From positions 38,944 to 102,943 of the forward strand of contig CACZKE010000016.1 in the NCBI GenBank assembly GCA_902781705.1: 64,000 nt of DNA. Reading direction: 5' to 3'. A program made the translations under genes and the position numbers. This DNA comes from an uncultured Bacteroidia bacterium (lineage in GTDB: Bacteria > Bacteroidota > Bacteroidia > Bacteroidales > UBA932). Position 1 is the first letter of the stretch. Each line of letters starts with the position of its first letter. The notes under the pieces are model-generated. The model made no database searches. It was not told the origin of the DNA and saw only the letters and a list, made by a program, of their open reading frames with translations. Positions 1 to 64,000 of this stretch are shown piece by piece.

Positions 1-38
1 TCGTGGCGGACGGCGTGTATCCCAGCCCGCTGTATTGA
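1..38 (+). CDS. C-terminal end of an upstream gene (partial)
   Basis: Reading from base 3 gives an open frame ending VADGVYPSPLY and a TGA at 36-38, 25 bases before the CPBP protease start. It is plausible as the tail of a co-directional gene, but only 11 residues are visible and no family can be assigned. Confidence 0.35.
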   Translation, partial: VADGVYPSPLY

Positions 39-63
39 TTCTGAGAACCATAACACTCCCCAT

Positions 64-1011
64 ATGGCACGCAAGATCAAGAATTACGACATCTTTTCCA
101 GCCACGCCTGGTATGTGCCCGGCGTGAAGGGCATGTTCGGCCTCGTAGGCTGGTTCCTCGTCGGCTCCCTGCTCGGCGGCATCGTCCAGAGCGTCATGGG
201 CCTGTTCATGTCGCAGCAGGCCATTATCGACTACGGCATGATCGTGGTGTATCCCATCCAGTTCCTGCCGGCAATGGTTTATGCGGCGAACCAGAGCCGT
301 CGGAACATGCTGTTCGACCCCGGTTACGAACTGAACAACAAGCATTTCTCCCCTTACGGACTCCCGCTGCTCATCCTGGTAACGGTCGTGATGACATTGG
401 CATCGATGTTCGCCTTCGACCTTCCGAACTACTGGAACATGCAACTCACGAACCAGTCGTCCATCCTGGCCAAGGCCTATGAGATGTTCATGGAAATCAT
501 GAAACAGATGACCGGCGGCGTGTTCTGGGCCTCCTTCCTCGTGGTCGCTATCTTCGCGCCCATCTTCGAGGAGTGGCTGTGCCGGGGCATGGTCCTCCGC
601 GGTCTCCTCACCAAGATGAAGCCGGTCTGGGCCATCGTGATATCGGCGCTCTTTTTCGCCGTCATCCACGCCAATCCCTGGCAGGCGCTGAACGCCTTCC
701 TGATCGGCCTGCTGATGGGATATGTGTATTACAAGACGGGTTCCCTGATCCTCACGATGGTCATCCATTTCGTGAACAACGGAACGGCGGTCATCCTCTC
801 CAACATCAAGGCCTTCAAGGACTACGAGGACCTCTACTGGATCGAGATCCTGGGCAAGGAGCAGTACATGATCGTCTTCGTGGTGAGCTGCGTCATCCTC
901 GCCGCCTGCCTCTGGGTCTTCTCCCGCATCCGGGTCGAGAACCCCTGGGGCAACATCGACCGTATCCCACCGGCCGAAGAAGCGGTTATTCCCGAAGAGA
1001 AGGCTATGTAA
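64..1011 (+). CDS. CPBP family intramembrane glutamic endopeptidase
   Basis: Multi-pass membrane protein of 315 residues with the CPBP/Abi (CAAX protease-like) signature. The glutamate pair and arginine EEWLCR lie at residues 169-174, the first conserved histidine is H202 (AVIHANP), and the second motif MVIHFVNN lies around H235. Family members use these residues for peptide-bond cleavage inside the membrane. Bacterial members act in protein maturation, bacteriocin immunity or prenyl-protein processing, and nothing here picks one. The last ~25 residues form a charged cytoplasmic tail. The gene stands alone, followed by a repeat array, so its substrate is unknown. Confidence 0.85.
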   Translation: MARKIKNYDIFSSHAWYVPGVKGMFGLVGWFLVGSLLGGIVQSVMGLFMSQQAIIDYGMIVVYPIQFLPAMVYAANQSRRNMLFDPGYELNNKHFSPYGLPLLILVTVVMTLASMFAFDLPNYWNMQLTNQSSILAKAYEMFMEIMKQMTGGVFWASFLVVAIFAPIFEEWLCRGMVLRGLLTKMKPVWAIVISALFFAVIHANPWQALNAFLIGLLMGYVYYKTGSLILTMVIHFVNNGTAVILSNIKAFKDYEDLYWIEILGKEQYMIVFVVSCVILAACLWVFSRIRVENPWGNIDRIPPAEEAVIPEEKAM

Positions 1012-1040
1012 ACGCCATTCTGTCAGCGTTATAATCCTGG

Positions 1041-1261
1041 AGAGGTGCACTTGGATGTGCACCTCTCATTCTTTATAGCGCTGCCTATCAGCAGATTATG
1101 CTTCAAGAGGTGCACTTGGTGGTGCACCTCTCAAACGTTATGTCGCACGTTTTCAATAAGTTAGCCCTCAAGAGGTGCACTTGGTGGTGCACCTCTCAAA
1201 CGTTATATTGCACGTTTTCAATAAGTTAGATTTCAAGAGGTGCACATGGCGGTGCACCTCT
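1041..1261. repeat. Four hairpin repeats at exact 65-bp spacing
   Basis: Four copies of a dyad, AGAGGTGCAC - 6-base loop - GTGCACCTCT, lie at 1041-1066, 1106-1131, 1171-1196 and 1236-1261, each starting exactly 65 bases after the last. Stems are perfect, while loops vary (TTGGAT, TTGGTG, TTGGTG, ATGGCG). Spacers 2 and 3 share CAAACGTTAT and GCACGTTTTCAATAAGTTAG, so the array grew by tandem duplication. It lies between two convergent genes and may act as a bidirectional terminator or a protein-binding array. Confidence 0.9.
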
Positions 1262-1267
1262 TTCATA

Positions 1268-2245
1268 TTAATGTACTATTAGAATATCAGCGCAGATGGA
1301 TTCCGCTTCGGGAAGGGTGGCGAACTTGCCCACATCGACCATGGTGAAATCCGGCGGGACGACGCCGTAGATGGGGTACTCGGCGCAGGCCTTCAGATAG
1401 AAGTCCACGATGGAGAAGCGGTCGCCCATCCCGAGCCGTTCGAAGGCGTCGAAGATCTCCGGTGAAATCAGGTGGATGCCGGAGAAGGCCAGTTTACGGC
1501 ACTTTTCCGGGTCGATGTCCGGGTACGGGCTGCGGACTTCTCCCGTCGCGAGGTTGGTCCATCCTCTTAGCCGATTGTCTTCGTCGAACAGGAAATACCG
1601 CTGCGTCTTCCGCTCGCTCACCACCAGCGTGGCCAAGGAACCGGGGCGGTGCTGTTCCCGGAACCACCTGAGATCCAGGTTACTGACAATGTCCACATTA
1701 TGGACCAGGAACGGTTCCTTCCGGAAGATTTCTCCACTCGCTCCGCTCGGTCGAAATGACAAAGGGGTTCCGCTCGGACGACATGACAAAGGCTCGCCGT
1801 CCGGTCGAAATAACAAAGGGCCCCCGTCCGGCCGACATGACGGGCCTTCTGTCATTCCGAGCGAAGCGAAGGAATCTGTTTCTGTCCTTCCGAGCGAAAC
1901 CGAAGAACCTTCTTCTGTCATTTCGAGCGGAACCGAAGGCGGAGTCGAGAAATCTGTAAGCAACGGATGCGCATACCGGATCCCGCCGCCCGTCTCCCGA
2001 AGGAAGTCGCGTTCGTCGGAAACGTCGATCCGGACGCCGAAATCATGGGCCTTCAGGTAGTCGATGATCTGATCCGGGAAATGATGGACATTGACGACAA
2101 GGTGGTCATACCCTGCCTTGACAAGCTTGGTAATGACATGGTACAGCAGCGGCTGCCCGCAGACCGGCACGAGCGCCTTGGGCATCGTGTCCGTCAAAGG
2201 TTTCAGGCGGGTCCCCAGCCCCGCGGCAAAGATCATCGCTTTCAT
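1268..2245 (-). CDS. Nucleotidyltransferase, MurU-like (N-acetylmuramate-1-phosphate uridylyltransferase candidate)
   Basis: NTP-transferase fold enzyme of 325 residues. It starts with the nucleotide-binding signature MKAMIFAAGLGTRLKPLTD followed by PKALVPV, and has ETGGGI near residue 86 and FLVHNVDI near residue 179. MurU transfers UMP to MurNAc-1-phosphate in the cell-wall recycling bypass. The assignment rests on fold plus the neighbouring AmgK-like kinase 103 bp upstream on the same strand. A sugar-1-phosphate guanylyl- or thymidylyltransferase cannot be excluded. Residues ~98-174 are not family sequence: they are translated from an inserted palindromic repeat lying in the loop between GGGIRYAHPLL and the NVDI strand. 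The frame stays open, so the enzyme may be functional. Confidence 0.8.
   Translation of the reverse strand: MKAMIFAAGLGTRLKPLTDTMPKALVPVCGQPLLYHVITKLVKAGYDHLVVNVHHFPDQIIDYLKAHDFGVRIDVSDERDFLRETGGGIRYAHPLLTDFSTPPSVPLEMTEEGSSVSLGRTETDSFASLGMTEGPSCRPDGGPLLFRPDGEPLSCRPSGTPLSFRPSGASGEIFRKEPFLVHNVDIVSNLDLRWFREQHRPGSLATLVVSERKTQRYFLFDEDNRLRGWTNLATGEVRSPYPDIDPEKCRKLAFSGIHLISPEIFDAFERLGMGDRFSIVDFYLKACAEYPIYGVVPPDFTMVDVGKFATLPEAESICADILIVH
1726..1955. repeat. Palindromic repeat element inside the MurU-like gene
   Basis: A 230-bp element bounded by perfect terminal inverted repeats AGATTTCTC (1726-1734) and GAGAAATCT (1947-1955). Inside are repeated GTCGAAATGACAAAGG-type and GTCATTCCGAGCGAAGC-type half-units. 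Read in the host frame it gives a DFSTPPSVPLEMTEEG-type start and several PLSFRPSG-type units. Confidence 0.9.
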
Positions 2246-2348
2246 CGTCTGACAGCCGTCGAATGGAACTTGTTTATTATCAATGTCTTATATAATGTTG
2301 AGTACTCCGCTTGCCGCACTCAATTATCATCAAGTCAATCACATTCAA

Positions 2349-3995
2349 TCACTTACATTCAACGCATTCTTCGGGCAACCAGCGTTCAATGCCCCGCTCG
2401 CGGTGAATCAAGTGCACTCGGACGGGATACTTCGCAACCAGGTGCTCAGCGAGGTGCTGGGCGCTGTAGGCGGAGCGGTGCTGACCGCCGGTGCAGCCGA
2501 AGCTGACCTGCAGGTGGGTGAAGCCGCGCTCGAGGAAGCGTTCCACATGGGCATCGACCAAGGAATAGACATGGTCCAGGAAGCGGAGGATCTCGCCGTC
2601 CTGCTCCAGGAACTCGATGACCGGCGCATCCAGGCCGGTGAGCTGCTTGAACCGTTCGTACTTCCCGGGATTATGCACGCTCCGGCAGTCAAACACATAC
2701 CCGCCCCCGTTCCCGGACGCATCCTCGGGAATTCCCTTCTTGAAGGAGAAACTGTACACGGTTACCGTCAGGGATGAGATTTCTCCACTCGCTTCGCTCG
2801 GTCGAAATGACAAAGGGGCGCCGTTCGGTTGACATGACAACGGGTCTTCATGTCGAAATGACAATGGGGTTTTGCTCGGTCGAAATGACAAAGGGGCGTC
2901 GTCCGGTTGACATGACAACGGGTCTTCATCCGGTCGCAGTGTCGATCCTTCTGTCATTCCGAGCGATGCCGAAGAACCTTCTTCTGTCATTTCGAGCGGA
3001 GCCGAAGGCGGAGTCGAGAAATCTTCCCCACAAAGCCCCGCCAGAACTTCGGTCAAATACGGGTAGTCCTTGAAAGGCAGGAGGTTACGGACAATATCGA
3101 GCGCCGGGGGGATGCTGTCGATGAAGGCCTGCTTCTTTTCCCAGAGGCCGCGGTAGCCGTAGCAGCCGAGGACCTGGAGCATCCGGAAGAGGATGAAGAG
3201 GCGGAGGCGTTCCCGGAAGTGGGTTTCATCGACGGGTCCATAGGCACGGAGGGCCTCCAGATACACCTGCAGCAGTTCTTCCCGGAGCGCTTCCGGATAG
3301 CGGGCCCGGGCCTGCCAGAGGAAGGAAGCCACATCGTAGTAGATAGGTCCCCGGCGGCCGCCCTGGAAGTCGATGAACCATGGCTCCCCGTCCACCAGCA
3401 TCACGTTCCGGGCATTGAAGTCCCGGTACAGGAAGGTGTCGGAGGGTTCCGCCAGAAGGTCCGCCTTGAGGCGGTCGAAATCGTCCTGGAGCCGGACCTC
3501 GTTGAACTCCAACCCGGTGAGTTTCAGGTAGTCGTACTTGAAGTAGTTCAGGTCGAAGTCCACCATCCGCCCGTCGAACGAGGGCTGCGGATAGCACACC
3601 GAAAAGTCCAGACCCTGCGCACCCTCGACCTGGATCTTCGGGAGGGCCGCCATCGTCTTGCGCAGGAGCGCCACCTCGTCCGGGCTGTAGGCGCCCCGGG
3701 AGCGCCCATCGGCCAGGGCATCATAGAGGATCGCAGATCCCAAGTCTTCCTGAAGGTAACACAGGCCATCCTCGGCCAGGACCCTGGGCACCCGAATCCC
3801 CTTGGAGGCGAAGTGACGGTCGATGGTCAGGAAGGCGCGGTTCTCATCTGCATCGGTCCCTTCCACGCCGATGAGGGTGCGTCCGTCGGCCCCGGTAAGC
3901 CGGTAATACCGCCGGTGCGATGCCGATCCGGTCAGCGGCACCACGGACACCGGCGCCGCCCCGGTATATTGCTTGAACAGTGATTCCAGTGACAT
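2349..3995 (-). CDS. Amino-sugar kinase (AmgK/APH family) fused to RapZ C-terminal domain
   Basis: Two-domain protein of 548 residues. Residues 1-~322 are an aminoglycoside-phosphotransferase-type kinase: catalytic loop YRDFNARN at 190-197, metal-binding IDF at 208-210. This matches the AmgK family, which phosphorylates MurNAc/GlcNAc at C1. Residues ~415-548 are a RapZ C-terminal domain (GGYVFDCRSVHNPG at 431-444, GCTGGQHRS at 500-508). In Escherichia coli RapZ that domain senses glucosamine-6-phosphate. The linker (~324-408) is encoded by an inserted palindromic repeat. ATG 3995 is chosen because a TATTTTTG promoter box ends 6 bases upstream. The frame stays open to 5219 but crosses non-coding repeats. 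It lies upstream of the MurU-like gene, probably as an operon for peptidoglycan sugar salvage. Confidence 0.85.
   Translation of the reverse strand: MSLESLFKQYTGAAPVSVVPLTGSASHRRYYRLTGADGRTLIGVEGTDADENRAFLTIDRHFASKGIRVPRVLAEDGLCYLQEDLGSAILYDALADGRSRGAYSPDEVALLRKTMAALPKIQVEGAQGLDFSVCYPQPSFDGRMVDFDLNYFKYDYLKLTGLEFNEVRLQDDFDRLKADLLAEPSDTFLYRDFNARNVMLVDGEPWFIDFQGGRRGPIYYDVASFLWQARARYPEALREELLQVYLEALRAYGPVDETHFRERLRLFILFRMLQVLGCYGYRGLWEKKQAFIDSIPPALDIVRNLLPFKDYPYLTEVLAGLCGEDFSTPPSAPLEMTEEGSSASLGMTEGSTLRPDEDPLSCQPDDAPLSFRPSKTPLSFRHEDPLSCQPNGAPLSFRPSEASGEISSLTVTVYSFSFKKGIPEDASGNGGGYVFDCRSVHNPGKYERFKQLTGLDAPVIEFLEQDGEILRFLDHVYSLVDAHVERFLERGFTHLQVSFGCTGGQHRSAYSAQHLAEHLVAKYPVRVHLIHRERGIERWLPEECVECK
2777..3024. 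repeat. Palindromic repeat element inside the AmgK-RapZ gene
   Basis: A 248-bp element bounded by AGATTTCTC (2777-2785) and GAGAAATCT (3016-3024). It belongs to the same family, orientation and reading frame as the element in the MurU-like gene, and occupies the interdomain linker. Confidence 0.9.
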
Positions 3996-4001
3996 AACAT
4001 A

Positions 4002-4009
4002 CAAAAATA
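4002..4009 (-). promoter_or_regulatory. -7 promoter box for the AmgK-RapZ gene
   Basis: The minus strand reads TATTTTTG, matching the Bacteroidota TAnnTTTG box. Only six bases separate it from the ATG at 3995, so transcription should begin at or just before the start codon. Confidence 0.6.
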
Positions 4010-4093
4010 CGTAATCCTGCCGGAAACGCAAAACCGAAGCCTGACTTCCCTGCATGTCCCGATAGAATCCGAAACGATAGCCTGCCTTTCCCT

Positions 4094-4475
4094 GTACAAA
4101 TCTCGTTTGTACATCGGGAACGTTCCCCATGGGCATTATTCGTGTACAAATCTTTCCGGGAACAGGGGAATATGAGGGGATTGGACGAGATTTGAACAGG
4201 GAAACGGCCATGGAAGCCCATTCTGTCGTACAAACGAGATTTGTACAGCGAGGGCGGCATACAGCGGGAACGGCATCAGCGGGGCGGCATACAGCGGGAA
4301 CGTTCCCACGGGCATTATTCGTGTACAAATCTTTCCGGGAACAGGGGAATATGAGGGGATTGGACGAGATTTGAACAGGGAAACGGCCATGGAAGCCCAT
4401 TCTGCTGTACAAACGAGATTTGTACAGCGGGGCGACATACAGCGGGAACGGCATACAGCGAGGGCGGCATACAGC
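4094..4475. repeat. Duplicated ~179-bp repeat block with GTACAAA dyads
   Basis: This gene-free stretch holds two near-identical units of about 179 bp (GGGCATTATTCG at 4131 and again at 4310). A dyad GTACAAA-CGAGA-TTTGTAC occurs at 4228-4246 and 4407-4425, and in opposite orientation at 4094-4112. Short units containing GGCATACAGCGGGAAC recur between 4256 and 4475. No coding signal is convincing. It separates the divergent AmgK-RapZ and phytase-like genes. Confidence 0.85.
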
Positions 4476-4522
4476 GGGGAGCGGCACCGTCAGGCAGCGG
4501 AAAGAGGGAAAGGTTTTTTTCG

Positions 4523-4530
4523 TATCTTTG
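4523..4530 (+). promoter_or_regulatory. -7 promoter box for the phytase-like gene
   Basis: TATCTTTG matches the Bacteroidota TAnnTTTG consensus and lies 20 bases before the ATG at 4551. Confidence 0.6.
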
Positions 4531-4550
4531 CGATCAAACGGACCGACAAG

Positions 4551-5975
4551 ATGAAAAGAACATTCTTCCTGACGGCAGGCCTGGCAGCCTGCACCATCCT
4601 CGCCTGCAAGGCACAGACGCAAGGGAGCGTCCATGAGCCCGTCCGGTTCGAGGACGGGACACCCGTCGCCGGCGACCCGGCGGCCGACAGCCTGTTTGCA
4701 CAGGACCGGTTCCTCACCGATACAACCCTGACCGAGAAGGGCGATACGCTCTTCACCATACGCCACGCCAGTGCCTATGTGCGGCTGCAACTGGAAGGCC
4801 TTCCTGCCGATGCCGGCATCGACAAAATCCTGCTGGTGCCCATGCAGGGCGCTCCCGAGACCGTTCCTGTAACGGTTTCGGAAGCCGGCGACCTGACCCT
4901 CTGGATGGCCAAAGAGCCCGCCGTCCTCCCGGCCACGGCGGCCATCGCCCAGGCGACCGACGGGCGCATCTGGTCCGCGCGGCTCGCCGGCGCCACCCTG
5001 CAGCCCGGCATCGCACACCGCTGGGACGCGACCTGCCTGACTTCCGAAGCGCCGGAGAGCGGCATCCAGGCCACTCCCCTTCCGCAGACGACGATGCTGG
5101 AGGTGGAGCCCGGCGAGTATTCCGGCATCACCTGGATCGGCGGAAATCAGTACGGGGTCGTGAGCGACAACCTCAAGGGCGCCGGCATCGCCCGGTTCTC
5201 CATTCCCATCGACAAACACGGGAATGTGGGCACGGTGAAGATGGAAGTTCCCGCGGCCGTCGCCACGGCGGAAGGCAAGAAGCGCGATACGGAAGGCATC
5301 GCCTACGTCGCCTCCACCAATACGCTCTATACCACTTCCGAGAAGAACCAGGACATCCGGGGCTACGACCTTCTGGGCGTCGAAACCGGCGCCAAACTGG
5401 ACGTTCCCGCCGACCTGAAAGCCATCCAGGACAACCGGGGCTTCGAATCCCTCTCATACAATGCCTCGACAGGCCTTTTCTGGACCACCACCGAAGCGCC
5501 GCTGAAGGCCGATACCTTCTTCCCCCGGCTCCATCGGCTCCAGAGTTTCACCACCGACGGGAAACCCGCCGGGCGCTTCCTTTACCAGATTGGCGAGCCC
5601 TCCCAAACCAGCGAAAACACAGTCGCTTACGTCTTTGGCATCCCGGCCCTTACGGCCCTGGATGACGGCCGCGTCCTCGTCGTGGAACGGGAAGTCTATG
5701 TCCCGAAAGGCAGCCTGTGGGAAAAGATCCAGGGGGCCTTCACGGACATCAACATCTATGTCGTGGACCCGGTCCATGACACCGCCGGCATCCTCCGGAA
5801 ATCCCTCGTCTGCCACTTCACGACCGGGGCGATGAACCTCGCGAACTTCGAAGGCATGTGCCTCGGCCCCACCCTTCCGGACGGGAGCCGCTGCCTCCTC
5901 ATGATTGCCGATTCCCAGAAAGGGTCCGGCGGACTCACGCAGGAGTACGTCAAGGTGATCCTGCTGCGCGATTAG
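4551..5975 (+). CDS. Lipoprotein with esterase-like/phytase-like beta-propeller domain
   Basis: Exported lipoprotein of 474 residues. The signal peptide ends in a lipobox ILAC with the lipidated cysteine at residue 19. The region from ~185 onward matches the esterase-like activity of phytase family (PF13449 type): it opens GEYSGITWIGGNQYGVVSD and contains DTEGIAYV, NRGFESLSY and NFEGMCLGP, the repeated aspartate/glutamate-glycine blades of that propeller. The family is linked to phosphoester hydrolysis, but the true substrate of Bacteroidota members is mostly unknown. Residues ~25-180 are a lineage-specific N-terminal domain. ATG 4551 follows a promoter box; the frame open further upstream runs through repeats. 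It overlaps the convergent beta-barrel gene by 4 bases. Confidence 0.8.
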   Translation: MKRTFFLTAGLAACTILACKAQTQGSVHEPVRFEDGTPVAGDPAADSLFAQDRFLTDTTLTEKGDTLFTIRHASAYVRLQLEGLPADAGIDKILLVPMQGAPETVPVTVSEAGDLTLWMAKEPAVLPATAAIAQATDGRIWSARLAGATLQPGIAHRWDATCLTSEAPESGIQATPLPQTTMLEVEPGEYSGITWIGGNQYGVVSDNLKGAGIARFSIPIDKHGNVGTVKMEVPAAVATAEGKKRDTEGIAYVASTNTLYTTSEKNQDIRGYDLLGVETGAKLDVPADLKAIQDNRGFESLSYNASTGLFWTTTEAPLKADTFFPRLHRLQSFTTDGKPAGRFLYQIGEPSQTSENTVAYVFGIPALTALDDGRVLVVEREVYVPKGSLWEKIQGAFTDINIYVVDPVHDTAGILRKSLVCHFTTGAMNLANFEGMCLGPTLPDGSRCLLMIADSQKGSGGLTQEYVKVILLRD

Positions 5976-8854
5976 AATACCATACTCTGCGCGGCCCGTT
6001 GCGCACGCTGGCTATGGGCCGCATTCATCTTGCCGAAGTTCCACTTCACCCCGAAGAGGATGTACCGGCCCATGATGAGGCGGTAGCTGTCTTCCACGTA
6101 GTTGTCCGTGACGGTATGCGTGAGATTCCGCGTCTGGTTCAGGATGTCGTGGACCTTGACACTCAGGTTGAAAGCGCCGATATTCTTGGAAACTTCCGCA
6201 TTCCATTGCCATTCAGGCTGCCCATAACCTTCCGCGTAGCCCCTGTAAAAGACATAGGACAGGTCCGTATCGAACTCAAACGCATGCTTGGTGGTATAGG
6301 ATCCGCTTGCGCCCAATCTCGTATCCAGGGTATTCATATTGATGCTCGGATCGAGCGAATAACGGGAGATGCGGCCGGAGGTACTGGCTGCCAGGCTGAA
6401 CGAGTAATGTTCCTGGTTGTATCTGATGCTGATGTTTCCCGAAGGAGAGAAGACCCGGGTACTGCTTTCGGCAAACCCGCTCTGCCCGCCGTAGAACCGA
6501 TTGCCGTCCGGATCACCCCAGAAACCGGCCATGAAGCCGGAATAGTCGAAGGTATCCTTGTCCAGTCCCGGGAGTGCCGTCCTGGCCTGATAGCTGACGG
6601 ACGAGTTGAACGCGGCGGCACCGCTGAGGGTCAGTGACCATAGCTTCTTGCTGTCAAGCGGGGTTGTATAGTTCGCGACCATCGTGCCCGTGAAACCCGG
6701 CTTCCGGGAATTGACCGGGACGGAATACTGGACGCCGTCCTGGTCGTACCAGGTCGCATTGACAAGGGCCTTCGTATTCATGCTGCCGAAGAAATACACC
6801 ATCAGATTCGAGAACCGCTTCATGTCGTTTCGCGCCCAGTCGGCGTCGAAATACATCCGCGATGAAGGCTTCAGGTACACATTGCCCACGCTCAGACGGG
6901 AAGGGTTCGCAATGGACAGGACCGGCATCATCCTGGACTGGGAAGGACGGTTGTTCTGACCGGAAGCCGACAAGGACCAATAGTCCATATCCTTGCTATG
7001 AAGAAAGCGCAAGGTGGGTACGACATACCAGTTCCACTCGTCTTTCCCGCTGATGGCCTCTATACCGAAACTCTTCGAGTAAGTCTCGTTCAAAGAACCA
7101 TATACACGTCCGCCAAGGGTCACATAGCTCCGCTGGCCAAACTTATATTGGGCGGTAAGGTCGTAGCGCTGCTCCGCATAGTCCGTGCGGCTTTCGGAAG
7201 AGTAGTAATCGTTTCTTCCGGCCTCGTCAAAAGCCTCACGCACATTGCCCTGGCTGCCGGCAACATAATAGGCCGATGCAGACAGCGTCCACTTCTCTCC
7301 GAAGGGCTCCGTATAACGCAGCGAGCCGCTGATGTATTTGGAGTTGCCGTCCGAGGCGTAGCGCATACTGCGGGTGTCCGCTCCGGCAGCGGTCGTGAGC
7401 ACGGACATTTCTTCGCTCGTTCCGTCGTTTGCGCCATATCCGACATCGCTGCTGATCCGGATGGAACGCTCTTTCTTGCCCCACAACTCACGGAAAGTAA
7501 AATCGGTATCCAAATCCACCCGTTTATTGGAACTGATCCCGTGTGACGTGTTTTCCGACCTGTTTATCATCGTGCCGTCCCTGGATATTTCCGACTGCCC
7601 GCTGCTTCGTGAATCGGACCTGTTGTAGCTGAAGGCAGGACGCAGGTGAAACCAAACCTTGCCTTTTTCCTTCTGGAACTCCAGATTGGCATTGGCCGAC
7701 TGGGCATATTGCTTTCCGCTGTCCTGCGTGGACGAAGCAAGGTCCCCGTCATCCTGGAAGGTGGTCCTGTCGGCCTGGGTCCCGGAATCCGTGTCTGAAT
7801 ATTTGTAGTTGACGCTGGCTGTCGTCTCCACATCCTTGATCCGGGAAGTATTGGCATTGACACCGACCTGCGCGGCGGTCGAGAGCCCCTGGTTCAGGTT
7901 GGTGAACTCTCCGCTCTCATTCACGATGGCGACCATGACATTCGAGTCGTTGATGTTCTGGCCGTTGGCAATGAACGTAACCTGATCCTTTTCGGTGTAG
8001 GCCGATACCAGCGCGTTCCCGTTCCAGAGAAGTCCCCGGTCGTCCCGGAGGGGATTGTTCCCGTCTTCCTTCGTGAGCGTGGTTCCGCCCTTGAGTCCCA
8101 CATTGCCGAACCAGCCCTGTTCGTATTCCTTCTTCAGGGCCACGTCCAGCACTTTTTCCCGGTTGCCGTCCTGGATACCGGAGGCGCGGGTTTCCTCTGA
8201 TTCCCGGTCGATGACACGGATCTTGTCCACGACGGCGGCCGGAAGGTTGTTCAGCGCCGTACTCTGGTCGTTGAAGAAGAAGGTCCGGCCCCCCACGGTG
8301 AGTTTGTCGATTTCCTCGCCGTTGAACTTCACCTTCCCGTCATCCGTGATTTCCATGCCCGGCATGCGTTTCAGCAGGTCTTTGAGCATGGCATTGGCGC
8401 CCACCCGGAAGGAGGAGGCGTTGAATTCCACCGTGTCCTTCTTGACGACGATGGGATTGCCCACGTCGGTCACCGTCGCGGCCTGCAGGAACTGTTCGTC
8501 CACCTGCAGCCGGATCGTGCCCAGGTCCTCCCGGCGTTCCCGGAAATACCGGCTCTTCACGACGGGCCGGTAGCCCATCATCTCCACGTGCAACGTGTAG
8601 CGCCCGAGCGGGACATCCTCCAGCTTCGCCTTACCCTCCGGATCGGTGAGGGTAAAGTTCGTGATGGTGGTGTCCTTCTCGGGGATCACATAGAAAGACG
8701 CATACGGAACGGGCTCGTTGGTAAGCGAGTCCACAACCGTCGCCTGGATCTCCGCCAGACGCGTCACCCACAGGTTGTCATTGAGCACAACCACTTGTGC
8801 CCGGAGTCCGAGGCCGGCGAGCAGGGCACAGGCCGATATCAGGAGTTTCTTCAT
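5972..8854 (-). CDS. Outer-membrane beta-barrel protein (TonB-receptor-like) with carboxypeptidase-regulatory N-domain
   Basis: A 960-residue outer-membrane protein with a signal peptide (MKKLLISACALLAGLGLRAQ). It has a CarboxypepD-regulatory-like domain (~35-115: EPVPYASFYVIP ... GRYTLHVEMMGYRPV), a plug-like segment (~125-215) and a long aromatic-rich beta-barrel to the C-terminus. It resembles the Bacteroidota outer membrane beta-barrel family related to TonB-dependent receptors, which import or export unidentified ligands. It is the last gene of a four-gene operon: its ATG overlaps the stop of the TlpA-like gene in ATGA, suggesting translational coupling. Confidence 0.85.
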   Translation of the reverse strand: MKKLLISACALLAGLGLRAQVVVLNDNLWVTRLAEIQATVVDSLTNEPVPYASFYVIPEKDTTITNFTLTDPEGKAKLEDVPLGRYTLHVEMMGYRPVVKSRYFRERREDLGTIRLQVDEQFLQAATVTDVGNPIVVKKDTVEFNASSFRVGANAMLKDLLKRMPGMEITDDGKVKFNGEEIDKLTVGGRTFFFNDQSTALNNLPAAVVDKIRVIDRESEETRASGIQDGNREKVLDVALKKEYEQGWFGNVGLKGGTTLTKEDGNNPLRDDRGLLWNGNALVSAYTEKDQVTFIANGQNINDSNVMVAIVNESGEFTNLNQGLSTAAQVGVNANTSRIKDVETTASVNYKYSDTDSGTQADRTTFQDDGDLASSTQDSGKQYAQSANANLEFQKEKGKVWFHLRPAFSYNRSDSRSSGQSEISRDGTMINRSENTSHGISSNKRVDLDTDFTFRELWGKKERSIRISSDVGYGANDGTSEEMSVLTTAAGADTRSMRYASDGNSKYISGSLRYTEPFGEKWTLSASAYYVAGSQGNVREAFDEAGRNDYYSSESRTDYAEQRYDLTAQYKFGQRSYVTLGGRVYGSLNETYSKSFGIEAISGKDEWNWYVVPTLRFLHSKDMDYWSLSASGQNNRPSQSRMMPVLSIANPSRLSVGNVYLKPSSRMYFDADWARNDMKRFSNLMVYFFGSMNTKALVNATWYDQDGVQYSVPVNSRKPGFTGTMVANYTTPLDSKKLWSLTLSGAAAFNSSVSYQARTALPGLDKDTFDYSGFMAGFWGDPDGNRFYGGQSGFAESSTRVFSPSGNISIRYNQEHYSFSLAASTSGRISRYSLDPSINMNTLDTRLGASGSYTTKHAFEFDTDLSYVFYRGYAEGYGQPEWQWNAEVSKNIGAFNLSVKVHDILNQTRNLTHTVTDNYVEDSYRLIMGRYILFGVKWNFGKMNAAHSQRAQRAAQSMVF

Positions 8855-10665
8855 CTCAATGCTTTATCAATCAAGTTTTTCAGTTTTTCTTCGTTATAGC
8901 CCACGAGGACGGAGCCGTTCATCCCGTTCCTGCGTGCGACGAAATAGGTAGGATAGCCGTCGCTGCCCAGCCGGTCCAGGATGGATTTCAACTGCTTGTC
9001 AGTCAGGTAATAATGGTCTCCCCGGATCGTCGGGACCATCTCCAGCCAAGTGGATTTCGGGGAGGTTTCGCCGGTCAGGTAAATAAAGTCCACATCGGCA
9101 TAGTCAGTGGTTTTCAGAGGCTCCAGGGCCCGGATGCCGGCCAGGCAGGGGGTGCACCAGGTTGCCCAGATGTCCACCAGGACCGGCTTTCCGCGGTGTT
9201 CCGCCAGGATGGCGTCCAGCAGTTCTTCATCCGGCACGTCAGGCGTTTCCTTCACGGACTCGGGCACTTCCGCATGGGCCCGGAGCCAGGCTTTCTGTTC
9301 ATCTTCCAGTTTTTTGGTAAATACCGGATGGGAGAACCGGTCCCATCCCTCCGGAAGACCGCCTCCCCGCTTGACGACTCTCAGCATGGGCGTGAAGCGG
9401 GCATATTCCCGGATAAGTCCCGTCGTATCGGCGGATGCCGCCGGCGCCAGGGCCGGAATCATGCCATACAGGGTAAAATCGATGCTCAGAAGCGTCTTCG
9501 GGTCATCCAGGTCCAGCGCCCGGATCCAGGCAAGGTCATCCTCCTGGAACAACCAGGGCCGGAAGAATGCCTCCGCCTCCTCCCCAAACAACTTCCTGTG
9601 ATTCATGCGCTGGGTATGGACGGATTGCAGAAGAAGCTGCAACGCAAAGTCCTTCAGGTTGTTCTGTGCATATTCCCGGATCGCGGGCAGAAGGTCTTTT
9701 TCTTGCAGACGCGATGAAACCCTTTCATAAAACACCCGAACGCTGTCGGCATAGGTTCCGGCATCATCCTTCGAGTCGTACTCGAAGGAAAGGTCCGGGG
9801 CGATGGACACCATCGCCTTTCTCGCATCCGGGCCAAACAGGAAGGCATACTGCCCCACCGGACGCACGATCGGAACTTCCGGCTCGTCCAGGGAGAAGCG
9901 CCTCCGGGTCGTGGCCCGGTCGGAACCGTCCAGATAAACCCGAAGCGTTTCGCCGGGATTGACAGGAATGGGTTGGATGCTCTGCGCACCATCGACATAC
10001 AGATTCACCGCTCCAGGGCCATAGAGTTTCAGGTTATACCGGGCCACACCGGTACGGACATCCACCGGCTCCGGATCCAGGGCTTTTTCAAAACCCGGAC
10101 AGAGATAGGAACGGCAGCGGACCGTCACATAGGACGGCACCCGGGAGACATCCCCTGTCGGAATGATCTCCAGGACGGCCTCGCCGTATTCCAGGGACGG
10201 CTCGGGAAAGGTCTCCGGAACGATGGTTTCGGGCAGCGGCAAGGGCGGGGGCGTCTTGCCGGTCAGGTCGATGCCATAGAATCGGAATCCTCCTTCAACA
10301 AATTCACCCTCAATATAATCCACTGTTTTCGCGCGGACTGGCAGCGGCTCGAAAAAGAGGGTATAAGTGGCCGTTCCATCCTCTCCCATGGTCAGTTCCT
10401 TGTCGGGCGTGATTCCTTCCGTGTGAAGCAGGGCAAATCGCTTCCCTTCCACTTCCAGATGGGTGTCAGACGCCACTTTGATCCACCAGCCGGGCTTATA
10501 GAATGACTTGAATGTAAAGATCGTAGCCGTATCGGTACGTTCCACGCTCACGATTTCCTGCGTCTCGTTGTTGCGCCACCCATAATGGGGAAAGTCCACC
10601 CGCTGGGGAAGCGGGGCGGTGCAGCTGCCGAGCAGGAAGGCAAGGAGAATCAGTCTGCGTTTCAT
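8851..10665 (-). CDS. TlpA-like thioredoxin-fold lipoprotein
   Basis: Lipoprotein of 604 residues with lipobox LLGSC near the N-terminus. The last ~150 residues form a thioredoxin-like domain with the redox motif WCTPC (cysteines 504 and 507) in the context VDIWATWCTPCLAGI, as in TlpA/ResA thiol-disulfide oxidoreductases. The long N-terminal part (~20-450) has no domain I recognise; it begins with beta-rich segments and becomes helical. Likely role: periplasm-facing thiol-disulfide exchange on envelope proteins. It overlaps its operon neighbours on both sides by 4 bases. Confidence 0.85.
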   Translation of the reverse strand: MKRRLILLAFLLGSCTAPLPQRVDFPHYGWRNNETQEIVSVERTDTATIFTFKSFYKPGWWIKVASDTHLEVEGKRFALLHTEGITPDKELTMGEDGTATYTLFFEPLPVRAKTVDYIEGEFVEGGFRFYGIDLTGKTPPPLPLPETIVPETFPEPSLEYGEAVLEIIPTGDVSRVPSYVTVRCRSYLCPGFEKALDPEPVDVRTGVARYNLKLYGPGAVNLYVDGAQSIQPIPVNPGETLRVYLDGSDRATTRRRFSLDEPEVPIVRPVGQYAFLFGPDARKAMVSIAPDLSFEYDSKDDAGTYADSVRVFYERVSSRLQEKDLLPAIREYAQNNLKDFALQLLLQSVHTQRMNHRKLFGEEAEAFFRPWLFQEDDLAWIRALDLDDPKTLLSIDFTLYGMIPALAPAASADTTGLIREYARFTPMLRVVKRGGGLPEGWDRFSHPVFTKKLEDEQKAWLRAHAEVPESVKETPDVPDEELLDAILAEHRGKPVLVDIWATWCTPCLAGIRALEPLKTTDYADVDFIYLTGETSPKSTWLEMVPTIRGDHYYLTDKQLKSILDRLGSDGYPTYFVARRNGMNGSVLVGYNEEKLKNLIDKALR

Positions 10666-11708
10666 GGCTTTGCATTGATAATGACCATAGGGGCATGCAC
10701 TTCCACACTCGTGACCTTGCCCGACTGGGCGAGCTCCGCCAAATCATTCTTCGACAACGGATACAAGAGACGCGCGTCCTCTTTCAGCACATAATACTCT
10801 GCCTGGACGGCATCGGCATGGACATAAACGGCCCTGAAAGGCAGATAAGACGAATCCTGCTTCTTGCCCACATACGTGTATCGCGTCCGGGCAGACAGGG
10901 TCAGCGTCAGGGCGACCAGGGGCAGGATAAAAAGCGTTTTCCAGGCACCGGCCCGGCGGGAAGGATGCTTGCACATCATCGTGATCCGGCCTTTCAGGGT
11001 ACTGTGGCTGAAACTGTTGGCTACGGAGAAGTGTTCCCCGGCCACGGCCTTCCGGACCAGGAGATATTGGTATTCGCGCGCATCGGCGCCCTCCTCGAGA
11101 ACCTTCGCGTCAGCCTCATATTCGTGCAGGGCACGGAGGTCTTGCCGCAGCAGCCAGATGGCCGGGTTGAACCATTGGATGACCGTGACAAGGTCGATGA
11201 AAAGCAAGTCCTGGCTGTGCCGGAGGGCGACATGGGCCTTTTCATGGGACAGGATGGCGGGGCTTGCGAGGTCCTCACGCGAAAGGACAATCCACTTCAT
11301 CCAACTGAAGGGCGCATGGACGGAATCGTTGATACAGAGGACGGTACCATCGGCCTGCGGCCTTTGTTCGGAGCCCCGGACAAGTTTGCGGATACGAAGC
11401 ATGGACAGAAGGAGCCGGACCAGGACGACGGCGGCTCCGGCGAAATACAGGGCGAGCAGCACCGGGGGCCACCAGGCGTCAGGGACAGTGGTGGCCGGCA
11501 TGGGCACGGACTCCATCGGCTGCACCTCGATGGTCTTGTCAATCGTAATGACGCACAGCGGCAGCACCAGCGCGGCGGCGGCCGTCCCGAGGAGCACCGC
11601 CCGGTTCAGCCGGTGGAAGGTGTCCTTTTGGAGCAGCAGGCGCCAGCAAAGCCAGAAGGCGGCCAGCACCAGGGCGGCCTTCCCTTCATAGACAAGCAGT
11701 TCCATCAC
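10662..11708 (-). CDS. BlaR1/MecR1-type M56 family membrane metallopeptidase
   Basis: A 348-residue membrane protein. Hydrophobic helices occur at ~10-25, 38-56 and 82-106, followed by the zinc peptidase motif HEKAH at 155-159 and the family motif QWFNPAIWLL near 175-184. Another helix lies near 250. M56 proteins sense an external signal and trigger proteolysis of a BlaI/MecI repressor, which is encoded directly upstream with a 4-base overlap. There is no penicillin-binding sensor domain; the short C-terminal part (~265-348) is unassigned, so beta-lactam sensing is not implied. Confidence 0.9.
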   Translation of the reverse strand: MMELLVYEGKAALVLAAFWLCWRLLLQKDTFHRLNRAVLLGTAAAALVLPLCVITIDKTIEVQPMESVPMPATTVPDAWWPPVLLALYFAGAAVVLVRLLLSMLRIRKLVRGSEQRPQADGTVLCINDSVHAPFSWMKWIVLSREDLASPAILSHEKAHVALRHSQDLLFIDLVTVIQWFNPAIWLLRQDLRALHEYEADAKVLEEGADAREYQYLLVRKAVAGEHFSVANSFSHSTLKGRITMMCKHPSRRAGAWKTLFILPLVALTLTLSARTRYTYVGKKQDSSYLPFRAVYVHADAVQAEYYVLKEDARLLYPLSKNDLAELAQSGKVTSVEVHAPMVIINAKP

Positions 11709-12064
11709 TTTCCCTTTTCAATCTGGTCGATAATCTCCTTCAGGTCCTCCAGCGACAGTTTCTCCTCCTCCACGAAGGCGGACACCATCGCCCGGTAGGA
11801 ATTCCCGAAGTACTTGTCCACGAGGTTCGCCACCGACCCGCGGTGGTACTGCTCCCGCATCACGACCGGAAGGTACTGGAAACTGTTTCCATGGGTCGCA
11901 TGCGTGAGGAATCCTTCGCTCTCGAGGATCCGCACCATCGTGCTCAGCGTGTTGAAATGGGGCTTCGGGTCGGCGTAGCGTTCCCGCAGTTCCCGCACGA
12001 ACATGGGCCCGTTCTCCCAGAACAGGTCCATGATCTCTTCCTCTTTCCTGGTCAGTCGTTTCAT
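11705..12064 (-). CDS. BlaI/MecI/CopY family transcriptional repressor
   Basis: A 119-residue winged-helix repressor beginning MKRLTRKEEEIMDLFWENGP, the usual start of the family, with FNTLSTMVRILESEGFLTH as the recognition region. ATG 12064 is preferred over the upstream in-frame start at 12091, which overlaps the promoter box. It heads the operon with the M56 peptidase, TlpA-like and beta-barrel genes and probably represses it until cleaved. Confidence 0.9.
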   Translation of the reverse strand: MKRLTRKEEEIMDLFWENGPMFVRELRERYADPKPHFNTLSTMVRILESEGFLTHATHGNSFQYLPVVMREQYHRGSVANLVDKYFGNSYRAMVSAFVEEEKLSLEDLKEIIDQIEKGK

Positions 12065-12080
12065 ACTAGGGTGTGTTACG

Positions 12081-12130
12081 GTTGCAAACATAACTAAAGT
12101 TTTTCGTTATTGCAACTAAAATTTATAGTT
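12081..12130 (-). promoter_or_regulatory. Promoter and probable BlaI operator
   Basis: The minus strand carries TATGTTTG (12085-12092), a TAnnTTTG box 20 bases before the blaI-like ATG. Around it are an inverted pair GTTGCAA (12081-12087) / TTGCAAC (12110-12116) and a dyad AACTA-N7-TAGTT (12114-12130). AACTAAA is also repeated 22 bases apart. Dyads over the promoter fit autorepression, but the operator assignment is inference. Confidence 0.5.
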
Positions 12131-12194
12131 CGATTAAAACCATCGTCCCGCTCCGTTATTCTTAAAGCCCTGAAACACAGGAGTATCCTTAAAC

Positions 12195-12219
12195 CGCTTT
12201 GCGCGTTTTGACGCAAAGC
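12195..12219. repeat. REP palindrome, copy 1 (upstream of RAYT)
   Basis: Hairpin with arms GCTTTGCG (12196-12203) and CGCAAAGC (12212-12219), preceded by AAACC. It has the same orientation as the copy at 15145-15170 and is inverted relative to the copy at 13385-13408. Confidence 0.8.
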
Positions 12220-12389
12220 ACTTTCATTATCTTGCTGATTGACAATTATATAAGAAAAACGTCCGTCGAACCATCGCCGTATTGTGAAGGAAAGGGATAT
12301 CGCGAATGACTTGCAATTGTTCCGGACAATGTCGATATTTACGACGGGATTCCCTGCCGGAGTCCGTTTCACATATCGAGGAGTCAGCT

Positions 12390-13325
12390 ATGAAGAGCCG
12401 GAGAAGAAGGTTCGCGCCTGAAGGCACTGAACACATTTACAAAATCACAAAAGACGGAGGGTTGCTGTTTTACACGCTCAGCGACTATCTTGTGTATTTC
12501 ACGATCACCTGCGTGGTCGCGGAGCGGATGGACATAACCCTGGCAGCCTTGACCCTGATGAGGGATCATGTCCATGAGGAACTGGAAGTCAAACTGTCAA
12601 AGGTCATGTCCGGCTATGAGCAGACGGTAAATGCGTGGTACGCCCAGGAATTCAACCGCTCCTGCAGGCGTAAGGGACAGCTGTTCCGGCATCGGTTCGG
12701 AAGTGCGCCGAAGCGCAAGGAAAGCCGGATCAGGGACTCCTTTGCCTATCTGGGAAACAATCCCGTGGAACGGAAACTCTGCCAGCGGGCGATTGAATAC
12801 CGATGGAATTTCCTGGCCTATGCACGCAGTTCCCATCCTTTCTCCAAACCGCTGGTCATTCGCGATGCATCGGCCCCGCTCGTGAGGGCCGTCAAGGAAG
12901 TCCTGTCTCTGCATAAGCAGCGGAATATATTGAATTATAGGATATTGGAAAGGATGTTCCGCTCACTGGACAAGGATGAGATCCAGCAGCTTACCGACTT
13001 TATCATATCGACTTACAATGTCATTGACTACGAGGCGGCCGCCTCCTGGTACGGATCCTTTGACAAAATGCTCGCAGCTTTCGATGTGAACACCGGTTCC
13101 GAATACGACATACGGGAAACCTTCGTGGGAAAGGATGACAAAGTATATGGGACACTCTCCAGCGCCATACTCCGCCAATGGAAACTCCGAAGCATCAAGG
13201 ATGTCATTACCTGGACCGACGAAAAGAAACTTAAAGCATTGGATCTCCTTGCCCGGGAAACCGGCGTTCCTTACGGGCAGATTGCCAAGTTTCTCCACAT
13301 CATAGTAAAAAAGGAGCGCAGATAA
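12390..13325 (+). CDS. REP-associated tyrosine transposase (RAYT, Y1/HUH family)
   Basis: A 311-residue Y1-type HUH transposase-like protein. The metal-binding motif HVH is at residues 60-62 (LMRDHVHEE) and the characteristic NNPVERKL ... EYRWNF segment lies at ~120-145. RAYTs cleave and mobilise short REP palindromes rather than their own gene. This one is flanked by two REP hairpins in inverted orientation, the classical arrangement. ATG 12390 is preferred because GAGGAG lies just upstream; the frame is open 28 codons further. The C-terminal ~150 residues are an extension with a helix-turn-helix-like end (GVPYGQIAKFLHI). Confidence 0.85.
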   Translation: MKSRRRRFAPEGTEHIYKITKDGGLLFYTLSDYLVYFTITCVVAERMDITLAALTLMRDHVHEELEVKLSKVMSGYEQTVNAWYAQEFNRSCRRKGQLFRHRFGSAPKRKESRIRDSFAYLGNNPVERKLCQRAIEYRWNFLAYARSSHPFSKPLVIRDASAPLVRAVKEVLSLHKQRNILNYRILERMFRSLDKDEIQQLTDFIISTYNVIDYEAAASWYGSFDKMLAAFDVNTGSEYDIRETFVGKDDKVYGTLSSAILRQWKLRSIKDVITWTDEKKLKALDLLARETGVPYGQIAKFLHIIVKKERR

Positions 13326-13384
13326 CTCTACGTAATCAGAAGTGTTTTTCTTAAACATCTGATTATTGTTGTGTTATAGAAACT

Positions 13385-13408
13385 GCTTTGCGTTTGAATG
13401 CGCAAAGC
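13385..13408. repeat. REP palindrome, copy 2 (downstream of RAYT, inverted)
   Basis: Arms GCTTTGCG (13385-13392) and CGCAAAGC (13401-13408). Its reverse complement carries the ACCGCTTTGCGC side of copies 1 and 3, so it faces copy 1 across the RAYT gene. Confidence 0.8.
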
Positions 13409-13494
13409 GGTATTAACAACTCGCTCACCATCAAAAAGATGAGAAAAACGGTGTCATTTCGAGCAGCCTCAATAGCACACTCACTATTTTTTCG

Positions 13495-13502
13495 TACCTT
13501 TG
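13495..13502 (+). promoter_or_regulatory. -7 promoter box for pncB
   Basis: TACCTTTG matches TAnnTTTG, 41 bases before the ATG at 13544. A half-copy of the palindromic repeat family lies just upstream at 13451-13470. Confidence 0.6.
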
Positions 13503-13543
13503 CAGAAATCGCCCTAGGGCGAAACCGCCTAACACCAAACATC

Positions 13544-15052
13544 ATGGACAAACTGAACACTGCCTATTGCTCCGACAAGTACCAGTACACGATGGGAAAG
13601 TCGTACCTGGAATGCGGGAAGGACAAGGAAATCGCCACCTTCAACCTCTTTTACCGGAAGGCGCCGGAGAACAACAACTGGGCCGTCGTGAGCGGCACGG
13701 AAGAGATCATCCAGATGATCCAGAAACTGGGCACCGAGCCGGAGGAGTTCTACGAGAAGTTCCTCCCGGGAGATGGCTATAAGGAATTCCGCAAGTACCT
13801 GAGTACCATGAAGTTCACGGGGGCGGTGTATGCCATGCGCGAAGGCGAGATCGTCTTCCCCACGCAGCCCATCGTCACGGTGGTCGCGCCCATGATCGAG
13901 GCGCAGGTGCTGGAGACCCCGATGCTCTGCATCCTGAATCACCAGATGGCCGTTGCGACCAAGGCCTCCCGCGTGTGCCGCGCCACGGACAAGCCCGTTT
14001 CCGAGTTCGGTTCCCGCAGGGCCCATGGACCCTGGGCTGCGGTCTATGGCGGAAAGGCCGCCCAGATCGCCGGCTGCGCCAGTTCCTCCAATATCCTGAC
14101 CGGCGCCTTCGAGGGCGTCCCTTCCACCGGCACGATGGCCCACAGTTTCGTGACGGCCTACGGCAGCACCGTCGAGGGTGAGTACCGCGCTTTCTGCGAC
14201 TACATCCGCACCCACCGCGGCGAGAACATCATCCTGCTCATCGATACGTACGACACGCTCAAATGCGGCGTGAAGAACGCCATCCGGGCCTTCCGGGACA
14301 ATGGCATCGACGACAAGTACCCCGGCGGCTACGGCATCCGGCTGGACAGCGGCGACTTGGCCTACCTCTCGCAGGAGGTGCGCCGGATCCTGGACGAGCA
14401 CGGGCTCAAGAAGTGCAAGATCTTTGCTACCAACGGCTTGGACGAATACCTGATCACGGACCTCGAGCGGCAGGGCGCCTGCATCGACAGTTACGGCGTG
14501 GGCGACGCCATCGCCACCTCCAAGGCCGCCCCCTGCTTCGGCAATGTCTATAAGCTCGTGCAGATCGGCGACCAGCCCGTCCTGAAACGCTCCGAGGACA
14601 AGATCAAGCTCATCAACCCCGGTTTCCAGATCACCTGGCGCATCAGCGCCCTGGACTCCTCCAAGGGCAACAAGATCGACGGTTACGTGTTCAAGGCCGA
14701 TGTCACCTGCCTCCGCGGCGACCGCATGGACCTGGCCATCCAGCACCGCGAGACCATCACCGTCCGCGACGAATACGACTCCTTCAAGTACAAGACCTTC
14801 GAGGCTGGCACCTACGAGGCCCGTCCCATGCAGCACCAGGCCATCGCCGACGGCAAACGCGTGTGCCCCCACCACACCCTCCAGCACAAGAAGGCCTTCT
14901 ACAAGGACAACCTCCACCACTTCTCCCCGGCGGAATCCCGTCTGATCAACCCGCACTTCTACAAGGTCGATATCTCCGACGACCTCTACGACACCAAGAT
15001 GCGCCTCATCGACGACCTGGTGAAGCAGATCCAGGCCTTCGAAATCGACTAG
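13544..15052 (+). CDS. pncB: Nicotinate phosphoribosyltransferase
   Basis: Cytosolic enzyme of 502 residues that converts nicotinate and PRPP to nicotinate mononucleotide in NAD salvage. Family signatures are visible: TAYCSDKYQYTMG at the N-terminus, EFGSRRAHGPWAAVYGGKAA, GTMAHSF with the conserved histidine, DTYDTLKCG, and GYGIRLDSGDL followed by IFATNGLDEY. Length fits the family. ATG 13544 is preferred because a promoter box sits at 13495-13502 and the frame further upstream crosses a REP hairpin. The nicotinamidase gene, which supplies nicotinate, follows on the same strand. Confidence 0.93.
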   Translation: MDKLNTAYCSDKYQYTMGKSYLECGKDKEIATFNLFYRKAPENNNWAVVSGTEEIIQMIQKLGTEPEEFYEKFLPGDGYKEFRKYLSTMKFTGAVYAMREGEIVFPTQPIVTVVAPMIEAQVLETPMLCILNHQMAVATKASRVCRATDKPVSEFGSRRAHGPWAAVYGGKAAQIAGCASSSNILTGAFEGVPSTGTMAHSFVTAYGSTVEGEYRAFCDYIRTHRGENIILLIDTYDTLKCGVKNAIRAFRDNGIDDKYPGGYGIRLDSGDLAYLSQEVRRILDEHGLKKCKIFATNGLDEYLITDLERQGACIDSYGVGDAIATSKAAPCFGNVYKLVQIGDQPVLKRSEDKIKLINPGFQITWRISALDSSKGNKIDGYVFKADVTCLRGDRMDLAIQHRETITVRDEYDSFKYKTFEAGTYEARPMQHQAIADGKRVCPHHTLQHKKAFYKDNLHHFSPAESRLINPHFYKVDISDDLYDTKMRLIDDLVKQIQAFEID

Positions 15053-15144
15053 GTCCTGATCGACATACCCCTGTATGCCATCCGCCGTTTCCGCTGCGGG
15101 TGGCGTTTTCTTTATATCGTTGTCCATCAGCCACTTAATCAAAC

Positions 15145-15170
15145 CGCTTTGCGCATTTTTACGCAAAGCG
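15145..15170. repeat. REP palindrome, copy 3 (between pncB and pncA)
   Basis: Perfect 9-bp arms CGCTTTGCG (15145-15153) and CGCAAAGCG (15162-15170) preceded by AAAC, in the same orientation as copy 1. It is a third member of the family tied to the RAYT gene. Confidence 0.8.
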
Positions 15171-15246
15171 ATTTCAGAAATCCAATCAGAATCAATAAGA
15201 TAAAGAAAACACCACGGAGAATGCAACGATTCTCACGGAAAAATCG

Positions 15247-15254
15247 TACTTTTG
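15247..15254 (+). promoter_or_regulatory. -7 promoter box for pncA
   Basis: TACTTTTG matches TAnnTTTG and ends seven bases before ATG 15262. The transcript would be leaderless if that ATG is used, or have a leader of about a dozen bases if ATG 15274 is used. Confidence 0.6.
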
Positions 15255-15261
15255 TAAGGAT

Positions 15262-15861
15262 ATGACAAAAGACATGAAAGACAGCGCACTGGTGGTCGTG
15301 GACATGCTCTACGACTTCATCGACGGCACGATGGCGTGCCAGGGGGCCGAGGGGGCGATCGAGGGGACGCTCAAGGCCATCGAGAAACTCACCTCAGGGA
15401 CGGATGCCGATGAGACCGGCGTCCATTCCACCTACCCGATCCTGTTCGTGCGGGACCACCATCCCGAGAAGCACTGCTCGTTCGCGGAGCAGGGCGGACC
15501 GTGGCCGCCGCACTGCGTCCAGGGTACCCATGGGGCCGATGTCCACGAGTCGCTCCTCCCCTACGTCAAGGAGGACCTGACCTTCTTCAAGGGCGAGGAC
15601 CCGGCGAAGGAGCAGTACAGCGGCTTCGAGGGGGTGAACCCCGCCGGCCAGAGCCTCTGCGAGGTCCTGCGCCTGCTGGACGTGCAGAACGTCCTCGTGT
15701 GCGGCATCGCCACGGAATTCTGCGTCCGCAACACGGCTGAGGACCTGGCGAAGAACGGCTTCGAAGTCTATGTCCTCCAGGACGCCCTCGCCTGGGTCGA
15801 TGCTGCCGGGCATGTAGAGGCGCTGAAGGCCATGGACGAGGAAGGGATCCATTTGATTTGA
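15262..15861 (+). CDS. pncA: Nicotinamidase (isochorismatase family)
   Basis: A 199-residue cysteine hydrolase that deamidates nicotinamide to nicotinate. The expected triad is visible: Asp in VVVDMLYDF, Lys in LTFFKGEDP, Cys in GIATEFCVRNTA, plus the RDHHPEKHCSF metal-site region. It follows pncB, so the two form a salvage route to NAD, but each has its own promoter box and a REP hairpin lies between them. Two starts are possible, 15262 and 15274. Confidence 0.9.
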   Translation: MTKDMKDSALVVVDMLYDFIDGTMACQGAEGAIEGTLKAIEKLTSGTDADETGVHSTYPILFVRDHHPEKHCSFAEQGGPWPPHCVQGTHGADVHESLLPYVKEDLTFFKGEDPAKEQYSGFEGVNPAGQSLCEVLRLLDVQNVLVCGIATEFCVRNTAEDLAKNGFEVYVLQDALAWVDAAGHVEALKAMDEEGIHLI

Positions 15862-15889
15862 GATTCCCGGTCAATCCGGGAATGACGAC

Positions 15890-18070
15890 ATGACCGATAT
15901 TTTCGAAGGACTGAACAGCCGCCAAAGGGAGGCCGTGACCACGACGGAGGGTAGGATCCGCGTCGTGGCGGGGGCCGGTACGGGGAAGACGAAGGCGCTG
16001 ACGCACCGGTATGCGTACCTGGTGAACGTCGTGGGCATCGACCCGGCCAATATCCTGTGCCTGACCTTTACCAACAAGGCGGCCTCGGAGATGCGGCAGC
16101 GCATCGCGGGGATGGTGCACAGCGGGGACTACAACGACTTCGTTTGCACGATCCACGGATTCTGCGTCAAGTTCCTCCGGAAAGAGATCTACCGCATCGG
16201 CTTCCCCAAGGGATTCACCGTCCTGGACGAGGAAGACTGCAAGGCCATCGCGAAGCAGGCGATGGACGAGATGGGCCTCAAGCGGACCGAGAAGACCGTC
16301 AAGCAGTTCCTGGAGGCGGTTTCCATCGACAAGGCCCTGAACGGGTACATCCCCGCCTACATGCTACCGGGGGCGAAGATCACGGACGAGATGCGGAAAT
16401 CCTCCCGGCTCGCGGGCTACGTGAGCCGGCAGATGAAGCACTACGCCCTGGACTTCGACGACCTGATGAACGTCACCAAGTACATCCTGGACCGCTTTCC
16501 GGAGGCCTGCGAATGGTGGCAGAACAACCTGAACTACATCATGGTCGATGAGGCTCAGGACTGTAACCTCGATGACTGGGACCTCGTGGAACGGCTGGCG
16601 GCCAGGCACCGGAACCTTTTCATCGTGGGCGACCCGGACCAGGCCATCTACGAATGGCGAGGTGCCCGGCCGGACCTTTTCGTGCAGTTCGCGGCCGACA
16701 AGACCGTCATCCTGGACGAGAACTACCGGTCCACCCCGAAGATCCTGGACATCGCCAACTGCGTGATTTCCAATAACAAGAACCGCATCCCCAAGGACCT
16801 TTTCACCCGGAAGGCGGAGGGCCGCGCAGTCATCCATTTCCACGGGAAATCCGAGAAGGAGGAGACGGACTGGATCATCGCACAGATCAAACTTCTGGTC
16901 GGGGGCGGCGCGAAAGTCAACGACATCGCCATCCTGTACCGCAGCACTTACCAGTCCCGCGCCCTGGAGCAGGCCCTCCTGAACGCCCGGATCGAGTACA
17001 CCGTCTGGGGCGGCACCCGCTTCTTCGAGCGCCGGGAAATCAAGGACGCCCTGTCCTACCTCCGGCTCGTGAACAACCAGGACGACGACATCGCCTTCGA
17101 AAGGATCGTCAACGTCCCCTCCCGGAAACTCGGCAAGAAGTTCCTGGACACGCTCCGGGACGATGCCGCCGCGGACGGCGTGTCCCTTTTCAGCGCCCTC
17201 CAGATCCGGGACGGCTACGGTAAACCGTCGGCGCAGGCCTTCATCGACCTCATCGAGGATGCCAAGGCCTATGCGCTGGAAAACCGCGTGAGCGACCTCC
17301 TGAACCGCATTCTGGACCGTTCCGGCCTCAAGCAGGCCATCCGCGAGGACCAGGACGAGGACCGGCTGGAGAACCTGGACGAACTCCTCTCCTCCATCAA
17401 GTTCTACGAATCCGTCCGCACCCCGGACGAATCCACGCTGGCGGATTACCTGCAGGACATCGCCCTTTATACCAACGACGACCACCGCAAGGACGTCCCC
17501 ACCCTTAAGATGATGACCATCCACCAGGCGAAGGGCCTGGAGTTCCCGTACGTGTTCATCACCGGCCTTTCCGAAGGCATCTTCCCGAACCTCCGCACCA
17601 TCCGCGAATACAAGAAGAACGGCGAGGAAGAGGAGCGGCGGCTCATGTACGTCGCCGTCACCCGCGCCGAGAAGGCGCTGTTCCTCACCGAGTCCGAAGG
17701 GTTCAACATCTCCACGAAAATGAACAAGTACCCGTCCCGCTTCCTCGCGGAGATCAAGCGGGAAATGGTTGTGGTCGAGGGCGTTATCCCCGAAGAACTC
17801 TGGCGCGGTACCCGGAATCTCATCCATGTCCTGGACGAGGAGTTCGACCCGCACCGGCCCATCGACATCGACAGCATCGACTTCACCTCCGAACGGGCGG
17901 AACTCCAGAGCCCCTTCCACATCAGCGACACCGTCACCCACCCCGTCTTCGGCGAAGGCGTCATCCGCGCCGCGAACAAGGACTGGACCACCTTCGAGGT
18001 GGAGTTTGCCGATGGGAGGGTGCGCAGCCTCCGGGCGGCGTTCATCAGGCTTGCGGACCTTCCGGAATGA
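15890..18070 (+). CDS. UvrD/PcrA-type ATP-dependent DNA helicase
   Basis: Superfamily 1A 3'-5' DNA helicase of 726 residues. Walker A is AGAGTGKTKA near residue 27; the N-terminal Q-motif region reads LNSRQREAV. Other motifs: LTFTNKAASEM (Ia), VDEAQDCN (II), GDPDQAIYEWRGA (III), LDENYRS (IV), TIHQAKGLEFPYVF (V) and YVAVTRAEKALFL (VI). The C-terminal segment (HPVFGEGVIRAANKDWTTFEVEFADG) is the Tudor-like domain found in PcrA/UvrD, which contacts RNA polymerase. Likely roles are repair and removal of transcription or replication blocks. A short GATTCCCGG...CCGGGAAT hairpin lies just before the start. Confidence 0.92.
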   Translation: MTDIFEGLNSRQREAVTTTEGRIRVVAGAGTGKTKALTHRYAYLVNVVGIDPANILCLTFTNKAASEMRQRIAGMVHSGDYNDFVCTIHGFCVKFLRKEIYRIGFPKGFTVLDEEDCKAIAKQAMDEMGLKRTEKTVKQFLEAVSIDKALNGYIPAYMLPGAKITDEMRKSSRLAGYVSRQMKHYALDFDDLMNVTKYILDRFPEACEWWQNNLNYIMVDEAQDCNLDDWDLVERLAARHRNLFIVGDPDQAIYEWRGARPDLFVQFAADKTVILDENYRSTPKILDIANCVISNNKNRIPKDLFTRKAEGRAVIHFHGKSEKEETDWIIAQIKLLVGGGAKVNDIAILYRSTYQSRALEQALLNARIEYTVWGGTRFFERREIKDALSYLRLVNNQDDDIAFERIVNVPSRKLGKKFLDTLRDDAAADGVSLFSALQIRDGYGKPSAQAFIDLIEDAKAYALENRVSDLLNRILDRSGLKQAIREDQDEDRLENLDELLSSIKFYESVRTPDESTLADYLQDIALYTNDDHRKDVPTLKMMTIHQAKGLEFPYVFITGLSEGIFPNLRTIREYKKNGEEEERRLMYVAVTRAEKALFLTESEGFNISTKMNKYPSRFLAEIKREMVVVEGVIPEELWRGTRNLIHVLDEEFDPHRPIDIDSIDFTSERAELQSPFHISDTVTHPVFGEGVIRAANKDWTTFEVEFADGRVRSLRAAFIRLADLPE

Positions 18071-18071
18071 G

Positions 18072-18154
18072 AGATTTCTCGACTCCGCCCTCCGGGCTCC
18101 GCTCGAAATGACGGTATTTGTCATTTCGACCAAGCGAAGCGCGTGGAGAAATCT
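18072..18154. repeat. Intergenic palindromic repeat element
   Basis: Minimal 83-bp member of the dispersed family: AGATTTCTC (18072-18080) to GAGAAATCT (18146-18154), with CGAAATGAC and GTCATTTCG arms meeting in the centre. It could fold as one long hairpin between the helicase and exbB genes. Confidence 0.9.
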
Positions 18155-18187
18155 GATCAAGCAACGGATATTCGGAATAAAATTTGT

Positions 18188-18195
18188 ACCTTTGT
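18188..18195 (+). promoter_or_regulatory. -7 promoter box for exbB-exbD-tonB
   Basis: TACCTTTG matches TAnnTTTG, 42 bases before the ATG at 18238. Confidence 0.6.
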
Positions 18196-18237
18196 AGGTT
18201 AGAAACAATGTGTTGGAATTAAAACCATAAAAACGAT

Positions 18238-18966
18238 ATGCTTTTCAATCTTTTGCAGACAGACACGCTCGTGGAGGCCGCATCCGAGGCCGTGGAGCAG
18301 ATGACCGCCACCCCCGCGGCGCAGCCCGCCGAGATGAATGAGAGCCTCTTCTCCCTGTTCACCATGGGCGGCCCCCTCATGTGGGTCCTCCTCGCCCTTT
18401 CCATCCTCGCCATCTACCTGATCGGCCGGAAATGGTGGATCATCAGGCAGGCGTCCAAAATCGACCACAACTTCATGAACGACATCCGGGACTACATGAA
18501 CCAGGGAAAGACCAAGTCCGCCCTCACCCTGTGCAGCAAGTATGACAACCCGGTCGCCCGCATGACCGAGACCGGCATCCGCCGCCTCGGCCGTCCGATG
18601 AACGACATCCGTGCCGCCATCGAGAACACCGGCAACATCGAGGTCGCCCGGCTCGAGAAGGGCCTTCCGCTCCTCGCCACCATCGCCGGCGGCGCCCCGA
18701 TGATCGGTTTCCTCGGCACCGTCCTCGGCATGGTCAAGGCCTTCTTCAACATGTCCAAGGCCGGCAACAACATCGACATCACCCTCCTCAGCGACGGTAT
18801 CTACACCGCCATGCTCACCACCGTGGGCGGCCTGATCGTGGGCATCATCGCCTACTTCGGCTATAACTGGCTCACCTCCAAGATCTCCGACCTCGTCTAT
18901 GAGATGGAGAGTTCCACGACGCAGTTCATCGACATCGTCCTCAACGAACCCGGCGAAGAAGCGTAA
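18238..18966 (+). CDS. exbB: MotA/TolQ/ExbB proton channel family protein
   Basis: Inner-membrane protein of 242 residues. The first transmembrane helix is at ~40-58 (GGPLMWVLLALSILAIYLIG), and the conserved channel helices follow in LLATIAGGAPMIGFLGTVLGMVKAF and IYTAMLTTVGGLIVGIIAYFGYNWL. ExbB forms the pentameric stator that converts proton flow into TonB movement for outer-membrane receptors. ExbD and a TonB-like protein follow within 3-5 bases, so the three form an operon. A TolQ role is possible, but the TonB partner favours ExbB. Confidence 0.9.
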   Translation: MLFNLLQTDTLVEAASEAVEQMTATPAAQPAEMNESLFSLFTMGGPLMWVLLALSILAIYLIGRKWWIIRQASKIDHNFMNDIRDYMNQGKTKSALTLCSKYDNPVARMTETGIRRLGRPMNDIRAAIENTGNIEVARLEKGLPLLATIAGGAPMIGFLGTVLGMVKAFFNMSKAGNNIDITLLSDGIYTAMLTTVGGLIVGIIAYFGYNWLTSKISDLVYEMESSTTQFIDIVLNEPGEEA

Positions 18967-18969
18967 GCC

Positions 18970-19380
18970 ATGGCACTGAAGAGAAACACCAAGGTCGATG
19001 CTTCGATGCCGATGTCCTCGATGACGGACATCGTGTTCCTGCTGCTGATCTTCTTCCTGGTGACCTCCACGCTCATCAACCCGAACGCCCTCAAGCTCCT
19101 CCTCCCGAAGAGCACGGGCCAGATCGGGGCGAAGGCCACCGTTTCCGTCAGCATCAAGGACTGGGGCGACGACACGTACACCTACCACATCAACGGGGAC
19201 AAGAACCCCGCCACCTACGAAGAGGTGGAAGACGGCCTGATCGAACTCCTCTCCGCCGAGGAGGATCCTACCTTCTCCATCTTTTCCGACCAGAGCGTTC
19301 CCGTGGGCGAGATCGTGGGCATCATGAACATCGCCAAGCGGAACCACTACAAAGTCATCCTGGCCACGCAACCCGAATAA
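18970..19380 (+). CDS. exbD: ExbD/TolR family biopolymer transport protein
   Basis: A 136-residue protein with one N-terminal transmembrane helix bearing the essential aspartate in SMTDIVFLLLIFFLVTS, and a periplasmic domain ending GIMNIAKRNHYKVILATQPE. ExbD sits in the ExbB pore and couples proton flow to TonB. It lies between exbB and the TonB-like gene. Confidence 0.9.
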   Translation: MALKRNTKVDASMPMSSMTDIVFLLLIFFLVTSTLINPNALKLLLPKSTGQIGAKATVSVSIKDWGDDTYTYHINGDKNPATYEEVEDGLIELLSAEEDPTFSIFSDQSVPVGEIVGIMNIAKRNHYKVILATQPE

Positions 19381-19384
19381 GACC

Positions 19385-20176
19385 ATGCAGCCGTATCTCC
19401 GCACCAGACAGGAACAGGACCGCCGGAGCCTTTGGACAGGCCTCGGCGCGACGGTGGCCGCGCACGCCATCGCCCTCGTCGTGTGCCTGACCTCGGGACT
19501 CAAGTATCTGGATCCCCCGCCGCCGGAGACGAGCTTCCTCATCGACTTCGAGGAGGAAATCCAGGAGCTGGAAAGGCCCATGGAGACCCGGGTGGGACGG
19601 CAGCCCCAGGCGGAGGAAGTGGACCGCACGAAGGAAGTGGAACTGGTCCAGAAGGCCGAATCGCCCCATGTGAACGACCGGCCCAACAAGACCCCGGCGG
19701 TCAAGCAGAACGACCACGGCGACGTGGAAGTCCCCGCCCCGCCACAGAAAGAGGAACCCAAACTGGATCCCCGCGCCTCCTTCCCCGGCATGAGCCAGCA
19801 GGACGACAAGGCCACGGCCCCGCACAGCGCCTCCGAGGCGTCCGAGGGCTTCAAGGCCGGCCAGCCCGACGGCAACACGAAGGAAGGGAAGACGTCCGGC
19901 ACGGCCAATGCACACCTGAAAGGCCGCAACGTCGTGGGAACCCTCCCCCGGCCTACCTATAACGCCCAGTTGGAAGGAATCGTCGTCGTCCAGGTCAAGG
20001 TGGACCAGTACGGCAATGTCACCGAAGCCGTTCCGGGCGTGGAAGGGACCACGGTCACCAACACCGCCCTCTGGAACGCCGCCCGCGCCGCCGCCATGAA
20101 GGCCCATTTCAACATGAGCGCCGACGCCCCGGTCCTCCAGACCGGCACCATTACCTACAAGTTCAAACTGCAATAA
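19385..20176 (+). CDS. TonB-like energy transducer
   Basis: A 263-residue protein with an N-terminal membrane anchor (~18-38: GLGATVAAHAIALVVCLTSGL), a long Pro/Glu/Lys-rich periplasmic spacer (~45-175) and a C-terminal domain (~180-263) with GIVVVQVKVDQYGNVTEAV and a final TYKFKL strand, as in TonB C-terminal domains. It probably contacts the TonB boxes of outer-membrane receptors. It is the last gene of the exbB-exbD operon. Confidence 0.8.
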   Translation: MQPYLRTRQEQDRRSLWTGLGATVAAHAIALVVCLTSGLKYLDPPPPETSFLIDFEEEIQELERPMETRVGRQPQAEEVDRTKEVELVQKAESPHVNDRPNKTPAVKQNDHGDVEVPAPPQKEEPKLDPRASFPGMSQQDDKATAPHSASEASEGFKAGQPDGNTKEGKTSGTANAHLKGRNVVGTLPRPTYNAQLEGIVVVQVKVDQYGNVTEAVPGVEGTTVTNTALWNAARAAAMKAHFNMSADAPVLQTGTITYKFKLQ

Positions 20177-20192
20177 AAGCATATCACCCGGA

Positions 20193-20211
20193 CAATGACG
20201 GGATGTCATTG
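20193..20211 (+). terminator. Hairpin after the TonB-like gene
   Basis: Arms CAATGAC and GTCATTG with a 5-base loop, followed by ACATTTTAA. This is a weak terminator candidate before the rluB-like gene. Confidence 0.4.
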
Positions 20212-20253
20212 ACATTTTAATCACTCTAACTACCCCGTGAGGGGCAAAAAACA

Positions 20254-21510
20254 ATGGAAGAAAAGAAGAAGGGCACCCGTGCCCGTTTCACCCGGAGGCC
20301 TGCCGAAGGCCGCGCAGAGAAAGTGGAATACGGCCGCCGCGAAGGCGGATACCGCCCACATCGGGATGGCGAATTCAAGCCCCGCGCTGAACGCGCCTAC
20401 AGCACAGATTACAGCACCAGCCGGTCTTTCGACTCCGAAGAGGCGCCGAAGCCCCGCGCCTACAGCCGTCCCCAGGGCGAGCGCCGTCCCTACGGCGAGC
20501 GTCCGCAGGGCGAGCGCCGGTCCTACGGCGACCGCAAGCCGGCCGGTGAACACCGCGCCTACGGCGAAAGCCGTCCTAATGGCGAAAGCCGCCCGCGCAC
20601 CGAGGGCAAGCCTTACGGCGAGCGTCCCCGCAAGTCCGGCTACGGAAAGCCGTCCTTCGGCGCCAAGCCCGGCCGCAAGCCCTACCAGAAGCGCTCGAAC
20701 GCCGACGAGGGCATGAGCGAGATGCTCAGCCGCAAGCCGCAGGTCACCGGCAGCGCCTGGTCCGACGACGATACCGCGAAGACTCCGATCAAGGAGGTCG
20801 TCCGCCTGAACAAATACATCGCCAACTCCGGCGTCTGCTCCCGCAGGGAAGCCGACACGCTCATCCAGAGCGGCGTCGTCACCGTGAACGGCGAAGTGGT
20901 GACCGAACTGGGCACCAAGGTCAACATCCTCACCGACGACATCCGCTTCAACGGACAGCGCCTCAAGGGCGAGGAGAAGGTGTACATCGTCATGAACAAG
21001 CCCAAGGGCTACGTCACGACCGCCAGCGACCCGCACGCGGAGAAGACCGTCATGGACCTCCTCAAGGGCTGCCCGACGCGGGTGTTCCCCGTGGGCCGGC
21101 TGGACAAGAACACCACCGGCGTCCTGATGTTCACCAACGACGGCGAGATGGCCGAGCGCCTCACTCACCCGTCCTATAATAAGAAGAAGATCTACCAGGT
21201 GGTCCTGGACCATCCCCTCACCGAGGAGGACAAGGAAAAGGTCCTCGCCGGCATCGAACTCACCGACGGGGTGATCGCGGCCGATGAACTCGAGTACATC
21301 GACCAGCGCGACCACCGCCAGCTGGGCATCGAGATCCACTCCGGCAAGAACCGGATCGTCCGCCGCATCTTCGAGTCCATGGGCTACGAAGTGAAGGCCC
21401 TGGACCGCGTCTATTTCGCCGGCCTCACCAAGAAGGGGCTCAAGAAGAGCGACTGGCGCTACCTCACCGAGGGCGAAGTGAACATCCTGAAGATGGGGGC
21501 GTACGTGTAA
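20254..21510 (+). CDS. 23S rRNA pseudouridine synthase, RluB/RsuA family, with basic low-complexity N-domain
   Basis: A 418-residue protein. Residues 1-~150 are disordered and rich in Gly, Glu, Arg, Tyr and Pro (repeated YGERPQGERR- and GES-type units). An S4 RNA-binding domain follows (VRLNKYIANSGVCSRREADTLI ... VTVNG) and then the RsuA-type catalytic domain with the aspartate in VGRLDKNTTGVLMFTNDG and the GKNRIVRRIFESMGY motif. The target is probably 23S rRNA, since RluB-like proteins dominate in Bacteroidota. The extended tail is typical of the phylum and may add RNA affinity. The next gene, era, overlaps its stop by one base. Confidence 0.88.
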   Translation: MEEKKKGTRARFTRRPAEGRAEKVEYGRREGGYRPHRDGEFKPRAERAYSTDYSTSRSFDSEEAPKPRAYSRPQGERRPYGERPQGERRSYGDRKPAGEHRAYGESRPNGESRPRTEGKPYGERPRKSGYGKPSFGAKPGRKPYQKRSNADEGMSEMLSRKPQVTGSAWSDDDTAKTPIKEVVRLNKYIANSGVCSRREADTLIQSGVVTVNGEVVTELGTKVNILTDDIRFNGQRLKGEEKVYIVMNKPKGYVTTASDPHAEKTVMDLLKGCPTRVFPVGRLDKNTTGVLMFTNDGEMAERLTHPSYNKKKIYQVVLDHPLTEEDKEKVLAGIELTDGVIAADELEYIDQRDHRQLGIEIHSGKNRIVRRIFESMGYEVKALDRVYFAGLTKKGLKKSDWRYLTEGEVNILKMGAYV

Positions 21511-22391
21511 TGGCACACAGGGCAGGTTTCGTCAACATCATCGGCAACCCGAACGTCGGGAAGTCCACCCTCATGAACGCCCTGGTGGGCGAGAAACTTT
21601 CCATCGTCACGGCGAAGGCCCAGACGACGCGCCACCGCATCATGGGCATCGTGAACGGGGAGGATTACCAGATCGTGTACTCCGACACCCCGGGCATCCT
21701 CAAGCCCAACTACCGGCTCCAGCAGAACATGCTGGACTTCGTGGACACGGCCATCGGCGACGCGGACATCATCCTCTATGTCACCGACACCGTGGAGAAG
21801 GGCGACAAGAATGAGGCCTACATCGAGAAACTCGCGAAGGTCGAGTGCCCCATCGTCCTGGTGATCAACAAGATCGACATCTCTACCCAGGAGAAGGTCG
21901 TGGAACTGATGCAGTGGTGGCACGAGAAACTCCCCAAGGCGGAGATCATCCCGGCGTCGGCCCAGGAGAAATTCAACCTGGAGAGCATCCTGGAGGCGGT
22001 TTCCAGCCGCCTTCCGGAGGCCCCGGCCTGGTTCGACAAGGACCAGTTCACGGACAAGAACCTCCGTTTCTTCGCCTCGGAGATCCTGCGGGAGAAGATC
22101 TTCCTCAACTACAGCGAGGAGATTCCCTACAGTTGCCAGGTGGAGATCGATGCCTTCCACGAGGGCGAGGAACGCTACGAGATCAGCGCCGTCATCTATG
22201 TGATGCGTGAGTCCCAGAAGGGCATCATCATCGGCAAGAAGGGCGCCGCCCTGAAGAAGGTGGGCACCGAGGCCCGCCTGGAGATGGAGGACTTCTTCCA
22301 GAAGAAGGTCTTCCTCTCCACCTTTGTGAAAGTGGACCCCGACTGGCGGGAGAACCGCAAGGAACTCCGCCGGTTCGGTTATGAATTCTGA
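21510..22391 (+). CDS. era: GTPase Era
   Basis: A 293-residue GTPase that binds 16S rRNA and assists 30S subunit maturation. G1 is GNPNVGKST near residue 11, followed by KAQTTRHRI (G2), DTPG (G3) and NKID (G4). The C-terminal KH domain has GIIIGKKGAALKKVG near 235-250. It sits between two other RNA/DNA housekeeping genes and shares the A of the rluB-like TAA stop with its own ATG. Confidence 0.95.
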   Translation: MAHRAGFVNIIGNPNVGKSTLMNALVGEKLSIVTAKAQTTRHRIMGIVNGEDYQIVYSDTPGILKPNYRLQQNMLDFVDTAIGDADIILYVTDTVEKGDKNEAYIEKLAKVECPIVLVINKIDISTQEKVVELMQWWHEKLPKAEIIPASAQEKFNLESILEAVSSRLPEAPAWFDKDQFTDKNLRFFASEILREKIFLNYSEEIPYSCQVEIDAFHEGEERYEISAVIYVMRESQKGIIIGKKGAALKKVGTEARLEMEDFFQKKVFLSTFVKVDPDWRENRKELRRFGYEF

Positions 22392-22399
22392 AGAAGACT

Positions 22400-25183
22400 A
22401 TGAGCGAAGATTGGGACGACATCCAGGAAGAACAGCCTGAGGAGCAGGAAAACGAACAGGAACTCACCGAGGAACAGGCGCAGGATACGGGGAAATTCAC
22501 CCGCCTCCTGGGCAGCGACAGCCGGAAGTTCAAGCTCTCGGGGATGTTCAAGGACTGGTTCCTGGACTATTCCTCGTACGTGATCCTGCAGCGGGCCGTG
22601 CCGCACATCGTCGATGGACTCAAACCGGTCCAGCGGCGCGTGCTGCACGCCATGTTCAAGATGGACGACGGCCGGTACACGAAGGTCGCGAACATCGTGG
22701 GCCAGGCCATGCAGTACCATCCGCACGGCGATGCGTCCATCCTGGGCGCCCTCGTCCAACTGGGCCAGAAGGGCTTTGCCATCGACTGCCAGGGTAACTG
22801 GGGCAACATCCTCACCGGCGACTCCAACGCGGCGGCCCGTTACATCGAGGCGCGGCTGTCCAAGTTCGCCAAGGAAGTGATCTTCGACCCGAAGGTCACC
22901 ACCTGGATGACCTCCTACGACGGCCGCAACCAGGAGCCCACGGAACTCCCGGTGCGCTTCCCGCTCCTGCTCGCGCAGGGCACCGAAGGCATCGCCGTGG
23001 GTATGCAGTCCCGGATCCTTCCCCATAACTTCAACGAACTCATCGACGCATCCATCGCCATCCTGAAGGAAGAGGACTACGAACTGTATCCCGACTTCCC
23101 CACCGGCGGCCTCGCGGACTGCTCCAAGTACAACCACGGACGCCGCGGCGGCCAGGTGAAGATCCGCGCCCGGATCGACAAGGTGGACAAGAGCACGGTC
23201 ACGATCACCGAGATCCCCTACGGGAAGACCTCGCACATGATCATCGACAGTATCCTCAAGGCCAAGGACAAGGGGAAGATCAAGATCAAGAAGATCGAGG
23301 ACATGACCACGGACAAGGTGGAGATCATCATCCACCTCCCGGCCGACGTGTCCCCGGACAAGACCATCGACGCCCTGTATGCCTTCACCGACTGCGAGAC
23401 CACCATCAACCCGAACGCCTGCGTCATCGTGGAGGACAAGCCGCAGTTCCTCTCGGTCAACGACATCCTCGAGTACGACACCATGCACACCCGCGACCTG
23501 CTGGGCCGGGAACTGGAGATCAAGCTCGGCGAGCTGGAGGACCAGTGGCACTATGACTCCCTGGAGCGCATCTTCTTCGAGAACCGCATCTACAAGGTGC
23601 TGGAGCAGAACCAGCGCGACTGGGACGAGCAATTGCAGGACATCTTCACCCAGATGAAGCAGTACCAGGACCTTCTCCACCGCGAAATCGTGATGGACGA
23701 CATCCTGAAACTCGTGGAGAAGCCGGTGCGCAAGATCTCCAAGTTCGACACCAAGGCCCTGGACGAGAAGATCTACGCCCTGGAGGACGAGATGAAGGAC
23801 GTGCGGGACAATCTCGCGCACCTTACCGAATACACCATCGACTGGTTCAAATCCCTGAAGAAGAAATACGGAAAGGACCACCCGCGCCTGACGGAGATCA
23901 CCTCCTTCGAGACCATCGCCGCGACCAAGGTCGTGAACAACAACGCGAAGTTGTACGCGAACCTCGCCGAGGGCTTCGTGGGCATCGGCCTCAAGAATTC
24001 CGACGGCGGAGAGTTCGTCTCCGAGTGTTCCGACCTGTCGGAGATCATCGTCATCGGCCGCGACGGCAAGTACCGGGTGACCAAGGTGACGGACAAGGCC
24101 TTCTTCGGGAAGGACCTCCTGTACGCCGGCGTGTTCAACCGGAACGACGCCCGGACCATCTACAACGTCATCTACCGCGAGGGCAAGAGTTCGGTCCACT
24201 ACGCCAAGCGCTTCGCCATCACCTCCATCACCCGCGACAAGGAGTACGACATCACGACGGGGGCGGAAGGGTCCAAGATCCTCTGGTTCACCGTGAACCA
24301 CAACGGCGAGGCGGAGACAGTGAAGATCGGCCTCCGTCCCAAGAAGGGCATCAAGAAGTCCCAGCTCGAGTACGACTTCTCCACCCTCGCGATCAAGGGC
24401 CGCGGCTCCCGGGGCAACCTCGTGACCAAATACCCGATCGCGAAGATCCAGCTCAAGGCCAAGGGCGTCACCACCCTCGGCGGCAAGGACATCTGGTACG
24501 ATCCGGACATCCAGCGGCTGAACGAGGACGGGCGCGGAGAGTATGTGGGCGAATTCACCGGCAACGACCGGGTCCTCGCCATCTTCTCCGACGGTACCTA
24601 CTACACGACCAACTACGAGACCGTGAACAAGTACCAGGGCGACGTGATCCGGATCGAGAAACTGGACCCGGGTCTCACCTACACGGTCCTCTATTGGGAC
24701 AATGCGGTCAAGGCCTTCTACATCAAGCGTTTCAGTTTCGTAGAAAGCAACAATACGCCCGTCTCCTTCATTTCCGACGCGAAGGGTTCCAAACTCGTGG
24801 ACATCTCCGTGGACCTGCACCCGCAGGTGAAACTCACCTTCGGCGGACGCCAGGAAGGCCGCGAGGCCGAGGTGCTGGATGCCGAGGAGTTCATCGCAAA
24901 GAAGGGCCTCACGGCGAAGGGCAAGAAGTGCAGTGCCCTGGACCTCGCCGCCGTGGAGTTCATCGAGCCGCTCCACAAGCCCGAGGACGACATCGTCCCG
25001 GACGAACCCGAACCCGTGGACATCGAACTGGACGACGAGGAAGACGACTACACCGATGTCTCCCCCGCCCCGACGGCCACCGGCTCCGCTCCGGCCACCG
25101 CCGAAGGCGGCGAAGCGGCGGAACTCCTCAAGAAGGACGATCCCGAAGAGCCGGCGGACTTCACCGATTGGACGCTGTTTTAA
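22400..25183 (+). CDS. parC: DNA gyrase/topoisomerase IV subunit A (ParC-like)
   Basis: A 927-residue type IIA topoisomerase subunit A. The breakage-reunion domain shows SYVILQRAVPHIVDGLKPVQRRVLHAMF and the active-site tyrosine in AARYIEARLSK. A C-terminal propeller-like region and an acidic tail (~880-927) follow. The fairly simple C-terminal part without a clear gyrase-box motif favours ParC over GyrA. In the quinolone-contact helix (HPHGDASILGALV) the positions equivalent to GyrA Ser83 and Asp87 read Ala and Gly. The partner subunit is not in this window. Confidence 0.85.
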   Translation: MSEDWDDIQEEQPEEQENEQELTEEQAQDTGKFTRLLGSDSRKFKLSGMFKDWFLDYSSYVILQRAVPHIVDGLKPVQRRVLHAMFKMDDGRYTKVANIVGQAMQYHPHGDASILGALVQLGQKGFAIDCQGNWGNILTGDSNAAARYIEARLSKFAKEVIFDPKVTTWMTSYDGRNQEPTELPVRFPLLLAQGTEGIAVGMQSRILPHNFNELIDASIAILKEEDYELYPDFPTGGLADCSKYNHGRRGGQVKIRARIDKVDKSTVTITEIPYGKTSHMIIDSILKAKDKGKIKIKKIEDMTTDKVEIIIHLPADVSPDKTIDALYAFTDCETTINPNACVIVEDKPQFLSVNDILEYDTMHTRDLLGRELEIKLGELEDQWHYDSLERIFFENRIYKVLEQNQRDWDEQLQDIFTQMKQYQDLLHREIVMDDILKLVEKPVRKISKFDTKALDEKIYALEDEMKDVRDNLAHLTEYTIDWFKSLKKKYGKDHPRLTEITSFETIAATKVVNNNAKLYANLAEGFVGIGLKNSDGGEFVSECSDLSEIIVIGRDGKYRVTKVTDKAFFGKDLLYAGVFNRNDARTIYNVIYREGKSSVHYAKRFAITSITRDKEYDITTGAEGSKILWFTVNHNGEAETVKIGLRPKKGIKKSQLEYDFSTLAIKGRGSRGNLVTKYPIAKIQLKAKGVTTLGGKDIWYDPDIQRLNEDGRGEYVGEFTGNDRVLAIFSDGTYYTTNYETVNKYQGDVIRIEKLDPGLTYTVLYWDNAVKAFYIKRFSFVESNNTPVSFISDAKGSKLVDISVDLHPQVKLTFGGRQEGREAEVLDAEEFIAKKGLTAKGKKCSALDLAAVEFIEPLHKPEDDIVPDEPEPVDIELDDEEDDYTDVSPAPTATGSAPATAEGGEAAELLKKDDPEEPADFTDWTLF

Positions 25184-25677
25184 AGGCAGGAGATGATGAT
25201 CTCGTCGGAGACATCCTCCGGAGTAAGACCGTCCGTGTCGATAACGACATGGGCGGTTTTCTCGTAAAGGGGTTCGCGGGCCGCGAGGCGCTCCGCAAGG
25301 GAGGCATCGGCCAGCGGGCGGCCGGCGGATTCGCCGGCGAGGCGCTCCAGCAAAGTGTCCAGCGTGGCCCGGAGGTAGATGCAGACGGTTTTTTCATGCA
25401 CGAGCGTGGCCGAGGCGGGTGTCGTGACGGCGCCGCCGCCGAGGGAAAGGACGGCCGTGGATTCGCCGTATTTCTCCACCGTTTGCCTGAGCAACCGGGC
25501 TTCCAGTTGCCGGAAGGCCGGTTCGCCGTCCTGGGCGAAGATGTCGGGGATGGACTTCCCCCCTTTTTTTACGATCAAATCGTCCAGGTCCAGGAACGGG
25601 CAGCCGAGCGCATCCGCGAGGATACGCCCGACGGTGGTCTTTCCGCTTCCCATGAAGCCGGTGAGGGTAATCAGCAT
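25180..25677 (-). CDS. aroK: Shikimate kinase
   Basis: A 165-residue P-loop kinase that phosphorylates shikimate in aromatic amino-acid synthesis. Walker A is GFMGSGKTT at residues 7-15. The shikimate-binding motif DLDDLI, the GEPAFRQLE segment and the SLGGGAVT motif are all present. The length is standard. It is convergent with the ParC-like gene and overlaps it by 4 bases. Confidence 0.93.
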   Translation of the reverse strand: MLITLTGFMGSGKTTVGRILADALGCPFLDLDDLIVKKGGKSIPDIFAQDGEPAFRQLEARLLRQTVEKYGESTAVLSLGGGAVTTPASATLVHEKTVCIYLRATLDTLLERLAGESAGRPLADASLAERLAAREPLYEKTAHVVIDTDGLTPEDVSDEIIISCL

Positions 25678-25759
25678 GATGAAATGTCAGTCAGGTCTCC
25701 GTCCTGCGAATGTACGAAAAACATTCGGTTTGATACACGTAATAATTGGAATAATTGAT

Positions 25760-25767
25760 TAACTTTG
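25760..25767 (+). promoter_or_regulatory. -7 promoter box for the anchored unknown protein
   Basis: TAACTTTG matches TAnnTTTG and lies 33 bases before ATG 25801. Confidence 0.6.
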
Positions 25768-25800
25768 CATATTCTGGCGCAATAGGTGCCGGATGAAAAA

Positions 25801-27918
25801 ATGAACAGGAAACTGACTGTCATAGCGATAACTGCCATCGCGCTGATGCTTGCCGGCATCGCGTGGGCGGTGACGAAACTATATAGCGACGAAAAGCCCC
25901 GGCAGGTGGCCGAGAAGACGGAGTATCCGCTCCTCCGGGCCGTTCCGGCCGATGCGGCCGCCGTGTTCTGCTTTGACGGCTCTTCCCGGGCGCGTGACAT
26001 CCTCGCCGACTCCACGGGGGTCCTGCGCTCTTTCCTCTGCCCCGGGGATGCAGCCTTTCAGGCCTATCTGAACAAGGCGGGAGAACACCGCATGCTGGTC
26101 TCGCTGCACAACAGCGGCTCGCTGGTCCCGCTCGTCGTGACGGAACTCAAACAGTTTGATTCTACGGCTGTTGCTCCCTATGTTGCGCTGGCCGGAAGCG
26201 CCGGTCTCAAGACCACCGTGCAGGACGGCCTTCTCCTGGCCTCCCGTTCGGAAACGCTTCTGAACGCCTCCGTCCGCCATCTGGACGAGGGCATCTGCAT
26301 CCTCGAAGCGCCCGGCCTCCAGGAACTGTCGGCCCGGATGGGCGGCGCGGCCGTGGCCTTCCTCTCTTCCCGGCAGGTTCCGAAGATCCTGCAGGTGTGG
26401 TCCACCGCCCGGGTGAGGAAGCAGACGGATTTCATCCGCACCCTCGCGGACTGGACGGCCCTCGAAATCGCCGAGGCCGATGATAAGCACATCGTCCTCC
26501 GGGGATCGGCCGAAAGCCCGGAAAAGACCACCGGCTTCCTGTCTTCCTTCGCCGGTTTTTCCACCCCCGTCGCCACTTTCGCGGAGGCACTTCCCTACTT
26601 TGCCGATTACGCCTTCTCCATCCCCGTCGGAGATATCGACAAGTATCTCGAACACTACCGGCGTTTCAAGGACGCGAAGGGGAAACTGGGGCCCTATGAC
26701 AAGGCCCTGAAATCCAAAGACGGACGGAGCATGACCCCCGAACAGTGGGCGCAGCATTATCAGGTCAAGGAAGTGGTGCGCGCCGCCTACCAGTTGGACG
26801 GTGTCCGGCAGGAGGTCCTCCTCGTGAAGACCGGAAAGGACATCCCTTCCGGGACCAATGCCTATCCGGGCTGCCTGGCCACGCTGCTGGGCGAAGTCTT
26901 CCGGGTGACCGACACCCTGTGCGTCTCCCTGCCCGGCCATTGGACCGTGATGGGCTCCGGCTCATCGGCCAGCCCGTTCATGGACAAGAAGTTCCTCGAG
27001 TATCCGCTGAAGGAGCGCCTGGCCGATGCGGGCCTTTCCGTTCCCGCCGGCCTCGTCGCCTACGCATCCGCGACGGATGCGCCCTCGGTCCTGACGGACC
27101 TCTTCGCGAAAGAGCCCGCCGCCGCCCTCGGCGCGTACGTGACCGGATCGGCCTATGCCCCGGCGCTTGCGGGCATCGACCTCGGATCCGGGAAGCCCGA
27201 CATCCATGTTTCCCTGGACAAGCGCGCCCTCAAGGGCAACAAGGTCCAGGTGCTGGAGCGGGACACGACGGTGGTTATCCCCACCGGACCGTTCCCGGTG
27301 CAGAACAGCGCCACCGGCAAGACCAATTCCTTCTACCAGAACAAGCAACTTTCCCTGTGCCTGAATGACGAGAACGGCAAGGGCCTCTGGGGCGTCCCGT
27401 TCAAGAAACCCCTCTGCGGCTATGTGGAAAGCATCGACTATTATGCCAACGGCAAGATCCAGTTCCTCTTCGCCGCCGGCTCCTCCCTGTACCTGATCGA
27501 CCGCCTGGGCCGCTTCGTGGGCGGTTTCCCGGTGGAACTGGGGAAACCCGTCCTCCTGGGCCCGAAGACCTATGACTTCACGGGCGCCAAGGGCTACACC
27601 GCGATGGTCCTGCACAAGGATAACTCGCTGGAACTGTATAACCTCCATGGACAGAAAGCCGCCGGCTGGAAGGGCATCAAGGCCCCCGAGACCGTCAAGT
27701 CCCTGCCGGAACTCCTGGAGGTGAAAGGCAAGAAATACTGGGTGGTCCGCACTTCCATCCGTACCCTCGTGTACGGATTCGAGGGCGGGGAACCCCTCAC
27801 CAGGGACGAGGGCGGAAAGATGATCCGGCCCGACTCCGACATACTCCCCACCTCCCGGGGACAGTTGACCGTTTCCTGTTACGACGGCAAGACCCGGGAC
27901 ATCAAATTGCAAAACTAA
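25801..27918 (+). CDS. Membrane-anchored protein of unknown function with C-terminal propeller-like region
   Basis: I do not recognise the family. The ~705-residue protein has one N-terminal hydrophobic helix (KLTVIAITAIALMLAGIAWAV) and no lipobox, so it is probably anchored with its bulk outside the inner membrane. Residues ~35-400 contain an AVPADAAAVFCFDG-type start reminiscent of DUF3352-like proteins. From ~480 onward there are WGVPFKKPLCGYVESIDYYANGKIQFLFAAGSSL-like blades that resemble a beta-propeller. ATG 25801 is preferred to 25786 because the next gene context and the promoter box suit it. An acyl-CoA ligase gene follows 16 bases later. Confidence 0.75.
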   Translation: MNRKLTVIAITAIALMLAGIAWAVTKLYSDEKPRQVAEKTEYPLLRAVPADAAAVFCFDGSSRARDILADSTGVLRSFLCPGDAAFQAYLNKAGEHRMLVSLHNSGSLVPLVVTELKQFDSTAVAPYVALAGSAGLKTTVQDGLLLASRSETLLNASVRHLDEGICILEAPGLQELSARMGGAAVAFLSSRQVPKILQVWSTARVRKQTDFIRTLADWTALEIAEADDKHIVLRGSAESPEKTTGFLSSFAGFSTPVATFAEALPYFADYAFSIPVGDIDKYLEHYRRFKDAKGKLGPYDKALKSKDGRSMTPEQWAQHYQVKEVVRAAYQLDGVRQEVLLVKTGKDIPSGTNAYPGCLATLLGEVFRVTDTLCVSLPGHWTVMGSGSSASPFMDKKFLEYPLKERLADAGLSVPAGLVAYASATDAPSVLTDLFAKEPAAALGAYVTGSAYAPALAGIDLGSGKPDIHVSLDKRALKGNKVQVLERDTTVVIPTGPFPVQNSATGKTNSFYQNKQLSLCLNDENGKGLWGVPFKKPLCGYVESIDYYANGKIQFLFAAGSSLYLIDRLGRFVGGFPVELGKPVLLGPKTYDFTGAKGYTAMVLHKDNSLELYNLHGQKAAGWKGIKAPETVKSLPELLEVKGKKYWVVRTSIRTLVYGFEGGEPLTRDEGGKMIRPDSDILPTSRGQLTVSCYDGKTRDIKLQN

Positions 27919-27934
27919 AACCTACCTTCGTTAC

Positions 27935-29596
27935 ATGGAATTCAAATCCGTCAACAAGATCATCGAGAACAGTCTCCGGGAAAACTGGGACAAGCCAGCC
28001 CTGTCCAACTACCAGGGTATCACGCTGTCCTACCGGGATGTAGCCCGCCGCATCGCCAAGTTGCACATCGCCTTCGAGCAGTGCGGCCTGCAAAGGGGCG
28101 ACAAGGTCGCCATCTGTTCCCGCAACCAGGCCAACTGGGGGGTGAGTTTCCTCGCCGCCCTCACCTACGGGGCCGTGGCCGTTCCCATCCTGCATGAATT
28201 CAAACCCGGCAACATCCACTACCTGGTGAACCACTCCGAGGCCCGCGTCCTGTTCGTGGACGAGGTCATCTGGGAAGGACTGTCACAGGAGGAGATGCCC
28301 GGTCTTTCGGTCGTCGTCCAAATCAACACCTTCAAGTTCCTGTATGCCGACACGGAAGAGCGCGCCTATGTCCGGGAGCACCTGAACGAGTCCTTCGGCC
28401 GCAAGTATCCGGACTACTTCGGACCGGAACACCTGGATTACTATGAGGACAGTCCCGAGGAACTGGCGCTGATCAACTACACCTCCGGCACTTCCGGCTT
28501 CTCCAAGGGCGTGATGATCCCCTACCGGGCGCTCTACTCCAACATCGACTTCGCAAAGAACGACGCCTGCCCGATGCTGAAGCCCGGCATGCAGTGCGTG
28601 TCCATGCTTCCGTCGGCCCACATGTACGGCATGATGTTCGAGTTCCTCTACGAGATGACCTGCGGCATGCACGTGCACTTCCTGAGCCGCGTCCCGAGCC
28701 CGAAGATCATCATGAAGGCCTTCTCCGAGATCCATCCCGACATCATCATCGCCGTTCCGCTGGTGATGGAGAAGGTCTATAAGACCAAGCTCAAACCCCT
28801 CATCGACAAGAACAAGATCAAGCTCCTGATGAATATCCCGCTCGTGGACCGGGCCATCCAGAAGCGCTTCTGCACCGAGCTCACGACCGCTTTCGGCGGA
28901 CAGTTCGAGGAAGTGATCCTGGGCGGTGCGGCCTTCAACCCGGAGGTGGAGCAGTTCCTGCACAAGATCGGCTTCCACTACACGGTGGGCTACGGCATGA
29001 CCGAATGCGCCCCGATCATCGGCTACGCGCACTGGAACAAGGTGAAAGTGGGCTCTGCCGGCCGGGCGGCCAAGAACATGCAGATCCGCATCGATTCCCC
29101 GGACCCCCGCAACATCCCGGGCGAAGTGCAGGTGAGCGGCCCGAACGTGTGCATGGGCTACTACAAGAACGAGCAGGCCACGAAGGATGCCTTCACCGAG
29201 GACGGCTGGTTCCGCACGGGTGACATGGGCGTGATCGACGAGGACGGATACCTGTTCCTCCGCGGCCGCTCCAAGTGCATGATCCTGGGCCCTTCCGGGC
29301 AGAACATCTATCCGGAGGAACTGGAAGCCGTCATCAACAACTACACCTATGTCGTGGACTCCCTCGTCGTGGAGGACGACGGCGGCCTGACCGCCCTCAT
29401 CTACCCCGACTGGCACCAGGGTGAACTGGACGGCATGACCCGCGACGCCCTCAAGCAGCGCCTCCTCGGCGTCCTCCCGGACATCAACACCGAACTTCCG
29501 AAGTACGCCCAGATCCGCAAGGTCGAGTTCATGCCCGAGGACTTCGAGCGCACCCCCAAGAAGAGCATCAAACGGTATCTCTATCAGCGTAATTAA
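27935..29596 (+). CDS. AMP-binding long-chain fatty-acid--CoA ligase-like enzyme
   Basis: A 553-residue adenylate-forming enzyme. The ATP-binding P-loop motif is INYTSGTSGFSKGVM (~178), with A5-type motif YGMTECAP (~354) and the A8 region DGWFRTGDMGVIDEDGYLFLRGR. The catalytic lysine lies near the end in RTPKKSIKRYLY. It activates a carboxylate, most likely a long-chain fatty acid, to the acyl-AMP and then the CoA thioester; the exact substrate cannot be read from sequence. It may be cotranscribed with the preceding anchored protein. Confidence 0.88.
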   Translation: MEFKSVNKIIENSLRENWDKPALSNYQGITLSYRDVARRIAKLHIAFEQCGLQRGDKVAICSRNQANWGVSFLAALTYGAVAVPILHEFKPGNIHYLVNHSEARVLFVDEVIWEGLSQEEMPGLSVVVQINTFKFLYADTEERAYVREHLNESFGRKYPDYFGPEHLDYYEDSPEELALINYTSGTSGFSKGVMIPYRALYSNIDFAKNDACPMLKPGMQCVSMLPSAHMYGMMFEFLYEMTCGMHVHFLSRVPSPKIIMKAFSEIHPDIIIAVPLVMEKVYKTKLKPLIDKNKIKLLMNIPLVDRAIQKRFCTELTTAFGGQFEEVILGGAAFNPEVEQFLHKIGFHYTVGYGMTECAPIIGYAHWNKVKVGSAGRAAKNMQIRIDSPDPRNIPGEVQVSGPNVCMGYYKNEQATKDAFTEDGWFRTGDMGVIDEDGYLFLRGRSKCMILGPSGQNIYPEELEAVINNYTYVVDSLVVEDDGGLTALIYPDWHQGELDGMTRDALKQRLLGVLPDINTELPKYAQIRKVEFMPEDFERTPKKSIKRYLYQRN

Positions 29597-29648
29597 CTGT
29601 CATTCTGAGTGTGACCTTACTGTCATTCTGAGCGAAGCGAAAGAATCT
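29597..29648. repeat. Palindromic-repeat half-units before the dCMP deaminase gene
   Basis: Two CTGTCATTCTGAG half-units (29597-29609 and 29620-29648), the second running through GCGAAGCGAAAGAATCT to within one base of the ATG at 29650. The dispersed repeat thus supplies the whole translation-initiation region of the next gene. Confidence 0.85.
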
Positions 29649-29649
29649 C

Positions 29650-30051
29650 ATGGAAAAATTCGACCACAGTTACCTGGAAATGGCCGAGGTCTGGTCCCGG
29701 AACTCCTACTGCAAGCGCCGCAAGGTGGGCGCCCTCCTGGTGAAGGACCGGATGATCATTTCCGACGGCTATAACGGAACCCCTTCCGGCTTCGAGAACG
29801 TGTGCGAGGAGGACGGGGTGACCAAGCCCTATGTCCTGCACGCCGAGGCCAATGCCATCACCAAGGTGGCGAAGTCCGGCAACAGCAGCGACGGCGCCAC
29901 CCTGTATGTCACCGCCTCGCCGTGCCTGGAGTGTTCCAAACTCATCATCCAGGCCGGCATCAAGCGGGTGGTGTACCGGGACGAGTATCGCCTGACCGAC
30001 GGCGTGGACCTGCTCCGCCGGGCCGGCATCCAGGTGGAAAAGGTCGACTGA
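29650..30051 (+). CDS. dCMP/deoxycytidylate deaminase family protein
   Basis: A 133-residue zinc deaminase. Zinc ligands and catalytic glutamate are seen in VLHAEANA and SPCLECSK. The N-terminal SYCKRRKVGALLVKDRMIISDGYNGTPSG and C-terminal VVYRDEYR fit ComEB/dCMP deaminase, which makes dUMP for dTMP synthesis. An S41 protease gene follows 7 bases later. Confidence 0.9.
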   Translation: MEKFDHSYLEMAEVWSRNSYCKRRKVGALLVKDRMIISDGYNGTPSGFENVCEEDGVTKPYVLHAEANAITKVAKSGNSSDGATLYVTASPCLECSKLIIQAGIKRVVYRDEYRLTDGVDLLRRAGIQVEKVD

Positions 30052-30058
30052 TCCCTCT

Positions 30059-31642
30059 ATGTCCGACAAGAAACAAACCCTCATCCGCATTGCGGAAATC
30101 CTTTTGGGCGTCCTCCTGGGCGTCCTTCTTACCTTGACCGTCGTCCGGTACCGCGAGAACCGGAAGATCCTCAGCGCCAAGTATGTGGAGTGGCGGAAAC
30201 TGAACCTCATGCTGGAGGAGATCGAGAAGAATTATGTCGATACCATCGACCAGGCAGGCATGACCGACGCAGCCATCGCCGGAGCCCTGGCGAAACTGGA
30301 TCCGCACTCGGTGTACATGCCCCCGGTGAAACTGGAGGCGGCCGAGGAGGAACTGGCGGGGAATTTCGAGGGCATCGGCATCCAGTTCAATGTCCCGAAC
30401 GACACGGCCATCGTGCTGGAAGTCATCGCGGGCGGCCCCTCCGAGAAGGCGGGCCTCCTGACCGGCGACCGGCTCCTGAAGGTGGATGACAAGGTCATCG
30501 CCGGCGTCAAGTTCCCGCAGGACAGCATGGTCCGCCGGATGAAAGGACCCGCCGGGACCAAGGTCACCGTGACCGTCCGGAGGGCCGGAGAGGATATTCC
30601 CTTCGAGATCACCCGCGGGAAAATTCCACTGCATAGCATCGACGCCTCCTTCATGGTCGACGACACCACCGGCTACATCCGGCTCCAGAAGTTCTCACGC
30701 ACCACGCACAAGGATTTCGTAGAGGCCTATACCGCATTGACGGAGAAGGGGATGCACCGTCTTGTCATGGACATCCGGGACAATTCCGGCGGCTTCCTGG
30801 ACCAGGCGCTCCTCCTGTCCAACGAGTTCCTTTCCCGGGGTGACACCATCGTCTATATGGAAGGCCGGCACCGCGACCGGGAAGTGTACCGGGCCGATGG
30901 CCGCGGCAAACTGAAGGACGTCTCGCTGCTGGTCCTCATCAGCGAAAACTCCGCCTCTTCCAGCGAAATCTTCGCCGGGGCCATCCAGGACAACGACCGC
31001 GGCACCATCATTGGGCGACGTTCCTTCGGCAAGGGCCTCGTGCAGGAGCCCTTCTACTTCACCGACGGATCCGGTCTGCGGCTCACCGTGGCCCGTTTCT
31101 ACACCCCTTCGGGCCGGTGCATCCAGAAGCCCTACGACAACTACGAGTACGACATCTACGAGCGTTACACCGGCGGCGAGATATTCTCCGCCGACAGCGT
31201 GAAACTCAACAAGGAGGATGTCCACCACACCCGCAGCGGCCGCATCGTCTATGGCGGCGGCGGTATCATGCCGGACGTGTTCGTGCCCATGGACACCACC
31301 CGGGCCTCGGCCTTCTACATCGCCTGCAACCGCAAGGCCACGCAGATGCGTTTCGCGGCCGACATGTTCGACAAATACCGCAGCCAACTCCGGGAAATCG
31401 ACAGTTACGAAGGCATGGACGCCTTCCTGAAGCGGATCGACGTGCCCGGCCAGTTCCGCCAGTACGCCCTCCGGCGCGACGGGATTACGGTGAAGGACGA
31501 TGAATACGCCGACACGCTCCCGTACCTGGAGCCCCAACTCAACGCCCTCGTCGCCCGATACTCCAAACTCGGCGAGAACGCCTTCTACAAGTACTACCTC
31601 CCCGTGGACAATACGGTGACTGTCGCCCTGCAAGCGGACTGA
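30059..31642 (+). CDS. S41 family C-terminal processing peptidase
   Basis: A 527-residue exported protease with one N-terminal membrane segment (~11-29). The PDZ domain lies at ~95-180 (GIGIQFNVPNDTAIVLEVIAGGPSEKAGLLTGDRLLKVDD). The S41 catalytic domain has the nucleophile serine in SENSASSSEIFAGA and the general-base lysine in RRSFGKGLVQ. Such CtpA/Prc-like enzymes trim the C-termini of envelope proteins. A strong terminator follows. Confidence 0.92.
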   Translation: MSDKKQTLIRIAEILLGVLLGVLLTLTVVRYRENRKILSAKYVEWRKLNLMLEEIEKNYVDTIDQAGMTDAAIAGALAKLDPHSVYMPPVKLEAAEEELAGNFEGIGIQFNVPNDTAIVLEVIAGGPSEKAGLLTGDRLLKVDDKVIAGVKFPQDSMVRRMKGPAGTKVTVTVRRAGEDIPFEITRGKIPLHSIDASFMVDDTTGYIRLQKFSRTTHKDFVEAYTALTEKGMHRLVMDIRDNSGGFLDQALLLSNEFLSRGDTIVYMEGRHRDREVYRADGRGKLKDVSLLVLISENSASSSEIFAGAIQDNDRGTIIGRRSFGKGLVQEPFYFTDGSGLRLTVARFYTPSGRCIQKPYDNYEYDIYERYTGGEIFSADSVKLNKEDVHHTRSGRIVYGGGGIMPDVFVPMDTTRASAFYIACNRKATQMRFAADMFDKYRSQLREIDSYEGMDAFLKRIDVPGQFRQYALRRDGITVKDDEYADTLPYLEPQLNALVARYSKLGENAFYKYYLPVDNTVTVALQAD

Positions 31643-31676
31643 ATTCCGTAAGCAGATTTCAATCAAGAGATTATAC

Positions 31677-31712
31677 AAAGCGCTTTAGGTAAAACGACCT
31701 AAGGCGCTTTTC
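31677..31712 (+). terminator. Rho-independent terminator after the S41 protease
   Basis: Arms AAAGCGCTTTAGGT (31677-31690) and ACCTAAGGCGCTTT (31697-31710) pair with one G-U, with loop AAAACG, followed by TCTT. Confidence 0.8.
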
Positions 31713-31781
31713 TTATGTCGCTCGCAGCCAGGCGGTTCCGGGACACGGTCCATGCCCGCGGAAACTTGTTGAAAACTTTTG

Positions 31782-31833
31782 TGGAAAATTTTGGAAAAGA
31801 TTGGATGAAAATGGAAGGAATTTCCTATCTTTG
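31782..31833 (+). promoter_or_regulatory. mraZ promoter with four MraZ-type boxes
   Basis: TGGA occurs at 31782, 31792, 31802 and 31812, exactly 10 bases apart, followed by a TATCTTTG -7 box at 31826-31833, 42 bases before the mraZ ATG. In Escherichia coli, MraZ binds TGGGN repeats at the same 10-bp spacing over its own promoter. The boxes here cover the -33 region, consistent with autorepression of the whole dcw cluster. Confidence 0.7.
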
Positions 31834-31875
31834 CACTCAGCGTGAAAGAAAGATAAAAGTTCAACAAAAAAGACG

Positions 31876-32337
31876 ATGGTCAGGTTCTTCGGAAAGGCAG
31901 CCGGCAAGGTGGATGACAAGGGACGCGTGGTGTTCCCTGCCATCTTCCGCGACGTCTTCACCCGCGAGGGTGAGGAGGACATGACCCTGGTCATCAAGAA
32001 AAGCGTCCAGGGCGACTGCCTGAACCTGTTTACCCGTGCCGAATGGGAGCGCAGGTGCGACAGCGTGCTGGAAGGGCTCGACCCCGAACTGAATCCCGAA
32101 CACGCCGCGTTCTGGAGCAAATACAACGATGGCGTCTTCTACATTGTCCCCGACGGGAAACTGGGTCGCCTCAACATTCCTTCAGAACTGCTCGAACAGA
32201 CAGGTTTAACCAAGGAAGTTGTGTTTGCGGGCGTGGGATACAAGATCGAGATCTGGCCCAAGGAGCGCAGGGAATCCGACCTCATGTCGGACGGCGCATT
32301 CAAGGAAACCGCAGCGAGACTTTCCGCCAAAAAGTAG
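31876..32337 (+). CDS. mraZ: Transcriptional regulator MraZ
   Basis: A 153-residue AbrB-like DNA-binding protein with two MraZ half-domains: KVDDKGRVVFPAIFRDVF near the N-terminus and DGKLGRLNIPSELLEQTGL near ~95. It is the first gene of the dcw cluster and in characterised species represses it. It lies 12 bases before rsmH and downstream of four TGGA boxes. Confidence 0.95.
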   Translation: MVRFFGKAAGKVDDKGRVVFPAIFRDVFTREGEEDMTLVIKKSVQGDCLNLFTRAEWERRCDSVLEGLDPELNPEHAAFWSKYNDGVFYIVPDGKLGRLNIPSELLEQTGLTKEVVFAGVGYKIEIWPKERRESDLMSDGAFKETAARLSAKK

Positions 32338-32349
32338 GAGGTCCGCGCC

Positions 32350-33264
32350 ATGTCCGAATATCATATTCCTGTGATGCTCGAAGAGAGCATTTCAGCCCTT
32401 GTTACATCCCCTGACGGCGTTTACGCCGATGCCACTTTCGGAGGCGGTGGCCACACTGCCCACCTTCTTTCACGCTTACACGATGGCGCGCGCGTCATCG
32501 CCTTCGATCGTGACAGGGAAGCCTTGGAGAACGCCCCGGACGACCCGCGGCTTCTCCTCGTACACAACAACTTCCGCTTCATCGAGAACTACGCCCGCCA
32601 CGAGGGCGTCCGCTTCGACGGAATCCTTGCGGACCTGGGAGTGTCGTCGCACCAGTTCGACACGGCGGAGCGCGGATTCTCCTTCCGGTTCGAGGAAGCC
32701 CCGCTGGACATGCGGATGAACGACCGGGCCGCGACCACCGCCGCGGACATCGTGAACAACTGCTCCGTGGAAGACCTGGAGCGGATCCTCCGCCTCTACG
32801 GCGAGGTGGACGGGGCCGGCAAGGCCGCCCGCCTCATCGCCACCGCCCGGGAGCAGCAGGAAATCCGCACGACCGGGGACCTGGACCGGGCCATCGCCCG
32901 CCTCCTTCCGAAAGGAGCCGAGCACAAGGTCCTCGCGAAGGTCTATCAGGCCCTCCGGATCGAGGTGAACCAGGAGATGCGCTCCCTGGAGAAGTTCCTG
33001 GAAGGGGCTGCCGCGTCCCTGAAAGAGGGCGGTCGCCTCGTGGTTATCACCTACCACAGCCTGGAGGACCGGATGGTGAAGAATTTCATCAAGACCGGAA
33101 ACGTGGAAGGGAAGGAAGAGAAGGACGTCTACGGCCGCACCTCCACTCCGCTGGAGGCCGTGAACCGCAAACCCATCCTCCCGCAGGAAAGTGAAATCGC
33201 ACAGAACACCCGCGCCCGGAGCGCCAAACTCCGCGTCGCCGAAAAAAGGAGGGCCGAGGCATGA
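32350..33264 (+). CDS. rsmH: 16S rRNA (cytosine1402-N4)-methyltransferase RsmH
   Basis: A 304-residue SAM-dependent methyltransferase (formerly MraW). It begins YHIPVMLEESI, with the SAM-binding motif YADATFGGGGHT and then FDGILADLGVSSHQFD and GFSFRFEEAPLDMRM, all RsmH hallmarks. It modifies C1402 of 16S rRNA in the decoding centre. It overlaps ftsL by 4 bases. Confidence 0.95.
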   Translation: MSEYHIPVMLEESISALVTSPDGVYADATFGGGGHTAHLLSRLHDGARVIAFDRDREALENAPDDPRLLLVHNNFRFIENYARHEGVRFDGILADLGVSSHQFDTAERGFSFRFEEAPLDMRMNDRAATTAADIVNNCSVEDLERILRLYGEVDGAGKAARLIATAREQQEIRTTGDLDRAIARLLPKGAEHKVLAKVYQALRIEVNQEMRSLEKFLEGAAASLKEGGRLVVITYHSLEDRMVKNFIKTGNVEGKEEKDVYGRTSTPLEAVNRKPILPQESEIAQNTRARSAKLRVAEKRRAEA

Positions 33265-33602
33265 GTTTCAGCGTGAAAACACTCTGGAAGAGCATCCGGA
33301 ACGCCTTCCGCGCCCTGAGCCGGGGAGAACTCCTCCTCTCGCTGGGCGTCCATAAATACTACCTGCACATCCTCTACCTCTTCGTGCTCGCCTGGATTTC
33401 CATCCTGCTGAGCCTGAAGGTGGACCAGACCCTCACCCGGGTGGAGGAGAACAAGAAGGACCTCCGCGACCTGGAAGTCTATCATGCAGAGAAGGAGGCC
33501 GAACTGGTGCGCCTGCACAGCGCCTCCACCACCGCCAAACGGCTCAAGGAACTGGGCTCCGACGTAGCCCTGCCCGAAAAACCGGCCGTCAAACTGGACT
33601 AG
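33261..33602 (+). CDS. ftsL: FtsL-like cell division protein
   Basis: A 113-residue bitopic membrane protein: a basic cytoplasmic N-terminus, one transmembrane helix near 32-52 (ILYLFVLAWISILLSLKV), then a coiled-coil-prone segment (~55-95). Size, topology and position between rsmH and ftsI match the divergent Bacteroidota FtsL, which joins FtsB and FtsQ to activate septal synthesis. Sequence similarity to enterobacterial FtsL is minimal, so the call relies on topology and context. Confidence 0.82.
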   Translation: MSFSVKTLWKSIRNAFRALSRGELLLSLGVHKYYLHILYLFVLAWISILLSLKVDQTLTRVEENKKDLRDLEVYHAEKEAELVRLHSASTTAKRLKELGSDVALPEKPAVKLD

Positions 33603-33604
33603 TG

Positions 33605-35773
33605 ATGAGTACGACGAAGAAAAAGGGACAGTCCGAGATCAAGGACAAGATCGAGAACCGCGACCGCATCCACATCGTGATGACGGCCCTGACGATGCTG
33701 TTCATCATCCTGTCCGTGGGGATCATCGCCTGCATCGTACACATCCAGGCCACGTTCCGGGTGGACCCGAGAGTCGTGAACATCTTCCGGCCCCGTCCCG
33801 ACAAATACATCGAAGAGCCCAAGCGGGGCCGCATCCTCGCCGAGGACGGCCGCCCGCTCGCCATCACGACGCCCCTGTACAACATCTACATGGACTGCAC
33901 CGTCCGCAAGGACGAATTCCTGGAGATGGACCGCAAGGAAGCCCGCCGCATCCAGCGCATCAAGGAAAAGGGCGAAGAGGCCCCCGCTCCCCAGTACAAG
34001 GGTGCGAAGGCCGAGCAGCAGTGGCAGGAGAAGGCGCGGGAACTTTCCGCCGGACTGGCCCGCCTGTTCCCGAACAAGTCCGCCGAGCAGTATTTCAAGG
34101 AGATCCTCGCCGGCCGGGAAGGGGGCAAGAAGCACATGCTCATCCGCCGGAACGTAAGCCACGCCACGCTGAACCAACTCAAGGAACTCCCGCTCTTCAA
34201 CGAAGGCGGCTACAAGGGCGGACTCATCGCCGAGCAGCATGACGAACGCCTCTACCCGTACGACACCCTTGCCCGGCGCGTCATCGGCTATGTCCGCGAG
34301 CAGGGCCGCATCGGCATCGAAGGCACCTACGACTACGAACTCCATGGCCAGGAAGGCGTCCAGTGGCGCCGCGTCACCGACGACCGCAAGTATATCCGCG
34401 ACTTCGACAGTACCGCCGTCAAGGCCGTGGACGGGAACGACGTGCGGACCACCCTGAACATCGACTTCCAGGACATCGCCGACCGGGCCCTCCGCCGCCA
34501 GATCGCCGACGACCCGCAGATCCGGGCCGGCATCGTGGTCCTGATGGAGGCGAAGACCGGAGCCATCCGCGCGATGGTGAACCTGTCCCGGGACACCATC
34601 CCCGGCTCCAAACTCTGGGAACGGGACAACCTCGTCCTCAAGGAAGTGGGCGAACAGGGCTCGGTCATGAAGACCGTCACCCTCCTCTCCCTGGTGGAAG
34701 ACGGCCACGTGAAATCGCTGGAGGAGACCATCCCCACGAACCACGGTGTTGTTCCCGGTTACAACCAGGATGTCCATATCCTTGACTACGAACGCATTAG
34801 CGGACGCAGCGAAATTACGGTCAAGCACGGTTTCGAGATTTCCTCGAACTACGTGTTCACCTATCTCCCGGAGAAGTTCTACGGAGAGAACCCGCAGGAA
34901 TTCTTCGACCATATCTACGCCTACCGCCTCGGGGAGAAGTTCGACTTCGACCTGGACGGCCTCGGAACGCCGGTGGTGAACCGGCCTGGCACCCCGGGCT
35001 GGAGCCGCACCACCCTGGGCACGACGGCCTACGGCTACGGCATGTCCGTAACGCCCCTCCACGTCGCCACCTTCTACAACGCCATCGCGAACAAGGGCCG
35101 GATGATGAAGCCCTACCTCGTGGAGAGCATCGAGAAGGACGGGAAGGTGGTCCGCCAGTACGGACCGTCGGTGTTGAACAACATCTGCACCCGGGCCACC
35201 GCCGACACCGTCACCCGCGCCCTCAAGGCCGTGGTCGACGACGGTACGGCCAAACGCCTCAAGGACGCGAAACTCTCCGTCGCCGGCAAGACGGGCACGG
35301 CCCAGGTCGTCCTTACCCCGAAGGAGCGCAAAGGCAGCACCGACCCGTATCACGATCCTTCGGGCCGCAAGAAGAACCAGGGCACCTTCGTCGGGTTCTT
35401 CCCGGCCGACGACCCCAAGTACACCATCCTCGTGACCGTGTACTCCTACCTCTCCGGCATGAGTTTCTACGGCGGCACCAAGCCGGCGATGGCCGTGCGC
35501 GAGATCGTGGACAACATCTACGCCATCGACGACTCCTGGTCCGGCCATGTCACGAGCACCGGTACCCTCCCCCAGATGGTGCAGGAACAGGCCGATACCG
35601 ACGGCACCACCGTCCCCGACCTCAAGGGTTTCGTCCTGGCCGACGCCCTGTATGCCGTGGAGAATGCGGGCTGGAAATGCGCCTATGAGGGTTCCGGCCA
35701 TGTGACGGCCCAATCCCCCGCCCCGGGGAAGGCCCTGAAGAAAGGGGAAACCATCCGACTTACTTTGAAATGA
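33605..35773 (+). CDS. ftsI: Septal peptidoglycan transpeptidase (FtsI/PBP3-like) with PASTA domain
   Basis: A 722-residue class B penicillin-binding protein with an N-terminal membrane helix (~22-45). The transpeptidase domain carries the three active-site motifs SVMK (GEQGSVMKTVT), SSN (FEISSNYVF) and KTG (VAGKTGTAQ). A single PASTA domain closes the protein (~665-722: TTVPDLKGFVLADALYAVENAGW). It cross-links septal peptidoglycan with FtsW. GTG at 33602 is one codon upstream in frame; ATG 33605 is chosen because it follows the ftsL stop directly. It overlaps murE by 4 bases. Confidence 0.93.
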   Translation: MSTTKKKGQSEIKDKIENRDRIHIVMTALTMLFIILSVGIIACIVHIQATFRVDPRVVNIFRPRPDKYIEEPKRGRILAEDGRPLAITTPLYNIYMDCTVRKDEFLEMDRKEARRIQRIKEKGEEAPAPQYKGAKAEQQWQEKARELSAGLARLFPNKSAEQYFKEILAGREGGKKHMLIRRNVSHATLNQLKELPLFNEGGYKGGLIAEQHDERLYPYDTLARRVIGYVREQGRIGIEGTYDYELHGQEGVQWRRVTDDRKYIRDFDSTAVKAVDGNDVRTTLNIDFQDIADRALRRQIADDPQIRAGIVVLMEAKTGAIRAMVNLSRDTIPGSKLWERDNLVLKEVGEQGSVMKTVTLLSLVEDGHVKSLEETIPTNHGVVPGYNQDVHILDYERISGRSEITVKHGFEISSNYVFTYLPEKFYGENPQEFFDHIYAYRLGEKFDFDLDGLGTPVVNRPGTPGWSRTTLGTTAYGYGMSVTPLHVATFYNAIANKGRMMKPYLVESIEKDGKVVRQYGPSVLNNICTRATADTVTRALKAVVDDGTAKRLKDAKLSVAGKTGTAQVVLTPKERKGSTDPYHDPSGRKKNQGTFVGFFPADDPKYTILVTVYSYLSGMSFYGGTKPAMAVREIVDNIYAIDDSWSGHVTSTGTLPQMVQEQADTDGTTVPDLKGFVLADALYAVENAGWKCAYEGSGHVTAQSPAPGKALKKGETIRLTLK

Positions 35774-37317
35774 AACTGAAAGACATCATACGGAATATCG
35801 ACCCGGTCGAGGTCCTCGGATCCCTGGACACGGAGATCACCGCCATCACCTGCGACTCCCGCGAGGTGACGCCCGGCTCCCTCTTCATCGCCGTGAAGGG
35901 CTTCGCCTCCGACGGGCATAAATACATTCCTTCAGCCCTGGAAAAGGGTGCGGTGGCGGTGATCTGCGAAGACGGAGATTTCTCCACGCGGCCTTCGGCC
36001 TTGGTCGAAATGACAGAGGTTAAGGAGACAGCCTCAGTCGAGATGACAGGTCCTGTCATTTCGAGCGAAGCGAAGCGGAGTCGAGAAATCTCCTGGGTGA
36101 AGGTGCAGAACAGCCGGCACGCGGTGGCGATGGCGGCGGATGCGTTCTACGGGCATCCGTCCGGGAAACTGTCGCTGGTGGGGATCACCGGGACGAACGG
36201 GAAGACGACGACCGTCACCCTGCTGTACCGCCTGTTCAAGGCCATGGGGCATCCGTCGGGCCTGCTGTCCACCATCGCCAACTATGTGGACGACAAGCGG
36301 TTGGAGACTGCCAACACGACCGCCGACCCCATCACCATCAACCGTCTCCTCGCGGAGATGGTCGATGCCGGATGCAGTTACTGCTTCATGGAAGTGAGTT
36401 CGATCGGCGTGGAGCAGGAACGCGTGGCCGGCCTGCAGTTCGCCGCCGGCATCTTTTCCAACCTTACTCACGACCACCTGGACTACCACAAGACCTTCGC
36501 CGAGTATCTCCGCTGCAAGAAACTGTTCTTCGACAACCTTCCGAAGGAGGCATACGCCATCATCAACGTGGATGACAAGAACGGCCCCGTCATGGTCCAG
36601 AACACCGCCGCGAAGGTGGTCACCTACGCCTGCAAGCGCCTGGCGGACCACACTGCCCGGATCCTCGAGCAGAGTTTCGAGGGCATGCTCCTGAAGATCG
36701 ACGGGAAAGAGACCTGGACCCGCCTCGTGGGCGCGCACAACGCCTATAACCTCCTTGCCATCTACACGACGGCCGTCTGCCTCGGCGCTCCGGTCGATGA
36801 GGTGCTCGTCGCCCTGTCGAACCTCGCTTCCGCCCCCGGACGGCTGGAGAACATCCGCGGTCCGAGGGACCTCGCCGTCATCATCGACTATGCCCATACC
36901 CCCGACGCCCTGGAGAACGTCCTCACGACCCTGCGCGACGTCGCTCCGGAGCGGCAGTTGATCTGCCTGTTCGGCTGCGGCGGCGACCGCGACAAGACCA
37001 AGCGCCCCGAGATGGCGCAGGTGGCCGCCCGCCTCGCCGACCGGCTCGTCGTCACCTCCGACAACTGCCGGACCGAGGATCCCGAGGCCATCATCCGCGA
37101 CATCCGCGCCGGCCTGGACTGGGACGGCGTCGCCAAGTCCCTGTTCATCACGGACCGCCGCGAGGCCATCCGGACCGCCATCCTGACGGCCCCGGAAGGC
37201 GCCACGATCCTCCTCGCCGGCAAGGGCCACGAGGACTACCAGATTATCGGCCACGAGAAACTGCATTTTGACGAAAAAGAGATTGTACTGGAAACCTTCA
37301 AACTGATCCTGAAATGA
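35770..37317 (+). CDS. murE: UDP-MurNAc-tripeptide synthetase MurE with repeat insertion
   Basis: A 515-residue Mur ligase that adds the third amino acid to UDP-MurNAc-L-Ala-D-Glu. ATP-binding GITGTNGKTTT is near residue 138; NTTADP and LTHDHLDYH follow. Residues ~69-107 (DFSTRPSALVEMTE ... SREI) come from an inserted palindromic repeat and interrupt the N-terminal domain just before WVKVQNSRHAVA. The amino-acid selectivity motif, DNPR in diaminopimelate-adding MurE, reads DNCR at residues 431-434, so meso-diaminopimelate is likely but one position deviates. The rest is conserved and the gene lies mid-operon, so it must be functional. Confidence 0.92.
   Translation: MKLKDIIRNIDPVEVLGSLDTEITAITCDSREVTPGSLFIAVKGFASDGHKYIPSALEKGAVAVICEDGDFSTRPSALVEMTEVKETASVEMTGPVISSEAKRSREISWVKVQNSRHAVAMAADAFYGHPSGKLSLVGITGTNGKTTTVTLLYRLFKAMGHPSGLLSTIANYVDDKRLETANTTADPITINRLLAEMVDAGCSYCFMEVSSIGVEQERVAGLQFAAGIFSNLTHDHLDYHKTFAEYLRCKKLFFDNLPKEAYAIINVDDKNGPVMVQNTAAKVVTYACKRLADHTARILEQSFEGMLLKIDGKETWTRLVGAHNAYNLLAIYTTAVCLGAPVDEVLVALSNLASAPGRLENIRGPRDLAVIIDYAHTPDALENVLTTLRDVAPERQLICLFGCGGDRDKTKRPEMAQVAARLADRLVVTSDNCRTEDPEAIIRDIRAGLDWDGVAKSLFITDRREAIRTAILTAPEGATILLAGKGHEDYQIIGHEKLHFDEKEIVLETFKLILK
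35976..36091. repeat. Palindromic repeat element inside murE
   Basis: A 116-bp element from AGATTTCTC (35976-35984) to GAGAAATCT (36083-36091), in frame with murE. The translated start DFSTRPSALVEMTE parallels the DFSTPPS...EMTE peptides in the MurU-like and AmgK-RapZ genes. Confidence 0.9.
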
Positions 37318-38624
37318 TTTATCACCTGTTCCAATACCTGGAGAATGCGGGGGTGGACATCCCCGGCATGGGACTGATGCACTACCTGTCCTTCCGGGCC
37401 ATGATGGCCACGGTGGCGGCCGTGCTGTTCGCCCTCATCGCCGGCAAGCGCATCATCCTCCAGCTGCAGCGCCACCAGATCGGCGAAACCGTCCGCGACC
37501 TGGGCCTGCAGGGCCAGATCGAAAAGAAAGGCACCCCGACGATGGGCGGTGTCATCATCATCCTCTCCGTCCTCGTGGGCGTCCTCCTGTTCTGCGACCT
37601 GACGAACATCTACGTGATCCTCCTGCTCGTCAGCACCGTCTGGTGCGGCGCCCTGGGCTTCACGGACGATTACATCAAGGTCTTCAAGCACAACAAGGAA
37701 GGACTCTCGGAGAAGGCGAAACTCCTCGGACAGGTGGGCCTCGGCTTCATCGTCGCCATCACCGTGTGGCTGAGCCCGGACATCGTCGTGCGTGAAAAGG
37801 TCGCCGATCCCGGCATCGAAGTCATCACCGACGATTCCGAGCGCGACGTCAATACCGAGACGCAGGTCACTTCGGGCCGTTACCAGGAAGAGGACGTGGT
37901 GAAGTCCACCAAGACCACCATCCCCTTCGTCAAGAACCATGAGTTCGACTACCGCTGGCTTTCCCCGTTCAAGGGCGCCTGGGGCTGGTATGCGAAATGG
38001 GCCATCTACGTGCTGATGATCGTCCTCGTGATCACGGCCTGCTCCAACGGCACGAACCTCACCGACGGCCTGGACGGCCTCGCGGCGGGAACGTCGGCCA
38101 TCGTGGGTGTGGTGCTGGGCATCCTGGCCTGGCTGGGAGGTAACCTCATCGACTCCAACTACCTGAACATCATGTACATCCCCGGATCCGGAGAGATCGC
38201 CATCTTCATGTCCGCCTTCGTGGGCGCGCTCATCGGCTTCCTCTGGTACAACTCCTATCCGGCCCAGGTGTTCATGGGCGATACGGGGAGTCTTACCATC
38301 GGCGGCATCATCGGCGTCACCGCCGTCCTGATCCGCAAGGAACTCCTCCTCCCCCTGCTGTGCGGCATCTTCTTCGTGGAGAGCCTCTCGGTCCTGCTGC
38401 AGCGGGGTTATTTCAAGTGGACGCGGAAAAAGTACGGTGAAGGCCGCCGCATCTGGTCCATGACCCCGCTCCACCACCATTTCCAGGACAAGAAACAGGT
38501 CCCGGGACAGGTCCTGATTCCCAAACCCGTCCCCCCGCAGCACGAAGCGAAGATTACCGCCCGCTTCTGGATCGTGGGTATCATCCTGGCGGTTTCCACC
38601 CTGGCATTACTGAAGATCAGATAG
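37314..38624 (+). CDS. mraY: Phospho-MurNAc-pentapeptide-transferase MraY
   Basis: A 436-residue polytopic enzyme that transfers phospho-MurNAc-pentapeptide to undecaprenyl phosphate to form lipid I. Signatures are KKGTPTMGGVII, GFTDDYIKV, NGTNLTDGLDGLAAG, FMGDTGSL and MTPLHHHF. A hydrophilic insert (~160-205) makes it longer than the ~360-residue E. coli enzyme, as is common in Bacteroidota. It overlaps murE by 4 bases. Confidence 0.95.
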   Translation: MIYHLFQYLENAGVDIPGMGLMHYLSFRAMMATVAAVLFALIAGKRIILQLQRHQIGETVRDLGLQGQIEKKGTPTMGGVIIILSVLVGVLLFCDLTNIYVILLLVSTVWCGALGFTDDYIKVFKHNKEGLSEKAKLLGQVGLGFIVAITVWLSPDIVVREKVADPGIEVITDDSERDVNTETQVTSGRYQEEDVVKSTKTTIPFVKNHEFDYRWLSPFKGAWGWYAKWAIYVLMIVLVITACSNGTNLTDGLDGLAAGTSAIVGVVLGILAWLGGNLIDSNYLNIMYIPGSGEIAIFMSAFVGALIGFLWYNSYPAQVFMGDTGSLTIGGIIGVTAVLIRKELLLPLLCGIFFVESLSVLLQRGYFKWTRKKYGEGRRIWSMTPLHHHFQDKKQVPGQVLIPKPVPPQHEAKITARFWIVGIILAVSTLALLKIR

Positions 38625-38628
38625 GATT

Positions 38629-39969
38629 ATGGCAAGAATCGTCGTTCTGGGCGGCGCCGAAAGCGGAGTAGGCGCAGCCGTATTGGCAAAAGTGAAAGGC
38701 AACGATGTCTTCCTCTCCGACAAGGGGAAGATCAAGGAGGAGTATGCGTCCATGCTCCGGAAGTGGGACATTCCCTTCGAGGAAGGCCATCACACGGAGG
38801 AACTCATCCTCAACGCCGACGAGGTCGTCAAGTCCCCCGGCATCCCGGGCACCGTGCCCATGGTGCAGAAACTCCGGGACCAGGGCACGCACATCGTGTC
38901 CGAGATCGAGTTCGCGAGCCGCTACGACTCCGCGAAGAAGATCTGCATCACCGGTTCCAACGGAAAGACCACGACGACGTCCCTGATCTACTACCTGCTG
39001 AAGAACGCCGGCCTGAACGTGGGCCTGGGCGGCAACATCGGCAAGTCCTACGCGTATCAGGTAGCGACCGAGCACTTTGACTACTACGTCCTGGAAATCA
39101 GCAGTTTCCAACTGGACGACGTGTATGATTTCAAGCCCGACATCGCCATCATCACGAACATCACCCCGGACCATCTGGACCGTTACGACCACAAGATGGA
39201 GAACTACGTGGCGGCGAAGTTCAACATCACCAAGAACCTCACCCCGGAAGACTGCTTCATCTTCGACTCCGACGACGACATCACCATCGGCCACCTGGAC
39301 AACATCATCCTCCGCTGCAAGATGCTGCCGTTCTCCCAGAAGAAGGAAGTGAAGGAGGGCGCCTTCCTCCGGGACGACAGGATCGTCCTCCGCTACGAGA
39401 AGGAGGAGACCGACCTGTACCTCCAGGAACTCGCCCTGGGCGGGAAGCACAACATCTACAACTCGATGGCCGCCGCCCTCGCGGCGAAGGCCACGGGCAT
39501 CGACAACGAGGTGATCCGCAACTCCCTCGCCACCTTCCAGCCCATCGAGCACCGCTTGGAGCCCGTCCTTTCGATCAAGGACGTGCTGTACATCAACGAC
39601 TCCAAGGCCACCAACGTCGACTCGGCCTGGTATGCCCTCGAGTGCCAGAAGAAGCCCGTGGTGTGGATCCTGGGCGGTACCGACAAGGGAAACGACTACT
39701 CCGTCCTGAACGACCTCGTCCGCGAGAAGGTCAAGGCCATCGTGTGCCTCGGGGTGGACAACGCGAAGATCCACGCCGCCTTCGAAGACATGGTGGGCAG
39801 CGACCACATTACTGACGCACTCTCCGCCGAGGAGGCCGTCCGCAAGGCGTCCAAGTTCGCCGCGCCGGGGGACGTAGTGCTCCTCTCCCCCTGCTGCGCC
39901 AGTTTCGACCTGTTCAAGAATTACGAGGACCGCGGACAGCAGTTCAAGGCGGCCGTCAGGAGCCTGTAG
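38629..39969 (+). CDS. murD: UDP-MurNAc-L-alanine--D-glutamate ligase MurD
   Basis: A 446-residue cytosolic Mur ligase. It begins with the Rossmann segment IVVLGGAESGVGAAVLA, has the ATP loop ITGSNGKTTTTSLI, NITPDHLDRYD, HNIYNSMAAALAA and the C-terminal segment INDSKATNVDSAWYAL. It adds D-glutamate to UDP-MurNAc-L-Ala. It sits between mraY and ftsW with short spacers. Confidence 0.95.
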   Translation: MARIVVLGGAESGVGAAVLAKVKGNDVFLSDKGKIKEEYASMLRKWDIPFEEGHHTEELILNADEVVKSPGIPGTVPMVQKLRDQGTHIVSEIEFASRYDSAKKICITGSNGKTTTTSLIYYLLKNAGLNVGLGGNIGKSYAYQVATEHFDYYVLEISSFQLDDVYDFKPDIAIITNITPDHLDRYDHKMENYVAAKFNITKNLTPEDCFIFDSDDDITIGHLDNIILRCKMLPFSQKKEVKEGAFLRDDRIVLRYEKEETDLYLQELALGGKHNIYNSMAAALAAKATGIDNEVIRNSLATFQPIEHRLEPVLSIKDVLYINDSKATNVDSAWYALECQKKPVVWILGGTDKGNDYSVLNDLVREKVKAIVCLGVDNAKIHAAFEDMVGSDHITDALSAEEAVRKASKFAAPGDVVLLSPCCASFDLFKNYEDRGQQFKAAVRSL

Positions 39970-39978
39970 AATCTGAAT

Positions 39979-41376
39979 ATGGGAAAGGAAAAGAAAAAAC
40001 GGTTTAACATTTGGAACTGGATGGAAGGGTTCCGGGGGGACAAGGTCATTCTGATCGTGGCCCTGCTGCTGATGCTCACTTCCGTCATTTCCGTGTTCTC
40101 CTCCACGCCGCTGCTGGCCCTGGAGCGGGGCATCGACCGGATCAGCATCATGACCTCGCAACTGAAGGTCGTGCTCGTCGGGGTGGTCGTGATCCTGCTC
40201 CTGTATATCTTCGGGAAGAGCAAGGCCTACCGGATGGTGGGGAAATACGGCTTCTTCCTGTCCCTTGCGATGCTCGTCATCCTGGTGGGCAACCTGCACC
40301 TCGGGATCATCGAGGCGGGCGAGATCAACGGCGCCCGGCGCATCATCAAGGTCTTCGGGAAACAACTCCATGTCTATGAGTTCGTGAAGGTGTTCATGGT
40401 CCTGTATCTTGCCTGGGCGCTGGACGCGTACAAGCGCGGGGAATTCCGCCTGACCCGGTGGATCGCGGGACGGTATCCCAAGATCGCGGGCATCGACACG
40501 CCCATGGGCCAGAAGGTCTTCTATATCTATTTGCCTACCCTCATCACGGTCGTCCTCGTCATGACGGGATCCAATTCTTCGGCCCTGTTCATCGGTCTGG
40601 TACTCCTGCTGATCATCCTCATCGGCGGTGTGCGGTTCATGGACCTCGTGGCTTTCGGCCTCGTGGGTCTGGTGGGGATCGGTATCGTATTCGGAGCGCA
40701 CAAGGCGGGCCTGCTGAAGAACAACCGCATCGACACAGCCATCAGCCGCATCACCAATGATGACGAAGCGACGATGGACATCCTCCTTTCCTCCCGGCCC
40801 GGATCGCCCGAGTACGAGGCGGCGCGGGACGAACTCAAGCAGCCCATCGGAGCCCAACTGGCCATCCAGGAAGGCGGACTCTTCGGCAAGGGCATCGGCA
40901 ACAGCACCCAGAAATACACGGTTCCGGTCATCTTCGGAGACTACATGTTCAGTTTCCTCGTCGAGGAGACGGGCATCATCGGGGCCATCCTCATCATCCT
41001 CCTGTATTTCAGTCTCCTGGCGCGCGGAACGACCGTGGCGAAGGACTGCGACGACTACTTTGACAAGATCACGGTGGCGGGCCTCACCATCCTCATCACC
41101 GGCCAGGCCTTCATGCACATGATGGTGAACGTCCATTTCCCGCTGATTCCCCAGACCGGACAGACCCTGCCCCTGGTGAGCCATGGAACGACCTCCTTCC
41201 TGGTGTTCAGCGCCGTCTTCGGCATACTCCTGTCCATCAGCCGGGAGACCTGGCTCAAGATGCGGCAGCGGGAGGACAACGCCATTTCCATCATCGAACA
41301 CGAACCCGACGAAATCGAATCCCGGCTGGGCGACCTGGACGTCCTCGAGACCCGGGAGCAAAACGAAGAGATATGA
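39979..41376 (+). CDS. ftsW: Septal glycosyltransferase FtsW
   Basis: A 465-residue SEDS-family polytopic protein that polymerises glycan strands at the septum with FtsI. The family signature is visible late in the protein (GEETGIIGAILIILLY-type region and PQTGQTLPLVSHGTTSFL), with about ten hydrophobic helices. The C-terminal ~45 residues are a charged cytoplasmic tail. It overlaps murG by 4 bases. Confidence 0.93.
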   Translation: MGKEKKKRFNIWNWMEGFRGDKVILIVALLLMLTSVISVFSSTPLLALERGIDRISIMTSQLKVVLVGVVVILLLYIFGKSKAYRMVGKYGFFLSLAMLVILVGNLHLGIIEAGEINGARRIIKVFGKQLHVYEFVKVFMVLYLAWALDAYKRGEFRLTRWIAGRYPKIAGIDTPMGQKVFYIYLPTLITVVLVMTGSNSSALFIGLVLLLIILIGGVRFMDLVAFGLVGLVGIGIVFGAHKAGLLKNNRIDTAISRITNDDEATMDILLSSRPGSPEYEAARDELKQPIGAQLAIQEGGLFGKGIGNSTQKYTVPVIFGDYMFSFLVEETGIIGAILIILLYFSLLARGTTVAKDCDDYFDKITVAGLTILITGQAFMHMMVNVHFPLIPQTGQTLPLVSHGTTSFLVFSAVFGILLSISRETWLKMRQREDNAISIIEHEPDEIESRLGDLDVLETREQNEEI

Positions 41377-42503
41377 ATTACAGACCGATACGCGCCATCA
41401 TCAGCGGAGGCGGCACGGGAGGGCACATCTTCCCGGCCATCTCCATCGCGAACAAACTGAAAGAACTCAATCCGGAAACGGAGATCCTCTTCGTCGGCGC
41501 CACCGGCAAGATGGAGATGGAGAAGGTCCCTGCTGCGGGGTACAGGATCATCGGCCTCCCCATCGTGGGGATGCAGCGGCAACTGAACCTGAAGAACGTC
41601 GTGAACGACCTCCAGGTGCCTTTCCGGGTCCTGAGGAGCATCTCCCTGGCCCGGAAGATCATCCGTGATTTCAAGCCGGATATCGCCATCGGCGTGGGCG
41701 GTTATGCCAGCGCTCCCCTGCTCTATGCGGCCACCCGGATGAAAGTGCCCACGCTCATCCAGGAACAGAACGGTTTCGCCGGCCTCACGAACAAGATGCT
41801 GGGAAAGAACGTAGGCAGCATCTGCGTCGCCTACGAGGGGATGGAGAAGTTCTTCCCTGCCGACAAGATCGTCCTGAGCGGCAATCCCATCCGGAAGGAG
41901 GTCTCCACGCCCCCGACTCCGGAAATGAAGGCCGAGGCCATGACCTACTACGGACTGGACCCGGAGAAGAAGCATATCTTCATCGTGGGCGGAAGCCTCG
42001 GAAGCGGCACGCTGAACCGGTCCATGAAACGCTGGATCGAGGCGGGCTGCCCCGGCGGCGAAGGCATCGAAATCATCTGGCAGTGCGGACGTTACTACAA
42101 GCAGGGCGTGGATGATTTCATGGCGACGCACCCGGTGAAGGGCATCCGGCACTACGATTTCATCGCCCGGATGGACCTCGCCTATGCGGCGGCGGACATC
42201 GTCATCTCCCGCAGCGGCGCCAGCACAGTCTCCGAACTCTGCGCCATGGAAAAGGCGGCCATCTTCGTTCCTTCCCCGAATGTCGCGGAGGACCACCAGA
42301 CGCACAACGCGATGGCCCTCGTCCGAAAGGACGCCGCCCTGATCGTGAAGGATGCCGATGCACCCGAAAAACTGATGGCCACGGCCACGGCCCTGGTCCA
42401 CGACAGCGAGAAGGTCGCCGCCCTCGGGCGGAATGCCGGGAAGATGGCGCTGCGAGATGCGGCGCAGGTGATTGCCGACGAGGCGTATAAGATTCTTCGC
42501 TAA
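41373..42503 (+). CDS. murG: UDP-GlcNAc transferase MurG
   Basis: A 376-residue GT28 glycosyltransferase that converts lipid I to lipid II on the inner membrane face. The N-terminal glycine-rich SGGGTGGHIFPAISIA, then GVGGYASAP and LIQEQNGFAGLTNK, and C-terminal SRSGASTVSELCAMEKAAIFVPSP match the family. A palindromic-repeat half-unit (42491-42516) covers its stop codon and last codons. Confidence 0.95.
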   Translation: MNYRPIRAIISGGGTGGHIFPAISIANKLKELNPETEILFVGATGKMEMEKVPAAGYRIIGLPIVGMQRQLNLKNVVNDLQVPFRVLRSISLARKIIRDFKPDIAIGVGGYASAPLLYAATRMKVPTLIQEQNGFAGLTNKMLGKNVGSICVAYEGMEKFFPADKIVLSGNPIRKEVSTPPTPEMKAEAMTYYGLDPEKKHIFIVGGSLGSGTLNRSMKRWIEAGCPGGEGIEIIWQCGRYYKQGVDDFMATHPVKGIRHYDFIARMDLAYAAADIVISRSGASTVSELCAMEKAAIFVPSPNVAEDHQTHNAMALVRKDAALIVKDADAPEKLMATATALVHDSEKVAALGRNAGKMALRDAAQVIADEAYKILR

Positions 42504-42516
42504 CGCTCAGAATGAC
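42491..42516. repeat. Palindromic-repeat half-unit over the murG stop codon
   Basis: The sequence from GATTCTTCGCTAACG to CAGAATGAC is the same half-unit as before the dCMP deaminase gene. It provides the final codons and stop (42501-42503) of murG. Confidence 0.7.
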
Positions 42517-42530
42517 AGAATGACAAAAGT

Positions 42531-43877
42531 ATGAAGAACGTATATTTCATAGGCATCGGGGGCATCGGGATGAGTGCCCTGGCGAGATACTTCAAGTTCA
42601 AGGGGTATGCGGTGTCCGGGTATGACAAGACGCCGTCGGACCTGACGGCCGCGCTGCAGAGCGAGGGCATCGACGTCCATTACGAGGACCGGCCCGACCT
42701 CATTCCCGCAGACGTGGAAGAGACCCTCGTCATCTGGACGCCGGCCATCCACGAACTCGGTGAACTGGACCTCGTCCGCGAGAAGGGCTACCGGCTCATC
42801 AAGCGGTCCCGCGCCCTCGGAGAGGTGGCCAGCGGCCAGCGCTGCCTTGCCGTCGCCGGCACCCACGGAAAGACGACGACATCGACCCTTACCGCCCACA
42901 TCTTCACCGAGAGCGGCGAAGGCTGCTCGGCCTTCCTGGGCGGCATCTCCCGCAACTACGGGACCAATCTCCTGATGAGCGAGACCCCGGTCGTGGTGGC
43001 CGAGGCCGACGAGTTCGACCGCTCCTTCCACCAGCTCTTCCCGGAAATCGCCGTCATCACGGCCATCGACGCGGATCACCTGGACATCTACGGGGATTAT
43101 GCCCATGTCCTGGAATCCTTCCGCGTGTTCGCCTCCCAGGTGAGCGGCACCCTCATCCTGAAGGAAGGGCTGCCCGTCACCGCCGCCGACACGAAAGCGC
43201 ACATTCTAACTTATCACTATACAAGCCGCACGGCCGATTTCCATCCCGAAAACGCCCGCCCGGACCCGCTGGGGCATTTCATCTATGACCTTCACTATCC
43301 GGGCGGAATCCTTCGGGACATCCGTGTGGGGGCACCGGGCTGGGTCAATGCCGAAAACAGCATCGCCGCAGCCGCCATCGCCCTCACCTACGGGCTGCCG
43401 CCGGAAGCCGTCAGGCACGCCATCGGCACGTTCGAGGGCGTCAAGCGCCGCCTCGAGGTACACGTGAACACCCCAAAGGTGTCCTATGTCGACGACTACG
43501 CGCACCATCCGGCGGAACTTGCATCGGCCATCTCGTCCCTGAGGGACATCTTCCCCGGCCGGAAGATCACCGCCATCTTCCAGCCGCACTTGTACACCCG
43601 CACGCGGGACTTCGCCCCCGATTTCGCGAAGGCCCTCAGCGCGGTGGACAAGCTGATCCTCCTGCCCATCTACCCCGCCCGGGAAGAGCCCATCCCCGGG
43701 GTCACCTCCGACATCATCCTGTCGGCCGTGACCGCCCCGGAGAAGGTTCTCATCCCCAAGGAGGAACTGATGGACTATCTTGAAAAGGAGCCCGTCGATG
43801 TGCTCGTGACCTTCGGGGCCGGCAACATCGACCGGTTCATCGGACCCATCACCGACCTGCTGACCGCCCGCCTATGA
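42531..43877 (+). CDS. murC: UDP-MurNAc--L-alanine ligase MurC
   Basis: A 448-residue Mur ligase adding L-alanine to UDP-MurNAc. MKNVYFIGIGGIGMSALARYF opens the Rossmann domain; the ATP loop is AVAGTHGKTTTST; EADEFDRSF and YVDDYAHHPAEL are MurC hallmarks. No ddl gene lies between murC and ftsQ, as is usual in Bacteroidota. It overlaps ftsQ by 4 bases. Confidence 0.95.
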   Translation: MKNVYFIGIGGIGMSALARYFKFKGYAVSGYDKTPSDLTAALQSEGIDVHYEDRPDLIPADVEETLVIWTPAIHELGELDLVREKGYRLIKRSRALGEVASGQRCLAVAGTHGKTTTSTLTAHIFTESGEGCSAFLGGISRNYGTNLLMSETPVVVAEADEFDRSFHQLFPEIAVITAIDADHLDIYGDYAHVLESFRVFASQVSGTLILKEGLPVTAADTKAHILTYHYTSRTADFHPENARPDPLGHFIYDLHYPGGILRDIRVGAPGWVNAENSIAAAAIALTYGLPPEAVRHAIGTFEGVKRRLEVHVNTPKVSYVDDYAHHPAELASAISSLRDIFPGRKITAIFQPHLYTRTRDFAPDFAKALSAVDKLILLPIYPAREEPIPGVTSDIILSAVTAPEKVLIPKEELMDYLEKEPVDVLVTFGAGNIDRFIGPITDLLTARL

Positions 43878-44650
43878 AACCTGCCGTCCGTTACGCCATC
43901 GCGGCATCGGCCGTGACCGCCTGCCTCCTGCTGTGGCTCCTGGGTGACCGGGTGGCCGCCGGGAACCGCCATGAGGTGACCTGCAAAGGGGTGGAAGCGA
44001 TCATCGCCGACAGTCTGGAGCGGAAGTTCATCACCCCGGACGACATCCGCGACTGGATGAAGGACTATGGGACGTACGTGGGCCTCAGGCTGGACAGCGT
44101 GGACCTCAGGAAGGTGGAAAACATCATCGACGCCAAGAGCGCCGTCCGCAAGAGCCAGGCCTGGCTCACCGACGACGGCATGCTCCACGTGAGCGTCACC
44201 CAGCGGGAGCCCGTGGTGCGCTTCCAGGGCCCTTCCGGCGGCTTTTACGCCGACCGGGAAGGTTTCCTCTTCCCGCTCCAGTCCCGCCATACCGCCCGGG
44301 TTCCGGTCGTGGACGGCGTACTCCCTTTCCAGGTGGAGAAGAACTACAAGGGAGAGGCCGTGACCGAGGAGCAGCGCGCCTGGGTGGAGTCTGTCCTGGA
44401 CCTCGTCCGCTACCTGGACGCGCGTCCGGAATGGGCCGGCATCGTAGGCCAGATCTCCGTCCGCAAGGGCGGCGAACTGATGCTCATCCCCCGGAAAGGC
44501 GACGAACGCTTCCTCTTCGGCCACCCCACGGACATCGACGCCAAGTTCTCCCGTATCCGGAAGTACTACGAAGGCATCGCTCCGTTGGAGCAGGGATATC
44601 GCACCGTGGACGTTCGTTATGACGGACAGATTGTCTGCAAGAAGAAATAA
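43874..44650 (+). CDS. ftsQ: FtsQ-like cell division protein
   Basis: A 258-residue bitopic protein with a membrane helix at ~8-28 (AIAASAVTACLLLWLLG), a POTRA-like segment (~35-110) and a beta-domain with VSVTQREPVVRF and FYADREGFLFPL. It links FtsL/FtsB to the divisome. Similarity to proteobacterial FtsQ is low; position between murC and ftsA supports the call. Confidence 0.87.
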   Translation: MKPAVRYAIAASAVTACLLLWLLGDRVAAGNRHEVTCKGVEAIIADSLERKFITPDDIRDWMKDYGTYVGLRLDSVDLRKVENIIDAKSAVRKSQAWLTDDGMLHVSVTQREPVVRFQGPSGGFYADREGFLFPLQSRHTARVPVVDGVLPFQVEKNYKGEAVTEEQRAWVESVLDLVRYLDARPEWAGIVGQISVRKGGELMLIPRKGDERFLFGHPTDIDAKFSRIRKYYEGIAPLEQGYRTVDVRYDGQIVCKKK

Positions 44651-44663
44651 ATACTGATACGAT

Positions 44664-46169
44664 ATGGATGAAAGGTACATTGCATCGATTGATTTAGGAA
44701 CTTCCAAGTTCGGACTGTGCGTGGCCCGGGTGAAGGGCGACGACGTCCAGGTCGTCTATTACAAGGAGACGCCCTCCGCGGGTATCCGCGCCAGCGTGGT
44801 GCAGAACCCGATGAAGGCGTCGGTCCCCTTGAAGAAGGCCATCGAAGAGGCCGAGAGCGAACTCATGATCAAGATCCTGCAGGTGGTCGTGGGCATGCCC
44901 CGTTCCGACGTGCGGCAGGAAACGGCGACCGGTGGCATCGTCCGGTCCAACCCCGACGAGTACATCTCCGAGGAGGAGGTCGAGAGTCTGAAGGAAATGG
45001 CCCTGGAATCCTATCCGCTGGACGACGAGAACACCCAGATCATGTACGGGGCCGTGGCGCAGTCCTTCTCCATCGACGACCAGATCCAGTTGGTGGAGAG
45101 CGATGTCGTAGGCACCCTTTCGAGCGCGCTGGAGGGCAATTTCAAGGTGTTCATCGGCAGCAAGCGGGCCACCACGGCCGTGGACAAGATCTTCAATTCG
45201 ATGGGAATCGCCCTCGAGAAGAAGTACTTCCTTCCGGATGTCGTCGCGAAGACCGTCCTTTCCGAGGAGGACCGGCAGAACGGTGTGGCCCTCGTAGACG
45301 TGGGCGCCGGCGTAACCTCCGTGGCCGTGTACCACGGCGGCATCATGCGGTCCTATGCGGCCATTCCCTTCGGCGGAAAGACCATCACCGGCGACATCCG
45401 CACCGAGTGCTCCATCTCCGAGGAACTGGCGGAGAAGATCAAGGTCAAGTTCGGTGCCTGCATGCCCGGCAAACTCGCCTCGCTGAGCGAGAAGGTCCTG
45501 CAGATCCGCCTGACCGAGCCCTATAAGGAAGTGAGTGTCAAGTATATCTCCGAGGTCATCGACGCCCGCTGCCGGGAGATCATCGACGCGGTACTTTATT
45601 ACATCCAGGAGAGCGGACTGGAGAACAACCTCCGTGGCGGCATCGTCCTTACGGGCGGCGGCGCCTCCCTCGTGAACTTCGCGAACCTGTTCAAGGAGAT
45701 GTCCGGCTACGAGGTGCGCATCGGCTTCCCGAGGCACCTGTTCTCCGCTTCGGTGGGTACCGGCGTGTACAACCCTTCCGCCACGTCCGCCATCGGCATG
45801 GTCCTCGCGGCCAAGGACGACCGGCTCCCCGACTGCATCACCCGCCCGGAGCCCGTCTGGGCCGACGCCCCCGAGGCGGCGGAAACGGAATCGGCCGCGG
45901 AAGAGACCGCCGAAGGGTTCTTCGTCCCGGACGCCACCTTCGACAGCGGCGAACAAGGCACGCTGATTCCCGAAGAGGAATACGGCGAAGCCCCGGCCGA
46001 GGAGAAGCCCGAGGAGAAGAAGAAGGAGAAAGAGAAGAAAAAGAAGGAGCCCAAGCCCAAGAAGGAAAGGATGTGGTGGAAAAAACTCGGCGAGAACATG
46101 AAAACAGGCCTGCTGAACTTCTACGACGAAGTCACGCGGGAAGATGACGAAAACGATAACAAGGAGTAA
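44664..46169 (+). CDS. ftsA: Cell division protein FtsA
   Basis: A 501-residue actin-like ATPase that anchors FtsZ to the membrane. The ATPase motifs are IASIDLGTSKFGLCVA near the N-terminus, LVDVGAGVTSVAVYHGG and GGIVLTGGGASL. The core ends near 390; an acidic then lysine-rich linker (~395-470) follows, and the C-terminal amphipathic membrane helix lies around WWKKLGENMKTGLLNFYDE. Confidence 0.95.
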   Translation: MDERYIASIDLGTSKFGLCVARVKGDDVQVVYYKETPSAGIRASVVQNPMKASVPLKKAIEEAESELMIKILQVVVGMPRSDVRQETATGGIVRSNPDEYISEEEVESLKEMALESYPLDDENTQIMYGAVAQSFSIDDQIQLVESDVVGTLSSALEGNFKVFIGSKRATTAVDKIFNSMGIALEKKYFLPDVVAKTVLSEEDRQNGVALVDVGAGVTSVAVYHGGIMRSYAAIPFGGKTITGDIRTECSISEELAEKIKVKFGACMPGKLASLSEKVLQIRLTEPYKEVSVKYISEVIDARCREIIDAVLYYIQESGLENNLRGGIVLTGGGASLVNFANLFKEMSGYEVRIGFPRHLFSASVGTGVYNPSATSAIGMVLAAKDDRLPDCITRPEPVWADAPEAAETESAAEETAEGFFVPDATFDSGEQGTLIPEEEYGEAPAEEKPEEKKKEKEKKKKEPKPKKERMWWKKLGENMKTGLLNFYDEVTREDDENDNKE

Positions 46170-46174
46170 GAGCC

Positions 46175-47422
46175 ATGGAAGAGATCAAGGACATCATGCC
46201 CCGGGAGTGGGTGGAGGAGAATTCCATCATCAAGGTGATCGGCGTAGGCGGCGGAGGCTGCAATGCCGTGAACTACATGTACAAGCAGAAGATCAAGGGC
46301 TGCAACTTCATCGTGAGCAACACCGACGCGCAGGCCCTCTACAAGAGCGAGGTCCCCACGAAGATCCAGATGGGCGCGAAGGGACTCGGCGCGGGCACGG
46401 ACCCCACCGAGGGCCGCAACGCCGCCCTGGAGTCCCAGGACGAGATTGCCGCGAAGGTGCTGGACAACGGCACGGAAATGCTGTTCATCACCGCCGGCAT
46501 GGGCGGCGGTACCGGCACGGGTGCCTCCCCCGTCATCGCCAAGATGGCGAAGGACCGCGGGATCCTCACCGTCGCCGTCGTCACCATTCCGTTCAAGAAT
46601 GAGGGCAACGAATCCCAGTCCAAGGCCGTGGACGGCATCCGCGAACTGGAGAAGAACGTGGACAGTCTCCTGATCATCAACAACGAGAAACTCTACGAGT
46701 TCTTCGGCGACACGCTCGCGCACGAGGCATTCCCGATGGCCGACGAGGTGCTCGCCACCGCCGTCCGGGGCATCATCGAGGTGATCACCCAGCCGGGCTA
46801 TATCAATGTGGACTTCAAGGACGTGTCCAAGATGATGCGGAACTCCGGCATGGCCCTCATGGGCACCGGCGTGGGCACGGGCAACAACCGCCTGGAGGAC
46901 GCCGTGAAGGGCGCCTTCGAGTCCCCGCTCCTGAACGACTTCGACCTCAAGACCGCGAAGAACGTCCTGATCAACATCACCTCCGGCCACAACGAGCGCG
47001 GCGTCAAGATGAAGGAACTCGAGACCATCGACGAGATGATCACCGAGTACACCGGCAGCGCCAACCGCTTCAAGAAGGGCCTCATCTGGGACGACGACCC
47101 GGAGATCGGCGACAAGGTCCGGATCACGGCCATCGTCACGGGCTTCGACATGGGCAAACTCGGCGAAATCACCGACGTGAACCTCGGGAACCTCGTCATC
47201 ATCGACAGCGGCTTCCAGTGGGAGACCACCTATAAGGGCCAGGAAGTTCCCCTCCCGGACGTAACTCCCTCGATCAAAGTCGGTTTCAACACCGCCGAAA
47301 CCACCCGCCGCTTCCACTTCACCGAGGACACCAAGCCCTGCCTCTGCGTCGAACCCGGCCAGAGCCTCAGCGCCCTCGAGGCCGTCCCCGCCATCCGCCG
47401 GGCACACGAAGGGAAAAAATAG
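46175..47422 (+). CDS. ftsZ: Cell division protein FtsZ
   Basis: A 415-residue tubulin-like GTPase forming the division ring. It has IKVIGVGGGGCNAVNYM, the tubulin signature GGGTGTGASPVIA, NNRLEDA and an internal domain ending near 330. The C-terminal LEAVPAIRRAHEGKK resembles the conserved FtsA-binding peptide. The linker is short (~50 residues), so the protein is compact for the phylum. Last gene of the cluster. Confidence 0.96.
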   Translation: MEEIKDIMPREWVEENSIIKVIGVGGGGCNAVNYMYKQKIKGCNFIVSNTDAQALYKSEVPTKIQMGAKGLGAGTDPTEGRNAALESQDEIAAKVLDNGTEMLFITAGMGGGTGTGASPVIAKMAKDRGILTVAVVTIPFKNEGNESQSKAVDGIRELEKNVDSLLIINNEKLYEFFGDTLAHEAFPMADEVLATAVRGIIEVITQPGYINVDFKDVSKMMRNSGMALMGTGVGTGNNRLEDAVKGAFESPLLNDFDLKTAKNVLINITSGHNERGVKMKELETIDEMITEYTGSANRFKKGLIWDDDPEIGDKVRITAIVTGFDMGKLGEITDVNLGNLVIIDSGFQWETTYKGQEVPLPDVTPSIKVGFNTAETTRRFHFTEDTKPCLCVEPGQSLSALEAVPAIRRAHEGKK

Positions 47423-47445
47423 GAAGCGTCCCCTGCACGAAACCA

Positions 47446-47546
47446 TTGTCTCCGGCACAAAGCGGTTTGCTTTCGTGCCGGAGACAAGTGTTGTTGGGCA
47501 TGGTCTGCCACTGTTTTTCAAACCGTGCCCAAAACTCCTGCAGACC
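47446..47546 (+). terminator. Strong hairpin and overlapping stems after ftsZ
   Basis: A perfect 13-bp stem TTGTCTCCGGCAC / GTGCCGGAGACAA (47446-47458, 47475-47487) with an inner AAAGC/GCTTT pair. Next come an 11-bp stem starting TTGGGCATGGT (47493-47503 with 47521-47532) and GGTCTGC/GCAGACC (47502-47508 with 47540-47546), which interlock. No U-tract follows the first stem, so termination is only probable. Confidence 0.55.
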
Positions 47547-47585
47547 TTGCCTATTTATGGGATAATTCTTTTCCGATAAAATGAT

Positions 47586-47593
47586 TAACTTTG
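47586..47593 (+). promoter_or_regulatory. -7 promoter box for gltX
   Basis: TAACTTTG matches TAnnTTTG, 25 bases before the ATG at 47619. Confidence 0.6.
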
Positions 47594-47618
47594 CAATTCC
47601 TATACGATCAATACAACG

Positions 47619-49400
47619 ATGGAAAGAAGAACACGCGTCAGATTTGCTCCCTCCCCCACCGGTCCGCTGCACATGGGCGGCGTCCGGACGGCCTTGTACA
47701 ACTACCTGTATGCCAAGCAGCACGGGGGTGATTTCATCCTCCGGATCGAGGATACGGACTCCAACCGGTTCGTGCCGGGTGCGGAGCAGTATATCATCGA
47801 AGCCCTGAACTGGTGCGGGATCGTTCCCGACGAGGGTGTGGATGAGGCGGGCAAGGTCGTCGAGACCGCATCGGCCCGGCACCCGCATGCGCCGTACCGC
47901 CAGAGCCAGCGGCGGCCGATCTACCGGAAATACGCGGAGCAACTGGTGGAGGCCGGATGGGCCTACTACGCCTTCGACTCCGCCGAGGAGCTGGACGCCT
48001 GCCGGAAAGCCGCCGAGGCCGCCGGACAGACGTTCACCTACAACGCCGTGACGCGCGAGAAGATGCGGAACTCCCTGACGCTTCCGGCCGATGAGGTGGA
48101 GCGCCTGCTCGCCGAAACCGACCACTGGACGGTGCGTTTCAAGATGCCCGCCGGCCGGATCGTGGAAATGGACGACCTCATCCGCGGCCATATCTCCGTC
48201 AACACCGACACCCTGGACGACAAGGTCCTCTGGAAGCGGGCCGACGAACTCCCGACCTACCACCTCGCCAACATCGTCGATGACCACCTGATGGAAATCA
48301 CCGAGGTCATCCGCGGCGAGGAGTGGCTTCCTTCCCTCCCGCTACATTACCTTCTGTATGAGGCGTTTGGATGGACCGATACCATGCCCCGTTTCGCACA
48401 CCTGTCGCTCCTGCTGAAGCCGGACGGCAAGGGCAAACTGTCCAAGCGCGACGGCGACCGCCTGGGCTTCCCGGTGTTCCCGCTCCGCTGGGTCAATGCC
48501 GAGGGCGAAGTTTCCCGCGGCTACCGCGAGGACGGCTACTTCCCTGAGGCCTTTGTCAATATGCTCGCCTTCCTGGGCTGGAATCCGGGCGACGACACGG
48601 AACTTTACACGCTGGAGGAACTGATTCCGGTGTTCTCGCTGGAGCGCGTGATCAAGTCCGGCGCCCGTTTCAACGCCGACAAGGCCAAGTGGTACAACAA
48701 GGAGTACCTCCGCGTGAAGCCTGCCGAGGAGTTGGCCCGCCTGCTGGTCCCTGTCCTGGAACAGCACGGCATCCAGGTCGTGGACTGCCCCGCCTGCGCC
48801 CTCGTGGCCGGGTCGGAGCTTTCTCCGGAAGGATTTGATTTCCAGAACCATATCTTCACCATCGACTATGTCGCCCGCGTGATTGAAACGCTCCGTGACC
48901 GGGCCACTTTCGTCGCCGATTTCTGGGACATCGCCCCGTACCTGTTCATCGCCCCTGCGGACTACGAGGCCTTCGGCGTGAAGGCCGGCGCCGCCGTGAA
49001 CGACAAGCCGGCGGACCCGCGCCGCGCCGCCGATCCCCGTGCCAAGGTCTATGACGATGCAGCCACGGCTCCCTTCCTGGCAAAGGATGTGGACAAGTTC
49101 TGGAAACCCGACTGGTACGAGTACTGCTTCGAGGTGTGCCAGCACATCTCCGGCCGCGAGTTCGGTTTCGACGATCTGGAAGTCTATCGCGGCACCTTGG
49201 AGGTCCCGGCCCTGGAGCAGGAACTGGAATCCTACATCAAGATGCGGGAATACCCGATGGGCAAGGTCATGAACAGCCTGCGCCTCGCCCTCACCGGCAG
49301 CGCCTCCGGCCTGGGCATCGCCGCCATCATCTCGCTCATCGGCCGTAAGGAATTCGCCCGCCGCATGACTTTCATCGCTGAAAGGTTGGGGCGGATCTAA
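47619..49400 (+). CDS. gltX: Glutamate--tRNA ligase
   Basis: A class I aminoacyl-tRNA synthetase of 593 residues. The HIGH-type motif reads RFAPSPTGPLHMGGVRTAL at the N-terminus, followed by ILRIEDTDSNR and the second motif KLSKRDG. It charges tRNA-Glu. At 593 residues it is longer than the ~500 usual in related bacteria, with extra sequence spread through the connective and anticodon-binding parts (~340-470). GlnS-type identity is disfavoured by the GltX-like ends. Confidence 0.93.
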   Translation: MERRTRVRFAPSPTGPLHMGGVRTALYNYLYAKQHGGDFILRIEDTDSNRFVPGAEQYIIEALNWCGIVPDEGVDEAGKVVETASARHPHAPYRQSQRRPIYRKYAEQLVEAGWAYYAFDSAEELDACRKAAEAAGQTFTYNAVTREKMRNSLTLPADEVERLLAETDHWTVRFKMPAGRIVEMDDLIRGHISVNTDTLDDKVLWKRADELPTYHLANIVDDHLMEITEVIRGEEWLPSLPLHYLLYEAFGWTDTMPRFAHLSLLLKPDGKGKLSKRDGDRLGFPVFPLRWVNAEGEVSRGYREDGYFPEAFVNMLAFLGWNPGDDTELYTLEELIPVFSLERVIKSGARFNADKAKWYNKEYLRVKPAEELARLLVPVLEQHGIQVVDCPACALVAGSELSPEGFDFQNHIFTIDYVARVIETLRDRATFVADFWDIAPYLFIAPADYEAFGVKAGAAVNDKPADPRRAADPRAKVYDDAATAPFLAKDVDKFWKPDWYEYCFEVCQHISGREFGFDDLEVYRGTLEVPALEQELESYIKMREYPMGKVMNSLRLALTGSASGLGIAAIISLIGRKEFARRMTFIAERLGRI

Positions 49401-49433
49401 CATTCAAACAGCCTTCATCCTTCGATTACTGTG

Positions 49434-49462
49434 CGTCCCGGTCCATCGATTGGACCGGGACG
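49434..49462. terminator. Convergent hairpin between gltX and truB
   Basis: Perfect 12-bp arms CGTCCCGGTCCA (49434-49445) and TGGACCGGGACG (49451-49462). A further TTGGACCGGGAC copy lies at 49501-49512 and could pair alternatively with the first arm. The position between convergent genes suits a bidirectional terminator. Confidence 0.65.
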
Positions 49463-49526
49463 TGCATTTTAGCCTGTTTTCGAAGGTCCCCTTCAAATAT
49501 TTGGACCGGGACCCGCACGTCGGAAG

Positions 49527-50603
49527 TCAATCCGCCAAAAGGGCGAGGGTCTCGTCCAGGGAGAGGGCGTTTTCAAGGGAGAAATCGCCTGTCCGGGTGC
49601 GGACGAGACTGGACAGGTGCGCGCCGGAGCCGAGCGCTTCGCCAAGGTCGCGGGCGAAGGCGCGGATGTATGTGCCTTTGGAGCAGGCGATGCGTACCGT
49701 CGCTGTGGGGAGGCCCATGCCTGATGTGTCAGTCATGTTGATCCGGGAAGAAGCAGATTTCTCGACTCCGCCTGCGGCTCCGCTCGAAATGACAGAATGG
49801 GCTCCGTCTGGAATGACAGGAAGCGAATCATTGGAAATGGCTGATGAAACCGTGCTCAAGGACGATGCCTGCAAGGCATCCGCATCCGGAGTCGGACAAC
49901 TTTTTTCCGACCTTTTTTCGGGAGGAAAAAAGTTAGTCCGCGGAGGTTCGGCGGATGCCGGATCAAAATCAAGCAACGCCAGATCGGAGATGGTAATGCG
50001 GCTGCGGTGGAGGGTTTCGAGGGCGGCGGCATCGAAGTCGGGGTCCAGATCGCCGCGCTGGGACTTGCGGTAGAGTTTGCGGGCGAGTTCGTAGGCGCGG
50101 ACGCCATCGACAGACTTGGCGCTGAAAAGGGGCGCGATCTGCTCCTGGGGGCCCAGGAAGTCCTTCAGGGCATCCCGAACACTTTCCTCCGTGATATGCT
50201 CATAGGGGAAGGTCCGGTCCACTTCCTTCTCCAGATCGTAAGACGGCGTGGTGGCGCCGAAGCGGATGCCGGCGACGTACTCCTTGTCATGATCCTGGAA
50301 TTCCTGCGCCCGTTTGCAGGCCGCACCGATGCACACGAGCAGCACGCCCGTCGCCAGGGGATCCAGCGTCCCGGCATGACCCACCTTCAGGTTCTTCTTC
50401 CGGAAGTGCCTGAAAGCGGCGAACTTGACCTTCCGGATGACATCGGCCGATGTCCACCTGTAGGGTTTGTCGATGGGGATGACGATGCCGGCGGGGTAAT
50501 CCGCGATGTCGTGGGACAGAGATCCTTCGCTGACGCTCAGGATGACAGGGGAACCGCTCAGGATGACAGGGGAATCGCCCGGAGGGACTGGGGCGTGGCT
50601 CAT
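49527..50603 (-). CDS. truB: tRNA pseudouridine(55) synthase TruB with repeat-derived segments
   Basis: A 358-residue pseudouridine synthase for U55 of tRNA. The catalytic aspartate is in VGHAGTLDPLATGVLLV (~76), and the C-terminal ACSKGTYIRAFARDLGEALG and AHLSSLVRTRTGDFSLENA match the family. Two stretches are repeat-derived: residues ~8-30 (SPVILSGSPVILSVSEGS) before the true fold begins at AGIVIPIDKP, and a central insert (~225-290) containing VISSGAAGGVEKSA just before the ACSKGTY strand. Its ATG overlaps the rpiB stop in ATGA. Confidence 0.9.
   Translation of the reverse strand: MSHAPVPPGDSPVILSGSPVILSVSEGSLSHDIADYPAGIVIPIDKPYRWTSADVIRKVKFAAFRHFRKKNLKVGHAGTLDPLATGVLLVCIGAACKRAQEFQDHDKEYVAGIRFGATTPSYDLEKEVDRTFPYEHITEESVRDALKDFLGPQEQIAPLFSAKSVDGVRAYELARKLYRKSQRGDLDPDFDAAALETLHRSRITISDLALLDFDPASAEPPRTNFFPPEKRSEKSCPTPDADALQASSLSTVSSAISNDSLPVIPDGAHSVISSGAAGGVEKSASSRINMTDTSGMGLPTATVRIACSKGTYIRAFARDLGEALGSGAHLSSLVRTRTGDFSLENALSLDETLALLAD
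49755..49800. repeat. Palindromic-repeat half-element inside truB
   Basis: AGATTTCTC at 49755-49763 continues through GACTCCG...GCTCGAAATGACAG, the family's left half. No intact right terminal repeat follows; the next ~60 bases look like degenerate repeat. The truB frame is kept. Confidence 0.8.
50513..50580. repeat. Palindromic-repeat units at the truB 5' end
   Basis: Units containing GATCCTTCGCTGACG and CTCAGGATGACAGGGGAA are repeated twice. On the coding strand they give SPVILSGSPVILSVSEGS. Confidence 0.75.
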
Positions 50604-51031
50604 CGGCAGGGTATCTTGTCGATGCGGCGCTGGTGGCGGCCGCCTTCGAAGGAGGTGTCCAGCCAGGTGCGGACGATGTTGGAGGCGATCCGGTACGGGA
50701 TGAAGCGGGCCGGGAGAACCAGGACGTTCGCGTTGTTATGGGCCTTCACGAGACGGCCCACCTCGGAGGACCAGGCGAGGCCGGCCCGGATGCCCTGGTG
50801 CTTGTTCAGGGTGATGGCCATGCCGTTGCCGGTACCGCAGAGGGCGATGCCCAACTCCACTTCCCCACTCTCGACCGCCTGCGCGAGCCGATGCGCGAAG
50901 TCCGGATAGTCACAACTCACTTCCGTGTCCGTGCCGTAATTGACGACCTCGATACCGCGCTCCCGCAGCATCTTCATCAGTTTGTTCTTGTACTCCACGC
51001 CGGCGTGGTCGTTGCAGATTCCGATTTTCAT
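50600..51031 (-). CDS. rpiB: Ribose-5-phosphate isomerase B (RpiB/LacAB family)
   Basis: A 143-residue sugar-phosphate isomerase interconverting ribose-5-phosphate and ribulose-5-phosphate. It shows MKIGICNDHAGVEYK at the start, the catalytic cysteine in GIALCGTGNGMAI, then GIRAGLAW and NNANVLVLPARF. ATG 51031 is chosen because the family begins there; the 25 codons further upstream are translated repeat sequence. It is coupled to truB by a 4-base overlap. Confidence 0.92.
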   Translation of the reverse strand: MKIGICNDHAGVEYKNKLMKMLRERGIEVVNYGTDTEVSCDYPDFAHRLAQAVESGEVELGIALCGTGNGMAITLNKHQGIRAGLAWSSEVGRLVKAHNNANVLVLPARFIPYRIASNIVRTWLDTSFEGGRHQRRIDKIPCR

Positions 51032-51038
51032 AGGTATT

Positions 51039-51120
51039 AGATTTCTCGACAAGCTCGAAATGACAAAAAATAATAAACTCGAAATGACAAAAAGGTCACC
51101 GTTCAAAATGACTGAAGGTC
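51039..51120. repeat. Palindromic-repeat units upstream of rpiB
   Basis: AGATTTCTC (51039-51047) followed by three CTCGAAATGACAAAAA-like or CAAAATGACTGAAGG-like units. It fills most of the space between the HprK-like and rpiB genes. Confidence 0.8.
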
Positions 51121-52210
51121 ACCGTTCAGGAGGGCAGATGGCCGCCTGGCACACGCGGACGGCTTCTTCGTCGGGACGGCAGCGGAGGCGGAAGCAGGGA
51201 ACGTTCATGGCGACACGTTCGATGGTGGGGACCAGGAGGTCCATGATCCCGTGGTTCCAGCGGATGGTGGAGACGGCGGCGATGACGCTGGCATAGGCCT
51301 GGAGGGGTTCCAGACGCTGAATGCGGTTCTCCGGATACTGTTCCAGGCGGACCAGCGCACCCACCGGGGCGACGACATTGCGGTAGCAAAGCGTCTTGCC
51401 GCTCCAGGGCGAGCCATACACGCGAAAATCGCCATCTTCGTAACGGATGATGGGATTGTCGTCATTCATGAGGTCCGAACCCGGTACATATTCGTGCCAC
51501 AGCCGGCTGTGCGTACTCTTTCCCGTACCGCTCACGCCGAAGAACAGGTTGCCGCGCCCCTTGTACCGCGTCACGGAAGCATGCAGCAGCAGCGTTCCCA
51601 GCCCGGCCGTCGCAAAGGTGTATTGGATCATCAGGGAGGTATTGACCTGGAAGAGGGTCGTACGGCCGCCCACTCCGGGGCTGGGATAATAATGCGCCGT
51701 CTTATATCCTTCGTCCATTACGAAATATCCCGCCCTTCGGTCCTGGGCAAACATGTATTCGTAGATGGTCCGCCCCTCATGCAGGTAGCCATAGTAGAAC
51801 GGCGGAACCTCCTCGATGGCCGTCACTACAGACCATTCCGGCCGCGAGGCTTCAAACCCGTCGGGGATGCCGGCATGGACGGTCAGGGTAAAGAGCGGGT
51901 CACCGCCAGCGACCTCGAAAGGGGCATACTGCAGGAAATCCAGCGCATGCCGGTAGTTGTCCCGCTGCTCCGCATCCATCGTATCCCAGACCGCGCGGGT
52001 CATCTCTTCCTTGCCCATCAGGCCTTCGTTCACGGCCAGTTGCTCCACCCGGTCCGCAGGGACCGTCTCAACGCCGATATCCTCCCCGTTCCGGAGCCGG
52101 GAGACGAGCGCCACCTGCCTTTCATTCAAGGCCTTGAAGGTCCATGGCTCCTCCAACCGCACTTCTACGGTGTGGCCGCCGAGACGGTATCGCTTGCATT
52201 CCACATTCAT
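51119..52210 (-). CDS. HPr kinase/PEP carboxykinase-like P-loop protein
   Basis: A 363-residue protein whose C-terminal half resembles HprK/PEPCK-type kinases: P-loop GVSGTGKST at 225-233, then SDLMNDDNPIIRYEDGDFRVYGSPWSGKT, comparable to the second HprK motif. The N-terminal half (~1-180) has no recognised fold. Such proteins occur in Bacteroidota without a PTS; some sit in peptide-modification clusters, but no precursor, PqqD or maturase gene lies nearby. ATG 52210 is preferred because a CATCTTTG box sits 6 bases upstream. Confidence 0.7.
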   Translation of the reverse strand: MNVECKRYRLGGHTVEVRLEEPWTFKALNERQVALVSRLRNGEDIGVETVPADRVEQLAVNEGLMGKEEMTRAVWDTMDAEQRDNYRHALDFLQYAPFEVAGGDPLFTLTVHAGIPDGFEASRPEWSVVTAIEEVPPFYYGYLHEGRTIYEYMFAQDRRAGYFVMDEGYKTAHYYPSPGVGGRTTLFQVNTSLMIQYTFATAGLGTLLLHASVTRYKGRGNLFFGVSGTGKSTHSRLWHEYVPGSDLMNDDNPIIRYEDGDFRVYGSPWSGKTLCYRNVVAPVGALVRLEQYPENRIQRLEPLQAYASVIAAVSTIRWNHGIMDLLVPTIERVAMNVPCFRLRCRPDEEAVRVCQAAICPPER

Positions 52211-52216
52211 AACGTA

Positions 52217-52224
52217 CAAAGATG
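52217..52224 (-). promoter_or_regulatory. -7-like box for the HprK-like gene
   Basis: The minus strand reads CATCTTTG, one mismatch from TAnnTTTG at its first base, six bases before the ATG at 52210. Confidence 0.45.
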
Positions 52225-52258
52225 CGCAAATTCTTTGGATTATCCAATCCAGAAATGT

Positions 52259-52266
52259 TATCTTTG
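52259..52266 (+). promoter_or_regulatory. -7 promoter box for the fucosidase gene
   Basis: TATCTTTG ends five bases before the ATG at 52272, predicting a leaderless transcript. It diverges from the HprK-like promoter across about 35 bp. Confidence 0.65.
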
Positions 52267-52271
52267 CATCT

Positions 52272-53615
52272 ATGAGAAAGTGGATTATCGCATCATGCCT
52301 GGCGCTCGCGGCAGCCCTGCCGCTCGCTGCGCAGCGCACCGGGGAAACCCCGGAGCAGAAAGCCCAAAGGATGGAATGGTTCGACAAGGCCAAACTGGGC
52401 ATCTTCATCCACTGGGGCATCTACGCCGTGGACGGCGTGTCCGAGAGCTGGTCTTTCTACAACAATTACCTGCCTTACAGCGAGTACATGGCGCAGAAGG
52501 ACGGCTTTACGGCGGCGAAATACAATCCGGCCGAATGGGCCCGGCTCATCAAGGAAAGCGGTGCGCAGTACACCGTCATCACCTCCAAACACCATGACGG
52601 CGTGGCCCTTTGGGACACCAAAGCCAGCGACCTGTCCGTCCCGAAGCAGACCGCCGCGAAAAAGGACGTCCTCACGCCCTTCGTGAAGGAAATCCGCAAG
52701 CAGGGCCTCAAGTTGGGTCTCTACTATTCCCTCCTGGACTGGTCCCATCCCGATTATCCCAACTTCACCAAGACCGAAACCCGCTACAGCATCGCCGACG
52801 ACCCCGCCCGCTGGCAGCGTTTCGTCGATTTCGACTTCGCGCAACTCAAGGAACTCTCGAAGGCCTACAAGCCGGACCTCTTCTGGTTCGACGGCGACTG
52901 GGAGCAGAGCGCCGAGACCTGGCACGCGCCCGGGATCATCGGCCTGCTCACTTCCTATAACAAGAATGTCATCGTGAACTCCCGCATCCAGGGCTACGGC
53001 GACTACGGCACCCCGGAACAGGGCGTCCCGACCATCCGGCCGGAAGACCGGTACTGGGAACTGTGCTACACCATCAACGACTCTTGGGGCTTCCAGCACA
53101 CGGACGTGAATTTCAAGACCCCGCAGATGGTCCTCAAGACCTTCGTGGACTGCCTGTCCATGGGCGGGAACCTCCTGCTGGACATCGGTCCCCGCGAGGA
53201 CGGGACCATCCCGGAGGAGGAAGTAGCCGTCCTGAAGGAGTTGGGCCGATGGACCCGCAAGCACAAGGAGGCCGTCTATAACACCCGCGCCGGCATCCCC
53301 GCCGGCCATGTCCATGGCTGGACCACCCTGAACGAGGCCGGAGACATCCTGTATATCTACCTGCCTTACAAGCCCATAGGTTCCGTCGAGGTCAAGGGCA
53401 TCGTGAACCGGGTGAACCGCGTCTGGGTCGTGGGAAGCGGCCAGATGCTCAACTACAAGGTCTATAACAAGGTCTATTGGAACGAGATCCCGGGCCTGCT
53501 GGAGATCGACGTACCCGAACAGGCGCTCGATCCCGGCATCACGGTCCTCGCCGTCCTGCTGGACGGGCCCGCCAAGGTGTACCGCGGCGCCGGACAAGTC
53601 ATCACCGCCAATTAA
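52272..53615 (+). CDS. Alpha-L-fucosidase, GH29 family
   Basis: An exported glycoside hydrolase of 447 residues with a signal peptide (~1-21, ending LAAQ). GH29 landmarks are WFDKAKLGIFIHWGIYAV, VITSKHHDGVALWDT, KLGLYYSLLDW and the nucleophile aspartate in LFWFDGDWEQ. It releases L-fucose from glycans. It lacks a long C-terminal binding module. ATG 52272 is fixed by the signal peptide and promoter box. The PNGase F-like gene starts 7 bases after its stop, so the two are one operon for glycoprotein glycans. Confidence 0.92.
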   Translation: MRKWIIASCLALAAALPLAAQRTGETPEQKAQRMEWFDKAKLGIFIHWGIYAVDGVSESWSFYNNYLPYSEYMAQKDGFTAAKYNPAEWARLIKESGAQYTVITSKHHDGVALWDTKASDLSVPKQTAAKKDVLTPFVKEIRKQGLKLGLYYSLLDWSHPDYPNFTKTETRYSIADDPARWQRFVDFDFAQLKELSKAYKPDLFWFDGDWEQSAETWHAPGIIGLLTSYNKNVIVNSRIQGYGDYGTPEQGVPTIRPEDRYWELCYTINDSWGFQHTDVNFKTPQMVLKTFVDCLSMGGNLLLDIGPREDGTIPEEEVAVLKELGRWTRKHKEAVYNTRAGIPAGHVHGWTTLNEAGDILYIYLPYKPIGSVEVKGIVNRVNRVWVVGSGQMLNYKVYNKVYWNEIPGLLEIDVPEQALDPGITVLAVLLDGPAKVYRGAGQVITAN

Positions 53616-53622
53616 CATCGAC

Positions 53623-54873
53623 ATGCGCAAATACTTCACCCTCATTCTGTTGGCTGCGATTGCCGCTACCGCCTGCACCCGGACCTACCGCTCCATCGGG
53701 GACACGCACATCACCGTGTTCGACCGGGCCCATGTCCAGTTCCTGCCGGACTCCCTCGGCGGCTATACCGACGCCGATGCGGAAGGCATCGTCCACCTCA
53801 CCAACGGGCGGATCATCCTCAAGAAAGTCTCCATCCCCGACTACAAGCGCAAGATATCCGCGAAACTTACCGTCCGCGTAGAATCCGACGGCGACCGCTG
53901 GGACAAGTCCGGATCGGTCTTCGTAATCCCGGCGAACGGCCCCAAGGTCAACCTCCTGTCCATCGCGAAGGGCGAGGCGACATTCCCGGAAGTGGATTCC
54001 ACCCGGTATGAGAAACTCATCGGCACGGTCCCCGGACCGGATTTCGAGCCCACGGTGGAACTCATGCGCTTCATGACCCCGTTCGGCGTGGGCTACTACA
54101 GCCGCCGCGACACCTCCACCTACCGTTCCCGGAAGCCCGTCTATATCGACGAATGGGCCCCGGAGGCGGTCTGGGAGGCCGATATCACCGACCTCTATCC
54201 CCTCCTGAAGGGCGAGGCCTGGGTGGGCGTCTTCATCGACACCTGGACAAAGGAAGGCTATGTGGCGAGCGTGGATATCGACATCGACGAGACCGACTGC
54301 AAGTATGAGCCGGTGCCCAAAGGGCACGTCACTCCGCTCGTGAACACGGTCTATTACATGGGCCAGGGATATCCCGACATTTTCGCCCGGCAGGACCTGA
54401 CGGTGGATTTCGAGTTGCCGAAGTTCGCGTCGAAAGCCGCTCTGCGTTACATTGTTACGGGCCATGGCGGGCACTCCGAGGGCGACGAGTTCACCAAGCA
54501 GGAGAACATCCTGTCCATGGACGGAGAGACGGTCCTCGACTTCACCCCCTGGCGGACCGACTGTTCCGCCTTCCGCCGTTTCAACCCCTCCTCCGGCATC
54601 TGGTATCTCCGCAACGGCCAGCCCGTCGTCACCCGGCGGAACGGCCCCCGCACCCCGCTGAGTCCCGACGATGTCATCCGCGAGATCGCGTCCTCCGACC
54701 TTTCCCGTTCCGGGTGGTGTCCCGGCTCGCAGGCGGAGCCACATGACGTCCCGCTCGGCGAGCTCGCCGCAGGGATGCACCGCTTCACCATCTCGATCCC
54801 CGGGGCGCAGCCCATCGACGGGGACAAGATGAACCATTGGCTCGTATCCGCGTACCTGGTGTGGGAGGAATAA
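53623..54873 (+). CDS. PNGase F-like peptide-N-glycosidase lipoprotein
   Basis: A 416-residue lipoprotein (signal ending ATAC, Cys near 18). The middle and C-terminal parts resemble PNGase F: YIVTGHGGHSEGDEF, a tryptophan/arginine/cysteine segment WRTDCSAFRRFNPSSGIWYL, and SGWCPGSQAEPHDVPLG, the R/S-GWCPG signature of that jelly-roll pair. Enzymes of this type cleave N-glycans from asparagine. Catalytic acids cannot be mapped without alignment, so activity is inferred. Pairing with a GH29 fucosidase fits N-glycan foraging. Confidence 0.8.
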   Translation: MRKYFTLILLAAIAATACTRTYRSIGDTHITVFDRAHVQFLPDSLGGYTDADAEGIVHLTNGRIILKKVSIPDYKRKISAKLTVRVESDGDRWDKSGSVFVIPANGPKVNLLSIAKGEATFPEVDSTRYEKLIGTVPGPDFEPTVELMRFMTPFGVGYYSRRDTSTYRSRKPVYIDEWAPEAVWEADITDLYPLLKGEAWVGVFIDTWTKEGYVASVDIDIDETDCKYEPVPKGHVTPLVNTVYYMGQGYPDIFARQDLTVDFELPKFASKAALRYIVTGHGGHSEGDEFTKQENILSMDGETVLDFTPWRTDCSAFRRFNPSSGIWYLRNGQPVVTRRNGPRTPLSPDDVIREIASSDLSRSGWCPGSQAEPHDVPLGELAAGMHRFTISIPGAQPIDGDKMNHWLVSAYLVWEE

Positions 54874-54874
54874 A

Positions 54875-54907
54875 AAACGAGGTGATCCGAAAAGGATCGC
54901 CTCGTTT
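54875..54907. terminator. Bidirectional terminator after the PNGase F-like gene
   Basis: Arms AAACGAGGTGATCC (54875-54888) and GGATCGCCTCGTTT (54894-54907) pair with one G-U, flanked by A- and T-rich ends, between convergent genes. Confidence 0.8.
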
Positions 54908-54927
54908 GCATTTGGGACATTGGACAA

Positions 54928-56055
54928 TTAAAAACTCTTGAACGTATTCCAATTGGAGTTCTGTTCAGCCGATGAAGCAATAGAAGCTGGAAGGTTTATG
55001 AACAGGTCCAGACCAGTCCAGGCTTCAATCTGATCCACACTGACGGCATAATCGGCCCATTTCTTCGATTCTGCACTCGAATACTCGCGATGCTCGTACC
55101 AGAAACCAATGGCACAGGCCGATATAATGCTATTCCCGCTTCTCTTTACTTTCAACAGCACTTTCCAGTAATAATTAGGAACCGGGCACTTCTTGGTATC
55201 GTGCTTGGGCTGGATATAGGTAACGCTTTTATTCTCTCCAACTTTGCTGAAAACCGGTCCGGTCACCACATAGACAGTATCTGAATAAGCTGTTGTCACA
55301 TCGCGCACCGCAGTTTCCAGATTGTTCCAGATGGAGCCATTGAATGTATTCTGAATCTGAGGTGTGCTGTTCGTGGCCACGAAAGTATCGCCTTGCATAT
55401 TGGTGGCATTTCTGTCACCGCTCGGAATCTGATGTCCCCGCGCATAAATCGTGGACCCTACATTCACACCATAACTGCCATCCCATACATTGATCTGCTC
55501 ACTTAACGAGAAATGATCATCGGACTTCCAATTTCCGGATCTTGAACCTCCATAATGGGACGGATGGAGCGGATATGCCACCCACATAGAAGTATACATT
55601 GACTTGTCATACAAGTAAGTATAATTCCTTTTCCCGCTTGATTTCCATGTATTGACCGCCTGCGTGGAGCCCGGTTCACCACCAGGCAACTCCAACCAAA
55701 GCGGCCTGTTGCCAGGCTGTTCAGGAGATGTGGAAGAAGTCGTAAATGAACGGATAGCACCATAATAATACTTGGTATTTCCGATGATCACATACGCCCG
55801 ATAATAGTATACCGTACTGTTTTCGAGGGATGTCAATGTACCCGAAAATGAAGCAGATGTACCCGTTCCCATTCCCGAATACAACTCCTTGTCCAAATTG
55901 CTGGAAGACGTTCCATACTCAAAACCGACCTCCGTCGGAGTTGAGGGCGCTCCGCTGTACGAAGCGGACAGGGTCGCCCCTGTCGCGCTTACGTTACTCG
56001 CGGAACCTGTCAGGACTGTGGGCTCTTCACCCCCGGCGCCGCCGCCGGATGTCCC
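54928..56055 (-). pseudogene. DNA/RNA non-specific endonuclease part, in frame with the upstream lipoprotein but cut off by TGA
   Basis: The open frame runs from the codon after TGA 56058-56056 down to 54928. It begins with a glycine-rich linker (GTSGGGAGGEEP), then a fibronectin-III-like domain (TVLTGSASNVSATGATLSASYSG ... SFTTSS), then a NUC1-type endonuclease domain with catalytic motif ARGHQIPSGDR and the NMQGDTF segment. No ATG start, ribosome site or signal peptide precedes it; the earliest usable start is TTG 55896, inside the fibronectin domain. This frame and the preceding 916-codon gene are identical in phase, so the two look like one protein split by a nonsense codon. Readthrough or an assembly error are alternatives. 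Confidence 0.75.
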
Positions 56056-58806
56056 TCATTTGAATACGACCGTGATTTTCGTGGTCTTACCAGTGGCACC
56101 GCCGACGGAAATCTTGAAAGCACCGTCCTCCTTGGTCGTTGTGAATTCACCCGCCGTAGATTCGATGTCGATGCTGACAATGGTTCCGAGATTGGTCACG
56201 CTCTCGATGTAGCCGTTATTCTTCTGCCACTGCATAACGCTGGCCTGTTTCATCACCTGGTTGGATTTCCAGGTAATGGTTTTCGTCTGGCCGTTGGAAG
56301 CAGTAGCAGTAGAGGTATGCTCACCGTTATTGGCCGTATAGGAATCAGAATTGAAGTCAGCAACCGTAATGGTAAAGGAATACTCTCCCTCACCGAGCTG
56401 CTGAGCCTCCGCAACCGTGATATCGTAAGTCGTTGTCTTGGTGACTTCGTTCTCGGTATAAGAGACCGTTACCGTCTTGGTTCCCGCAGTGGTCATGTCG
56501 GGCGTGGAGAAGGTAGCGGCAGTGGTGACGTCTTTCGTCGAATTATCGCTATAAGTAGCAGTCACGACTGCGGTATCATGGCTAAACTCGTCACCGACAT
56601 TAAACTCCTTCTTCTGGCCGGAAACCGAAATAGAGGAAAGGGAAGCAGCAGGTGCGGGCGTGTCGTCACAGGTGACAATGACCTTCTGGAGTCTCCAGTG
56701 CCCCTTGCCGTCGGCACGAGTAAGAACAACGGAGGCAGCAGCACCTGTCCACTCACTATTGGCACCATAGGTAAAAGCACCGGAGTTGACGGTCCAATCA
56801 TCAGCAATCGGATAGGTATTGAACGTAATTTGGTTGCTTCCGCTGCCGCTTGTCCCGGTAGTCTCCTGGAAGACATAAGCAATCTTGGTAATGGTATTCT
56901 GGGAAGAAATGGTAATAGTGCCATTCGCATAGATACGGATTCCGCTGCCGGTGTTATAATATTTACCATTATTACCACCGCCACCGAATTGGACGCTGAC
57001 TCCATTCTTTGTGAAAGGATTTTCCGTGTAAGCTGTTTCGTTCACTAAGCCCATCTCTCCAAAAACGAATACGGCATCGTTCTCGTCAACGGCATCAGCC
57101 TTGGCCTGGGTGATGTTCACCTCGAATTCATCGTTGACGCCGGTGGCCTCGGTGCGAACGAAGACGGTGTATTCCTTCGTGTTTTCAGTGTCCGTATTGG
57201 CCGGGAAAGAAACAGTGATGACACCGCTACCAGAGCCAGAGGTTTTATCCACGGAAGCGCCTTCGGAGGGCTCAACTGTCCAGTCAACATTGCCGGCCAC
57301 ACTGATTTCGGCGGTAGTGGCAGTAGCAGCCACATCAATCTGTAGGGGGGTTACATCGAAGACATTAACAACAGCCTCCTCGACAGAGGTAGACATCATA
57401 TTGACATACTCGGTGGAGGAGCCGGTAATACCCGTGAAGAAACCAGTCGCCGTAATAGGTTTATTGTCAAGGGCCTTCAGCGCATCGATATCCAGCGGAT
57501 ACTGGATGGAGCCCTTCCGGGTGGAACCGGCCACATTGACATTGAAATACTTGTCATCGGAGACGGCGAGCGTACCGGTGTACTGGATGAGTTCGACCTT
57601 GTCGGAGACATACTCGTCCAGATTGGCGATGACCTTGGGGGCAGGAAGGACAACCTCGTTGCCGGAAGAAACGACTGTCACCTCAGGGCTGGCGATCTGC
57701 TTGAGGCCGGCATACTCGCCCACCTTGCCGGAAACGGTCACGATTTCGCCGATCTCACCGGTCACGCCGTTATTGTTGAAAGCCAGGAGGTAAGAGCCAT
57801 TCTCGGCCAGCATGATACCGCGTGCGTACTTGGCGACGACGAGGACCTCGTTGGTCTGGACATCGGCCCCATTGTCCATGGCGGCGATTTCGGCCAGCGT
57901 GGAGCTCTGCGTCTCGGAGCCGCCGGTATAGGTGACATTGAGCTGTTTGATGACACCGCTCTTGAACTCGACGGCGGTGGGAAGGGTAACTTCCTTCTCG
58001 AAGACGAGCTCACCGGAGTGGACCTTCACGACGAGCTTGTCCTGGCCCTTGGCCGTGAAGGGCTTGATGGCCAGATAGAACTTGGCGGAAGCGCCGGCAG
58101 CGATGGTCTCGTCACCGGAGACGGTCAGCGAAGCGGTATTGGACACGTAGTTGTTTCCGCTCCCCTTGAAGGCAAGCGTCTCCTGGGAGAAGTCAATGTA
58201 ATACGTGCCGACGATATCCTGGCTGGCCGTGAAGGAAACCTCATCCACCTTAAGGGCGGTGCTCGTCGCGTTAGTCAGGTTGATGGCAACCACCGAGGCG
58301 ACATGCTTCATGGAGACGACAGGCGTCTCGTCACGGGCGACGTTCTTCGCAACGCCGTAAACCGGAAGGTTCTCTCCGGAGAGATGGGCCATGCTGTTCA
58401 GGCCGGCCTGGGCCTGCTTTTCGTTGGACTTGGAGCCGACGGGAATATAGCCGGAACCTGTGTTCGCCGGGGTCTTGATGTAGCTGCTATACGGATAAAG
58501 CAGATACCAGTCATACGCATCGGCAGTCAGTTCGGCGGTACCTTTGGCGTGGTTGTTCGCGGCATCATCGACCTCGAACTTGGTATTCGCGGAATACTCC
58601 GCGGAACCGGCGGGAGCCACGAACACGTTCAGTGCATCGCCGTTCTCCCACTTGGTGCTCATCCCGTCATTGACGGTACGGGTGGCGACATCGCTCAGGA
58701 CAATCTCGACGGGGCGGCCGTCGAGGCCTTTCACATCGGTTTCCTTGTTACAGCCCACAAGGGAAAGGGCGGCGGCCAAACCCGCGAAGAATAAGGACTT
58801 TTTCAT
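56056..58806 (-). CDS. Multidomain surface lipoprotein (fimbrillin-like, BACON-like and Ig-like modules)
   Basis: A 916-residue lipoprotein with lipobox LVGC (Cys 19). Residues ~25-300 resemble fimbrillin-like surface proteins (ATRTVNDG, GDALNVFV, YDWYLLYPYS). An OB-type segment follows (~300-470: VLVVAKYARGIMLAENGSYLLAFNN), then a BACON-like domain (~480-570: DVAATATTAEISVAGNVDWTVEP), a jelly-roll-like region (~575-700) and a bacterial Ig-like repeat (~720-800). The last domain (~805-916) ends GKTTKITVVFK before TGA. It is probably the N-terminal, surface-anchored portion of an endonuclease protein (see the downstream frame). A 44-residue peptide gene precedes it. Confidence 0.8.
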   Translation of the reverse strand: MKKSLFFAGLAAALSLVGCNKETDVKGLDGRPVEIVLSDVATRTVNDGMSTKWENGDALNVFVAPAGSAEYSANTKFEVDDAANNHAKGTAELTADAYDWYLLYPYSSYIKTPANTGSGYIPVGSKSNEKQAQAGLNSMAHLSGENLPVYGVAKNVARDETPVVSMKHVASVVAINLTNATSTALKVDEVSFTASQDIVGTYYIDFSQETLAFKGSGNNYVSNTASLTVSGDETIAAGASAKFYLAIKPFTAKGQDKLVVKVHSGELVFEKEVTLPTAVEFKSGVIKQLNVTYTGGSETQSSTLAEIAAMDNGADVQTNEVLVVAKYARGIMLAENGSYLLAFNNNGVTGEIGEIVTVSGKVGEYAGLKQIASPEVTVVSSGNEVVLPAPKVIANLDEYVSDKVELIQYTGTLAVSDDKYFNVNVAGSTRKGSIQYPLDIDALKALDNKPITATGFFTGITGSSTEYVNMMSTSVEEAVVNVFDVTPLQIDVAATATTAEISVAGNVDWTVEPSEGASVDKTSGSGSGVITVSFPANTDTENTKEYTVFVRTEATGVNDEFEVNITQAKADAVDENDAVFVFGEMGLVNETAYTENPFTKNGVSVQFGGGGNNGKYYNTGSGIRIYANGTITISSQNTITKIAYVFQETTGTSGSGSNQITFNTYPIADDWTVNSGAFTYGANSEWTGAAASVVLTRADGKGHWRLQKVIVTCDDTPAPAASLSSISVSGQKKEFNVGDEFSHDTAVVTATYSDNSTKDVTTAATFSTPDMTTAGTKTVTVSYTENEVTKTTTYDITVAEAQQLGEGEYSFTITVADFNSDSYTANNGEHTSTATASNGQTKTITWKSNQVMKQASVMQWQKNNGYIESVTNLGTIVSIDIESTAGEFTTTKEDGAFKISVGGATGKTTKITVVFK

Positions 58807-58830
58807 TGCTCGATTCTTTAAGGGTTTGAC

Positions 58831-58965
58831 TTAGAAGTTGATGGGATCATCGTCCTCGCCCCAGTCCTGGATGGGACCGCCGGTGACGGACTGCAGGAAA
58901 CTGATGTCGAAGCGGACATCCATTTCACGGACGGCCGGAGCCGTGTAAAGCTGCTTTTTTTCCAT
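58831..58965 (-). CDS. 44-residue conserved-looking micropeptide upstream of the lipoprotein
   Basis: Complete small frame starting MEKKQLYTAPAVREMDV and ending in a glycine/acid-rich tail GGPIQDWGEDDDPINF. It starts 41 nt after the TAnnTTTG box (TAAATTTG at 59006-59013), and the lipoprotein ATG follows its stop by 24 bases. The opening MEKK.YxAP is typical of the short peptides that Bacteroidota place before surface lipoproteins. No signal peptide; function unknown. No other start in the region competes. Confidence 0.7.
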   Translation of the reverse strand: MEKKQLYTAPAVREMDVRFDISFLQSVTGGPIQDWGEDDDPINF

Positions 58966-59005
58966 AGTGTATGTAAATGTTTTTATTGGCCATTTTTCAC
59001 CGATG

Positions 59006-59013
59006 CAAATTTA
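59006..59013 (-). promoter_or_regulatory. -7 promoter box for the micropeptide-lipoprotein unit
   Basis: The minus strand reads TAAATTTG (TAnnTTTG), about 40 bases before the micropeptide ATG at 58965. Confidence 0.6.
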
Positions 59014-59066
59014 CACAGAATCCGCCAAATAGCCAAACGATAGAAAGCCGATTTTTCGGGGTCCCG

Positions 59067-59702
59067 CTAAAGCGGGCGGTATGTCCGCAGCGCCTTTTCC
59101 AGGACGGAGGTGATGCGGTAGCGGGCGCGGGATGCGCCGATGGGCTGGAGATAAGCCTTGAACGCCTCTTCCTCCAGGTGGCGGGAGAAGTGGTCGGCGA
59201 GCAGGCGCTCGAGTTCCGCGTGGAAGGCGGGGCCGTGGTCGGGGTGGTGAAGATGCGTGAGTTCGTGGAGCATCACGTAGTCCTGCAAGGGCACCGGAAC
59301 GCGCATGAGATTGAGGTTCAGGTTGATGTTTCCCTTCGTGGAACAGGAGCCCCAGTTGGAAATGTTATGCTTGATAGTGAGGCGGTTATAGCGGAAACAG
59401 TAGTGGTCGGCAAAGACCTTCAGGCGGGACGGAAGTTCGGCCTTGGCCGCCGCCCGCAGGGACTCGATGCTCTCCCCTTCCGGAAGGGTCGTATCCCGGG
59501 CCGACATCCGCTGCAGCGCCGCCTGGGCCCATTCCCGCCGGGACTCGAGGAAGGCGATTCCCACCACATAGGGGACGTACGGAGGCATGGACACGACCAC
59601 CCCTTTCACCGGATGGATCCGGATGGAAATACGTCGGGAGCGCGGGGCTTTCCGCAGGAGGACAGGCCCGAGCACCGCGTCGATATGGACCTTTTCCTTC
59701 AT
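59067..59702 (-). CDS. YgjP-like M48-type metallopeptidase
   Basis: A 211-residue protein of the YgjP/DUF45 (SprT-like) group. The zinc motif HELTHLHHPDHG lies at ~145-156, preceded by NWGSCSTKGNINLNLNLMRVP, the usual family block, and the N-terminal strand RSRRISIRIHPVKGVVVSMP. The function is poorly known. ATG 59702 is chosen because TATCTTTG ends seven bases upstream; the longer frame to 59801 crosses a repeat. Confidence 0.85.
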   Translation of the reverse strand: MKEKVHIDAVLGPVLLRKAPRSRRISIRIHPVKGVVVSMPPYVPYVVGIAFLESRREWAQAALQRMSARDTTLPEGESIESLRAAAKAELPSRLKVFADHYCFRYNRLTIKHNISNWGSCSTKGNINLNLNLMRVPVPLQDYVMLHELTHLHHPDHGPAFHAELERLLADHFSRHLEEEAFKAYLQPIGASRARYRITSVLEKALRTYRPL

Positions 59703-59709
59703 GGGAGGA

Positions 59710-59717
59710 CAAAGATA
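59710..59717 (-). promoter_or_regulatory. -7 promoter box for the YgjP-like gene
   Basis: The minus strand reads TATCTTTG, seven bases from the ATG at 59702, predicting a leaderless or near-leaderless mRNA. Confidence 0.65.
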
Positions 59718-59769
59718 CACCATTCCCGGGGTTTGGGCAAGTCGGGCGCCGGTGCCGGGTGCGTCCGAA

Positions 59770-59860
59770 CCGCGATTATCGGCACATATCAAGGTTGCCA
59801 TTGACCCATGGTGACTCCAAACCCCGATTCCGGTCCATAATCAAGGCGCGCATTCACCTA
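59770..59860. repeat. Two degenerate ~39-bp repeats next to the second RAYT-like gene
   Basis: Copies at 59770-59808 and 59822-59860 share the pattern CC-CGATT-CGG-CATA-ATCAAGG-GCATT-ACC. A third lies at 60815-60857 on the other side of the gene. Confidence 0.65.
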
Positions 59861-59880
59861 GGGCCAAGGTCCCCCCCGGT

Positions 59881-60756
59881 CTACCTGTTCCGCTTTGAAC
59901 GGATCATCTGCCCCACGATATAAACCGGCAAGTCCAGCCGCTCGGCCAGGGTAGCGGGCGGGATCCGGTACTGGTTTGCCAATGTCTGGACCAGTTTTTC
60001 CTTCTCCCAGCGCTGGAGAAAGCGGAAGCGCCTGCCCTCGTAGATCCGCTGCAACTGGTCTTCGATCAGGGCATCCACCTCGGCGGTGGAGAAGGTCAAG
60101 GGTTCTCCCACCTCGTCCGCGATGTGGAGGAACTCCTCCAGCGCCTTCACCAGGCGGGTCATATAAAAGGATGCCGTGCCGAACAAGCGCTCAAAGAAAG
60201 CCGTGTCCACATAAGAAACGGGAAGGATCATCCCCAGATTCGTGTCAATCCTGTACTCCCCGGGAATATCCACATCCGAGTGCAAGATCCGCCGCAGATA
60301 GGCCTTGGGCAGGGAGTCGGCCCTGACTCCGCCCGGGGACTGCATCCGGAATCCCAGGTCGCCCGTCCCCCAGGGATAACCCCAGGGAAGGACGTTCAGG
60401 TCCGTCTCATACGGGTTCCGGTCCGTGTAAACGATTGAGTTGGCAAGATGTTCGGTATCCCTGATGGGAACAAGTTTGAAGTCCAGATCCGCAACGCCCA
60501 GGCGTTTCCGAATGAAGAAGAACACCTTGAGGCAGGCGGCACCCGTCCCTTCCAGGATGATGTGGATGTGATTGCCCATGAGTTCGAACCGGACGATCCG
60601 CACCGGATACAGCAGAGCGCAAAGGGCGATGGTGTTCATCCCGTACACGAAATCTTCCCGCGTATGGAAGAGCCATCTCGTCTTGTCCGTCACGAGATGG
60701 TACCAGCCATGCGGGTAGGCCTTGTACTCGGCATAGCGTTTTTGCTTCTTGGTCAT
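59881..60756 (-). CDS. Second RAYT-like Y1/HUH transposase-domain protein
   Basis: A 291-residue protein with an N-terminal Y1 transposase domain: HUH motif HIH at residues 63-65 (ELMGNHIHIILEG), preceded by YHLVTDKTRWLF and followed by YTDRNPYETD. The C-terminal ~110 residues include a helix-turn-helix-like end (YRIPPATLAERLDLPVYIVGQMIRS). It differs clearly from the RAYT at 12.4 kb. A GGAGG site lies just upstream of ATG 60756. Related short repeats flank it, suggesting its own REP-like family. Confidence 0.75.
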   Translation of the reverse strand: MTKKQKRYAEYKAYPHGWYHLVTDKTRWLFHTREDFVYGMNTIALCALLYPVRIVRFELMGNHIHIILEGTGAACLKVFFFIRKRLGVADLDFKLVPIRDTEHLANSIVYTDRNPYETDLNVLPWGYPWGTGDLGFRMQSPGGVRADSLPKAYLRRILHSDVDIPGEYRIDTNLGMILPVSYVDTAFFERLFGTASFYMTRLVKALEEFLHIADEVGEPLTFSTAEVDALIEDQLQRIYEGRRFRFLQRWEKEKLVQTLANQYRIPPATLAERLDLPVYIVGQMIRSKRNR

Positions 60757-60814
60757 TTCGAACCTCCATTTTTAACGTTTTTCAAGGTTCAGGCGCACTA
60801 GTGGTGAGCCCGGG

Positions 60815-60882
60815 CACCGTTTTTGGCCGATAATCGAGGGCGGGATTAACCGACCCACCCAACCACGGGGTGCCGGCCCGGG
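60815..60882. repeat. Third RAYT2-associated repeat and imperfect hairpin
   Basis: The repeat at 60815-60857 has the pattern ACCG-TTGGCCGATAATCGAGG. It sits inside an imperfect long hairpin (GCCCGGGCACC against GGTGCCGGCCCGG). The 60757-61095 gap otherwise holds only the rpsO promoter and leader. Confidence 0.55.
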
Positions 60883-61026
60883 GCGAACATACATACTTTT
60901 GGGTTGCCGCAGGACCGGAAACGTAAAAATGTGGCGAAATTTTTCCGGTCCCCGGACGGAAAAACGCCAAGGACGAACGAAAAGATACAAAGTGGACAAA
61001 AGTTTTGTTTTATCGGATTTTATACC

Positions 61027-61060
61027 TAAATTTGCAGACTTTTTCGCGGGAAGGTCCCGC
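61027..61060 (+). promoter_or_regulatory. rpsO promoter box and leader hairpin
   Basis: TAAATTTG (61027-61034) matches TAnnTTTG. The leader then carries a GCGGGA / TCCCGC stem with a 3-base loop (61046-61060), 35 bases before the ATG. S15 represses its own translation through leader structures in several phyla, so a similar role is possible here. Confidence 0.55.
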
Positions 61061-61095
61061 AAGCATTAAACAATTTTACACAAACTCATTGCATC

Positions 61096-61371
61096 ATGGC
61101 AGAATATTTACAGCCTGAGAAAAAGCAAGAGATTTTCGCGAAGTACGGAAAGTCCAATAAGGACACCGGCTCTCCTGAGAGTCAGGTTGCTTTATTTTCC
61201 TACCGTATCGCTCACCTTACTGAGCACGTGAAGAAGAACAAGAAGGACGTGGTCACCCGTCGTTCCCTTCTCCGCCTGGTCAGCAAGCGCCGTCAGCTTC
61301 TGAACTACCTTCAGAAGGTGGACATCGAGAGATACAGGGCTATCGTCAAGGAGCTGGGTCTCCGCCGATAG
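61096..61371 (+). CDS. rpsO: 30S ribosomal protein S15
   Basis: A 91-residue primary 16S rRNA-binding protein. The characteristic [45 protein letters not shown] and final [12 protein letters not shown] are present. It precedes pnp, an order conserved across bacteria. Confidence 0.97.
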
Positions 61372-61393
61372 TCGTTCGGAAATAGGAAAAAAC

Positions 61394-61435
61394 GGGGGCA
61401 GAGGTTCTTGCAAGGCAGGATCTCTACCCCTTTTT
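61394..61435 (+). terminator. Hairpin with U-tract after rpsO
   Basis: GGGGGCAGAGG pairs imperfectly with GATCTCTACCCC (61419-61430) and is followed by TTTTT. It should attenuate or end transcription before pnp. Confidence 0.65.
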
Positions 61436-61468
61436 GATGAAAGACGTAAGACGTAATAGAAGTAACCA

Positions 61469-63868
61469 ATGAACATCATCAACAAGAAGATCGAACTGCC
61501 CGACGGTCGGGTAATCGAGATCGAGACCGGAAAACTGGCCAAGCAGGCCGCCGGTTCCGCCGTGGTGAAGATGGGAGGCACGATGCTCCTCGCCACCGTC
61601 ACCTGCGCGAAGGAAGTCAAGGAGGGTACCGACTTCATGCCCCTCACCGTAGATTATCGTGAAAAGTATTATTCCGCCGGCCGGTTCCCGGGCGGTTTCC
61701 TCAAGCGCGAAAGCCGTCCCTCGGACTACGAGGTGCTGATCGCCCGCCTCGTGGACCGTCCCATCCGTCCCCTGTGGCCGGATGACTTCCATCTCGAGGT
61801 CTTCGTCAACATCAACCTCATCTCCGCGGAGAAGGACATCCAGCCCGATGCTCTCGCCGGCCTCGCCGCCTCCTGCGCCCTCGCTACCTCCGACCTGCCG
61901 TTCGGCGGCCCGATCGCCGAGGTCCGCGTCGCCCGCATCGACGGCCAGTTCGTGATCAACCCCGGTTTCGAGGACAACAAGCGCGCCGACCTGGACCTGA
62001 TGGTCGCCGCCACCGAGGAGAACATCATGATGGTCGAGGGTGAGATGAACGAGGTTTCCGAGCACGACATGCTCGAGGCCATCAAGTTCGCCCACGAAGA
62101 GATCAAGAAGCACTGCCGCGTCCAGAAGGAGCTCATGCACGAGCTCGGCACCGACGTGAACAAGCGCGACTACCCGCATGACGAGCAGGATGAGGCCCTT
62201 CGCACGGCTGTCCATGAGTTCTGCTACGACAAGTGCTACAAACTCGCCAAGAGCGCCGCTCCCAAGCACGAGCGCGAGGACGGTTTCGAGGCCATCAAGG
62301 CCGAGTTCCTCGCCACCCTGTCCGAGGAGGACCAGGAGGCGAAGGCCGCGATGGTGGACCGCTACTACCACGATACCGAGAAGGAAGCCATGCGCAACAT
62401 GATCCTGGACGAAGGCTGCCGTCTGGACGGCCGTAAGACCGACGAGGTCCGCCCGATCTGGTGCGAGGTCGATTACCTCCCCTGCGCCCACGGCTCCGCC
62501 ATCTTCACCCGCGGCGAGACCCAGTCCCTCGCGAGCGTGACCCTCGGCACCAAACTGGACATGAAGGAGATGGACGAGGTCCTCATCCAGGAAGACCAGC
62601 AGTTCGTGCTCCACTACAACTTCCCGCCGTTCGCCACGGGCGAGGCCAAGCCGCAGCGCGGCGTGGGCCGTCGTGAGATCGGCCACGGCAACCTGGCGAT
62701 GCGCGCCCTCAAGCCCGTCATCCCCACCGCTCCGGAATTCCCGTACGCCGTGCGCGTCGTTTCCGATATCCTCGAGTCCAACGGTTCCTCTTCCATGGCT
62801 TCCGTCTGCGGCGGCTGCCTGGCCCTGATGGATGCCGGCGTGAAGATCAAGAAGCCGGTGGCCGGCGTGGCCATGGGCCTGATCACCGACGCCGAGCGCC
62901 CGAACGACCGGTACGCCATCCTCACCGACATCCTCGGTGACGAGGACCACCTCGGCGACATGGACTTCAAGGTCACCGGTACCAAGGACGGCATCACCGC
63001 CACCCAGATGGACATCAAGGTGGACGGTCTCTCCTATGAGGTCCTCGAGAAGGCTCTCGAGCAGGCCCGCCAGGGTCGCCTCCACATCATGGGCGAAATG
63101 CTCAAGACCATCGCCGAGCCGCGCGAGGACTTCAAGCCTTTCGTCCCCCGCATGGTCCAGATCGAGGTCGCTTCCGAGTTCATCGGCGCCATCATCGGCA
63201 AGGGCGGCGAGACCATCCAGGGCATGCAGAAGGAATTCGGCACCACCATCACCATCGAGGAAGTCGACGCCGGCAAGGGCGACGGCACGACCAAGGGTGT
63301 CGTGGACATCTTCGGCACCGACAAGGCTGCCATGGATGCCACCCTCGAGCGCATCAAGGGCATCTGCGCCGTTCCGGAGGTCGGTCAGGTCTATCACGGA
63401 AAGGTCGTTTCCATCCTCGAGTTCGGCGCCTTCATCGAGATCCTCCCGGGCAAGGAAGGCCTCCTGCACGTGAGCGAGATCGCCTGGAACAAGACCGAGA
63501 AGGTCGAGGACGTCCTGAAGGTGGGCGACGAGGTGGATGTCAAACTCCTCGAGATCGATGCCAAGACCGGCAAGATGCGCCTGTCCATGCGCGCCCTCAC
63601 CGAGAAGCCCGAAGGTTATGTGGAGCCCAAGCGCGAGCGTGGCCCGCGCCGCGAGGGTGACCGCCGCCAGGGCGGCGAGCGTCGCGAAGGCGACCGGGGT
63701 CCGCGCCGTGACGGCGAACGCCGCGAAGGTGGCCGCCGCGAAGGCGACCGTGGCCCGCGCCGCGAAGGTGGTGAGCGCCGCGAAGGCCGCCAGGGTGGCA
63801 ACGCCCCCCGCAAGCCCCGCTTCGAGGACAACGCTCCCGAGCAGAACAACGAGCCGGACGTGTTCTAA
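61469..63868 (+). CDS. pnp: Polynucleotide phosphorylase
   Basis: A 799-residue 3'-5' exoribonuclease that phosphorolyses RNA. There are two RNase PH-like domains (first: [31 protein letters not shown]; second: [35 protein letters not shown]). A KH domain follows ([16 protein letters not shown] ~572), then an S1 domain ([28 protein letters not shown] ~640). The last ~75 residues are an Arg/Gly/Glu-rich tail of repeated REGDRGPRR- and RREGG-type units, probably disordered and RNA-binding. Confidence 0.97.
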
Positions 63869-63906
63869 ACAACACTCCTGACAAGCAAAAGGCCACCCTT
63901 CTGATG

Positions 63907-64000
63907 TGACCCCCAAAAGTTGGACGGTTTAACATTAGTTACGAGGCCTTAGATTGGAAGAGAGCTCGGTATTGCACCGGGCTCTTTCCTTTTAGCCTCA
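63907..64000 (-). mobile_element. IS3-family insertion sequence end (partial)
   Basis: TGACCCCCAAAAGTTGGAC at 63907 matches the terminal inverted repeat type of IS3 (IS150-group) elements, 38 bases after pnp. The element continues past the window edge. Confidence 0.75.
63939..64000 (-). CDS. IS3-family transposase OrfB C-terminus (partial)
   Basis: The minus strand reads RLKGKSPVQYRALFQSKAS then TAA (63941-63939). The LKGxSPVxYR motif is the usual end of IS3-family OrfB integrases. The rest lies beyond the window. Confidence 0.75.
   Translation of the reverse strand, partial: RLKGKSPVQYRALFQSKAS

Follow-up and report, generated by a model that had tools for sequence, protein, structure and literature searches.

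A palindromic repeat family lying in frame within conserved enzyme genes of a Bacteroidales genome

Introduction

How can a palindromic repeat come to lie inside conserved enzyme genes without costing them their reading frame? Palindromes that are translated as part of a protein are known above all from Rickettsia, whose reduced genome and weak selection could account for them. The question is raised here by a stretch of 64,000 nt (hereafter the window) from an uncultured Bacteroidia bacterium (Bacteroidales; UBA932; GCA_902781705.1, CACZKE010000016.1, positions 38,944-102,943), whose genome measures 3.07 Mb. An initial annotation of the window described a family of elements with AGATTTCTC...GAGAAATCT ends, four of them full and six of them half-elements, and proposed that they may be mobilised by an outside transposase and tolerated only in surface loops. 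In this study, we have followed the family through the genome (G000 below) and its relatives.

Results

A genome-wide family of composite elements

There are 10 occurrences of the motif AGATTTCTC in the window, where 0.52 would be expected; none of 100 shuffles gave as many. The family reaches far beyond the window, to the whole genome. With at most one mismatch, the motif pattern has 68 matches genome-wide and the reversed pattern none, and a profile search recovers at least 133 units at E <= 0.1, a lower bound since scoring covered 150 of 5583 candidates and missed the unit at 51039. The ends are therefore abundant throughout the genome and not peculiar to this locus. Merging units within 260 bp of each other groups them into at least 102 elements. 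Cousin units, which have stems of another sequence, have 55 exact matches genome-wide (reversed pattern, 0). No Rfam family matches in the window, and a literature query with the unit's letters gave matches that, judged by title, look unrelated.

A full copy, 69-248 bp in length, is made of two units, A and B, that face each other across a variable spacer, which can contain degenerate half-units; both units start with AGATTTCTC or one of its near variants and end in TGACA. Among 27 two-ended elements (a set that omits the three-unit element at C7:12521), an A end is paired with a B end in 26, the exception (L086) joining a B end to a cousin end, and the tag ends point inward in all 27. Many other elements are single units. 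The terminal tag is TGTC in nearly all listed units and CGTC in a few, and the tail after the stem is CT. The stem itself is 5 bp long, covarying, with a longer interior and no 4-5-nt loop. Its first two positions are A/T complementary in all 14 window units, in which 70 of 70 cells are paired and 3 of the 5 pairs change on both sides, although the stem was drawn from the very sequences tested and one of five measures (further pair types) was not above shuffles. By folding prediction, the composites at 18072-18154 and 35976-36091 each form one long hairpin (z -5.07 and -3.97), whereas three single units tested fold no better than their shuffles; as modelled, the whole composite can fold into one hairpin, and it is the composite, not the single unit, that is the folding entity.

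All four full elements of the initial annotation were recovered. The first (1726..1955, minus strand; A end at 1726, B end at 1955) lies in frame in a MurU-like nucleotidyltransferase gene (1268..2245, minus; PF00483, PF12804), where it is predicted to encode about 78 aa; inside it are half-units repeated in tandem at a spacing of about 27 nt, plus a cousin unit at 1847-1877. The second (2777..3024, minus) aligns with the MurU copy at 194 identities, 27 mismatches and 36 gap positions, and lies in frame in the linker between the two domains of an AmgK (APH)-RapZ C-terminal fusion (2349..3995, minus, start taken from the codon model; PF01636, PF22740). The third (35976..36091, plus) is in frame in murE (35770..37317, plus; PF01225, PF08245, PF02875), within the N-terminal Mur_ligase domain match. 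Unlike these three, the fourth (18072..18154, plus) is outside any gene, between genes and 1 nt after the stop codon at 18068-18070. The truB ORF (49527..50603, minus; PF01509, PF16198) carries a single B unit (49755..49797, minus) in frame in a length-variable region and a second palindromic insert at about 49893-49940. Its N-terminal extension, which may or may not be translated, holds cousin units at 50516-50570. Each of the four conserved genes originally named (MurU-like, AmgK-RapZ, MurE and TruB) does hold an in-frame unit or element. The peptide DFSTxPS...EMTE, likewise reported at the outset, is found in MurU, AmgK-RapZ and MurE, read from the B end in the first two and from the A end in MurE; either end can encode it because A and B ends share sequence.

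The half-elements fared less uniformly. Those at 49755 and 51039 are true AGATTTCTC units, the latter being a short-form unit (51039..51066, plus) that heads a degenerate array upstream of, and outside, an rpiB-like gene (50600-51031); the other four are not. Three of these, at 29597, 42491 and 50513, belong to cousin units: one with an ATTCT/AGAAT stem at 29617..29649 (minus), between genes and accompanied by a further, partial copy at 29597; one with the same stem at 42489..42520 (plus), which holds the stop codon of the gene at 41373-42503; and one with an ATCCT/AGGAT stem at 50516..50552 (minus), in the TruB extension. The last, at 13451, amounts to a remnant of about 13 nt, and the model gave no score in that stretch.

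Across the genus the distribution is patchy: element numbers range from 0 to 116 per genome, and 11 of 25 sampled species have no copy. In chosen stretches of three other carrier species (the best-scoring places: 20 of G006, 10 of G005 and 10 of G004), 22 of 51 elements lie in frame in coding-like ORFs (13/28, 5/12 and 4/11, respectively).

Mobilisation

The explanation that best survives beside our own is that a resident RAYT/TnpAREP mobilises the composites in trans, the elements being REPINs of known type. The genome has two Y1_Tnp genes, one of them in the window at 12306-13325; a composite of two inverted units is REPIN-like; and TnpAREP has been proposed to mobilise REPs, which it can cleave and rejoin (PMC6006769). 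However, both resident RAYT genes are flanked by palindromes of their own, different from the unit and from each other (GCTTTGCG..CGCAAAGC and AGAGGTGCAC..GTGCACCTCT). No convincing unit was found at any of 33 RAYT-type loci (32 of 53 genus matches, including all 22 in the seven richest carriers, and one from another family), the two hits there scoring 12.7 and 11.2 bits (E 0.26 and 0.67), and the element is missing from some genomes of the genus that do have RAYT matches (e.g., G008, G009, G010, G015 and G020). We consider this explanation possible but doubtful, and mobilisation by an outside transposase, as first proposed, is not borne out by these genes. By eye, the 27 two-ended elements have no consistent matching flanks of the kind a target duplication would leave; the suggested alignment of target sites showed C to be mildly depleted at -2 and -3 and nothing more; and inspection of the units listed revealed no neighbouring facing units 500-3000 bp apart that could mark an autonomous copy.

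Gene ends and short forms

Fourteen neighbouring genes end in a TAG formed by a flanking T and the element's AG; among the 62 elements not classed as in-gene, these 14 stops are joined by 8 more gene ends within 2 nt. Short forms of 28-30 nt are outside genes in 25 of 27 cases, compared with 28 of 58 long singles and composites (Fisher p 7.5e-5, in a test that sets aside the 15 cousin units standing alone, 8 of which are in genes, together with two further multi-unit elements, and that counts as in-gene, by homology, the TruB copy (L145), which failed the codon score and is added to this comparison alone). The near-exclusion of short forms from genes sits badly with purely blind insertion, which does not explain it. 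Both observations would suit hairpins that function at 3' ends, as mRNA stabilisers or terminators, and are maintained by selection, with in-gene copies as spill-over from recombination or gene conversion. Such a role is unlikely, given that about 40% of elements are in genes, that the three single units fold no better than shuffles, and that a range from 0 to 116 copies within one genus is unlike a conserved regulatory part.

Elements within reading frames

In G000, 40 of 102 elements are in frame in coding-like ORFs, in addition to the TruB copy. Carriers include MurE, MurB, MurU, AmgK-RapZ, IleS, MetG, CysS and MetH; names such as IleS, RsmE, PBP1C and ABC-F are presumed from domain make-up. 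An element was counted as in-gene when each flank, read over a maximum of 100 codons, scored >8 bits and no stop interrupted the frame across it, so "in frame" is partly built into a criterion that combines codon score and open frame. Random matched positions in the same stretches pass this test at 70%, and elements are therefore under-represented in genes. Where coding on the same strand continues on both sides (51 elements), 40 are open in frame, as against 437 of 1176 simulated blind insertions. Among 11 candidates for broken genes, having same-strand coding on both sides (here >12 bits over 40-70 codons) and not open in frame, no clear case was found: in 7 of them T and the element's AG close the left ORF, in the other 4 that ORF ends 25-72 nt from the element start, and in all 11 the ORF on the right has a start codon close to where the element ends; these candidates therefore look like gene boundaries.

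Could the frame be kept by design, in an element that has evolved to live in coding DNA rather than being merely tolerated there? Element length is mostly 2 mod 3 (11 of 16 inside genes, 8 of 11 outside), and open frames per element average 3.5 of 6, compared with 2.7 of 6 in shuffles. Insertion seems to add a further 1 mod 3: in MurU compared with that of G003, an element of 230 nt corresponds, in our reading of the alignment, to a net gain of 234 nt. An element 2 mod 3 in length would then tend to keep the frame, and the AG end would provide a safe landing on stop codons. Shared descent of the copies could explain the length rule instead, and we hold this adaptation to be improbable. If true, it would mean a selfish element adapted to genes.

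Inserts that form hairpins within essential genes are typical of intron-like or bypass elements, and in-gene copies might be removed from RNA or skipped by the ribosome. This is very improbable: removal would need no open frame, so it counts against it that, by the criterion used, the gene's frame stays open through each of the 16 two-ended in-gene elements, and neither a clear frame-breaking case among the 11 candidates nor an Rfam match in the window speaks for it.

Where domains could be placed (Pfam run on 30 of 39 distinct in-gene ORFs, 28 with a match; of the other nine, three are window genes scanned separately and six are outside the scan), 11 inserts separate two domains, and another 11 fall within a single domain match. 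At the sequence level, tolerance in linkers and loops is supported.

Comparison with orthologues

Comparison of homologous genes, called for by the initial annotation, finds the inserts absent from the relatives aligned, TruB excepted. The MurU insert is missing from 21 of 21 aligned orthologues of the same genus (21 of 25 other genomes gave an orthologue; four weak or partial matches were left unaligned) and the IleS insert from 22 of 22 (22 of 25 genus genomes aligned). That of AmgK-RapZ is missing from 13 of 13 aligned relatives (14 stretches fetched; in L262 the downstream domain is outside the aligned ORF), with no model match in L250-L263, and that of MurE from 20 of 20 aligned named relatives (20 of 80 loci), with no model match in L001-L040. 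Among named sequences, those closest to this MurE belong to Bacteroidales MAGs, many with titles that refer to gut samples of ruminants or horses. TruB is the exception to this absence, its copy being common to the nearest sampled relative, G003, which has a shortened copy at the same place; a separate element is found in TruB of G006. In the same GH43 linker, G000 and G005 carry separate elements in opposite orientation. The alignments support inserts that are, in the main, probably younger than the split from the sampled relatives. The nearest relative has 79-91% identity in MurU protein segments, and none of the relatives compared offered an empty site of near-identical DNA sequence. That the segments are ancient conserved protein loops, or assembly artefacts, has next to no probability: the shared TruB copy would fit, but the same DNA lies between genes and in four separate assemblies, and the alignments of MurU, AmgK-RapZ, MurE and IleS rule out ancient loops.

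Discussion

Based on our results, the family probably consists of non-autonomous, selfish composite REPs that are tolerated in linkers and loops, and whose movement and translation we infer. A trans-acting activity would move copies through their hairpin, with single-stranded DNA as the most likely substrate, by analogy with REPs, and insertion into genes would be roughly blind. Selection would then keep the copies lying between genes, those landing on a stop codon, which T and AG restore, and those entering a linker or loop in an open frame, to give a translated, tolerated peptide. The element itself would be selfish, its in-gene copies having no demonstrated benefit.

The habit known from Rickettsia is now seen in a 3 Mb genome, in a genus where 11 of 25 sampled species are copy-free. 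Orthologue pairs with and without inserts (aminoacyl-tRNA synthetases, Mur enzymes, MetH) therefore make tolerance, timing and mechanism testable. There is also a warning for annotation: such peptides are mobile DNA, not domains.

Among known systems, the elements share two inverted units with REPINs but differ from REPIN/RAYT in that no RAYT gene tested is flanked by the unit and in lacking a GTAG foot, and from TIR-type MITEs of DDE transposases in that no target site duplication was seen. ERIC, Coxiella QMITE1 and Yersinia YPAL are, as described in PMC10969869 and PMC2229807, non-autonomous with intragenic copies or fusions; our elements resemble them in both respects, but show no target duplication and have a large share of copies in genes.

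In structure the elements resemble the CGTC-tagged REPs, a superfamily that, according to PMC3733652 (2013), includes RPE-4 and RPE-6, allows TGTC and CCTC forms of the tag and occurs in Bacteroidetes. The present elements carry the TGTC variant, have AT as their first two stem positions, form dimers whose tag ends face each other, as in the predominantly head-to-head dimers of the superfamily, and have yielded neither a dedicated transposase nor a flanking RAYT gene (0/33, RAYT-type loci being those surveyed); intragenic copies, too, are known for the superfamily in some species. Nevertheless, with a conserved stem of 5 bp rather than 8-9 bp, no 4-5-nt loop, a CT tail where most families have CCA, and a composite rather than a single unit that folds, they depart from the published CGTC families in stem, loop and tail. 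The initial statement that nothing comparable was reported for Bacteroidota was thus too strong, given these REPs (PMC3733652) and the REP insertions described in PMC6006769, which preserve the frame of tnpAREP genes belonging to subclass 2.4, a subclass common in Cyanobacteria and Bacteroidetes. The open-licence papers searched gave no report of in-frame elements dispersed among conserved enzymes of Bacteroidota.

The likeness to Rickettsia palindromic elements, drawn from the start, is upheld. According to PMC2229807, PMC3733652 and PMC10969869, those elements are palindromic, about 105-146 bp long, with terminal inverted repeats and target duplication unknown, and lie in frame in conserved genes including TruB. 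Compared by description only, ours differ in lineage and lifestyle, in the asymmetry of A and B ends and in the short form at stop codons; what the two have in common is a repeat family residing in frame in many conserved protein genes, TruB among them.

A palindromic family dispersed through the genome

The initial annotation claimed a palindromic family lying in frame inside essential enzymes and likened it to the Rickettsia palindromic elements. At the level of sequence, such a family exists: four complete elements with AGATTTCTC / GAGAAATCT ends lie in the window at exactly the positions first assigned to them (1726-1955, 2777-3024, 18072-18154 and 35976-36091), and a 9-mer of the element end occurs there 10 times against 0.52 expected. 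The conserved genes named as carriers of in-frame copies (MurU-like nucleotidyltransferase, AmgK-RapZ, MurE and TruB) do carry them, the copy being a single unit in TruB and a complete element in each of the other three, and the complete element at 18072 is intergenic, one base 3' of a stop codon. The proposed half-elements held up only in part, as some are cousin units whose stem sequence differs, and the one at 13451 is a scrap. Across the 3.07-Mb genome (G000), of which the window is C16:38944-102943, the end pattern with at most one mismatch matches 68 places, and in reversed form it matches none. A profile model built from 10 window units detected at least 133 units at E <= 0.1 (150 of 5583 candidates scored), and cousin units have 55 exact matches (0 reversed), some of which overlap the profile units. 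We fetched 88 stretches and merged the 133 units into 102 elements.

In 26 of the 27 two-ended elements, an A end (AGATTTCTCCAC and close variants) is paired with a B end of the AGATTTCTCGAC type, the exception (L086) having a B end and a cousin end; TGTC ends face inward in all 27. These elements measure 69-248 bp, with a length of 2 mod 3 in 19/27, and no consistent target duplication was found at their flanks. Folded as single-stranded DNA, two complete elements each formed one long hairpin (z -3.97 and -5.07), and three single units folded no better than their own shuffles. The 5-bp outer stem of the unit covaries between subfamilies: 70/70 cells are paired, both sides have changed in three of the five pairs, and the covariation score is higher than in any of 500 shuffles. 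The count of further pair types is not above the shuffles.

Residence in genes

We trained a codon model on the window; by its scores, 40 of the 102 elements lie within an ORF whose two flanks are both coding-like in a single frame. This holds for 16/27 two-ended elements, 14/31 single long units (TruB counted by homology) and 8/15 single cousin units; the short 28-30-nt units, unlike the long form, are outside genes in 25/27 cases in this genome (2/27 inside). Of random matched positions, 70% pass this test, so on the whole the elements avoid genes. Carriers supported by Pfam include IleS, MetG, CysS, MetH, MurB, RsmE-type and TrmH-type methylases, an EPSP synthase fusion, an M3 peptidase, an ABC exporter, an ABC-F protein, a PBP1C-like protein, two beta-galactosidases, GH43 and GH20 enzymes and an MFS transporter. 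In 11 cases the insert separates two Pfam domains (AmgK-RapZ, TruB, IleS, MetG, MetH with a 3-residue overlap, CysS, GH43, ABC exporter, GH2 of locus L123, ABC-F and PBP1C), and in another 11 it lies within a single domain match (MurE, MurB, GH20b, MFS, DegT, M3, GH2_N of locus L128, RsmE, TrmH, MacB and OAD gamma, the last match being below its Pfam cut-off).

The 16 two-ended in-gene elements are read in frames +2 (nine), +1 (four), -1 (two) and -0 (one, L086, whose orientation is arbitrary), and in the A-to-B sense in 13/16 (binomial p 0.021). Because genes read the elements in several frames and both orientations, no single peptide is under conservation; the inserted peptides would be translated and presumably neutral. 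In one stretch (L094, G000:C3:23038-34134), four adjacent genes each bear an in-frame element (NanM-like kelch, GH20, MFS transporter and SASA esterase). In the related genome G006, several units lie in one ORF (L324) which, from its motif, we take to be a PrmC-like methyltransferase.

Presence and absence in relatives

The inserts are absent from aligned relatives in four enzymes: MurU (78 residues; 21/21 genus orthologues), AmgK-RapZ (13/13), MurE (20/20) and IleS (22/22). No model match lies inside MurE across 80 named loci (some few being partial); the sole matches, four in L067, are all outside MurE. TruB differs, with a shortened copy at the same place in G003, the nearest relative sampled, and in G006 the same variable region of TruB holds a complete element of its own. 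This TruB region also contains, in frame, an unrelated second palindrome (ACTTTTTTCCGACC..GGAAAAAAGTT, window ~49893-49940), which G003 shares. In the GH43 linker, the elements of G000 and of its congener G005 are in opposite orientation (376/554 aligned residues identical). Two insertions would explain this best, with inversion of one element in place as a possible alternative.

Within the genus, the unit is found at E <= 1e-4 in 14/25 genomes (G000 included), with 1 to 116 per genome, and in other families of the order in 1/16. In the phylum sample, where 16 candidates were scored for each genome, a related unit reaches E <= 1e-5 in 41/395 genomes, G000 among them. In chosen stretches of three other genus carriers, 13/28, 5/12 and 4/11 elements are in frame in coding-like ORFs.

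Gene ends and retention of frame

The 62 elements not classed as in-gene are faced by 55 gene 3' ends, which lie anywhere from ~150 nt before the element to within it. In 14 of these 55 gene ends the stop codon is a TAG made from a flanking T and the first two bases of the element, and 8 more gene ends are within 2 bases of the element boundary. Same-strand coding sequence flanks 51 elements on both sides; 40/51 are open in frame, and the other 11 resemble between-gene boundaries, as judged by stop and start codons. Simulated blind insertion kept the frame in 437/1176, and the comparison is consistent with insertion being blind and frame-breaking events being lost afterwards. The margin calls for caution, as in-frame cases are favoured by the criterion itself and the scoring thresholds differed between the two groups.

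The question of the mobiliser

We infer that the element moves and that an enzyme moves it. G000 has two Y1_Tnp genes. One, RAYT-like (window 12306-13325), is flanked by GCTTTGCG..CGCAAAGC palindromes at 12191-12226 and 13380-13415, with a third copy nearby at 15141-15176; the other RAYT gene (L169) is flanked by AGAGGTGCAC..GTGCACCTCT palindromes. This latter palindrome is also seen in four spaced, intergenic AGAGGTGCAC....GTGCACCTCT copies at window 1036-1261. A number of RAYT genes in the genus are bracketed by different, perfect palindromes of their own. We surveyed 33 RAYT loci: one belongs to another family, and the other 32 are among the 53 genus matches, with all 22 of the seven richest carriers covered. 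As none bears a convincing unit (best matches 12.7 and 11.2 bits), the element is without a visible transposase among the RAYT-type loci surveyed. Between called genes, the window also holds a 128-bp direct repeat (97%) with TGTACAAATCTCGTTTGTACA palindromes (4089-4432).

Comparison with known systems

In its working mode, the element resembles the Rickettsia palindromic elements (PMC2229807, PMC10969869) and the intragenic REPs of PMC3733652. With the CGTC superfamily it shares the tag, the AT positions, the dimer orientation and the lack of a flanking transposase (at the RAYT loci surveyed); for CGTC REPs, too, PMC3733652 reports no evident transposase. Its stem length, its loop and its tail fall outside that superfamily, so we regard the element as a new variant rather than placing it in CGTC-1 to CGTC-4. 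PMC3733652 also reports that GTAG REP termini often provide a TAG stop, and that TruB carries REPs, as it does again here.
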